Notes under the pieces: generated by a model
Database searches by the model: none
What the model was told of the DNA's origin: nothing
Seen by the model: only the letters and a program-made list of their open reading frames with translations
Program-made: the position numbers and the translations under genes
Shown here: in pieces, positions 1-36,250 of the stretch
Numbering within the stretch: position 1 is the stretch's first letter
How the letters are laid out: each line of letters starts with the position of its first letter
NCBI RefSeq assembly: GCF_018122735.1
Contig: NZ_JAGRRD010000001.1
Span: 1,010,536 to 1,046,785, forward strand
Length of the DNA stretch: 36,250 bases
Origin: Azoarcus sp. L1K30
Lineage (GTDB): Bacteria; Pseudomonadota; Gammaproteobacteria; Burkholderiales; Rhodocyclaceae
Direction: 5' to 3'

Positions 1-4
1 TCAT
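1..4 (-). CDS. Start codon of the next gene of the meta-cleavage operon (runs off the window)
   Basis: On the minus strand an ATG at 4-2 sits seven bases downstream of AGGA, a well-placed ribosome binding site. It follows mhpD in the same direction. Only the start codon is visible, so the product cannot be read. In mhp-type operons the next gene is often the acetaldehyde dehydrogenase (mhpF), but that is a guess from family organisation. Bases 5-120 between it and mhpD show no other gene. Confidence 0.35.
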
Positions 5-120
5 GGGGTCGTCCTGTCATGCGAATGCGTTGAGGATGCAGGGCACGCGGCAACCGGCGTGCAACCAGAGGAGAAAGGCGCCGGACAAATCGCCGCGTGC
101 CTGCAATCCGGAAGTTGGTC

Positions 121-909
121 TCAGTCGAAGCGGGCTTCCACGTGGCCCAGGCCATCAATGTCCGCCGCGAAGGACTGCGGCCGCGTCGGATCAACCGCGA
201 CCATCGGCCCCAGCGCACCGGTGAGCACGATGTCCCCGGCCTGCAGCGGCTGACCGACACGCACGAGCACGTCGGCCAGCCACACGGCCGCGTTGAGGGG
301 GTTGCCGAGACAGGCGCGTGCGCTGCCCTCGGACACCGTGCGCCCGTCCTGCTGCATCGTCATCGCACACCGCCCGATGTCGAAACGCCCGGGCGACACC
401 GGATTTCCACCCAGAACGAAGAGGCCGGACGATGCATTGTCGGCAACGGTATCGAAGAGACTGATGCGCCAGTCGGCGATCCGGCTATCCACGATCTCGA
501 TCGCCGGCAGGCAGTAGTCGACGGCACCGAGCACATCCGCATATGTATGGCGTTCGAAGCGCAGGTCCCTGCCAAGCACGAAGGCAATCTCCGCCTCGAC
601 CTTGGGCTGGATGAGCCGGCCCCTTGCCACGGGTTCGGCGTCGCCCACGGCCATGTCGGCGAACAGCATGCCGAAATCCGGCTGATCGACCCCCAGTTGG
701 CGCTGTACTGCCGGCGAGGTCAAGCCGATCTTGCGCCCCACCAGTCGCCGTCCCTGAGCCAACGCACGTTGGGTGTTGTGCAACTGGATCGCATAGGCGG
801 TTTCCGCGGTCGCCTGTCCAACCCGCTCGCGCAGGGGCAAGACGGCTGTGCCGCTGCACGAGGCCTGGTACAAGGCATCGGCCGCGGCAACGATATCAAG
901 CTGAGTCAT
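121..909 (-). CDS. mhpD: 2-keto-4-pentenoate hydratase (MhpD family)
   Basis: A 262-aa protein of the 2-hydroxypenta-2,4-dienoate hydratase / fumarylacetoacetase-like family, cytosolic and metal dependent. It adds water to the dienoate left after meta-cleavage product hydrolysis, giving 4-hydroxy-2-oxovalerate. The length matches E. coli MhpD (about 270 aa). Recognisable stretches are GRKIGLTSPAVQRQLGV near residue 70, the acidic KVEAEIAFVLGRDL around residue 105 and DIVLTGALGPMVAV near the C-terminus. The start ATGACTCAG was chosen over the 75-codon upstream extension because the extension is low-complexity and overlaps mhpB. The gene lies 73 bases downstream of mhpB and is probably co-transcribed with it. 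The family also contains 2-oxo-hept-3-ene-dioate hydratases and oxalocrotonate decarboxylases; MhpD is preferred because of the mhpB and mhpC neighbours. Confidence 0.85.
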   Translation of the reverse strand: MTQLDIVAAADALYQASCSGTAVLPLRERVGQATAETAYAIQLHNTQRALAQGRRLVGRKIGLTSPAVQRQLGVDQPDFGMLFADMAVGDAEPVARGRLIQPKVEAEIAFVLGRDLRFERHTYADVLGAVDYCLPAIEIVDSRIADWRISLFDTVADNASSGLFVLGGNPVSPGRFDIGRCAMTMQQDGRTVSEGSARACLGNPLNAAVWLADVLVRVGQPLQAGDIVLTGALGPMVAVDPTRPQSFAADIDGLGHVEARFD

Positions 910-982
910 TTGAATAGTCCTGTTTGATGGCCGGTCGGATGCCGTACTCCACCGGCAGGCCGACATGACCGTTGCAATACGT

Positions 983-1942
983 TCATTGGGCGCCCGGCCG
1001 AGCAGTCCCGGTGATGGCCCCGAATCCGGCCACCCAGTGCGGAATCGGGCGGTAATAGCGCTCGCGTCCCTCCCATCCCTGCGCACACGCTGCTTCCATT
1101 GCAGCCGCGGCCGCCACCCAGGTCTTGGCTTCATGGGTCGATGCGCCGGCCGCCTGCGTCACTTCGTCGTTGCGGTAGGCGTCGACCGCGCTCCAGTCGC
1201 GTTCGCAGAGTCGGCGCATGAATGCGCGGTCCCAGTCCGGACTCAACGCGTGCAGTGCGCCTTCACCCGCGGCAAATGCCTGGGCGGCCGCCACAGTGCG
1301 TTTCTGCCGTGCATCTCGCGCGTCCGGCGTCGGATTGCGCCCGGCGATCAGCCGTTCGATGACCATCGGGTCGGTCGCGGTGGCAATGGCCGGAATGGGC
1401 GGGTTGTGCGACAAGCCGCCGGAGCCGACGAAAAGCACCCTTTCGTGGGACCGTGAGGCAAAGCGCCCGATCGCCGTACCCAACTGCCGCGCGCGCCTGA
1501 AGCTGACCAGTGGCGGTGCCACTGCGTTGATCATGACGGGGACGACCGGATAGCGATCGAGCGCGCCCGTCATCTCGACCAGCGCCTGCGCGAAGCCGTG
1601 ATCCACCTGCATCCGGTAGGACACGGCGAGATCGATGTCCTCGCCGATGACCGCGCGCGCGCATTGCTCGGCCAGCGTACGTGGCACGTTCAGGTCACCA
1701 CGAGGGGTGGCATAGTCACCCACCGAGGTCGCCATCATCCCGAGGCAGAACTGCGGCATCAGGTCGAGAAAGAAGCCGTTGTAATGATCGGGGGCGAACA
1801 GATAGATCACTTCCGGATCGAAGCGCTCGATCTCGTCACGCACCTGGGCGACGAGCCCCGCCACTTCTGCGACCACCGCGGGCGCCGGATCGAAGTAGCC
1901 CTTCAGCGGGGTGTGCGACATGCACTGCAGCATTGCTTTCAT
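983..1942 (-). CDS. mhpB: 2,3-dihydroxyphenylpropionate 1,2-dioxygenase, class III extradiol (MhpB)
   Basis: A 319-aa Fe(II) ring-cleavage enzyme that opens catechols carrying a propionate-like side chain next to a hydroxyl. The sequence closely follows E. coli MhpB: an N-terminal [12 protein letters not shown], then [24 protein letters not shown] (the DHG histidine is one of the two catalytic acid/base histidines known in MhpB), [12 protein letters not shown] (the second histidine) and a C-terminal [18 protein letters not shown]. The internal ATG at 1942 is taken as the start because it matches the family N-terminus ([10 protein letters not shown]) and has GGGAG eight bases upstream. The 16-codon extension has no family counterpart. 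Only 13 bases separate it from mhpC, so the two are one transcript. The real substrate could be a catechol other than 2,3-dihydroxyphenylpropionate. Confidence 0.9.
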
Positions 1943-1955
1943 CGGGGCACTCCCT

Positions 1956-2852
1956 TCAGCCATCCACGCGAACCGCTTCGGGAACGGCACCGCCGAGGAG
2001 GAAGGCCAGATGGATCCGGTTGAAGGTGCCGGGATCCTCGAACTGGGGCCAATGCCCGCACCCCTCCATCACGGTAAACAGCGCGCCGGGAATCATCGAC
2101 GCGATGCGCCGTCCTTCGGTGACATCCGCAGTGGGGTCGTCGGAGGTCCACAGCACCAGAGTGGGCGCAGCGATCCGGGCGTAGTCGGCAGTACCGATCA
2201 AGTTACGCAGACGGGTTTCCATGTCCTGCAGCACCATGTTGTGCTTCATGCCCTCGGCCATGCCCGGCTGCGCATAGATGGCCTGGCGGGTCGCGATCAG
2301 ATCGTCGTAGGCCTTGGACTTGTCGGCCATCAGCCATTCGACCCGCGCCTTGATGAAGTCCCAAGATGGATCGTTTGCCGCCTGCAGCGACAGCGTCTTG
2401 AGCCGCGCCATCACCACCGGGTCGGCCTGTGAGCCACCCGCGGTGTTCAACACCAGGCGCTCGACCCGCTCGGGGTAGTCAATGGCCATGCGCGCTGCCA
2501 CCCAGCCGCCCAGGGATTCACCGGAAAAACTCGCGCGCTCGATCTTCTGCGCATCCATGAAGCGCAGCACATGCTCGATATAGGCCGGGATCTCGAGATC
2601 CCGGGTGGCGGGCGAGGACCAGCCATGTCCGATCATGTCGATCGCCCAGGTGGAGAAATGCATGCCGTGCGCCTTGAGGTTGCGTACGTAGGCCTCGGCA
2701 TGTCCGCCCACGCCATGCAACATGATCAGGGCAGGATTCGCACGATCGCCGCTGTGCAGATAGCGGGTATTGACGCCACCGGCGTCGGTCCAGCCCTGAC
2801 AGAAACTCGTCTGGCGAAGTTCGGCCCAGATACTCTGGTAGGAAGGGGTCAC
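1956..2852 (-). CDS. mhpC: Meta-cleavage product hydrolase (MhpC-like alpha/beta hydrolase)
   Basis: A 298-aa alpha/beta-hydrolase that cleaves the C-C bond of the 6-oxo-dienoate produced by the extradiol dioxygenase, giving a short dienoate and the side-chain acid. The oxyanion motif HGVGG is at residues 46-50, the nucleophile elbow GESLGG carries Ser113, the acid is Asp238 or Asp239 in LWTSDDPT, and the catalytic His267 lies in GCGHWPQFE. The length agrees with MhpC and BphD enzymes. The start is GTG, supported by AGGAG nine bases upstream. It is the first recognised gene of the minus-strand operon and is divergent from the ior operon across about 740 bases. The substrate specificity cannot be read from the sequence. 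Confidence 0.85.
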
Positions 2853-2978
2853 AGATTGGATCTCCTGAATTCCGACGTGACGCGGTCATGCGCAGACCGG
2901 CGTTCGCCGGTCACGCTCAGTCACAGGGAAACGTTTTGAAATGGCGCCGTCGCCATCGTCACGGCGCCGGCATCGCGC

Positions 2979-3095
2979 TCAGTCGTCGATCTGTTCGACG
3001 AAGTAGCCAGGCGGCTTGCCCGCGCCACCCCGGCAACGCTTCCATGAGCCACATCCTAGGCACCCCTCAATCACCACGCGCTCCAATGCGGACAC
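2979..3095 (-). CDS. Possible short Cys-rich ORF or decayed gene remnant upstream of mhpC
   Basis: A minus-strand frame of 38 codons, opening with GTG after an in-frame TAA, contains VIEGCLGCGSWKRC and ends GYFVEQIDD. The last dozen codons are GC-rich at the third position, as in neighbouring genes, while the first part is not. That looks like the surviving end of a lost gene. A second minus-strand frame just upstream (3067-3294) also has protein-like composition and could be joined by a frameshift. No family was recognised, and chance cannot be excluded. Confidence 0.15.
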   Translation of the reverse strand: MSALERVVIEGCLGCGSWKRCRGGAGKPPGYFVEQIDD

Positions 3096-3458
3096 CGTTT
3101 ATCCCCACAGCGCACAATTCGGAACGCGTGCCGCCTTCGCCCCACAAGCCGAAAAACACCACGCGAAGATCGTCCCCAGCCGGGTAATGCAGTACAGGGA
3201 TAAGACCTGCAGCCCGCGGATAGTGCGATCCGGTCACCTTCCCTAGCCTCGGCATCTGCGGACCTTCGATCCGTAGAACACCTCGTCCATTCATGCCCCT
3301 TCACGGTGCATGAACGGACGGCTATTGCTGCAAGCGCAGCAAGGCTGCTGCACAACTCTCGACTAAACAATGCCTTGCCAGCAGCACCGGCATGGTGCAT
3401 TGCCGCACCACAATTGAAATGCTATTCCACTGATTTTTCGTGGTATTTTTTTACTTCC

Positions 3459-3470
3459 ATGAAATTTCAT
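3459..3470. promoter_or_regulatory. Perfect 12-base palindrome ATGAAATTTCAT, candidate operator
   Basis: The palindrome ends eight bases before the -35 box of the ior promoter and sits in the AT-rich part of the divergent region. A second, imperfect inverted repeat (ACAAT, three bases, ATTGT; 3482-3494) lies inside the promoter spacer. This placement suits a dimeric regulator such as a MarR- or IclR-type protein, but no regulator gene adjoins the operon in this window. Confidence 0.5.
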
Positions 3471-3478
3471 ACTTTCCA

Positions 3479-3507
3479 TTGACAATCTAATTGTTCATTT
3501 CTAAAGT
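3479..3507 (+). promoter_or_regulatory. Sigma-70-type promoter for the ior catabolic operon
   Basis: A perfect -35 TTGACA (3479-3484) is followed by exactly 17 bases and a -10 TAAAGT (3502-3507; four of six consensus bases). It reads toward the leader ORF at 3595, leaving a 5' UTR of about 80 bases. A near-consensus core promoter next to a palindrome is what one expects of a repressed operon rather than one needing an activator. Confidence 0.65.
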
Positions 3508-3594
3508 AGTTACTGACAGCGAAGTGTCGCCCCTCGAAATGCTGCAACGCACCACCCACTCGATGACGCGGCACCTCGTAAAAGGAGAAAAATC

Positions 3595-3663
3595 ATGGTC
3601 TGCCCCGTACAGAAAACTGCCTCGATCAGCACCACCTCTTCGCTGGAGGTGAGCCGTGGCTGA
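3595..3663 (+). CDS. 22-aa leader ORF overlapping iorA
   Basis: An ATG preceded by AAAGGAGA, the strongest ribosome binding site in this stretch, opens a 22-codon frame beginning MVCPVQKTAS. It ends with TGA at 3661-3663, inside iorA (GTG at 3656), so the two overlap by eight bases in different frames. The geometry suggests translational coupling or a leader peptide controlling iorA. No family was recognised. The codons are rich in Ser and Thr with one Cys, so it is not an obvious amino-acid attenuator. Confidence 0.45.
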   Translation: MVCPVQKTASISTTSSLEVSRG

Positions 3664-5881
3664 ACGTTCGTTCAAGAAGGAAGTCCAGCAACTGCGCATC
3701 CCCGCCGGCGAGGAATTTCGCGGTGAGGGCATCCTCGCCATCACCAAGGGCCTGCTGCAGGCGGGTGTCGGCTATGTCGGCGGCTACCAGGGCTCGCCGA
3801 TCTCGCACCTGATGGATGTGCTGGCGGACGCCAACGAGATCCTCGAAGAGCTCGACATCCACTTCGAGACCAGCGCCTCGGAAGCGACGGCCGCGGCCAT
3901 GCTCGCCGCGTCGGTGATGTATCCGATCCGTGGCGCAGTGACGTGGAAATCCACCGTCGGCACCAACGTCGCCTCCGACGCCTTGGCCAACCTTGCCTCC
4001 GGCGGGGTGACCGGTGGCGCACTGATCATCATCGGCGAGGACTACGGCGAAGGCTCGTCGATCATGCAGGAGCGCTCGCACGCGTTTGCGATGAAGTCCC
4101 AGATGTGGTTGCTGGACCCGCGCCCCAATCTCGAGTCCATCGTCAAATCGGTGGAGGACGGCTTCGAGCTGTCGGAGGCCAGCAACACCCCGGTCATGCT
4201 GCAGGTGCGCATCCGTTCCTGCCATGTCCATGGCCGCTTCATCACCAAGGAGAACAAGCGCCCGCGCTACACGCTGAAGCAGGCGCTGGAAAATCCGGTG
4301 CGCGACACCAGCCGCATCGTGCTGCCACCGGCCTCCTTCGGACACGAGCAGGAGAAGATCCAGCAACGCTGGCCGGCCGCGGTGAAGTTCATCCGCGACA
4401 ATAAGCTCAACGAATTCTTCGACGGCGATTTCAACGACATCGGCCTGATCCTGCAGGGCGGTCTCTACAACGGCGTGATCCGGGCGCTGCAACTGCTCGG
4501 GCTGGCTGACGCCTTCGGCAACAGCCGCATTCCGATGTACGTGATGAACGTCACCTATCCGGTGATCGACGAAGAGGTCGTCCAGTTCTGCGAAGGCAAG
4601 CGCGCCGTGCTGCTGCTCGAGGAAGGCCAACCCGACTACATCGAGCAGAACCTGCACGCCATCCTGCGCAAGGCCGGCGTGTCGACCCATCTGTCGGGCA
4701 AGGATGTGCTGCCGATGGCGGGCGAGTACACCACGGCGGCGATGAAGAACGGCATCGAAAGCTTTCTCCGCGCACGGCAGCCGGACGCGCTGGCCACGCA
4801 TTCTTCGATCGCGGCGGATGAGGCCGGCGAGGCATCGATGGCCGTCCATGTCGGTGCACCGCCCGCCGCGTCCACTCCGCGTCCCGCCGCCGTGCCCATG
4901 ACCTTCCACCCCAAGGTCAAGGCCTTGGCCGAGGTCGTCCCGGCGCGCCCGGCGGGCTTCTGTACCGGCTGTCCTGAGCGGCCGATCTTTGCCGCGATGA
5001 AGCTGGCGCAGGCCGATCTCGGACAGCACCATGTTTCGTGCGACATCGGTTGCCATCTGTTTTCCATCCTGCCGCCGTTCAACCTAGGCGCAACGACGAT
5101 GGGCTACGGCCTGGGCGCCGCATCGAGCTCGGCCTTCAACGTCAAGACCGGCAAGCGTTCGATCTCGGTGATGGGCGATGGCGGCTTCTGGCACAACGGC
5201 CTCACCTCCGGCATCGGCAATGCGGTGTTCAACAAGAACGACGGCGTGATCATCATCGTCGACAACTACTACTCGTCGGCAACCGGCGGCCAGGACATCC
5301 TGTCGTCGCGCGCGGAAAACGCCGACCGTGCAACAAAGAACCCGATCGAGCACGCCATCCGCGGTGCCGGCGTGAAATGGATCCGCACCATCGACCGCAC
5401 CTATGACGTGGCGAAGATGCGCGACACCCTCGAGGAAGCGCTGACCACCACCACCGACGGCCCCAAGGTCATCATTGCCCAGTCCGAATGCATGCTGAAC
5501 AAGCAGCGCCGGATCAAGCCGCTGTTCAACAAGGCGGTGAAGGACGGCAAGCGCATGGTCAAGGAGCGCTTCGGCGTCGATCCCGACGTGTGCACCGGCG
5601 ATCACGCCTGCATCCGGCTGTCCGGCTGTCCTTCGCTGTCCGTCAAGGACAGCGGCGACCCGCTCAAGGAAGACCCGGTCGCCCACGTCGACAACAGCTG
5701 TGTCGGCTGCGGTAACTGCGGCGAAGTCGCGGAGGCGGCCGTGCTGTGCCCCTCCTTTTACCGGGCAGACATCATCCACAACCCGAGTGGCGCCGACCGC
5801 TTCCTCGGCAAGCTCCGTTCGGCCGTCATCGGCTTCCTGCAACGCCGCCGCGCGGCACGCCAGACGCGCTTCGCGCTGTGA
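3656..5881 (+). CDS. iorA: Indolepyruvate (arylpyruvate) ferredoxin oxidoreductase, alpha subunit (IorA)
   Basis: A 741-aa thiamine-diphosphate subunit of a 2-oxoacid:ferredoxin oxidoreductase. The family decarboxylates aryl-2-oxo acids oxidatively with CoA to acyl-CoA, passing electrons to ferredoxin. An N-terminal pyrimidine-binding domain (about 20-200) contains YQGSPISHL. The TDP/Mg motif runs from GDGG (507-510) to DNYY (536-539). The C-terminus has a ferredoxin-like region with Cys646, 652 and 658, then CVGCGNC (682-688) and Cys698, consistent with Fe-S clusters. The start is GTG with GGAGG six bases upstream. It is followed after 14 bases by iorB. In the proposed pathway it would act on isatinate (2-aminophenylglyoxylate) or on indolepyruvate; the sequence cannot decide between these. 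Confidence 0.88.
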   Translation: MAERSFKKEVQQLRIPAGEEFRGEGILAITKGLLQAGVGYVGGYQGSPISHLMDVLADANEILEELDIHFETSASEATAAAMLAASVMYPIRGAVTWKSTVGTNVASDALANLASGGVTGGALIIIGEDYGEGSSIMQERSHAFAMKSQMWLLDPRPNLESIVKSVEDGFELSEASNTPVMLQVRIRSCHVHGRFITKENKRPRYTLKQALENPVRDTSRIVLPPASFGHEQEKIQQRWPAAVKFIRDNKLNEFFDGDFNDIGLILQGGLYNGVIRALQLLGLADAFGNSRIPMYVMNVTYPVIDEEVVQFCEGKRAVLLLEEGQPDYIEQNLHAILRKAGVSTHLSGKDVLPMAGEYTTAAMKNGIESFLRARQPDALATHSSIAADEAGEASMAVHVGAPPAASTPRPAAVPMTFHPKVKALAEVVPARPAGFCTGCPERPIFAAMKLAQADLGQHHVSCDIGCHLFSILPPFNLGATTMGYGLGAASSSAFNVKTGKRSISVMGDGGFWHNGLTSGIGNAVFNKNDGVIIIVDNYYSSATGGQDILSSRAENADRATKNPIEHAIRGAGVKWIRTIDRTYDVAKMRDTLEEALTTTTDGPKVIIAQSECMLNKQRRIKPLFNKAVKDGKRMVKERFGVDPDVCTGDHACIRLSGCPSLSVKDSGDPLKEDPVAHVDNSCVGCGNCGEVAEAAVLCPSFYRADIIHNPSGADRFLGKLRSAVIGFLQRRRAARQTRFAL

Positions 5882-5895
5882 GGAAAGAGACAGAC

Positions 5896-7500
5896 ATGAA
5901 AACCAACATCGTTCTGCACCCCGGCACCCCGATCAAGATCGCCATCCTCGCCATGGGCGGCCAGGGCGGCGGCGTGCTCGCCGACTGGATCGTCGAGATG
6001 GCCGAAAAGGCAGGCTGGTGGGCTCAGACCACATCCGTGCCAGGCGTCGCCCAGCGTACTGGCGCCACCATCTATTACCTCGAACTGCTGCCCGAAAGCG
6101 CAGCCCATGCCGCCGGCAAACCGCCCACGCTGGCCATGATGCCGACCCCGGGCGATGTGGATCTGGTCGTGGCGGCCGAACTGATGGAGGCCGGGCGTGC
6201 GATGCAGCGCGGCCTCGTGTCGCCAGATCGCACCACCTTGATCACCTCCAGCCACCGCAGCTATGCGGTGGGCGAAAAGGCTGCACTGGGCAACGGCATC
6301 GCTGATCCCAACAAGGTCATCGACGCCGGCCGGGAAGCGGCAAAACGCCTGATGTGCTTCGACCTGCAGGAGATGGCGGAAAAGGCCGGCAGCGTAATCT
6401 CCGCCAGCCTGTTTGGTGCTATTGCGGGTGCGGGTGCGCTGCCCTTTCCCCGTGAAGCGTTCGAGGACACCATCCGCCACGGCGGCAAGGGCGCCGACGC
6501 GAGCCTGCGCGCCTTCGCGCTCGGCTTCGACGCTGCGGCAACAGCCCCGGCCGCGCCCGCCCCCATCGACACCACACGCCCGCAACCCGATGTACCCGAG
6601 CGCGCGGCAGATCCTCAGGTGCAAGCGCTGCTGGAAAAGGTCAAAGCGGGCTTCCCGCCCGACACGCAAGGCATGCTCGTCGCAGGCCTGCGGCGGCTAC
6701 TCGACTACCAGGACGTGGAATACGCGGCCGAGTACCTGCAGAAATGCACCGAGCTGCACGCCCTCGATGCCCGCCACGGCGGCGAAGCGAACGACTGGGC
6801 CTTGACCCGCGCCGCAGCCCATCGGCTGGCGGTCGCCATGAGCTACGACGATGTGATCCGGGTCGCCGACCTCAAGACCCGCGGCTCCCGCTTCGAGCGC
6901 GTGCGCCAGGAAGTGAGCGCCAGGACCGACCAGCTGGTCTACACCACCGAGTACATGCATCCACGCCTGGAAGAGATCTGCGGCACCCTGCCCACCGCGC
7001 TCGGGCGCTGGCTGGAACAGTCCAGGGGCGTCGGCGGTTTCATCAAGCGACACATGGAAAAGGGCCGTCGCGTGCAAAGCGGCACGCTGACCTGGTTCCT
7101 GGCGCTGTATGCGCTGTCCGGCATGCGCCGCTTCCGCCGCAGCCTGCTGCGTCACCAGATCGAGACCGCGCAGATCAGGGACTGGCTCGAGCGCGTGACG
7201 CGCCTCGCAGGCAACGGCAACTACGGCCTGGCGGTCGAGGTGCTGCATTGCCGCCGCATCGTCAAGGGCTACAGCGGCACCCATGACCGAGGCGACAAGC
7301 GCTTTGCCAGCCTGATGCGGGCGGCCGACCAGCTCGCCGGACGCAAGGACGGCGCAGACACCTTGCACAAGCTGCTCAAGGCAGCGATGGCGGACGAAGA
7401 AGGTCGCCAGTTGGAAACACAACTCGGCATGCTGATCGGTGCCGGGGCGAGCACGACGGCACCGCACGACGGCGCCAGCTTCAGTCGCCAGGCAGCCTGA
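5896..7500 (+). CDS. iorB: Indolepyruvate ferredoxin oxidoreductase, beta subunit with large C-terminal extension
   Basis: A 534-aa protein. The first 220 residues are the gamma-domain-type subunit of 2-oxoacid:ferredoxin oxidoreductases, with the glycine-rich ILAMGGQGGGVLADW near residues 16-30 and TSVPGVAQRTGATIYY, typical of IorB. Classical archaeal IorB is about 200 aa. Here a Pro/Ala-rich linker (about 220-245) leads into an additional helical domain of nearly 300 residues (contains YTTEYMHPRLEEICGTLP), like the DUF6537-type extension of long proteobacterial homologues. The role of that domain is unknown to me. The gene sits between iorA and the oxygenase reductase in the same operon. 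The start ATG has GAAAGAGA nearby. Confidence 0.85.
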   Translation: MKTNIVLHPGTPIKIAILAMGGQGGGVLADWIVEMAEKAGWWAQTTSVPGVAQRTGATIYYLELLPESAAHAAGKPPTLAMMPTPGDVDLVVAAELMEAGRAMQRGLVSPDRTTLITSSHRSYAVGEKAALGNGIADPNKVIDAGREAAKRLMCFDLQEMAEKAGSVISASLFGAIAGAGALPFPREAFEDTIRHGGKGADASLRAFALGFDAAATAPAAPAPIDTTRPQPDVPERAADPQVQALLEKVKAGFPPDTQGMLVAGLRRLLDYQDVEYAAEYLQKCTELHALDARHGGEANDWALTRAAAHRLAVAMSYDDVIRVADLKTRGSRFERVRQEVSARTDQLVYTTEYMHPRLEEICGTLPTALGRWLEQSRGVGGFIKRHMEKGRRVQSGTLTWFLALYALSGMRRFRRSLLRHQIETAQIRDWLERVTRLAGNGNYGLAVEVLHCRRIVKGYSGTHDRGDKRFASLMRAADQLAGRKDGADTLHKLLKAAMADEEGRQLETQLGMLIGAGASTTAPHDGASFSRQAA

Positions 7501-7545
7501 TCCGCGACAGACGGAAAACACGGGACGAGAGAGGACGACACGCAC

Positions 7546-8523
7546 ATGCAAGCACTGGAACTCATCATCAGCGATATCCGCGCGGAAACGCCGCTGATTC
7601 GCACCCTTCACCTGCGGGCACCGGGGGGGAATTCCCTCCCTCCGTTTTCCCCCGGTGCCCACTTGCGGGTGAGCATACCCGGCCTGGCAGACGCGCGTTG
7701 TTACTCCCTCGTCACCTTTGCGACGGACGCGGCAGGTTTCGATGCGCCGCCATCCTACCGCCTCGGCGTTCGCCTCGAGGCCGACAGCAGTGGCGGCTCC
7801 CGCTACATGCATGGCCTCGCGGTGGGCGATACGATCAGCGTCACCGGTCCGAAGAATGACTTTCCGCTGCACGCCGCGACAGCCGGCGAAGCTGAAACCG
7901 TGCTCATAGCCGGCGGCATCGGCATCACCCCGATCGCATCGATGGCCTCCGCACTGCAGGCCGCAGGACGGCCATGGTCCATGCACTACAGCGGCCGCAG
8001 CATCGATCAGCTCGCCTTCAGGGACGAACTCGCCACGCTCGCCGGTTCCGCATTGCACCTGCACGCAGACGACGATCCTGACACACGACTCGACATCGGC
8101 TCACTGCTCGACCATCTGTCGCCCTCGCAACACCTGTACGTGTGCGGTCCAAAGGGCATGATCGACGCGGTGATCGACGGCGCCAGGACCCGCGGCTGGC
8201 CCGCCTCCCACGTGCATTTCGAACTCTTCGCCGCCGCCGCACCGCTCGCAGGCGACCGACCCTTCGAGCTCGAACTGCGCCAGAGCGGCCAGGTGCTCAC
8301 CGTTCCCGCCGACAAGACCATCCTCGAGGTGCTCGAGGAAGCCGGCTGCGATCCGATGTACGACTGCAAGCGCGGCGAGTGCGGCGTGTGCACGGCCACC
8401 GTGCTCGAGGGCGAGCCGGAACACCGCGACTACTTCCTGTCCGACGCCGAGAAGGCGAGCGGCAAATTGATCCAGATCTGCATCTCGCGGGCCAAATCGG
8501 CCCGTCTGGTGCTCGATCTCTGA
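7546..8523 (+). CDS. Phthalate-dioxygenase-reductase-type electron-transfer protein (FMN / plant-type 2Fe-2S)
   Basis: A 325-aa reductase that carries electrons from NAD(P)H to a Rieske oxygenase. The order of domains is that of phthalate dioxygenase reductase and VanB: an N-terminal flavin barrel with ARCYSLVTFA (about residues 46-55), an NAD(P)-binding domain with GGIGITPIAS (about 123-132), and a C-terminal plant-type 2Fe-2S ferredoxin domain with CKRGECGVCTA and a last cysteine in LIQICISRAK. It lies 17 bases before the Rieske alpha gene, its evident partner. PDR-type reductases usually serve single-subunit oxygenases, so pairing with an alpha/beta enzyme is slightly unusual. By position it would match the protein I recall as IadC in the Variovorax auxin locus. 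Confidence 0.88.
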   Translation: MQALELIISDIRAETPLIRTLHLRAPGGNSLPPFSPGAHLRVSIPGLADARCYSLVTFATDAAGFDAPPSYRLGVRLEADSSGGSRYMHGLAVGDTISVTGPKNDFPLHAATAGEAETVLIAGGIGITPIASMASALQAAGRPWSMHYSGRSIDQLAFRDELATLAGSALHLHADDDPDTRLDIGSLLDHLSPSQHLYVCGPKGMIDAVIDGARTRGWPASHVHFELFAAAAPLAGDRPFELELRQSGQVLTVPADKTILEVLEEAGCDPMYDCKRGECGVCTATVLEGEPEHRDYFLSDAEKASGKLIQICISRAKSARLVLDL

Positions 8524-8540
8524 CCACGAGGGGCGAGCAA

Positions 8541-9854
8541 ATGAGCAAATACCGCGGCAATCCCGACGCCATCAAGGCCCTGGTGCGTGACACCGAAGTC
8601 CACAAGGACACTTACATCGACCCGGAGCTTTTCGAGCTGGAGATGGAGCACCTGTTCGCCAACACCTGGGTCTATGTCGGTCATGCCAGCCAGGTGCCGA
8701 ACAAGGGCGACTACTACACCACCACCGTCGGCACCGAAGACGTGGTCATGGTCCGCCACAGCGACAACAGCGTGCGCGTGCTCTACAACCGCTGCCCGCA
8801 CAAGGGCGTGAAGGTCGCCGGCGAAGTCTGCGGCAACACCGGAAAGTTCTTCCGCTGCCCCTACCACGCATGGACCTTCAAGACCGACGGCAGCCTGCTC
8901 GCCATCCCGCTGAAGAAGGGCTACGAGAACACCGGCTTCGAGTCCTGCGAAGCCAGCCATGGCATGGCCCCGGTGCCCAACGTCAAGGTCTACCGCGATT
9001 TCGTGTTCTGCCGCCTCAATCCGGGCGGCCCCAGCTTCGAGGAATTCTTCGGCCAGTCGCTGTCGACGCTGGACAACATGGTCGACCGCTCCCCCGAAGG
9101 CAGGCTCGAAGTCGCCGGCGGCGTATTGCGCTACATGCACAACTGCAACTGGAAGATGCTGGTCGACAACCAGACCGACACCTGCCATCCCATGGTCGCC
9201 CACGAATCCTCCGCCGGCACCGCGGTGCGCGTCTGGAACGAAGCCCCCGAGGGCACGCCGAAACCGATGGCGGTCGAACTCTTCGCTCCGTTCATGTCGC
9301 CCTACGAGTTCTTCGAGAACATGGGCATTCGCGTATGGGAGAACGGCCACGGCCACACCGGCGTCTCCGACTCCATCCACGCCGCCTATTCCGCGGTACC
9401 CGGCTACTGGGAACAGATGGTCGCCGCCTACGGCGAAGAGCGCGCCCACCAGATTCTCGGTGACACCCGCCACAACACGGTGTATTTCCCCAACATCATG
9501 GTCAAGGGCCCGATCCAGACCCTGCGCCTGTTCAAGCCCATCGCGGTGGACAAGACCCTGGTCGAATCCTGGACCTTCCGCCTTGTCGGCGCACCCGACC
9601 TGCTGCTCGAGCGCACCGCCATGTACAACCGCCTGATCAACGCCCCGACCTCGGTGGTCGGCCATGACGACCTCGAAATGTACGAACGCGCACAGGAAGG
9701 TCTGCATTCGCGCGGACGCGACTGGATCAACATCGCCCGCCTTTACGACCCCGTAGAGAAGGGGCAGAAGAACGTCGTCACCAACGGCACCAACGAAATG
9801 CAGATGCGGCAGCAGATGCGCGCATGGCTGCAGTTCATGACGGAGAGCATGTAA
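8541..9854 (+). CDS. Aromatic-ring-hydroxylating (Rieske) dioxygenase, large subunit
   Basis: A 437-aa catalytic subunit. The Rieske 2Fe-2S ligands are Cys85 and His87 (NRCPHKG) with Cys106 and His109 (CPYHAW). The mononuclear iron site is Asp213-x2-His216-x4-His221 (TDTCHPMVAH), where Asp213 is the expected bridge between Rieske and iron centres of adjacent subunits. The N-terminal DPELFELEMEHLFANTWVYVGH is typical of the family. The ATG has a purine-rich GGGGCGAGC upstream. With the reductase upstream and the beta subunit downstream it forms a complete oxygenase. The substrate is not determined by motif. Operon context favours an indole-acetic-acid-type substrate, with phenylpropanoate as the alternative. 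Confidence 0.92.
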   Translation: MSKYRGNPDAIKALVRDTEVHKDTYIDPELFELEMEHLFANTWVYVGHASQVPNKGDYYTTTVGTEDVVMVRHSDNSVRVLYNRCPHKGVKVAGEVCGNTGKFFRCPYHAWTFKTDGSLLAIPLKKGYENTGFESCEASHGMAPVPNVKVYRDFVFCRLNPGGPSFEEFFGQSLSTLDNMVDRSPEGRLEVAGGVLRYMHNCNWKMLVDNQTDTCHPMVAHESSAGTAVRVWNEAPEGTPKPMAVELFAPFMSPYEFFENMGIRVWENGHGHTGVSDSIHAAYSAVPGYWEQMVAAYGEERAHQILGDTRHNTVYFPNIMVKGPIQTLRLFKPIAVDKTLVESWTFRLVGAPDLLLERTAMYNRLINAPTSVVGHDDLEMYERAQEGLHSRGRDWINIARLYDPVEKGQKNVVTNGTNEMQMRQQMRAWLQFMTESM

Positions 9855-9925
9855 GGAAGAAAGGCCACCTGGCTGACTGCCAGCCCGACGACCAATTGGA
9901 CGATATTGAGATGGGTGTGGCACGG

Positions 9926-10032
9926 CAACTCCCTCCCCTTCAAGGGGAGGGCTGGGGTGGGGATGGGTTTTCGTTGGCGACGCACAAGACCCATCCCCCT
10001 CCTGACCTCCCCCTTGAAGGGGGAGGAACCAG
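9926..10032. repeat. GC-rich dispersed intergenic repeat, copy 1 (nested hairpins)
   Basis: Between the two oxygenase subunit genes lies a structured element. The left arm has a near-perfect hairpin CCCTCCCCTT / AAGGGGAGGG, followed by GGGGTGGGGATGGGT. The right arm has ACCCATCCCCCTCC followed by CCTCCCCCTT / AAGGGGGAGG. The arms are complementary to each other, so the whole folds as one long stem carrying smaller stems. It matches copy 2 at 14705-14937. It is probably a REP/MITE-like element and may modulate alpha:beta mRNA stability. The rest of 9855-10138 shows no gene. Confidence 0.75.
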
Positions 10033-10138
10033 GTGCCGACACTGACTTCACGCCCAAGTCTGCCGAGTTAATCGCAGCACGAACCGTCACGCAGGAACAC
10101 CGGACAGCAGCAACACCCGAACAAGGATCAATCAAGCC

Positions 10139-10621
10139 ATGACCGCCATCACCGAAAAGACCCTGACCGACTTCGTCTACGCCGAAGCCCGCATGCTCGA
10201 CGAACAGCGCTTCGAAGACTGGCTCACCCTCTTCACCGACGACGCCTACTACTGGATGCCGCTCGCACACGACCAGCAGGACCCCAGGCTGCACACTTCG
10301 CTCCTGTACGAGGACAAGCTGTTGCTGCGCGTGCGCATCGAGCGCCTCTCCGGCCAGCGCACCTTCTCGCAACAGCCGAAGAGCCGCTGCCACCACCTGC
10401 TACAGGCCCCCAGCGTCGAATCGTCAGACCCGGCAAAGGGCGAGTACATCGTCCGCACGGCTTTCCACTACACCGAGACCCGCCTCGACAAGCAGGTCAT
10501 CTATGTCGGCTGGAGCACACACCATCTCGTCGACGTGGACGGCGCCCTCAGAATCCGGCTCAAGCGTGTCGATCTGGTCAACTGCGATGCGGCCTTCGGC
10601 AACATCCAGCTCTTCATGTAA
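10139..10621 (+). CDS. Aromatic-ring-hydroxylating dioxygenase, small (beta) subunit
   Basis: A 160-aa protein of the SnoaL/NTF2-like fold of ring-hydroxylating dioxygenase beta subunits, which give structure to the alpha3beta3 hexamer. Diagnostic features are EARMLDEQRFEDWLTLFTDDAYYWMPL near the N-terminus, the Arg/Glu-rich middle LLYEDKLLLRVRIERL and the C-terminal IRLKRVDLVNCD. The length is normal for benzoate- and anthranilate-type beta subunits. It is separated from its alpha gene by 284 bases holding a repeat, an unusually long gap for subunits of one enzyme. The downstream ligase begins 13 bases after the stop. Confidence 0.88.
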   Translation: MTAITEKTLTDFVYAEARMLDEQRFEDWLTLFTDDAYYWMPLAHDQQDPRLHTSLLYEDKLLLRVRIERLSGQRTFSQQPKSRCHHLLQAPSVESSDPAKGEYIVRTAFHYTETRLDKQVIYVGWSTHHLVDVDGALRIRLKRVDLVNCDAAFGNIQLFM

Positions 10622-10634
10622 GCGGGAGCACGAC

Positions 10635-12269
10635 TTGGCACATACCGTCCATCAAGCCTTTGCCCTCGCCGCCGTGCGCTGGGCGAAGCAAGCCTTCCTC
10701 TGCATTCTGCCGGAGACCGCGAACATCTACGGCATTGCCGCCGGCGAACTGCGCTACGCCGAAGCTGCCGAACGCATCGAAGCCCTGCGCGCGGCCTACG
10801 CCGCCGCCGGCTATGGCCACGGCCACCGCGTCGGCATCCTGCTCGAGAACCGCCCCAGCTTCTTCCTGCACTGGTTCGCGCTCAATGCGCTCGGCGTGTC
10901 CGTCGTGCCGATCAACCCGGACATGCGTGCCGCAGAACTGGAATACCTTATCGGTCACTCCGAAATCGCGCTCGCCATCGCCCTGCCCCAGCGCCATCGC
11001 GACCTGCTTGCCGCCGCCGACCGCGCCGGACGCCCGTTCCAGGTGATGGCCGAACGCGACCAGCCGCCGGCTGCAGCCTTCCCGGCGCCGCAGGCCGACA
11101 CCGCCCCGCACGAACTCAGCGAGTGCGCGCTGCTCTACACGTCCGGCACCACCGGCCGCCCCAAGGGCTGCATCCTGCCCAATCGCTACTTCCTCTACGC
11201 GGGCAACTGGTACGCCAACATCGGCGGTCTGGCCACACTCCATCCCGGCAAGGAACGCATGATCACCCCGTTACCGCTGGTGCACATGAATGCGATGGCC
11301 TACTCCGCCATGGCGATGATCATGACCGGCGGTTGCCTCATTCCGCTCGACCGCTTCCATCCGCGCAGCTGGTGGGACAGCGTGCGCGAGTCGCGGGCCA
11401 CCGTTGTTCACTACCTCGGGGTCATGCCGGCCATGCTGATGAAGGCCGAGGCCTCCGCCGCCGACCGTGAGCACAGCGTGCGCTTCGGCTTCGGTGCCGG
11501 CGTCGACCGCACACTGCATGGCATCTTCGAACAACGCTTCGGCTTCCCCCTGCTCGAAGCCTGGGCGATGACCGAGACCGGTGCCGGTGCGGTGATCATC
11601 GCCAATGAAGAGCCGCGCCACATCGGCACCTCCTGCTTCGGCAAGGAAGGAGACGATGTGCGGGTGCGCATCGTCACCGACGATGGCCGCGAAGCCGGCA
11701 CGGAAGAACAGGGCGAACTGCTGGTGCGTCATGCCGGCGACGACCCCCGTTACGGCTTTCTCGCCGGCTATCTGAAGGACGACGCGGCCACTGACGAGGC
11801 CTGGGCCGGTGGCTGGTTCCATACCGGCGACGTCGTCCGCCGCGACGCCGACGGCTACCTTCACTTCGTCGACCGCAAGAAGAACGTCATCCGCCGCAGT
11901 GGCGAGAACATTGCCGCAGTGGAAGTCGAAGCCGTGCTGCAGCAACACCCGATGATCAAGGCGGTCGCGGTGGCCGCGGTACCGGATGCCGTTCGCGGTG
12001 ACGAAGTCATGGCCCTCGTGGTGACGCAGGACAAACCCAAGGACCGCCCCGCCATGGAAGCGGCCGCCGCCGACCTCGTCCACTGGACCCTGTCGCAGCT
12101 GGCCTACTACAAGGCGCCGGGCTTCGTTGCCTTCGTCGATCACCTGCCGCTCACCACCACCAACAAGATCCAGCGCGGCGAGCTCAAGGCATTGGCACCG
12201 ACACTGGTCGGCGCGGCAAACTGTGTCGACACCTGTTCGATGAAGAAGCGCCAGGGAGACCACAAATGA
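10635..12269 (+). CDS. AMP-forming acyl-CoA ligase (ANL superfamily)
   Basis: A 544-aa adenylate-forming ligase that activates a carboxylic acid to its CoA thioester through an acyl-AMP. The phosphate loop LLYTSGTTGRPKGC is at about 166-179. Other conserved parts are MTETG near residue 313, the GWFHTGDVVRRDADGY stretch and the hinge FVDRKKNVIRRSGENI, with a C-terminal TTTNKIQRGELK carrying the catalytic lysine. The TTG start (10635) has GGGAG seven bases upstream and matches the family N-terminus. An upstream ATG would overlap the beta subunit heavily. It resembles CaiC-like and other uncharacterised acyl ligases. Its stop overlaps the next start as ATGA. In the proposed route it would activate dioxindole-3-acetate. 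Confidence 0.87.
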   Translation: MAHTVHQAFALAAVRWAKQAFLCILPETANIYGIAAGELRYAEAAERIEALRAAYAAAGYGHGHRVGILLENRPSFFLHWFALNALGVSVVPINPDMRAAELEYLIGHSEIALAIALPQRHRDLLAAADRAGRPFQVMAERDQPPAAAFPAPQADTAPHELSECALLYTSGTTGRPKGCILPNRYFLYAGNWYANIGGLATLHPGKERMITPLPLVHMNAMAYSAMAMIMTGGCLIPLDRFHPRSWWDSVRESRATVVHYLGVMPAMLMKAEASAADREHSVRFGFGAGVDRTLHGIFEQRFGFPLLEAWAMTETGAGAVIIANEEPRHIGTSCFGKEGDDVRVRIVTDDGREAGTEEQGELLVRHAGDDPRYGFLAGYLKDDAATDEAWAGGWFHTGDVVRRDADGYLHFVDRKKNVIRRSGENIAAVEVEAVLQQHPMIKAVAVAAVPDAVRGDEVMALVVTQDKPKDRPAMEAAAADLVHWTLSQLAYYKAPGFVAFVDHLPLTTTNKIQRGELKALAPTLVGAANCVDTCSMKKRQGDHK

Positions 12270-13453
12270 GTGGATCTCAAAGGCCGCGCTTGGGCTACGA
12301 CGGCGTCGCCGTCGTGACGCCGGTCACCATTCCCTATGTGCGCTACTCCACGCACAGCGCGCACTGGTGGCTGGGGCGCGCACTTGGCGCACTGATCCGC
12401 GGTGCGGGCATCGCGAAGTCGGACGTCGACGGCGTCTGCGTCTCCAGCTTCACCCTGGGGCCCGACACCGCCGTCGGCCTGATGCAGCACCTCGGCATGA
12501 GCCCGCGCTGGCTCGACCATATCCCCATGGGCGGCGCCTCGGGCGTAGTCGCAGTGCGCCGCGCCGCGCGGGCGGTGCAGGCGGGCGATGCCGAGGTCGT
12601 TGCCTGCATCGCTGGCGACACCAACCAGGTCGACTCCTTCCGCAACACCGTCAGCCAGTTTTCGCGCTTCGCCCAGGACGCGGTGTACCCCTACGGTGCG
12701 GGCGGCCCCAACGCCAGCTTCGCGCTGCTCACCGACTACTACATGAAGCACTATGGCGCCACCCGCGAGGATTTCGGCAAGCTGTGCGTCGCCCAGCGCG
12801 ACAACGCGCTGAAGAACCCTCATGCATTGATGAAAAAGCCGCTCACCCTGGCCCAGTACATCGACGCCAAGCCGATCACCGATCCGATCCATCTCTTCGA
12901 CTGCGTCATGCCCTGTGCTGGCGCCGAAGGCTATCTGGTGATGACCGAAGACCGCGCGAGGTCGCTCGAGCTGCCTTTCGTGCGCATCCGCTCCACCATC
13001 GAACGCCACAACGCCTTTCCCGAAGACCCGATCCAGTTTCGCGGCGGCTGGGCGATGGACAAGGACGCACTGTACGCCCACGCCGACGCCGCACCCGAGG
13101 ATATCGACTTTCTCGAAACCTATGACGATTACCCGGTGATCAACATGATGCAGTTCGAGGATCTCGGTTTCTGCGCCAAGGGAGAGGCCGCGGCCTTCGT
13201 GCGCAAGCACAGCTTTACCATCGATGGCGACTTCCCCTTCAACACCTCCGGTGGCCAGCTCTCTGTCGGCCAGGCCGGCGCCGCGGGTGGCTATCTCGGC
13301 TTTGTCCAGGCCTTGCGTCAACTCACCGACAGCGCGGGCAGGACCCAGGTATCGGGCGCGAAGCTGGGACTGGTGTCCGGATTCGGCATGATCAATTACG
13401 ACCGCGGCCTGTGCTCCGGCGCAGCGCTGCTCGAACGGGGACATGCCTTATGA
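12266..13453 (+). CDS. Thiolase-superfamily protein lacking thiolase catalytic residues; candidate acyl-CoA retro-aldolase
   Basis: A 395-aa SCP2-type thiolase-fold protein. The place of the nucleophilic cysteine reads GGASG (89-93, Ala91). The first catalytic-histidine region (usually HDxF) reads TYDDYP (285-290), and the usual GHPxGxxG reads GQAGAAGG (335-342). All three thiolase functions are therefore missing, while tyrosines 286 and 289 are present. This is the pattern of the Ltp2-type steroid side-chain aldolases, which need a zinc-ribbon/DUF35 partner; here that partner domain is encoded immediately downstream. Translation is coupled on both sides by ATGA overlaps. Retro-aldol cleavage of a tertiary beta-hydroxyacyl-CoA is inference. 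A purely structural role, as in paired thiolase complexes, is the alternative. Confidence 0.78.
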   Translation: MSGSQRPRLGYDGVAVVTPVTIPYVRYSTHSAHWWLGRALGALIRGAGIAKSDVDGVCVSSFTLGPDTAVGLMQHLGMSPRWLDHIPMGGASGVVAVRRAARAVQAGDAEVVACIAGDTNQVDSFRNTVSQFSRFAQDAVYPYGAGGPNASFALLTDYYMKHYGATREDFGKLCVAQRDNALKNPHALMKKPLTLAQYIDAKPITDPIHLFDCVMPCAGAEGYLVMTEDRARSLELPFVRIRSTIERHNAFPEDPIQFRGGWAMDKDALYAHADAAPEDIDFLETYDDYPVINMMQFEDLGFCAKGEAAAFVRKHSFTIDGDFPFNTSGGQLSVGQAGAAGGYLGFVQALRQLTDSAGRTQVSGAKLGLVSGFGMINYDRGLCSGAALLERGHAL

Positions 13454-14694
13454 GCGCACCTCTCGTCAAACCGAAGAAGAAGAACCCGGTTGAACGCACC
13501 CGGCTGCCGACGCGCCCGCCCGCCTCCCGCAGCCGCAGCGCCCAGGGCCTTACCCGCGCGGCGGCCGAAGGCCGGTTCGAGATGCAGGTGTGTTCCGAAT
13601 GCAATACGCTTCAGTACCCGGCGCGCGAAGTGTGCTGCTCCTGTCTCTCCGAACATCTGCAATGGAAACCGGTGGACAACCGCGGCGAACTGATCGCCAC
13701 CACCACCCTGCGCCACAGCAACGACCTGTATTTCCGCGAGCGCCTGCCGTGGCGCGTCGGCACCGTGAAGATGGCGGCCGGCCCGGTTGTGGTCGCCCAC
13801 ATTCATGAAGACTGCGTGGCCGACGGCCCGGTCCGGCTTGCGCTCAAGCTCGACCGCAGCGGCCAGGCCGTGCTCCATGCCCTGCCTGAAAAGGACACCC
13901 CGAACATGAACGATGCGGCCCAGCTGCGCGAATCCGCCTGCGACCCCAAGTTTCGCCGCGTGCTCGTCACCGACGGCAAATCCGCAATGGGACAAGCGGT
14001 CGCAAAGGCGATGCTCGACGCCGGCGCAAGTGCGGTCTTCCTCGGCGACCCGACAAGGTGGAAGACCGTCGCCGCGTTCGACACCCTGGCCGCCGACCCC
14101 CGCGTACAGATCGTCGAGCTCGACGTCACCGATACCGATTCGGTCGACCGCGTCGCGGCCTCGATCGGGGGCAAGGTCGAAATCCTGGTCAATACGGCGT
14201 CCTACCTGCGCGACGGCGGCATTCTCGGGCGCAAGGACGTCATCCTCGCCCGCGATGCGATGGAGGTGAACGTGCTCGGCCTGATGCGTCTCGCGCAAGC
14301 CTTCGGTCCCGGCATGTGCTTCCGCGCAGCCGACGGCACCAACAGCGCAGTGGCCTGGGTCAACATCCTGTCCATCCACGCCTTGGCCGCCCTGCCCGCG
14401 CGCGGCGCCTGGTCGGCCTCGATGGCCGCAGCCCTGTCAGCGGCGCAGACCCTGCGCGCAGAACTCGGCGGTGCCGGCGTGCGCGTGCTGAACGTTTTTC
14501 CCGGTCCGATCGACGAAGAATGGGAACAGCTTACCCCGCCGCCCAAGCTTGCCCCCTCGGCGGTCGCCAAGGCCATCGTCAAGAGCCTGCAGGACGGCGT
14601 CGAGGATGCCTATGTCGGCGACATCGCGGAGGAGATCCGCGAGCGACTGCGCGAGAACCACAAGGCCGTGGAGCGGGAGTTGGGCAACCAGTAG
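13450..14694 (+). CDS. Zinc-ribbon/OB (DUF35-like) domain fused to a degenerate short-chain dehydrogenase
   Basis: A 414-aa two-domain protein. After a basic, Pro-rich tail (1-45), residues 48-65 form a zinc ribbon (Cys48-x2-Cys51, Cys62-x2-Cys65), followed by an OB-fold (about 70-145) ending in LHALPEKD, as in DUF35 partners of thiolase-like enzymes. A Met/Asn linker at 153 opens an SDR domain (165-414). Its nucleotide loop is TDGKSAMG instead of TGxxxGIG, and the catalytic Tyr-x3-Lys is Trp321-x3-Met325, although Ser308 remains. It should not be catalytically active by the usual SDR mechanism. The fusion ties the aldolase partner to a dehydrogenase-like scaffold. An intact SDR is encoded two genes on and could pair with it, as the inactive/active SDR pair BbsC/BbsD does. 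Confidence 0.8.
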   Translation: MSAPLVKPKKKNPVERTRLPTRPPASRSRSAQGLTRAAAEGRFEMQVCSECNTLQYPAREVCCSCLSEHLQWKPVDNRGELIATTTLRHSNDLYFRERLPWRVGTVKMAAGPVVVAHIHEDCVADGPVRLALKLDRSGQAVLHALPEKDTPNMNDAAQLRESACDPKFRRVLVTDGKSAMGQAVAKAMLDAGASAVFLGDPTRWKTVAAFDTLAADPRVQIVELDVTDTDSVDRVAASIGGKVEILVNTASYLRDGGILGRKDVILARDAMEVNVLGLMRLAQAFGPGMCFRAADGTNSAVAWVNILSIHALAALPARGAWSASMAAALSAAQTLRAELGGAGVRVLNVFPGPIDEEWEQLTPPPKLAPSAVAKAIVKSLQDGVEDAYVGDIAEEIRERLRENHKAVERELGNQ

Positions 14695-14704
14695 GAAGCG
14701 AGTG

Positions 14705-14937
14705 AACTCCCTCCCCTTCAAGGGGGCGGAGCAGGGAGTTCGACGAGCACCGCTCGTCGCCTGCGTAGCGGCATAGCGCAGCGGAGACTCCCGGGTTGGG
14801 GTGGGGATGGGTTCAACAGACGCCGAAGTAACCCATCCCCCTCCTAACCAGTAGTCTCGGCGTAGCCTCGCCGCTACGCCGGCAGCGAGCAGTGCTCGCT
14901 GAAACCCCGGCTACACCCCCCTTGAAGGGGGAGGAAC
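14705..14937. repeat. GC-rich dispersed intergenic repeat, copy 2 (enlarged, multi-hairpin)
   Basis: This element fills most of the 305-base gap before the cyclase gene. It begins and ends like copy 1 (AACTCCCTCCCC at the left, CTTGAAGGGGGAGGAAC at the right) and shares the GGGGTGGGGATGGGTT and ACCCATCCCCCTCCT core. It is about twice as long, because two extra blocks with their own palindromes are inserted: GACGAGC/GCTCGTC at the left, and CGGCGTAGC/GCTACGCCG and CAGCGAGCA/TGCTCGCTG at the right. It is likely a mobile repeat that has taken up a second one. Confidence 0.72.
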
Positions 14938-14999
14938 AGGACCTTCGAAATCGACGTTCGATAAGGCATCGCCCGAGCACCCGAAATGGAGAACGACAC

Positions 15000-15785
15000 T
15001 TGACCACCCCCATCCTCACCCAATTCCTCGCCGAGCTGCTGTCGGGCCGCCTGAAACTGGTCGATCTCACCCAGACCCTGGCACCCGAGTTCCCCACCAT
15101 CGTGCTGCCGCCCGAGTTCGGCCAGGCCTGGCCTTTCCGCATCGAAGAGATCTCGCGCTACGACGAGCGTGGCCCGGCCTGGTACTGGAACAACTTTTCC
15201 ATGTCCGAACACACCGGTACCCACTTCGACGCGCCCATCCACTGGATCAGCGGCAAGGACCAGCCCGACAACACGGTGGACTCGATCCCGGTGGAGAACT
15301 TCATCGCCAGCGCCTGCGTGATCGACGTATCCGCCGAGAGTGCGGAAAACCCCGACTTCCTGCTCACCGTGGACTATGTGAAGGCCTGGGAAGAGCAGCA
15401 TGGCCGCATTCCCGAGCGCGCGTGGGTGTTGTTGCGCACCGACTGGTCCAAGCGCACCACACCGAAGGAATACCTCAACATGGCCGAGGACGGCGCCCAT
15501 TCGCCCGGCCCCGACGCCGAGGTCGTGCCGTGGCTGATCCGGGAACGAAACGTGCATGGTTTCGGGACCGAATCGGTCGGCACAGACGCCGGCCAGGCCC
15601 ATCATCTGAACCCGCCCTACCCCTGCCACTACTTCATGCACGGCAACAACCGCTACGGCCTCCAGTGCCTGACCAATCTGGATCAGCTGCCGCCCCAGGG
15701 GACGGTGATCTTCGCCGCACCGCTCAAGATCCGCAACGGCTCCGGCAGCCCGCTGCGGGTGCTGGCGCTGGCGCCTGCGGCTTGA
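15000..15785 (+). CDS. Cyclase / isatin hydrolase / kynurenine formamidase family metal-dependent hydrolase
   Basis: A 261-aa enzyme of the Mn2+-dependent amidase/cyclase family. The signature HTGTHFDAPIHW (71-82) supplies the metal ligands and base through His71, His75, Asp77 and His81. The C-terminal part contains PLKIRNGSGSPLRVLALAP, which resembles isatin hydrolases. These open the cyclic amide of isatin to isatinate; kynurenine formamidases open an N-formyl group. The TTG start is preferred because GGAGA lies eight bases upstream and the upstream extension lies in the repeat. No ATG opens the frame. It is followed 11 bases later by the SDR. In an indole-acetate pathway isatin hydrolysis is the natural role; that is inference. 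Confidence 0.82.
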   Translation: MTTPILTQFLAELLSGRLKLVDLTQTLAPEFPTIVLPPEFGQAWPFRIEEISRYDERGPAWYWNNFSMSEHTGTHFDAPIHWISGKDQPDNTVDSIPVENFIASACVIDVSAESAENPDFLLTVDYVKAWEEQHGRIPERAWVLLRTDWSKRTTPKEYLNMAEDGAHSPGPDAEVVPWLIRERNVHGFGTESVGTDAGQAHHLNPPYPCHYFMHGNNRYGLQCLTNLDQLPPQGTVIFAAPLKIRNGSGSPLRVLALAPAA

Positions 15786-15796
15786 GGACGACGCCC

Positions 15797-16525
15797 ATGA
15801 GCGAACGAATGATTGCAGTCGTGACCGGTGGCTCGGCGGGGATCGGTGCCGACATCTGCAAGCGCATGCTGGAAGACGGCTACGATGTCGTATCAATGGC
15901 CCGGCGCGCACCGGATTGGAGCCATCCGCGCCTCACCACCGTGCAGGTGGACCTGCTCGATGCAGTCGCGACCGAACAGGCCGCGCTGGAGATCGCGCGT
16001 GATTTTCCGGTCACCCACTTCGTCCACAACGCCGGGGTGATCTGGCCAAAGCTGCTCGGTGAGGTCAAGCTCGACGAGTTGCAGGGTCTCACCCAGATCC
16101 ACCTCGGCGCTGCCATCAGCCTGATGCAGGCGGTGCTGCCGGGCATGGAGGCACGCGGCTTCGGTCGCGTGGTGCTGATGTCCTCGCGCGGGGCCCTGGG
16201 GTTGCCAACGCGCACCGCCTATTCGGCCACCAAGGCCGGCATGATCGGCATGGCCCGCACCTGGGCGCTGGAACTCGCGCCCAAGGGTATCACCGTCAAT
16301 GTGGTCGCGCCCGGCCCGATCCAGACCGACATGTACTACGCCGTCATCGAGGCCGGCAGCGAGCGCGACAAGGCGCTGGCGGCCAGTATCCCGGTCCGTC
16401 GTGTCGGTCGCGCCGACGACGTCACTCGCGCGGTGATGTTCTTCGCCGACCCGCAGAACAGTTTCGTCACCGGCCAGACGCTCTATGTCTGCGGCGGTGC
16501 AAGTGTAGGAAGCATCACCATCTGA
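15797..16525 (+). CDS. Short-chain dehydrogenase/reductase (intact catalytic residues)
   Basis: A 242-aa classical SDR with a complete active site: TGGSAGIG (10-17) for NAD(P), HNAG (77-80), Ser130 in MSSRGALG, and Tyr142-x3-Lys146 (YSATKAG). The C-terminal NVVAPGPIQTDMY and TGQTLYVCGG are typical of FabG-like enzymes. The start has GAGGA upstream. It is the last enzyme gene before the transporter and contrasts with the Tyr- and Lys-less SDR domain encoded at 13450. Possible roles are oxidation of dioxindole to isatin, a hydroxyacyl-CoA step, or partnership with the inactive SDR domain. The sequence does not distinguish these. Confidence 0.85.
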   Translation: MSERMIAVVTGGSAGIGADICKRMLEDGYDVVSMARRAPDWSHPRLTTVQVDLLDAVATEQAALEIARDFPVTHFVHNAGVIWPKLLGEVKLDELQGLTQIHLGAAISLMQAVLPGMEARGFGRVVLMSSRGALGLPTRTAYSATKAGMIGMARTWALELAPKGITVNVVAPGPIQTDMYYAVIEAGSERDKALAASIPVRRVGRADDVTRAVMFFADPQNSFVTGQTLYVCGGASVGSITI

Positions 16526-16586
16526 ACCACGCCGCAGTCAAAGAAACCTTCATCCGCAGTACGCCTCAACCACGGAGAACGCCGTC

Positions 16587-17738
16587 ATGATGTTGAAGAA
16601 AATCCCCGCTGCCATTGCACTTGCCACCCTTGCCTCCTTTGCCGGCAGCGCGCTGGCACAGGTCAAGGTCGGCGTCATTTCGTCGGCCACCGGTCCCACC
16701 GCGCTGGTCGGCATCCCGCAGAAGAACACCGTGCCGCTGCTGCCGACCAAGGTGGGCGACCTGAACGTCGAGTACATTGCGCTCGATGATGCATCGGACT
16801 CCACTGCCTCGGTCACCGCCGTCAAGAAGCTGCTGAGCGAAGAGAAGGTCGACGCCATCATCGGGCCCTCGGGTTCGCCTAACGCCATGGGCGCAATCCA
16901 GTTCGTCGCCGAAGCCGGGGTGCCGATGCTGGCGCCGGTCGGCACCGCCGCCGTCGTGCTGCCGATGACCGATCAGAAGAAGTGGGTGTTCAAGACCACC
17001 CAGAACGACGATATCATCGCCAAGGCGCTCGCCGATCATATGGTCAAGGCTGGGGTGAAGACGCTCGGTCTGATCGGTACCGCCGATCCCTACGGTGAAA
17101 ACTGGGCCAAGGTGATGGGCGGTCTTGCCGAGGCCAACGGCATCAAGATCGTGGCCAGCGAGAAGTTCCAGCGCTCGGACAGTTCGGTTACCGGCCAGGC
17201 GCTGAAGATTCTCGGCGCCAAGCCGGACGCCGTGCTGGTGACAGCGCCGGGTGGCCCGTCGGTGCTGCCGCAGACCACGCTGTTCGACATGGGCTACAAG
17301 GGCCAGATGTACCAGACCCACGGCGCCGCCCTGCCCGACTTCCTCAAGCTCGGCGGCAAGAAGGTCGAAGGCACCATTCTCGCCGCCAGCCTGATGCTGG
17401 TGCTGCCGGAAATCGCCGACAGCAACCCGTCGAAGAAGGTCGCGGCCGACTATATCGCCGCCTACGAGAAGCTGCATGGCAACAAGCCGGCCACCTTTGG
17501 TGCCAATGTCTATGACGCCGGCCTGCTGCTGAAGCAGGCCATCCCGATCGCCGCAAAGGCCGGCAAGCCGGGTACGGCAGAATTCCGCGCCGGTCTGCGC
17601 GACGCACTGGAGCAGACCAAGGAGCTGGTCGGCACTCAGGGCGTGTACAACATGACGCCGGCCGACCACAGCGGCTTCGACGAGCGTGGCCGCGTCCTGA
17701 TCACGGTGAAGGACGGCAACTGGACGCTGCTGAAGTAA
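16587..17738 (+). CDS. Branched-chain-amino-acid-type ABC transporter substrate-binding protein (LivK-like)
   Basis: A 383-aa periplasmic binding protein of the leucine-binding (Peripla_BP_6) family. A signal peptide covers residues 1-25 (positively charged start, hydrophobic core, cleavage after SALA before QVKVG). The mature protein opens with VKVGVISSATGPTALVG and contains IIGPSGSPNAMGAIQFVAEAG, as in Liv-type receptors. Betaproteobacteria use such receptors widely for aromatic acids, so in this operon the ligand is more likely the pathway substrate than an amino acid. It is followed by 276 bases (17739-18014) with an imperfect hairpin at 17768-17792 and no gene. That is typical of a receptor gene expressed more strongly than its permease. 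Confidence 0.87.
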   Translation: MMLKKIPAAIALATLASFAGSALAQVKVGVISSATGPTALVGIPQKNTVPLLPTKVGDLNVEYIALDDASDSTASVTAVKKLLSEEKVDAIIGPSGSPNAMGAIQFVAEAGVPMLAPVGTAAVVLPMTDQKKWVFKTTQNDDIIAKALADHMVKAGVKTLGLIGTADPYGENWAKVMGGLAEANGIKIVASEKFQRSDSSVTGQALKILGAKPDAVLVTAPGGPSVLPQTTLFDMGYKGQMYQTHGAALPDFLKLGGKKVEGTILAASLMLVLPEIADSNPSKKVAADYIAAYEKLHGNKPATFGANVYDAGLLLKQAIPIAAKAGKPGTAEFRAGLRDALEQTKELVGTQGVYNMTPADHSGFDERGRVLITVKDGNWTLLK

Positions 17739-18014
17739 GCCGCGCCGGACAGCCACACATCCATCACGCCGCCCGTCTGCCGACGGCGCGGCAATGAGGC
17801 AGAGCGACTGCCGGACGCCGGTCCGGTGGTTTCACCTGCCCTGATGTCCCGGAACAGCCGGGCAACGCCAGGACGACCCCTGCGGTGCCCGCTTAGCCGG
17901 CGGATTCGCTCACCCGCGAATTTCGCAGCACCGGGATACTTGGCGCCAAACGCGCTGCGCTGCCGAACGCCTTGCCTCGAAGCAGGGTGGCGGCCCCCGA
18001 CAACAGGACGCACC

Positions 18015-19052
18015 ATGAATCTGCAGATCGCAATGTTTCTCGGGCAGGACGGGATCACCAACGGCGCTGTCTATGCGCTGCTGGCCCTGTCCATCCTGCT
18101 CGTATTCACCGTCACCCGGGTACTGTTCATTCCGCAGGGCGAGTTCGTGACCTTTGGCGCGCTTACCATGGCCACGCTGCAGGCAGGCCATGCAACCGGC
18201 CTGGTCTGGCTGCTCGCCGGAATGGCCGTAGTCGAAGCGACGATCGACCTTCTTGAACGGTTCCGCCGCCAGGGCAGCATCCGCCCGCCTGCCAGGCTCC
18301 TGATCAAGCTGATCTATCCTTTCATACTCGCGCTGGTGCTATACACCTTGCCATTGGCAAGCCTGTCGATGCCGCTCCAGGCTGCGCTCACATTCGCGCT
18401 CGTGGTGCCGCTGGGGCCGCTGTTCTACCGCCTTTTCTATCAACCCATCGCAACCGCGCCGGTACTGGTTCTGCTAATCGTCTCGATCGCGGTGCATGTC
18501 GCAATGGTCGGCATCGGATTGCTGATCTTCGGTCCGGGCGGCGCCAAGACCCTGCCATTTTCCGACGCCAGCTTCCCGCTCGGTCCGATCACCCTCAACA
18601 GTCAGACGCTGTGGGTCATCGCCGCCTCGCTCGGACTGATCGTCGCGCTCTACCAGTTCTTCGAGCGCACGGTGTATGGCAAAGCGCTGCGCGCCACCGC
18701 GATCAACCGTGTCGGTGCGCGCCTGATGGGCATCTCGCCGATATTCGCAGGCAAGGCGAGCTTTTTTCTTGCCGCCTTCATCGGCACGCTGTCGGGCATC
18801 CTGATTGCACCGATCACCACGATCTATTACGACTCCGGTTTCATCATCAGCCTCAAGGGCTTCATCGGTTCGATCATCGGCGGGCTGGTGAGTTACCCGG
18901 TGGCAGCGCTCGGCGCCCTGCTGGTAGGCATGATCGAAGCCTTCTCGGCCTTCTGGGCCAGTACTTACAAGGAAGTCATCGTGTTCACCCTGATCATCCC
19001 CTTCCTGTTGTGGCGCTCGCTGACGGTCCGTCACGTGGAGGAAGAAGAATGA
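18015..19052 (+). CDS. ABC transporter permease (LivH-like)
   Basis: A 345-aa inner-membrane permease of the LivH family with about eight hydrophobic segments. It starts [25 protein letters not shown], the usual first membrane helix, and contains [19 protein letters not shown], the coupling-helix region that contacts the ATPase, and [20 protein letters not shown] near the end. The ATG at 18015 fits the family N-terminus; the open frame upstream has no family counterpart. Its TGA overlaps the livM ATG as ATGA. The product itself looks intact, although the rest of the transporter downstream is not. Confidence 0.87.
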
Positions 19053-19921
19053 GCGCCCGTCTTCCCATCGAGCCTGCCGTACCCGACGCCAGCCGAAGCG
19101 CGTCTGCGCAACTGTCACCGCGCCTCGTGCTGGGCGTTTTCCTCGGCGTGCTGTTGATCGCGCCGCTGGTGCTGCCGCCGTTCTACGTCACGCTGCTCAA
19201 CTACATCGGGCTGTACGCCATGGTGGCGCTGGGGCTGGTGCTGCTCACCGGGGTCGGGGGCTTGACCAGCTTCGGCCAGGCTGCCTTCGTCGGTCTGGGG
19301 GCCTACACCACCGGGGTGCTCACCACCGCCACCGATCTGCCGGGCTGGCTGGCCTGGCTGGGCGGCTCGCCGTGGCTGGCGCTGGTGGTCGGGCTGGTGT
19401 TTACCGCGGTGGTGGCCATCGTGCTCGGCTCACTCACCTTGAAGCTGTCGGGTCACTTCCTGCCGCTGGGCACGATCGCCTGGGGCATCTCACTGTACTT
19501 CCTGTTCGGCACCATGGAGACGCTCGGGGGGCACACCGGCCTGACCGGCATCCCGCCGATCTCGATCTTCGGCTGGACGCTCGACCAGGGCGAGGAGATC
19601 TTCTACCTGATCTGGGTCTTCCTGCTGTCCGCGGTGCTGACCACGCAAAACCTGCTCGACTCGCGCGAAGGCCGGGCGATCCGCGCCCTGAAGGGCGGCA
19701 TGGTGATGGCCGAGGCGATGGGGGTGAACACCTCGCGCTCGCGCATGATCATCTTCGTCATCGCCGCCCTGCACGCCTGCGCCTCGGGCTGGCTGTACGC
19801 GCACATGCAGCGCTTCGTGAACCCGACTCCGTTCGGGCTGCACATCGGCATCGAGTACCTGTTCATGGCCGTGGTCGGCGGGGCCGGTCATGTGTGGGGG
19901 GCGCTGGTCGGGGCGGCTCTC
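19049..19921 (+). pseudogene. ABC transporter permease livM, 3'-truncated and joined out of frame to livF
   Basis: About 290 codons of a LivM-type permease: hydrophobic segments from residue 25 on, [31 protein letters not shown], the coupling region [21 protein letters not shown], and [17 protein letters not shown]. After that last motif the family would continue through the final helices. Here similarity stops at about 19910-19920 and the DNA continues as livF in another frame. The frame itself stays open to 20455, but its translation becomes Arg/Gly-rich shadow sequence. The C-terminal permease part, the livG ATPase and the start of livF are all missing. Either the importer is broken in this strain or the assembly has lost about 1 kb or more. 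Confidence 0.8.
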
Positions 19922-20440
19922 GGCCATCATGGGGGTGCTCGGCTCCAGGGGCCAGGTGGCTTTCGACGGCAGTATCGAGTCGGTCCCCGAAGTCGAGCGC
20001 ATGGTCGCGCGCGGCATGAATCTGGTGCCCGAGAAGCGCGAGCTCTTCGGCGAGATGACGGTAGAGGACAACCTCACGCTGGGCGCGTTCCAGCGCTACC
20101 GCTCGGGCAAGCGCGATCAGGCGCAGACCATGGAGGAGGTCTACACCCTGTTCCCGCGCCTGAAGGAGCGCCGCGGCCAGCTCGCCGGCACGCTGTCGGG
20201 CGGCGAGCGCCAGATGCTGGCGGTGGGGCGCGCGCTGATGGCCAAGCCCAAGCTGCTGATGCTCGACGAACCGAGCCTGGGGCTGGCGCCGCTGATCGTG
20301 CGCGAGATCTTCCGCATCATCGCCGAGCTGCGCCGGCGCGGGGTGTCGATCCTGCTGGTGGAGCAGAACGCCCGTGCCGCGCTGCAGGTGGCCGACTACG
20401 CCTATGTGCTCGAGACCGGCACGATCGCGATGGAAGGGCC
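19917..20440 (+). pseudogene. ABC transporter ATPase livF, truncated at both ends
   Basis: The frame contains [18 protein letters not shown], then a LivF-type ATPase body: [17 protein letters not shown], the ABC signature [15 protein letters not shown], Walker [15 protein letters not shown] and the switch-region [11 protein letters not shown]. The Walker A loop, which should lie just before LSAIMG, is absent because of the junction with livM. At the other end the frame leaves the family after [10 protein letters not shown], where 15-20 residues should follow, and runs into opposing etfB DNA. Without Walker A it could not hydrolyse ATP. No start codon with a ribosome binding site is present for it. 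Confidence 0.82.
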
Positions 20441-20490
20441 ACCTTCACGTTGTAGTCAACCACGCGTTTGACCGGGACCAGAATCTTCAT
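20441..20490 (-). pseudogene. etfB: etfB 5' fragment (electron transfer flavoprotein beta subunit, first codons only)
   Basis: On the minus strand an ATG at 20490, with GGAG upstream, opens [17 protein letters not shown], the highly conserved N-terminus of EtfB. After 17 codons the match ends at about 20441, where the opposing livF fragment begins. The gene lies 43 bases downstream of the CoA-transferase and gcdH, whose electron acceptor is ETF, so its position is natural. The body of etfB and any etfA are absent. Together with the livM/livF junction this marks a second break within 530 bases. Confidence 0.78.
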
Positions 20491-20533
20491 ACTCAATCTC
20501 CATCGTTCGTGTTGAACAGGCCGGCGGCCACGC

Positions 20534-21754
20534 TCAGATCACGCCCGCGCCTTTCAGCGCGTCGATCTCTGCCACGCTCAGCCCCAGTGTGCCCTGCAGA
20601 ATCTGTTCTGTATGTTCGCCCAATGCCGGCGGCGGCGACCGATATTCGACCGGCGTCACGGAAAAGCGCATCGGGTTTGCCACCAGCGAGACCGAACCCG
20701 CCAGCGGATGCGGCATGTCGATCTTGAGCCCGCGCGACTGCACCTGAGGGTCAGCGAACACGTCGGCAAGCGTATTGATCGGCCCGCAGGGTACCGCTTT
20801 TGCCTCGAGTGCAGCAATCCAGTCGGCCGTGCTGCGTTCGATCGTCAGGTGTTTGAGCGCCGGAATCAGCGTCGAGCGGTTCTCCACCCGCGCTCGATTG
20901 GTCGCGTAGCGCGGATCGGTCGCGAGTTCGGGCCGGCCAGCTTCGGCACAGAAGCGGGCGAACTGTGCGTCGTTGCCAATGGCCAGAATCATGTAGCCGT
21001 CCGCGGTGGGAAAATCCTGGTAAGGCACGATGTTCGGATGCGCATTGCCAAGCCGCTTCGGATTCTGTCCGGTGGTCAGATAGTTCATCGCCTGGTTGGC
21101 GAGGCAGGCGACCTGCACGTCAAGCAGCGCCATGTCGATAAACTGCCCTTCACCACTGCGCTCGCGCCAGGCGAGCGCGGCCTGAATGGCATTGGTCGCA
21201 TACAGACCGGTCAGGATGTCGGTGAGCGCGACGCCGACCTTCATGGGACCACCGCCCTCCTCTGCGTCAGGTCGCCCTGTCAGGCTCATCAACCCACCCA
21301 GCCCCTGGATCAGAAAGTCATATCCGGCACGCGGCGCGTAGGGACCATTCTGACCGAAGCCGGTGATCGAGCAATACACTAGGCGCGGATTGACCGCCTT
21401 CAGTGATGCATAGTCCAGCCCGTACTGGGCCAGCCCGCCAAGCTTGAAGTTCTCGATCACCACATCCGACTCGGCAGCCAGCCTCTTCACCAGCGCCTGA
21501 CCCTCGGCACAGGTGATGTCGATGGTGATCGAGCGCTTGTTGCGATTGGCGCACAGGTAGTAGGCGGCCACCGACGTGTTTTCGCCGGCCGCATCCTTGA
21601 GATAGGGCGGCCCCCAGCCGCGGGTGTCGTCGCCCGCTCCGGGGCGTTCGACCTTGATCACGTCTGCTCCGAGGTCTGCCAGCATCTGCCCGGCCCAAGG
21701 GCCGGCCAGGATGCGCGACAGATCGAGTACGCGGATGTGCGAAAGTGCGCCCAT
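20534..21754 (-). CDS. Class III (CaiB/BaiF) CoA-transferase, probably glutarate-type
   Basis: A 406-aa family III CoA-transferase, which moves CoA between carboxylic acids through an aspartyl-CoA intermediate. It opens MGALSHIRVLDLSRILAGPWAGQ and has the ADVIKVERPG and ANRNKRSITID segments. The expected catalytic aspartate lies in the conserved region around GVALTDILTGLYA. The start is one base beyond the gcdH stop, so the two are tightly coupled. In this arrangement (LysR, gcdH, CoA-transferase, etfB) the transferase most likely makes glutaryl-CoA from glutarate using another acyl-CoA. That role is inferred from context; crotonobetaine- or succinate-type transferases look similar. Confidence 0.85.
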   Translation of the reverse strand: MGALSHIRVLDLSRILAGPWAGQMLADLGADVIKVERPGAGDDTRGWGPPYLKDAAGENTSVAAYYLCANRNKRSITIDITCAEGQALVKRLAAESDVVIENFKLGGLAQYGLDYASLKAVNPRLVYCSITGFGQNGPYAPRAGYDFLIQGLGGLMSLTGRPDAEEGGGPMKVGVALTDILTGLYATNAIQAALAWRERSGEGQFIDMALLDVQVACLANQAMNYLTTGQNPKRLGNAHPNIVPYQDFPTADGYMILAIGNDAQFARFCAEAGRPELATDPRYATNRARVENRSTLIPALKHLTIERSTADWIAALEAKAVPCGPINTLADVFADPQVQSRGLKIDMPHPLAGSVSLVANPMRFSVTPVEYRSPPPALGEHTEQILQGTLGLSVAEIDALKGAGVI

Positions 21755-21755
21755 G

Positions 21756-22943
21756 TCAGTTGCTGAACGCAGCGATGCCGGTGATGGCGCGGCCGAGAAT
21801 CAGCGCATGCACGTCGTGCGTGCCCTCGTAGGTGTTCACCACCTCCAGGTTCACCAGGTGACGCGCCACGCAGAACTCGTCCGAGATGCCGTTGCCGCCG
21901 AGCATGTCGCGCGCCATGCGGGCGATGTCCAGCGACTTGCCGCAGCTGTTGCGCTTGATGATCGAGGTGATCTCGACCGCCGCATTGCCCTCGTCCTTCA
22001 GCCGCCCGACCCGCAGGCAGCTCTGCAGCCCCAGCGTGATCTCGGTGAGCATGTCGGCGAGCTTCTTCTGCACCAGCTGGTTGGCCGCCAGCGGACGGCC
22101 GAACTGCTTGCGGTCCATCGTGTATTGACGCGCGGTTTCGTAGCAGGCCTCGGCCGCACCGAGCGCGCCCCACGCAATGCCGTAACGCGCCGAGTTCAGG
22201 CAGGTGAAGGGGCCCTTGAGGCCACGCACCGTCGGGAAGGCGTTCTCTTCCGGGCAGAACACTTCGTCCATGACGATCTCGCCGGTGATCGACGCACGCA
22301 GGCCGACCTTGCCGTGAATCGCCGGCGCCGACAGCCCCTTCCAGCCCTTCTCCAGCACGAAGCCGCGGATCTGGCCTTCGTCGTCCTTGGCCCACACCAC
22401 GAACACGTCGGCGATCGGGCTGTTGGTGATCCACATCTTCGAACCCGACAGGCTGTAGCCGCCATCGACCTTGCGCGCACGCGTCACCATGCTGCCCGGG
22501 TCGGAGCCGTGGTTGGGCTCGGTCAGGCCGAAGCAGCCCACCCATTCGCCAGTGGCGAGCTTGGGCAGGTACTTCCGCTTGGTGGCTTCGTTGCCGAATT
22601 CGTTGATCGGCACCATCACCAGCGAACTCTGCACGCTCATCATCGAGCGGTAGCCGGAATCCACACGCTCCACTTCACGCGCGATCAGGCCGTAGCACAC
22701 GTAGTTCATGCCGGCGCCGCCGTACTCTTCCGGAATGGTCGGCCCGAGAAGACCGAGTTCGCCCATTTCGTTGAAGATCTCGCGGTCGGTCTTCTCGTGG
22801 CGGAAGGCTTCCTGCACGCGCGGCAGCAGCTTCTCCTGGCAGTAGGCGCGCGCCGTGTCGCGTACCATGCGTTCGACGTCGGTCAGCTGGCCGTCCAGAA
22901 AGAGGGGGTCTGCCCAGTCGAACGCGGTTTTGCCTGCAGCCAT
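21756..22943 (-). CDS. gcdH: Glutaryl-CoA dehydrogenase (decarboxylating)
   Basis: A 395-aa FAD acyl-CoA dehydrogenase that oxidises and decarboxylates glutaryl-CoA to crotonyl-CoA, passing electrons to ETF. Family marks are [15 protein letters not shown] (flavin and substrate contacts), [33 protein letters not shown] and the C-terminal [20 protein letters not shown], whose Glu in YEGTHD is the catalytic base. The start at 22943 was chosen because AGGAG precedes it and the family begins there; a 27-codon extension is not supported. It is divergent from a LysR regulator. Glutaryl-CoA is the end product of anaerobic benzoyl-CoA degradation and of lysine and tryptophan breakdown, consistent with the aromatic lifestyle. 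Confidence 0.93.
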
Positions 22944-23042
22944 GTGGATCTCCTTGAACGAATCTTGGTGGTTGGTTGGCGGCCGCATCGACTGCTCCGC
23001 CCGGTGAATCGATACTAGGCGCACCGGACGCTGTCGGCAAAC

Positions 23043-23074
23043 GAGTATTTCGAAGTAAGCTGTGCGTTTTACTC
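23043..23074. promoter_or_regulatory. Candidate LysR operator between gcdH and its divergent regulator
   Basis: Two overlapping inverted repeats, GAGTA ... TACTC (23043-23074) and AGTAA-N10-TTACT (23054-23073), lie in the middle of the 183-base divergent intergenic region. LysR-type regulators bind such interrupted dyads near their own promoter. No clear core promoters were identified. Confidence 0.4.
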
Positions 23075-23126
23075 ACTCCGACAATCCGATTCATGCTCAA
23101 CACGGCATGCCGGAATATGATCATCC

Positions 23127-24041
23127 ATGCGCCGAAAAATACCGAGCACTGCCGCCCTGCTAGCGTTTGACGCCTCTGCACGGCATGAGAGCTTTACCCT
23201 CGCAGCCGATGAGCTTGCACTGACACAAAGTGCGGTTTGCCGTCAGATTGCGTCCCTGGAAGACTTCCTTGGCGTCAGCCTGTTCCGTCGTACCCGCCGC
23301 GGCGTGCGTCTGACCGAAGCCGGAGAGAGCTACAGTCGGCAGATCGCCGCCCGCCTCGATGCGGTCGAACGCGATACGCTTTCCGTAATGTCGCACCACG
23401 GTCGCGGCGCCACCCTCGAGCTCGCGGTCGTGCCCACCTTCGCCACGCGCTGGCTGTTGCCGCGCCTGCCGGACTTTCTCGCCCAGCACCCGGAAAGCAC
23501 GGTCAACATGAGCACTCGCACCCGTCCCTTCCTGTTCGACGAGACCGAGTTCGACGCCGCGATTTATTTCGGCGACGCCGGCTGGCCCGGTACCGAAGCA
23601 CACTTCCTGATGCATGAGAACACGGTGCCGGTATGCAGCCCGAAACTGCCCGGTGCCAAGCCGGTCATGACCGCAGCCGAAATCGCCGCGCTGCCGCTAC
23701 TGCAGCAGACCACCCGGCCCTATGGCTGGCGGCAGTGGTTCGAGTCGCTCGGCATGCGGGCGGAAAACGACATGGGCGGCCCCCGCCTCGAACTGTTCTC
23801 CATGCTGGCGCAGGCCGCGATCCACCGCCTCGGCGTGGCGCTGATCCCGCCCTTCCTGATTCGCCAGGAGCTCGATGCCGGTGAGCTGATCATGCCTTGT
23901 CCGCACAGCGCGCAGAGCCAGCGCGCCTATTACCTGATCGTGCCCGAGCGCAAGGCCGAGCGTGTTGCACTCGGTGAGTTTCGACAATGGCTGCAGGCGG
24001 AGACCGCACGCTATAGCCAGCGCGATCGCGCTCCGGATTGA
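23127..24041 (+). CDS. LysR-family transcriptional regulator, GcdR-like
   Basis: A 304-aa LysR regulator. An N-terminal winged helix-turn-helix (residues 5-65) contains FTLAADELALTQSAVCRQIASLEDFLGVSLF, and an effector domain follows. The DALA-like motif FDAAIYFGD near residue 140 is characteristic of the GcvA/GcdR branch. It is divergent from gcdH, and such a regulator commonly controls the adjacent glutaryl-CoA genes. The ribosome binding site is weak. The N-terminal start fits the family, and no better upstream start is present. Confidence 0.85.
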   Translation: MRRKIPSTAALLAFDASARHESFTLAADELALTQSAVCRQIASLEDFLGVSLFRRTRRGVRLTEAGESYSRQIAARLDAVERDTLSVMSHHGRGATLELAVVPTFATRWLLPRLPDFLAQHPESTVNMSTRTRPFLFDETEFDAAIYFGDAGWPGTEAHFLMHENTVPVCSPKLPGAKPVMTAAEIAALPLLQQTTRPYGWRQWFESLGMRAENDMGGPRLELFSMLAQAAIHRLGVALIPPFLIRQELDAGELIMPCPHSAQSQRAYYLIVPERKAERVALGEFRQWLQAETARYSQRDRAPD

Positions 24042-24104
24042 TGCTGCTCACGGGCGCCGGCCCCTCGGCAGGCGACGCCACGCAACAGGATGGTCACGAA
24101 ATCG

Positions 24105-24158
24105 GAATATCGTTTTCGTAATTCATTGGTTCGCAACCCGAGGGCACCGGGCTAGATT
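24105..24158 (+). promoter_or_regulatory. Promoter of sbp with shared sulfur-regulon architecture
   Basis: GAATAT (24105-24110), TTGGTT (24126-24131), then exactly 21 bases and a -10-like TAGATT (24153-24158). The -35 position carries GTTCGC, far from consensus, which suggests dependence on an activator. The same TTGGTT-N21-TAnAnT layout precedes ssuA and cysT, and CysB, encoded at 33213, is the obvious candidate activator. Confidence 0.55.
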
Positions 24159-24190
24159 CTCTCCACACATTCCAATTGGAGAGCATCACC

Positions 24191-25201
24191 GTGGCATTCC
24201 ATCTACGCAGATACCTTGTCATGACAGCCGCGCTCGCAGCAACGGGCATCACACCCGCGTGGGCTCAAACGACGCTTCTCAACGTCTCCTACGATCCGAC
24301 GCGAGAGCTCTATCACGCCTATAACCAGGCATTCGCCAGGCACTGGAAAGAGACGACCGGAGAAGATGTCGTCATCAGGCAATCACACGGCGGCGCGGGC
24401 AAGCAGGCACGTGCCGTCATCGACGGTCTCGAAGCCGACATCGTGACGCTGGCACTGGCCTATGACATCGACGCCATCGCCGAAAAGACGGGAAAGATCC
24501 CCGCCGACTGGCAGTCGCGACTGCCGCACAACAGCGCGCCCTATACCTCCACCATCGTATTCCTGGTGCGCAAGGGCAATCCGAAGGGCATCAAGGACTG
24601 GGACGACCTGATCAAGCCCGGGGTCGAGGTGATCACGCCCAACCCCAAGACATCGGGCGGCGCGCGCTGGAATCACCTCGCGGCATGGGGATACGCGCTG
24701 CGGCAGTCCGGTGGCGACGAAGGCAAAGCGCTCGCGTTCCTGACCCAGATCTACAAGCATGTTCCGGTGCTGGACTCAGGGGCTCGCGGATCAACCAATA
24801 CCTTCGTCCAGCGCGGGATCGGCGACGTATTGCTGGCGTGGGAAAACGAAGCCTTTCTGTCCATCAACGAACTCGGCCCGGACAAGTTCGAGATTGTCGT
24901 CCCCTCGGTATCCATCCTCGCCGAACCGCCGGTCACTGTGGTCGACGGCATTACCGACAAGCGCGGCACGACACGGATCGCAAGTGCCTATCTCGAATAT
25001 CTGTATTCGCCCGCTGGCCAGAAGCTCGCAGCACATCACTATTACCGCCCGGCAAAGCCCGAGTTTGCAGATCCCAAGGATCTGGCACGCTTCCCGAAAG
25101 TGAATACATTCACCATCGACCAGGTCTTCGGTGGTTGGCAGAAAGCGCAGAAAACCCACTTCGCCGATGGTGGGATATTCGACCAGATCTATGCCAAGTG
25201 A
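24191..25201 (+). CDS. sbp: Sulfate/thiosulfate ABC transporter periplasmic binding protein
   Basis: A 336-aa periplasmic receptor (Sbp/CysP family) for the CysTWA importer. A signal peptide ends at about TPAWAQ. The mature protein starts [21 protein letters not shown] and contains [14 protein letters not shown] (oxyanion contact region), [17 protein letters not shown] and [17 protein letters not shown], all hallmark stretches. The GTG at 24191 has GGAGA eight bases upstream; a TTG 15 bases earlier is possible but overlaps that site. Its permease genes are 6 kb away in the same direction. It is followed at 18 bases by a small molbindin gene. Confidence 0.92.
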
Positions 25202-25219
25202 TCAATCCGGAGCACGCCC

Positions 25220-25435
25220 ATGAGCATTCAAGCCATCAACGTTCGTAACCAGTTCCGTGGCAAGATCAAGGAGATCATCCGCGGCGATGTCGTCAGCGAA
25301 GTAGACGTGCAAACGTCATCCGGCATCGTCACCTCGGTGATCACGACCCGTTCCGTCGATGAACTCGGACTCAAGCCCGGCTCTGAGGTTGTCGCGCTGG
25401 TCAAATCCACCGAAGTCTCGATCGCAAGCCTTTGA
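25220..25435 (+). CDS. Stand-alone molbindin (TOBE/Mop domain) protein
   Basis: A 71-aa single-domain protein with the Mop/TOBE signature: RNQFRGKIKEIIRGDVVSEVDVQ, followed by ITTRSVDELGLKPGSEVVALVKSTEVSIA. Such proteins form oligomeric shells that bind molybdate, tungstate or similar oxyanions in the cytoplasm. GGAG sits seven bases before the ATG. Its place between sbp and a hydrolase inside a sulfur locus suggests a link between oxyanion handling and sulfate uptake, since molybdate and sulfate share shape and charge. That link is inference. Confidence 0.85.
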   Translation: MSIQAINVRNQFRGKIKEIIRGDVVSEVDVQTSSGIVTSVITTRSVDELGLKPGSEVVALVKSTEVSIASL

Positions 25436-25445
25436 GCCCTCTCCG

Positions 25446-26126
25446 ATGCGACCCACCACACTCATCGTCCCGGGGTTCCACGGCAGCGGGCCGACACATT
25501 GGCAAAGCTGGATGGAGGCGGCGATCCCTGACGCGAGGCGCGTACGCGGCATCGACTGGGAGATGCCTGCCCTTGCGCGTTGGGCCGTAGCAGTGCGACG
25601 GGAGATCGACGCAGCACCGGTCGGCGTCTGGATCGTCGCGCACAGTTTCGGCTGCCTGGCTACGATCGCCGCGGCGGCCGACCGCCCTGCGCGGGTCGCC
25701 GGAATGTTACTCGTCGCCCCCGCCGAACCGCAGCGCTTCTCGCTGATTGGCCTTGCCGATGCATGCGCTACGATAAAGTCGGCTGACGCGGCACTACCCA
25801 TGCAGGTCCTGCCGACCTCAAGTGTGCTGGTCGCAAGCCGCAATGATCCCTGGCTCTCATTCGAGCGTGCCTCGGTGCTCGCAGCGCGCTGGGGAGGGAG
25901 GCTGATCGACGCCGGCCAGGCAGGACACATCAATGCGGACGCCGGCTTCGGCCCATGGCCTGCAGGACTTGCGCTTCTCCGTGCAATGCAGCGCGCACAT
26001 CGGCATATACCTCTCGGCAGCGTCGAAGCTGCCTCGCGGGGCCCCGTGCGCGGACGCACAAGCGCCCTCGCCAGACTCCAGCATCAAACGCGGCAAAGCC
26101 TGAACCTGGTCACTCGCAATCGTTGA
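25446..26126 (+). CDS. Small alpha/beta hydrolase of the RBBP9/YdeN family
   Basis: A 226-aa serine-hydrolase-like protein. It begins TTLIVPGFHGSGPTHWQSW (oxyanion region), has the nucleophile motif AHSFGC at about residue 66, and the catalytic-histidine region GHINADAGFGPWPAG at about 160-174. These match RBBP9/YdeN proteins of about 180-190 aa. Here the last 40 residues form an Arg-rich tail without family resemblance, possibly a shifted or extended C-terminus. It starts 10 bases after the molbindin stop and ends just before an intrinsic terminator, so sbp-mop-hydrolase is one short operon. The substrate is unknown. Confidence 0.82.
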   Translation: MRPTTLIVPGFHGSGPTHWQSWMEAAIPDARRVRGIDWEMPALARWAVAVRREIDAAPVGVWIVAHSFGCLATIAAAADRPARVAGMLLVAPAEPQRFSLIGLADACATIKSADAALPMQVLPTSSVLVASRNDPWLSFERASVLAARWGGRLIDAGQAGHINADAGFGPWPAGLALLRAMQRAHRHIPLGSVEAASRGPVRGRTSALARLQHQTRQSLNLVTRNR

Positions 26127-26152
26127 GGACATCCGTCCGCAACGATGCGTCG

Positions 26153-26175
26153 AGCCGCCCACGGGCGGCTTTTTT
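26153..26175 (+). terminator. Intrinsic terminator of the sbp-mop-hydrolase operon
   Basis: A seven-base-pair stem AGCCGCC / GGCGGCT with loop CACG is followed directly by six T residues. It lies 26 bases after the hydrolase stop, upstream of the ssuA promoter. Confidence 0.85.
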
Positions 26176-26271
26176 CGTTCTCGGCGCCGTTTGCCCCGGT
26201 TTCGTCAGGACAGCACGGCCGCTGCACGCCCTGATCTGAAGCCGGATCTGGATGGAAAGCTATCTACTCTC

Positions 26272-26329
26272 GGAATGCATAGAAATGCTCTTTTTCTTGG
26301 TTCGTCCTGCATGGGTTCGTATCTAGACT
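26272..26329 (+). promoter_or_regulatory. Promoter of ssuA with shared sulfur-regulon architecture
   Basis: GGAATG (26272-26277), TTGGTT (26297-26302), exactly 21 bases, then TAGACT (26324-26329), 37 bases before the ssuA ATG. The layout repeats that of sbp and cysT, apart from a slightly longer distance from the GAAT half-site. Confidence 0.55.
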
Positions 26330-26366
26330 GCATTTCACCCGGCCTTTACCCCATCCAGGAGAAAAC

Positions 26367-27341
26367 ATGAATCGAATCAGTCGGCGCAGCCTCTTGAAAA
26401 GACTTGTCGCAGCCACCACGGCCACCCTGAGCGGACCGATCGTCGGCATCGCAAACGCATCAACGACATCGCCCGAAACCGAGTTCCGCATCGGCTGGCA
26501 GAAAGGCGGGAGCCTCGCAGTGATCAAGGCCCGCGGCGTGTTCGAGAGCACGCTCGAAGCCGGCGGCGTCAACGTCAAATGGCTTGAGTTCCCCGCCGGC
26601 CCGCAGATGCTCGAAGCGCTCAACGTCGGCAGCATCGATCTGGGCCTGGTTGGCGAAACCCCGCCGGTCTTTGCCCAAGCCGCTGGCGCAAACCTGCTCT
26701 ACGTGGGCAACGAGCCGCCGGCGGTACGCGCCGAGGCCCTGTTGGTGCCGAAAAACTCGCCGATCAAGTCGGTGGCGCAACTCAAGGGCAAGCGCATCGT
26801 GCTCAACAAGGGTTCCAACGTGCACTACCTGCTGGTGCGTCTGCTCGAGAAGGCCGGACTCAAGTACGGTGATGTTGAGGTCGCCTTCCTGCCCCCGGCC
26901 GACGCCCGTGCCGCCTTCGAACGCGGAGCAGCAGATGCCTGGGTGATCTGGGATCCGTATGCCACGGCCGCCGAAGCACAATCGGGAGCACGCCGCCTGG
27001 CCGACGCCACCGGTGTGGCCGACAACCACATTTTCTACGTTGCCGCGCGGCCCTTCGCAGAAAAGCACCCCGAAGTACTCTCACTCGCGCTGCGGGAGAT
27101 CAACGTCAGCAGCAAGTGGATAGAACAGAACCTCGACGAGGCCGCCAAGGTCATCGCGCCGCAGATCGGTCTGCCTCACGACATCGCCAAACGTGCCTTC
27201 GGCAACTACTCGTTCGGGGTCGATCCGCTCACCGACGAGGTCGTCCGCCGCCAGCAGCGTATTGCGGATGTATTCCACGAACTCAAGTTGATTCCGAAGC
27301 GGGTAGAGGTGGCCTCCGTCGTCTGGCGCGCACCTGGCTGA
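26367..27341 (+). CDS. ssuA: Aliphatic sulfonate ABC transporter substrate-binding protein (SsuA-like), Tat signal
   Basis: A 324-aa periplasmic receptor for sulfonates or sulfate esters. It matches SsuA along its length: FRIGWQKGGSLAVIKARG, LEFPAGPQMLEALNVGSIDLGLVGETPP, GKRIVLNKGSNVHYLL and DAWVIWDPYA. The leader carries SRRSLLK at residues 5-11, a good twin-arginine motif, followed by a modest hydrophobic stretch. Export folded through Tat is therefore likely, unlike the Sec leader of E. coli SsuA. CAGGAG precedes the ATG. It is followed after 173 bases (with small GC hairpins, no gene) by tauD. Confidence 0.88.
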   Translation: MNRISRRSLLKRLVAATTATLSGPIVGIANASTTSPETEFRIGWQKGGSLAVIKARGVFESTLEAGGVNVKWLEFPAGPQMLEALNVGSIDLGLVGETPPVFAQAAGANLLYVGNEPPAVRAEALLVPKNSPIKSVAQLKGKRIVLNKGSNVHYLLVRLLEKAGLKYGDVEVAFLPPADARAAFERGAADAWVIWDPYATAAEAQSGARRLADATGVADNHIFYVAARPFAEKHPEVLSLALREINVSSKWIEQNLDEAAKVIAPQIGLPHDIAKRAFGNYSFGVDPLTDEVVRRQQRIADVFHELKLIPKRVEVASVVWRAPG

Positions 27342-27514
27342 CGGAAGCCCGTCCGGGCGGGACCGCCTGGTGTCGCCCCCGCCGAGACCGTCTCCTGGCA
27401 CCGAGACGTCCTCCGTACCACCCTGCCCGGCCCAGCACATCAGAAGATCCGATCGCCAACCGTATCCATCTCAAGACAGCCGAAAGCTGACATCTCCACC
27501 TCGAGGAATCCATC

Positions 27515-28387
27515 ATGTCCAAACGTGAAACTGCAGTCCCCGGCTACACCCACCTCGCCATCGAACCCTACACGCCGAACATCGGGGCCGTCGTCCACGA
27601 TCTGCAACTGGCCAATACCGCCGACGAAGCGCTGCGCGAGGAATTGCGCCGCGCGCTGGCCGAGTTCCAGGTTCTGTTCTTCCGCAAACAGCAACTCACG
27701 CCGGAACAGCAGACCGCGGTGGCGCGCATATTCGGCGATCCGGACAAGGCCAAGGCCTTCTTTCCGCGCCACGACCGTGTAGCTTCCATCGAAGTGATCG
27801 AATCGAAACCGGGTGGTCACGTCTACGGCACCGACCAATGGCACGCAGACATTACATTCTCACCGAATCCGCCCACCGGCACGGTGCTTTACAGCCAGGT
27901 GATACCCGCCTCCGGCGGTGACACGGTATGGACCAGCGCCACCCGCGTCTATGACTCCTTGTCTCCTGGCCTGCGTGCCGAGCTTGAGACGCTCAGCGCG
28001 GTGCACAGCTTCGAACACAGCGGCTGGCCACGCTTTTTCCTCTCTCTGCCCAATGGCGAAGCGCTGTACCGCCAGGCGCGGGCAGAGAACCTGCCCGTCG
28101 TCCATCCGGTGGTGCAGACCCACCCGCTGACCGGCAAGAAGCTCGTATACGTGAACCCCAACTTCACCGACCGCATCCAGGGCCTTTCAAGGCAGGAGAG
28201 CGATGCACTGCTGGCCCTCCTTTTCCAGCGGTTCGAGCGCCCTGAATTCCAGGCTCGACTGCGTTGGGAGCAGCACACGGTTGCGATCTGGGACAACCGC
28301 GCCACCCACCATTACGCAGCGAAGGACTATGGCAGCCAGTACCGCCTGCTGCATCGAATCACCTTTGGCGAGGACCGTGCCTTCTGA
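27515..28387 (+). CDS. tauD: TauD-family 2-oxoglutarate-dependent dioxygenase (taurine/alkylsulfonate or sulfate ester)
   Basis: A 290-aa Fe(II)/2-oxoglutarate oxygenase that releases sulfite from taurine-like sulfonates, or sulfate from alkyl sulfate esters. The iron facial triad is visible: His and Asp in QWHADITF (about residues 109-116) and the distal His in DNRATHHYAAKDYG, with an Arg in RLLHRITF for 2-oxoglutarate. GAGGA precedes the ATG. Placement between ssuA and ssuC means that import and desulfonation are made together. SsuD-type monooxygenases are absent, so TauD supplies the chemistry. Whether taurine, another sulfonate or a sulfate ester is used cannot be read. Confidence 0.87.
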   Translation: MSKRETAVPGYTHLAIEPYTPNIGAVVHDLQLANTADEALREELRRALAEFQVLFFRKQQLTPEQQTAVARIFGDPDKAKAFFPRHDRVASIEVIESKPGGHVYGTDQWHADITFSPNPPTGTVLYSQVIPASGGDTVWTSATRVYDSLSPGLRAELETLSAVHSFEHSGWPRFFLSLPNGEALYRQARAENLPVVHPVVQTHPLTGKKLVYVNPNFTDRIQGLSRQESDALLALLFQRFERPEFQARLRWEQHTVAIWDNRATHHYAAKDYGSQYRLLHRITFGEDRAF

Positions 28388-28439
28388 GGCAGGCGCCAAC
28401 CACGCCCGGACCGTTCGCGGTCCGGGCAGGAGCATCCAC

Positions 28440-29225
28440 ATGACAAAAAAAAACTCGACCCCGTTGCATCGACCGTACGACCAGATCCTGCCCTGGCTCG
28501 TGCCGCTCTTGCTGCTCGCCCTATGGCAGACGGGCGCATCATCAGGCTGGATTTCGACACGTATCGCCCCCGCCCCCGCCGCAGTGCTCGAGGCGGGCTG
28601 GTCACTGGCAGCAAGCGGTGAGCTCTTTCGCCACTTGTGGGCCAGTACCCAACGTGCAGGCGCTGGCTTTCTCATTGGCGGCGGCATCGGTCTGGCCCTG
28701 GGGCTGCTGAACGGCAGCTTTCGCGTCTTCGAACGCCTGCTCGACACCTCGGTGCAGATGATCCGCAACGTGCCCCACCTCGCCCTGATCCCGCTGGTGA
28801 TCCTGTGGTTCGGCATCGACGAGGAAGGCAAGCTGTTCCTGGTGGCGCTGGGCGTGTTCTTTCCGGTCTACCTCAATAGCTTCCACGGCATACGCTCGGT
28901 AGATCCGGCGCTGGTCGAAATGGGGCGTGCCTACGGGCTCGGCAACCGGAGCCTGTTCCGTCACGTGATCCTGCCCGGTGCGCTGCCGTCCATCCTCGTC
29001 GGCGTACGCTTTGCGCTGGGCTGGATGTGGCTGACCCTGATTGTCGCCGAAACCATCGCCGCCTCGGACGGCATCGGCTACATGGCGATGAACGCACGCG
29101 AATTCCTCCAGACCGATGTCGTCGTGCTCGCCATCGTGCTCTACGCCGTGCTCGGAAAAGTCGCGGACGCTGCCGCACGCTGGCTCGAGCGCCGCCTGCT
29201 GCGCTGGAACACCGCCTACGCCTGA
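28440..29225 (+). CDS. ssuC: Aliphatic sulfonate ABC transporter permease (SsuC)
   Basis: A 261-aa inner-membrane permease of the SsuC/TauC family with about six helices. It has the EAA loop typical of binding-protein-dependent permeases around [30 protein letters not shown], and [19 protein letters not shown], a strong family motif. AGGAG precedes the ATG. It follows tauD by 52 bases and precedes ssuB by 26. Together ssuA, ssuC and ssuB form a complete importer. Confidence 0.9.
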
Positions 29226-29251
29226 ACCCCCTCCATCGACAGGATACGACC

Positions 29252-30091
29252 ATGAATACCCATCTCCCCCCAGTACAGGACGCCGTCGCCCGCCGGCCGC
29301 ACCGCAATGCCAAGGGCGTCGGAATCCGTATCGACAGCGTCGGCAGGACCTACGGAGAACGTACCGTGCTTGCCGGCGTAGACCTCGACGTGGCCGCCGG
29401 TGAGTTCGTCGCCGTGGTGGGCCGTAGCGGCTGCGGCAAGAGCACCCTGCTACGCCTGCTTGCCGGCCTGGAGAATCCGGACGCCGGCGACATCCGCCTC
29501 GACGGGCGCCCGCATGCCGATGAACGCGAGGCGTTACGCATCATGTTCCAGGATGCGCGCCTGCTGCCCTGGAAGAGCGTCGTCAACAACGTGGCGCTCG
29601 GCCTTGCCGCTGGCCACAAGGCAGCCCGCGCAACAGCCCTCGAAGCCCTCGACGAGGTGGGCCTGGCCGACCGCGCCGACGAATGGCCCACCCGACTCTC
29701 GGGTGGTCAGCGTCAACGCGTCGCGCTGGCACGCGCCCTGGTCCACAAGCCGCGCCTGCTGCTGCTGGACGAACCCCTGGGTGCGCTCGACGCGCTCACC
29801 CGCATCGAGATGCATGCACTCATTGAACGCCTGTGGCGCGAAGAGGGTTTCACCGCCCTGCTCGTCACCCACGACGTGTCGGAGGCCATCGCGCTGGCCG
29901 ACCGGGTCCTGCTGATCGAAGGTGGTCGCATCGCCCTCGATCAGCGAGTCGAGCTGCCCCATCCTCGCGAACGCGGCGGCGCCCGCTTTGCGGCGCTTGA
30001 AGAACAGGTCCTGCGCCGCGTGCTGCAACACCCCCCTGCCATGGGCCGATCAGCCGCGGCGCCGTTCGGCAGGTGGCGCTGGGCGGCGTGA
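29252..30091 (+). CDS. ssuB: Aliphatic sulfonate ABC transporter ATPase (SsuB)
   Basis: A 279-aa ATPase with Walker [10 protein letters not shown], the Q-loop region [15 protein letters not shown] characteristic of SsuB/TauB, signature [15 protein letters not shown], Walker [13 protein letters not shown] and switch VTHDVSEA. The ATG at 29252 gives an N-terminal extension of about 25 residues before the ABC fold, as in SsuB. It ends the ssuA-tauD-ssuC-ssuB operon. No T-run terminator was found before the cysT promoter 90 bases on. Confidence 0.9.
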
Positions 30092-30163
30092 CGCACGGTC
30101 AAGAATACCCGAACCGCCCGCCTCTTCTCGGCCATCCCGGATGAAGAACCGTGCACGCGCCGC

Positions 30164-30230
30164 TTATTCCCGATCGTGAATAACACCGCAGTTTTTATTG
30201 GTTATTCAAAAGCGGGGGCCTGACTACACT
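30164..30230 (+). promoter_or_regulatory. CysB-type operator and promoter upstream of the cysT operon
   Basis: Three half-sites alternate: TTATTC (30164-30169), TGAATAAC (30177-30184) and GTTATTCA (30201-30208). The last two form a perfect eight-base inverted repeat around a 16-base spacer. TTGGTT (30198-30203) precedes TACACT (30225-30230) by exactly 21 bases. The -35 box (TTATTC, 30202-30207, 17 bases from the -10) is weak and lies inside the operator, as for activator-dependent promoters. The TTATTC/GAATAA half-sites resemble known enterobacterial CysB sites. Confidence 0.65.
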
Positions 30231-30258
30231 GCATCGCACAATATCCAGGAGGAACAAG

Positions 30259-30405
30259 ATGCTCGATCGACTCAGCCACTGCCCGCTGCTCACAACTCCG
30301 GCCTTCGGCACCGATGAAGGCGTCCGTAGCGGGCCCGAGACAAGAAGGACGCGTGTCGTCGCCGGAGCGACCGTCGGGCCGACCCCATTCGCGGCGAGAC
30401 GCTGA
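30259..30405 (+). CDS. 48-aa leader ORF translationally coupled to cysT
   Basis: An ATG preceded by AGGAGGAACAAG (near-perfect Shine-Dalgarno at good spacing) opens a 48-codon frame beginning [11 protein letters not shown] and becoming Arg/Thr/Pro-rich. Its TGA shares one base with the cysT ATG (TGATG), so ribosomes finishing it can restart on cysT. cysT itself has only weak Shine-Dalgarno sequence, which supports coupling. No family was recognised. A cysteine codon early in the leader of a sulfate-uptake operon invites a sensing role, but there is only one. Confidence 0.6.
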
Positions 30406-31238
30406 TGGCTGCAACGCGTTTCCACGCACTACCCGGCTTTCGCATCACGCTCGGCTATACCCTCGCCTATCTTTCGTTGATCGTGCTGCTGCCGATCACG
30501 GCCGTCTTTCTCAAGACGACGAGCCTCAGTCTTGCCGAGTTCGTGGAGGTGGTGTCCGCGCCGCGGGTGGTGGCGTCCTACAAACTGTCCTTCGGCATGT
30601 CGCTCGCCGCCGCCGCGATCAATGCGGTGTTCGGCCTGATGCTGGCATGGGTCCTGGTGCGCTACAGCTTCTTCGGCAAACGGCTTGTCGATGCGCTGGT
30701 CGATCTGCCATTCGCACTCCCCACCGCCGTCGCCGGCATCGCCCTGACGGCCCTCTATGCGGGAAACGGCTGGCTCGGCCAGTATCTGGCGCCCCTCGGC
30801 ATCCAGATCGCGTTCAAACCACCGGGGGTGCTGGTGGCACTGGTGTTCATCGGGCTGCCCTTCGTGGTGCGCACCGTTCAGCCGGTGCTCGAAGACCTCG
30901 ACACCGAGCTCGAGGAGGCCGCGACCAGTCTTGGCGCAGACCGCTGGCAGACTTTTCGCCACGTCATCCTGCCGGTAATGCTGCCCGCGCTACTCACGGG
31001 CTTCGCGCTCGCCTTCGCGCGCGCGGTGGGCGAATACGGGTCGGTGATCTTCATTGCCGGCAACATCCCGATGGTGTCGGAAATTACGCCACTGATGATC
31101 ATCACCAAGCTGGAACAGTACGACTACGCAGGTGCGACCGCGATCGCAACGGTGATGCTCTTCATCTCCTTCGCGCTGCTGCTCGTCATCAACGGGCTGC
31201 AAGCATGGACATTCAAATGCACCGGGAGGGACCGCTGA
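30405..31238 (+). CDS. cysT: Sulfate/thiosulfate ABC transporter permease CysT (CysU)
   Basis: A 277-aa inner-membrane permease with about six helices. The family motifs are [22 protein letters not shown] at the start, the domain [17 protein letters not shown], and [30 protein letters not shown], the EAA loop that docks on CysA. The start ATG overlaps the stop of the leader ORF, and its own stop overlaps cysW as TGATG. It forms the sulfate channel with CysW. Confidence 0.93.
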
Positions 31239-32137
31239 TGAGCCACGCAACCACCCTGCGCTGGCGCGCTGACAAGGCGGCCCGCTTCGAATCGCGCGCA
31301 GCCACATGCGAGGCCCCCGCAATCAAGTGGGTGCTCGTCACCGCTTCTCTCGCCTTCTTCACCCTCTTCCTGCTGATGCCGCTGGCCGCTGTCTTCGTCG
31401 AGGCATTCGCCAAGGGCTGGCGCACCTGCATCGCCGCACTGAGCGATCCCGATGCCCTATCGGCGGTGCGCCTCACGCTGATCGCAGCGGCGATATCGGT
31501 ACCGCTGAACCTGGTGTTCGGTGTGGCCGCGGCGTGGTCCATTGCCAAATTCGAGTTCCGCGGGAAGCACGTCCTGATCACGCTGATCGACCTGCCGTTC
31601 TCGGTTTCGCCGGTCATCGCCGGCCTGATCTACGTGCTGGTGTTCGGCGCCCAGGGCTGGCTGGGATCGTGGCTCTCGGACCACGACATCAAGATCATCT
31701 TCGCCGTACCCGGCATCGTGCTCGCCACCGTGTTTGTCACCTTTCCCTTTGTCGCCCGAGAGTTGATTCCGGTGATGCAGGCGCAGGGCCGCGAGGAGGA
31801 GGAAGCCGCCGTCGTGCTGGGCGCCAACGGATGGCAGACCTTCCGGCATGTCACGCTACCGAATATCAAGTGGGGCTTGCTCTATGGCGTCATCCTCACC
31901 AATGCCCGTGCGATGGGCGAGTTCGGCGCAGTCAGCGTGGTCTCGGGGCACATACGTGGCCTGACCAACACGCTACCGCTGCACGTGGAGATTCTCTACA
32001 GCGAGTACCAGTTCTCTGCGGCGTTCGCGGCCGCCTCGCTGCTCGCCGCGCTGGCGCTGGTCACACTCTGCATCAAGACCTGGGTCGAGCACCGCGCTGC
32101 CCGGGCATGGGACAACACGGGAACGATCACATCATGA
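31238..32137 (+). CDS. cysW: Sulfate/thiosulfate ABC transporter permease CysW
   Basis: A 299-aa permease paralogous to CysT. It contains [19 protein letters not shown], the [24 protein letters not shown] coupling loop, and [20 protein letters not shown], which is specific to CysW. The ATG at 31238 has GGGAGG ten bases upstream and overlaps the cysT stop. A 30-residue cytoplasmic N-terminus precedes the first helix. Its stop overlaps the cysA start as ATGA. Confidence 0.93.
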
Positions 32138-33210
32138 GCATCCAGGTACGCAACATCAACAAGCAGTTCGGCGCCCACACCGCACTCGACGACATCAGAC
32201 TCGACTTTCACACGGGAGAACTGGTCGCCCTGCTGGGCCCCTCGGGTTGCGGCAAGACCACTCTGCTGCGTGTAATCGCCGGGCTGGAGCAGGCGGACAG
32301 CGGCCAGGTGATCCTTGACGGCAAGGACGCGTCGGCCACGCATGTGCGCGAGCGTGAGGTGGGTTTCGTGTTCCAGCACTACGCGCTCTTCCGCCATATG
32401 ACCGTCTTCGACAACGTCGCCTTCGGACTGCGGATGAAGCCGCGGGGACAGCGCCCGACCGAAAGGCAGATCGATGAGAAGGTTGGCCAGCTGTTGGGCC
32501 TCGTTCAGCTCGAATGGCTGGCAAAGCGCTTCCCTTCACAGCTGTCGGGAGGCCAGCGCCAACGCATCGCACTCGCGCGTGCGCTTGCAGTAGAGCCCCG
32601 CGTGCTGCTGCTCGACGAACCCTTCGGCGCGCTCGATGCCAAGGTCAGGAAGGAACTGCGCCGCTGGCTCAGAAAGTTGCACGATGAACTGCACATCACG
32701 TCGATCTTCGTCACCCACGATCAGGAGGAGGCACTTGAGGTCGCCGACCGAGTCGTGCTGATGGATCATGGTCATGTCGAGCAGATCGGCACGCCGGAAG
32801 AAGTCTACCGTCATCCGGCCACACCCTTCGTCTATGGCTTTCTGGGTTCGGTCAATCTGTTTCACGGCAGGATGGATGGCGAGAGCGTGCGCGTTGGCGA
32901 CAATCTGCTGCCCCACCCACCGGGGGAGTATCCGGACGGCGCACGGGTGATGGCCTTTGCCCGCCCACACGAGCTCGAGATCGTCGTGGATCCGATGGCG
33001 ACCAGCGGGGTCTCCGCGCGAGTGGGCCGCGTGCTGTCTTTCGGCGGAAGCGCGCGCGTTGAGCTCGACGGCACGCACGATGCTGACGGCCAGCACTTCG
33101 AAGTCGAACTCGCCCGCAGCCGGGCGGACGAACTCGCGCTCACCGAAGGCCAGCCGGTGCGGCTCGTGCCATCAAGACTGAAAGTGTTCGAACACAAAGC
33201 TGAGGCCTGA
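32134..33210 (+). CDS. cysA: Sulfate/thiosulfate ABC transporter ATPase CysA
   Basis: A 358-aa ATPase. Residues 1-235 form the ABC domain: Walker [11 protein letters not shown]-loop [22 protein letters not shown], signature [15 protein letters not shown], Walker [21 protein letters not shown] and switch [11 protein letters not shown]. The C-terminal part (240-358), including [10 protein letters not shown] and a final [10 protein letters not shown], is the regulatory TOBE-like domain usual for CysA. It powers CysTW, with Sbp as receptor. The cysB gene follows two bases after its stop. Confidence 0.94.
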
Positions 33211-33212
33211 AA

Positions 33213-34160
33213 ATGAACTTCCAGCAGTTGCGGATCATTCGTGAAGCCGTGCGGCGCGACTTTAATCTTACCGAAGTCGCCAACGCGCTTTTTACCTCTC
33301 AATCCGGCGTTTCAAAGCACATCAAGGACCTCGAGGACGAGCTCGGGCTGGAGCTGTTCTTCCGTAAAGGCAAACGCCTGCTCGGCCTGACCGATCCGGG
33401 CAAGGAACTGGTGGTGATGGTCGAGCGCATGCTGCTCGACGCCGCCAACATCAAGCGCCTGGCCGAACAGTACGCAAGCAGGGATGCCGGCCAGCTGACG
33501 GTCGTGACCACTCACACCCAGGCACGCTACGCGCTGCCGCGCGTGGTCAGCGCATTCAAGCAGGCCTATCCGAAGGTACATCTCAAACTGCATCAAGGCA
33601 GCCCCGACGAGATCGTTCAAATGCTGCTCAGTGGCAACGCCGACATCGGCGTGGCAACTGAAGCGTTGGCGGAGGTTTCGGACCTTGTCTCGTTTCCGTA
33701 TTACTCCTGGCACCATTCCCTGATCGTCCCGACGGGTCACCCTCTGGAAAGCGCCACACCGCTTACACTGCAGGCGATTTCCGAATGGCCGCTGATCACC
33801 TACCACGAGGGTTACACCGGGCGTTCGAACATCGACCGCAGTTTTTCCGCCGCAGGCCTCGCGCCCGATATCGCGATGTCCGCAATGGATGCAGATGTCA
33901 TCAAGACCTATGTCGAACTGGGATTGGGTGTCGGCATCATCGCTTCGATGGCATTCAAGCCGGAACGCGAGGGCGAACTGCGGCTGCTCGACGGAAGCCA
34001 CCTCTTCCCGGCCAATACGACACGCATCGCAGTGCGTCGGGGACATTACCTGCGCGGTTTTGCCTACCGCTTCATCGAAATGTGCTCGCCGCGCCTGACC
34101 GAATCGCACGTGAGAAGCGATGTCTCACCAGTGGCCGCAGACCAGGTCGACGCGCTATAG
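33213..34160 (+). CDS. cysB: LysR-family regulator CysB, master activator of sulfur assimilation
   Basis: A 315-aa LysR protein. The helix-turn-helix region NFQQLRIIREAVRRDFNLTE to SGVSKHIKDLEDELG is the distinctive CysB/Cbl N-terminus. In the effector domain TTHTQARYALP forms the inducer or sulfate pocket, and GLGVGIIASMAF is the conserved C-terminal stretch. CysB proteins bind O-acetylserine or N-acetylserine and activate sulfate and sulfonate genes. It is the last gene of the cysT operon, so it is likely co-transcribed with its target. That would make a feedback circuit with the three similar promoters in this window. Confidence 0.92.
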   Translation: MNFQQLRIIREAVRRDFNLTEVANALFTSQSGVSKHIKDLEDELGLELFFRKGKRLLGLTDPGKELVVMVERMLLDAANIKRLAEQYASRDAGQLTVVTTHTQARYALPRVVSAFKQAYPKVHLKLHQGSPDEIVQMLLSGNADIGVATEALAEVSDLVSFPYYSWHHSLIVPTGHPLESATPLTLQAISEWPLITYHEGYTGRSNIDRSFSAAGLAPDIAMSAMDADVIKTYVELGLGVGIIASMAFKPEREGELRLLDGSHLFPANTTRIAVRRGHYLRGFAYRFIEMCSPRLTESHVRSDVSPVAADQVDAL

Positions 34161-34193
34161 TGAGCACACCATTGCCGTGACGAGACCGAGTTC

Positions 34194-34733
34194 ATGCCCG
34201 TCCGTGAGATTCTCCGCATGGGGGACCCCCGCCTGCTGCTACCGGCCGAGCCGGTCAACGCCTTTGGCACGCCGGAACTGGACACGCTCATCGCCGACAT
34301 GTTCGACACCATGGCGGCAGCGGGTGGGGTCGGGCTTGCAGCGCCACAGATCGGGGTTGGCCTGCAGGTGGTGATTTTCGGTTTCGAACGCAGTGCGCGT
34401 TACCCTCACGCGCCCGCCGTACCGCCCACCATCCTGATCAACCCGACGCTGACGCCGCTCGGCACGGAAGAGGAGGAAGACTGGGAAGGCTGCCTGTCGG
34501 TGCCCGGCCTGCGCGGCAGGGTGCCGCGCTTCAAGCGCTTGCGTTATCGTGGCTTCGAAGCCGACGGCACGCCGATCGACCGCTGCGTGGACGACTTTCA
34601 CGCTCGCGTCGTGCAACACGAGTGCGATCATCTGATTGGCAAGCTGTATCCCATGCGGGTGCGAAACTTCGGACATTTCGGGTACACGGACGTCCTCTTT
34701 CCCGAACTCGGCGAACGCCCGGCGGCGGAGTAA
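34194..34733 (+). CDS. def: Peptide deformylase
   Basis: A 179-aa metalloenzyme that removes the N-formyl group from nascent proteins. All three motifs are present: [10 protein letters not shown] (about 45-54), EGCLSVPG (about 98-105, metal Cys) and HECDHLIG (about 142-149, two metal His and the catalytic Glu). The length is normal. A second, accessory deformylase is common in proteobacteria, and this copy lies outside the usual def-fmt pair. It lies 33 bases after cysB and could be read through from it. Confidence 0.93.
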
Positions 34734-34739
34734 GCGCCC

Positions 34740-34766
34740 GCGCCGGCTCGCGCCAACTTCCGGCGC
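34740..34766. terminator. Possible bidirectional hairpin between convergent def and dadA
   Basis: A seven-base inverted repeat GCGCCGG / CCGGCGC with a 13-base loop lies in the 45-base gap between the convergent genes. No T-run follows in either direction, so it is a weak candidate only. Confidence 0.3.
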
Positions 34767-34778
34767 TGTACAGATGAC

Positions 34779-36080
34779 TCAGCGCTGGACCGACAACTCG
34801 GCGCACAATTCGCCACTTGCGTCCGCCCGACCGACGAACGGAAACGACACGGCAGGCTCTCGCCCGCCGACGAGATCGGCAAGCACCGCGCCAGATCCGC
34901 AAGCCATGGTCCAGCCCAGGGTGCCATGGCCGGTATTGAGCCACAGGTTGGGCAGGCCCGTGCGTCCGATCAGCGGCACGCTGGATGGCGTGACCGGTCG
35001 CAGCCCGCACCACACTTCGGGTTCGGCCGCCTCGTTCAGGCTCGGAAAAAGGCTGCGGGTACGTTCGAGCAACGCGTCGCTGCGCGCCGGATTGGGCGAC
35101 AGGTCGTAGCCCGAGAACTCAGCCGTGCCTGCCACCCGCAGACGGTTGCCGAGACGTGAGAACACCAGTTTGTGGCCGTCGTCGGTGAGGCTCACCGTGG
35201 GTGCGACCGAGTCCGCCGACAAAGCCAGCGTGGCCGAGTAGCCCTTGGCCGGATAGACCGGTATGTTCAGCCCGAGTGGGCGCAGCAACAGGGGGCTATA
35301 ACTCCCCAACGCCACCACGTAGGCATCGGCCTCGATACGCTCGCCGGCCGCGGTCAAGACGCCCTTCACCACGCCCTGCGCGGAATCGAGTGCGCGAATG
35401 CTCTCCCCCAGCCGGAACTGCACACCGACGCGACGGCAGTGCGCGGCCAGTTGTCGAGTGAATACGTGGGCGTCGCCCGACTCATCCTCGGTGGTGTAGT
35501 CCCCACCCACCAGTGACGCCGCACTGGCGGCAAGCGCCGGTTCGAGTGCGACACATTCGTCTACGCCCAGCAGGCGCCGATTGCAGCCGAACTCACGCAT
35601 GATCCGGGCCGCGTGCATGGCGCGCCGATACTCGTCAGCGTCGGTATAGAAATGCAGGATCCCCTTTTCCAGGTGATCGTATTGCAGGCCGCCCTGTGTG
35701 GCCAGCTCGTGCCGCAGCCTGCCGAGACACAGCCGGCTGTAGTTGGCCAGCGCGACGATATGACGAATATTGCGGCGTGCGCGTCCGGGCAGACATTCAC
35801 GCAGGAAACGCAATGTCCACCCCAACAGCGCGGGGTCCGCGCGCAGGCGGAAGAGCAGTGGCGCATCCTCGCGGCCGAGCCAGGACAAGGCCTTGAGCGG
35901 CGTAGACGGATTGGCCCATGGTTCGGCATGCGACACCGCAATCTGGCCGCCATTGGCAAAGCTGGTCTCGAGGCCGACGCCCGGCTGACGATCGATCACG
36001 GTGACGTCGAATCCCGCCCGTGCCAGATACCAGGCCGAGGACACGCCAACCACCCCTGCACCCAACACCGCAATTTTCAT
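34779..36080 (-). CDS. dadA: D-amino acid dehydrogenase (DadA, small-subunit-type FAD protein)
   Basis: A 433-aa FAD oxidoreductase of the DadA family, which oxidises D-amino acids (typically D-alanine) to 2-oxo acids and passes electrons to the membrane quinone pool. The dinucleotide-binding start is KIAVLGAGVVGVSSAWYLARAGFDV, followed by ETSFANGGQIAVSHAEPWA, a strong DadA signature. The C-terminus has CGLRPVTPSSVPLIGRT and NLWLNTGHGTLGWTMACGSG. The second of two adjacent ATGs (36080) is chosen because of better spacing from GGAGAGG and agreement with DadA N-termini; 36083 is possible. It converges on def. Confidence 0.9.
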   Translation of the reverse strand: MKIAVLGAGVVGVSSAWYLARAGFDVTVIDRQPGVGLETSFANGGQIAVSHAEPWANPSTPLKALSWLGREDAPLLFRLRADPALLGWTLRFLRECLPGRARRNIRHIVALANYSRLCLGRLRHELATQGGLQYDHLEKGILHFYTDADEYRRAMHAARIMREFGCNRRLLGVDECVALEPALAASAASLVGGDYTTEDESGDAHVFTRQLAAHCRRVGVQFRLGESIRALDSAQGVVKGVLTAAGERIEADAYVVALGSYSPLLLRPLGLNIPVYPAKGYSATLALSADSVAPTVSLTDDGHKLVFSRLGNRLRVAGTAEFSGYDLSPNPARSDALLERTRSLFPSLNEAAEPEVWCGLRPVTPSSVPLIGRTGLPNLWLNTGHGTLGWTMACGSGAVLADLVGGREPAVSFPFVGRADASGELCAELSVQR

Positions 36081-36134
36081 CATGCCTCTCCGTTACCCGG
36101 GGAGCGGGCCGCCCCCGCTCCAGCCACGCCCGCC

Positions 36135-36250
36135 TCAGGCGCTGGCTTCGTTGCGCGGCACTGCATCGGCCTCGATCTTCGCCATGGCCTGTGCCGCGCG
36201 CTGCAGCGCCGGCAACAGCTTGAGCACCTTGTCGTGGCTCAGCCGCATCA
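36135..36250 (-). CDS. C-terminal 38 codons of an unidentified gene
   Basis: A minus-strand frame enters from beyond the window edge and ends with TGA at 36135, its last residues including KVLKLLPALQRAAQAMAKIE. The helical, Leu/Ala-rich end resembles the tails of IclR-type regulators, but so short a piece cannot be assigned. Codon use is normal for the region. It lies 54 bases upstream of dadA in the same direction. Confidence 0.4.
   Translation of the reverse strand, partial: MRLSHDKVLKLLPALQRAAQAMAKIEADAVPRNEASA

Follow-up and report, generated by a model that had tools for sequence, protein, structure and literature searches.

An iad operon of Azoarcus sp. L1K30 with a candidate redox-free retro-aldolase for the side-chain cleavage step of indole-3-acetate breakdown

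Here, we analysed a stretch of 36,250 nucleotides from Azoarcus sp. L1K30 (the window) and found that ten genes on one strand, at 3656-16525, are a new member of the already known iad operon kind in an Azoarcus/Aromatoleum-like host. They encode, in this order, IorA, IorB, a reductase, the alpha and beta subunits of a Rieske oxygenase, a CoA ligase, a thiolase-fold protein, a DUF35-SDR fusion, an isatin hydrolase and an SDR (Table 1). The operon probably degrades indole-3-acetate (IAA) aerobically via isatin to anthraniloyl-CoA by the steps proposed below, in which IadG and IadH would carry out a redox-free retro-aldol reaction. What is new relative to the published papers that we found is this reading of the cleavage step as the work of a Sal-like aldolase. 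IadG and IadH probably form a non-steroid thiolase-fold retro-aldolase in which the Tyr-Asp pair (YDDY) matches the motif of neither Sal nor Ltp2 and the DUF35 domain is fused to an apparently dead SDR; isatin and acetyl-CoA would be released from dioxindole-3-acetyl-CoA without redox chemistry.

Table 1. The iad operon and its immediate flanks, in window coordinates.
Feature	Position	Strand	Description
sigma-70-like promoter match	3479..3507	+	TTGACA-17-TAAAGT upstream of operon; consensus scan
22-codon leader ORF	3595..3663	+	Shine-Dalgarno-like AGGAG; overlaps iadA start; read from sequence
iadA/iorA	3656..5881	+	TPP-dependent 2-oxoacid oxidoreductase alpha, two C-terminal cysteine clusters; IOR_alpha 275 bits, below cut-off 651
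iadB/iorB	5896..7500	+	POR domain and DUF6537; NF006179 721 bits, cut-off 348
iadC	7546..8523	+	Reductase of Rieske oxygenase; Fer2/NAD-binding families; collinear with iadC
iadD	8541..9854	+	Rieske oxygenase alpha
iadE	10139..10621	+	Rieske oxygenase beta; 7yls/9o71 beta 195 bits, next 54
iadF	10635..12269	+	AMP-forming CoA ligase; longest ORF 10503-12269; TTG at 10635 is a guessed start
iadG	12266..13453	+	Thiolase-fold protein nearest Sal/Ltp2 aldolases; Gly90, Y286-D-D288-Y289, Q331, Q336; proposed retro-aldolase
iadH	13450..14694	+	DUF35 (Zn ribbon and OB, ~13558-13839) fused to degenerate SDR (~13957-14520)
iadI	15000..15785	+	Isatin hydrolase
iadJ	15797..16525	+	Second, intact SDR dehydrogenase, complete motifs
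periplasmic binding protein	16587..17738	+	40% identical to IadK2
LivH-like permease	17826..19052	+	Branched-chain type
LivM-like permease	19109..19921	+	C-terminus cut off
LivF-like ATPase remnant	19944..20459	+	C-terminal part; different frame

The identities of these genes are clear: family matches confirmed the enzyme families that an earlier note on this DNA had listed. Their order equals iadABCDEFGHIJ of Variovorax-type genomes in neighbourhood comparison, including the succession C-D-E-F-G-H-I-J. Both iorA/iadA and iorB/iadB, described as exclusive markers of iad-like loci in the accessible part of PMC9613470, are in the window. IadD is 61% identical to IadD of V. paradoxus (9o71) and retains 13 of 14 cofactor, iron and IAA-pocket positions, the exception being L211, which is Q; IadDE are thus orthologues with an IAA pocket. 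The earlier note had raised the possibility that the closest relatives of the oxygenase act on phenylpropanoids, and the opposite was found: V. paradoxus IadD scores 649 bits, against 164 for phenylpropionate dioxygenase, the next family. IadI is 65% identical to the isatin hydrolase 5nmp (168/257) and keeps the metal-motif stretch HTGTHFDAP.HW of these enzymes; kynurenine formamidase was considered and rejected (arylformamidase model 32 bits, cut-off 223). The aerobic route via isatin that the note had put forward is backed by the collinearity with Variovorax-type genomes, by the residues of the IadD pocket and by the match of IadI to isatin hydrolase.

We propose the following scheme. IadCDE would add one oxygen to IAA and IadJ would oxidise the hydrate to dioxindole-3-acetate; both steps are taken by homology from the accessible part of a 2025 preprint (PMC12633357), where the Rieske system inserts no more than one oxygen and the product, named there as dioxindole-3-acetic acid, is completed by the SDR IadJ. 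Hence the Rieske enzyme alone is insufficient, and the earlier note, which gave it the whole conversion and left the second, intact SDR out of its enzyme list, needs correcting on both points. IadF would then form the CoA ester. IadG and the DUF35 part of IadH would cleave this tertiary beta-hydroxyacyl-CoA into isatin and acetyl-CoA by a redox-free retro-aldol reaction, in much the way that Sal and Ltp2 act on steroid side chains. IadI would open isatin to isatinate, and IadAB (IorAB) would convert isatinate and CoA to anthraniloyl-CoA and CO2 by oxidative decarboxylation. Anthraniloyl-CoA would be taken on in the host by an enzyme of the 2-aminobenzoyl-CoA monooxygenase/reductase type.

The retro-aldol step was an inference in the earlier note; similarity to Sal-type aldolases now lends it independent support in sequence and in fold. 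Among solved structures, the best relative of IadG, both by sequence and by profile, is CtSal 9MYR (226 bits in the profile search, next 179), which also comes top in the fold comparison (TM 0.85; the other 49 rows listed have TM 0.75-0.83 and include true thiolases). The fold scores lie close together. In all 91 IadG rows counted, the thiolase nucleophile site is Gly90, Sal's YDCY is replaced by YDDY (Y286, D288, Y289), and Q331 and Q336 are both present; Gly90, Q331 and Q336 face Gly89, Gln347 and Gln352 of Sal by our own count on a printed alignment. "Cys-less", as the earlier note called the protein, holds for the nucleophile position, while there are other cysteines in the protein, in 6/91 rows one lying two to four residues past Gly90. 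The 91 rows come from 96 natural ones, the more distant L035-L039 having been excluded (YDDY in L035, YDDF in L037-L039 and YDCY in L036; L036 and L038 were omitted from alignment A3). Since the genomes are not independent of one another, we disregard the linkage probability calculated for them.

IadG thus has the Gly in place of the nucleophilic Cys and the catalytic Tyr of a YDxx motif in 91/91 rows, and a DUF35 partner encoded next to it in all 50 full loci among the best 80 of at least 576 relatives. The second acid of the known aldolases, a Cys in Sal or a separate Tyr in Ltp2, is absent: Asp288 is found in 91/91 rows, and Gln336 stands opposite Ltp2 Tyr344 in the pairwise alignment, but not in the MAFFT alignment. 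We thus describe IadG as working like Sal and Ltp2 and class it as neither. Tyr286 might serve as the base, with Asp288 in place of the acid Cys304 of Sal. This role of Asp288 is a guess, because neither of the characterised motifs (YDCY, YDHF) is the same as YDDY, and because Sal loses its activity when Cys304 is replaced by Ala, Ser or His.

The thiolase-fold/DUF35 pair of the earlier note is present, although its DUF35 member is a fusion with an SDR. In the window, this SDR half has TDGKSAMG at the Gly motif, W at the Tyr site and M at the Lys site, and thus lacks the TGxxxGxG and Ser-Tyr-Lys of active SDRs. The first Gly of TGxxxGxG is absent from all rows (0/82), Tyr and Lys occur together in 3/82, and singly Lys is found in 35, Tyr in 16 and Ser in 78 of the 82. 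These are 82 of 90 rows: eight without the SDR domain were set aside (six clear, L027 doubtful, L106 cut by a contig end), and six of 96 had no IadH match over threshold (L035-L039, L091). In six loci DUF35 has no SDR domain, and the sole SDR recognised by BLAST beside it is IadJ-like. Among 12 Variovorax-type and related rows (11 from 12 fetched regions, L144 being too short, plus L033), Lys is present in 12/12, the Tyr site is Tyr in 1 and Phe in 11, Tyr and Lys occur together in 1/12, and the first Gly is again absent (0/12). IadJ, our control for the SDR motifs, has the Gly motif in 61/61 rows and Tyr with Lys in 60/61, with one gap. We propose that the SDR half of IadH is non-catalytic. 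It could still bind a cofactor, since 5u4s, its closest SDR of solved structure, aligns a Leu with the Tyr site and was nevertheless solved with NADP.

The neighbourhood of IadG is not a matter of chance, since the arrangement recurs among the loci of its relatives. We named the best 80 of at least 576 IadG relatives, a sample for that reason skewed to close relatives, and the following counts refer to the 50 of these 80 loci that have 10 kb on both sides. A DUF35 gene adjoins the thiolase gene in 50/50, and an isatin-hydrolase-type cyclase lies within the retrieved DNA in 50/50. The trio of IadG, DUF35 and isatin hydrolase is retained in 10/10 full-length loci without a Rieske match, and iorA is present in 33/40 with such a match vs 0/10 without.

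The basis for the step from isatinate to anthraniloyl-CoA that we infer for IorAB is indirect: a downstream gene in the host and its relatives, and our re-reading of a preprint strain that we take to lack iorAB. A full-length or near-full-length gene matching NF006101 (anthraniloyl/salicylyl-CoA hydroxylase type) is present in 31 genomes that encode IadG or IadD, the host among them. Nine of the 31 are included on an IadD match alone, and five (G615, G551, G464, G567 and G741) have IadG-H-I with neither a Rieske nor an Ior match in the retrieved DNA. The NF006101-type gene exceeds the cut-off of 1078 in 29/31 (the remaining two reach 1053 and 918 bits) vs 19/31 control genomes without IadG or IadD, matched for neither genome size nor genus; at E 0.001, 31/31 of both sets have matches. 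In 9/31 genomes it lies at most 34 kb from iadD or iadG, and in L032 it comes after IadG-H-I in the same orientation. This is consistent with anthraniloyl-CoA as the exit product. An exit through true anthranilate dioxygenase is not supported (best AndAc match in the host's own genome 367 bits, cut-off 750). Alternatively, though we think it unlikely, IorAB might serve another 2-oxo acid, with isatinate decarboxylating to 2-aminobenzaldehyde or being otherwise oxidised, and free anthranilate as product. According to the accessible text of PMC12633357, iadC-K2 alone, taken as without iadAB, restores anthranilate in V. paradoxus, so that IadAB is not strictly needed there. Yet the same strain strongly accumulates C8H7NO3 and C7H7NO, formulas that in our own reading match isatinate and 2-aminobenzaldehyde, a build-up expected if IorAB normally clears isatinate. 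The distribution of iorA among the 50 full loci and the prevalence of a gene for a CoA-ester sink also argue for anthraniloyl-CoA.

The published assignment of the cleavage step is different. In the accessible part of PMC12633357, IadG as ketothiolase, IadH as alcohol dehydrogenase and IadF reductively remove the acetyl side chain, so that C8H7NO2, the formula of dioxindole and not of isatin, comes after IadFGH and before IadI. C8H7NO2 does accumulate in an iadI mutant and an iadCDEFGH-J-K2 strain of V. paradoxus, and the Lys of IadH is there in all 12 Variovorax-type and related rows. A ketothiolase is hard to reconcile with Gly at the nucleophilic Cys site in 91/91 IadG rows, and an alcohol dehydrogenase with an SDR domain that lacks the first cofactor-motif Gly in 82/82 rows and is missing from six loci. 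Moreover, IadI closely resembles isatin hydrolase, detection of isatin as such in V. paradoxus is reported (PMC9613470, accessible part), and dioxindole might arise through reduction of isatin by the host in the absence of IadI. We favour the redox-free retro-aldol reaction because IadG is Sal-like, with Gly90 and YDDY, and because the SDR of IadH lacks TGxxxGxG and is absent in six loci; the published assignment seems improbable to us.

The operon was called complete in the earlier note, and this stands for the enzymes, not for uptake, since the 3' end holds a broken ABC transporter, in which LivM runs into the C-terminal remnant of LivF; no LivG was found for it. In the binding protein, five IAA-site positions of IadK2 could be placed (T125 could not), of which W172, N126 and Y311 are changed and S104 and R199 kept; with three of five changed, we do not count it as a confirmed IAA binder. 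Upstream of the operon lie FAA hydrolase, LigB-type and alpha/beta hydrolase genes, a set which we take to resemble phenylpropionate meta-cleavage. The promoter match is suggestive only, since one was found vs a shuffle mean of 2.7. We found no MarR gene beside the operon (no Pfam match in the three upstream ORFs searched, no PF01047 match in the window); the nearest PF01047 match, below cut-off, is at genome position 1052540. Aerobic IAA loci have one or two MarR genes, with one named exception carrying LysR, in the accessible part of PMC9613470, and given this exception we do not treat MarR as strictly defining. The CoA-transferase/acyl-CoA dehydrogenase/LysR block at 20534-24041 was rejected as part of the operon: it is glutarate-type, and caiB is not beside iad in L040-L044, where the retrieved DNA stops near or before the expected place of lysR1. 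It is very improbable that the operon serves another indole acid or a phenylpropanoid and shares only the general iad architecture, as the changed binding-protein site, Q at IadD L211 and the upstream genes might suggest, when IadD retains 13/14 positions, an isatin hydrolase is encoded in the operon, and loci of identical order (e.g. L048, L049, L051) occur in Achromobacter, a genus in which IAA-degrading strains with iad-like operons are known (PMC11630574, accessible part).

Through auxin breakdown of the iad type some root bacteria can rescue the root growth of plants, and further strains are being engineered to carry it, according to the accessible part of PMC12633357, where side-chain cleavage is assigned from gene annotation only. 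Among the open-access papers listed in our literature searches we found no earlier proposal tying DUF35 or a retro-aldol reaction to iad. Should IadGH prove to be a redox-free aldolase, the central step of auxin breakdown would have to be assigned differently from what is published. Should IadAB in addition turn out to produce anthraniloyl-CoA, the nine-gene cassette used for engineering, whose first gene is iadC, would be without the exit step found in nature, and a group of aldolases known for acting on steroids would gain an indole branch.

Besides Variovorax paradoxus CL14, iad-like loci are reported for Achromobacter, Alcaligenes and Bradyrhizobium. The operon described here is like that of CL14 in the content and order of iadA-J, the IadD pocket and the isatin hydrolase, and unlike it in the broken ABC transporter, the lack of a MarR gene found beside it and a binding protein only 40% identical to IadK2. 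IadI shares its identity level and metal motif with the isatin hydrolases (5nmp, 4j0n), with no notable difference. The steroid aldolase Ltp2-ChsH2(DUF35) (6OK1) has the same combination of thiolase fold and DUF35, and Ltp2 cleaves a tertiary beta-hydroxyacyl-CoA to a ketone; its motif is YDHF, and its second Tyr344 corresponds to Gln336 of IadG in the pairwise alignment. The benzoylsuccinyl-CoA thiolase BbsAB (7pxp) also has the thiolase fold and a DUF35-type partner (PMC12329534, accessible part), yet it scores 123 bits with the IadG profile vs 226 for Sal. The closest parallel is the bile-acid aldolase Sal-Shy(DUF35) of Comamonas testosteroni (9MYR), which shares the thiolase fold, the DUF35 partner, the Gly at the nucleophile site, the catalytic Tyr and both Gln. 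IadG differs from it in being 28% identical (fold alignment), in the Asp that replaces Cys304, in a DUF35 whose fusion partner is a degenerate SDR and not a MaoC hydratase and, presumably, in a substrate that is not a steroid.

The genes at 3656-16525 of the window form an iad operon, that is, an operon of an already known kind, in a genome of 4.98 Mb. The same order is seen in L140-L143 and L033, loci of the Variovorax type in which IadD shares 87-95% identity with that of V. paradoxus CL014, and also in Achromobacter loci such as L048. The window's IadD matches the V. paradoxus protein (9o71) with 649 bits and 61% identity, against 164 bits for the next family, and keeps 13 of the 14 Rieske, iron and indole-3-acetate (IAA) pocket positions taken from PMC10374108. 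The cyclase, IadI, shares 65% identity with isatin hydrolase 5nmp. The breakdown of IAA via isatin proposed in the earlier note is thus supported, with one correction, by gene order and by the IadD and isatin hydrolase matches. The iad genetics and isotope tracing (PMC12633357), and the isatin route with iadA and iadB as markers (PMC9613470), have been published. The correction concerns the formation of dioxindole-3-acetate, which the note gave to the Rieske oxygenase alone. According to PMC12633357, IadCDE puts on one oxygen and the dehydrogenase IadJ, absent from the note's scheme, is needed to form this product. IadJ of the window has a complete Gly motif and its Ser-Tyr-Lys residues. The host group lies outside those named in the accessible excerpts of the iad literature, and the window's IadG is 85-89% identical to those of Azoarcus, Cognatazoarcus and Aromatoleum loci (L040-L044), which makes the host a probable relative of these. 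In the Variovorax-type and related loci (L140-L143, L033, L146, L147, L149-L151) a second Rieske alpha/beta pair stands beside binding protein genes, its alpha subunit 49-53% identical to the window's.

Features of the window (operon and the genes 3' of it from Pfam and NCBIfam scans)
Feature	Position	Strand	Remarks
FAA hydrolase, LigB-type extradiol dioxygenase, alpha/beta hydrolase	121-2852	minus	set adjoins the operon; looks like phenylpropionate-like meta-cleavage genes
Leader ORF, 22 codons	3595-3663		good ribosome site; overlaps iadA start
IorA, IorB, reductase, Rieske alpha and beta, AMP ligase, thiolase-fold protein, DUF35-SDR fusion, cyclase, SDR	3656-16525	plus	iadA-iadJ
Binding protein, then permeases		plus	3' of iadJ
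LivM permease and LivF C-terminal remnant in another frame	19109-20459		LivM runs straight into the remnant; LivG and LivF N-terminal part missing
Succinate-glutarate-type CoA-transferase (564 bits, cut-off 750), acyl-CoA dehydrogenase, LysR	20534-24041		probably a glutarate block

Either DNA has truly been deleted between LivM and LivF or the assembly is faulty there. Uptake via this Liv-type transporter is probably lost.

A DUF35 match was found in 79 and a cyclase match in 77 of the 80 named loci, the best 80 of at least 576 IadG relatives; because the loci were fetched as such, these counts tell what travels with IadG and not how frequent iad is. In all 50 loci with 10 kb on both sides the DUF35 gene adjoins that of IadG and a cyclase is present. 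In ten of them no Rieske match exceeds the threshold within the fetched DNA, yet the IadG-DUF35-cyclase trio is kept in every one. Locus L032 (1268-12910) has an operon-like series on one strand: ligase, IadG, IadH, IadI, an anthraniloyl-CoA-hydroxylase-type enzyme, ligase and 3-hydroxyacyl-CoA dehydrogenase. No Rieske or Ior match was found there in 20 kb of DNA, which implies that dioxindole-acetate or some related acid comes from elsewhere.

At the exit of the pathway, a V. paradoxus iadC-K2 strain, which we read as being without iadAB, yielded anthranilate and strong C8H7NO3 and C7H7NO signals (PMC12633357); we take the latter two to be a backlog of isatinate and 2-aminobenzaldehyde. The window's own genome encodes an 803-aa enzyme that scores 1373 bits with the model for bifunctional salicylyl-CoA hydroxylases, above its cut-off of 1078; the gene lies 71 kb from iadD and is adjoined by SDR, enoyl-CoA hydratase and acyl-CoA dehydrogenase genes. 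As the model carries the name of salicylyl-CoA, we only infer that the enzyme acts on anthraniloyl-CoA in this host. The 2-aminobenzoyl-CoA pathway of Azoarcus evansii has a homodimeric 170-kDa monooxygenase/reductase (PMC4539516), and a related route exists in Arthrobacter (PMC3534580). We searched 31 genomes, 22 with IadG and 9 with an IadD match alone (at least 71% identity), and 31 control genomes with neither match in the search that listed them. The hydroxylase-type gene passed the cut-off in 29 of the former versus 19 of the latter (Fisher P 0.005, with controls unmatched and genomes not independent). The remaining two genomes of the first set scored 1053 bits (full length, L032) and 918 bits (a match to positions 1-697 of 768), and at E 0.001 both sets reached 31/31, partial matches to shorter flavoenzymes included. 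The gene lies no more than 34 kb from iadD or iadG in 9 of the 31. Near 950 kb in the window's genome (L175, 10327-13657), a StyA-like monooxygenase gene (194 bits, cut-off 550) stands with an SDR and a FadL-type channel beside the anthraniloyl-CoA-hydroxylase-type cluster, possibly an indole or styrene route.

For side-chain removal, the published account has IadH annotated as an alcohol dehydrogenase and proposes a reductive cleavage that yields C8H7NO2 (PMC12633357). This fits the IadH sequence poorly. In the IadH model (mean pLDDT 89.5) DUF35 is joined to an SDR-like domain that superposes on NADP-bound 5u4s (TM 0.92-0.94 by target length). The first Gly of TGxxxGxG is kept in none of 82 aligned IadH SDR domains and Tyr and Lys together in only three, against 61/61 for the Gly motif and 60/61 for Tyr and Lys, the remaining one a gap, in the IadJ control. 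The 12 Variovorax-type and related rows all have Asp for Gly and all keep Lys, with Phe at the Tyr site in 11 and Tyr in one (L150). The SDR domain is probably non-catalytic. Because Leu occupies the Tyr site even in 5u4s, cofactor binding without catalysis is possible. Six loci (L045, L046 from Alcaligenes, L057, L068, L072, L098) have a stand-alone DUF35 protein, and the sole SDR recognised near its gene is IadJ-like. We infer that host reduction of isatin can account for the dioxindole seen in the iadI mutant.

The beta position of dioxindole-3-acetate bears a tertiary hydroxyl and no keto group, so retro-aldol cleavage fits the chemistry. The closest solved relative of IadG is the aldolase Sal of Comamonas testosteroni (9MYR; phmmer 157 bits). 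The IadG profile gives it 226 bits, the next match 179, and it ranks first in Foldseek for the IadG model (mean pLDDT 85) with TM 0.85, against 0.75-0.83 for the 49 other matches listed. In Sal the nucleophile position of thiolases is taken by Gly, and the enzyme acts through Tyr302 and Cys304 of YDCY, with Cys304 perhaps activated by Gln347 and Gln352; Ltp2 has the motif YDHF and a second tyrosine, Tyr344 (PMC12329534). By hand count on the pairwise alignment, Gly90, Y286-D-D288-Y289, Q331 and Q336 of IadG occupy the Sal sites. As these residues are invariant in 91/91 orthologues, a thiolytic reaction is unlikely; a Cys lies 2-4 residues past Gly90 in 6 of the 91 rows. Paralogues in L037, L038 and L039 have YDDF in place of YDDY; they are perhaps further aldolases. 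The new and testable content is the prediction that IadGH is an aldolase of the Sal/Ltp2 kind, differing in its acid residue and carrying an SDR domain that is probably non-catalytic. For Asp288 the role is guesswork; it stands in the YDDY of IadG where the YDCY of Sal has Cys304.
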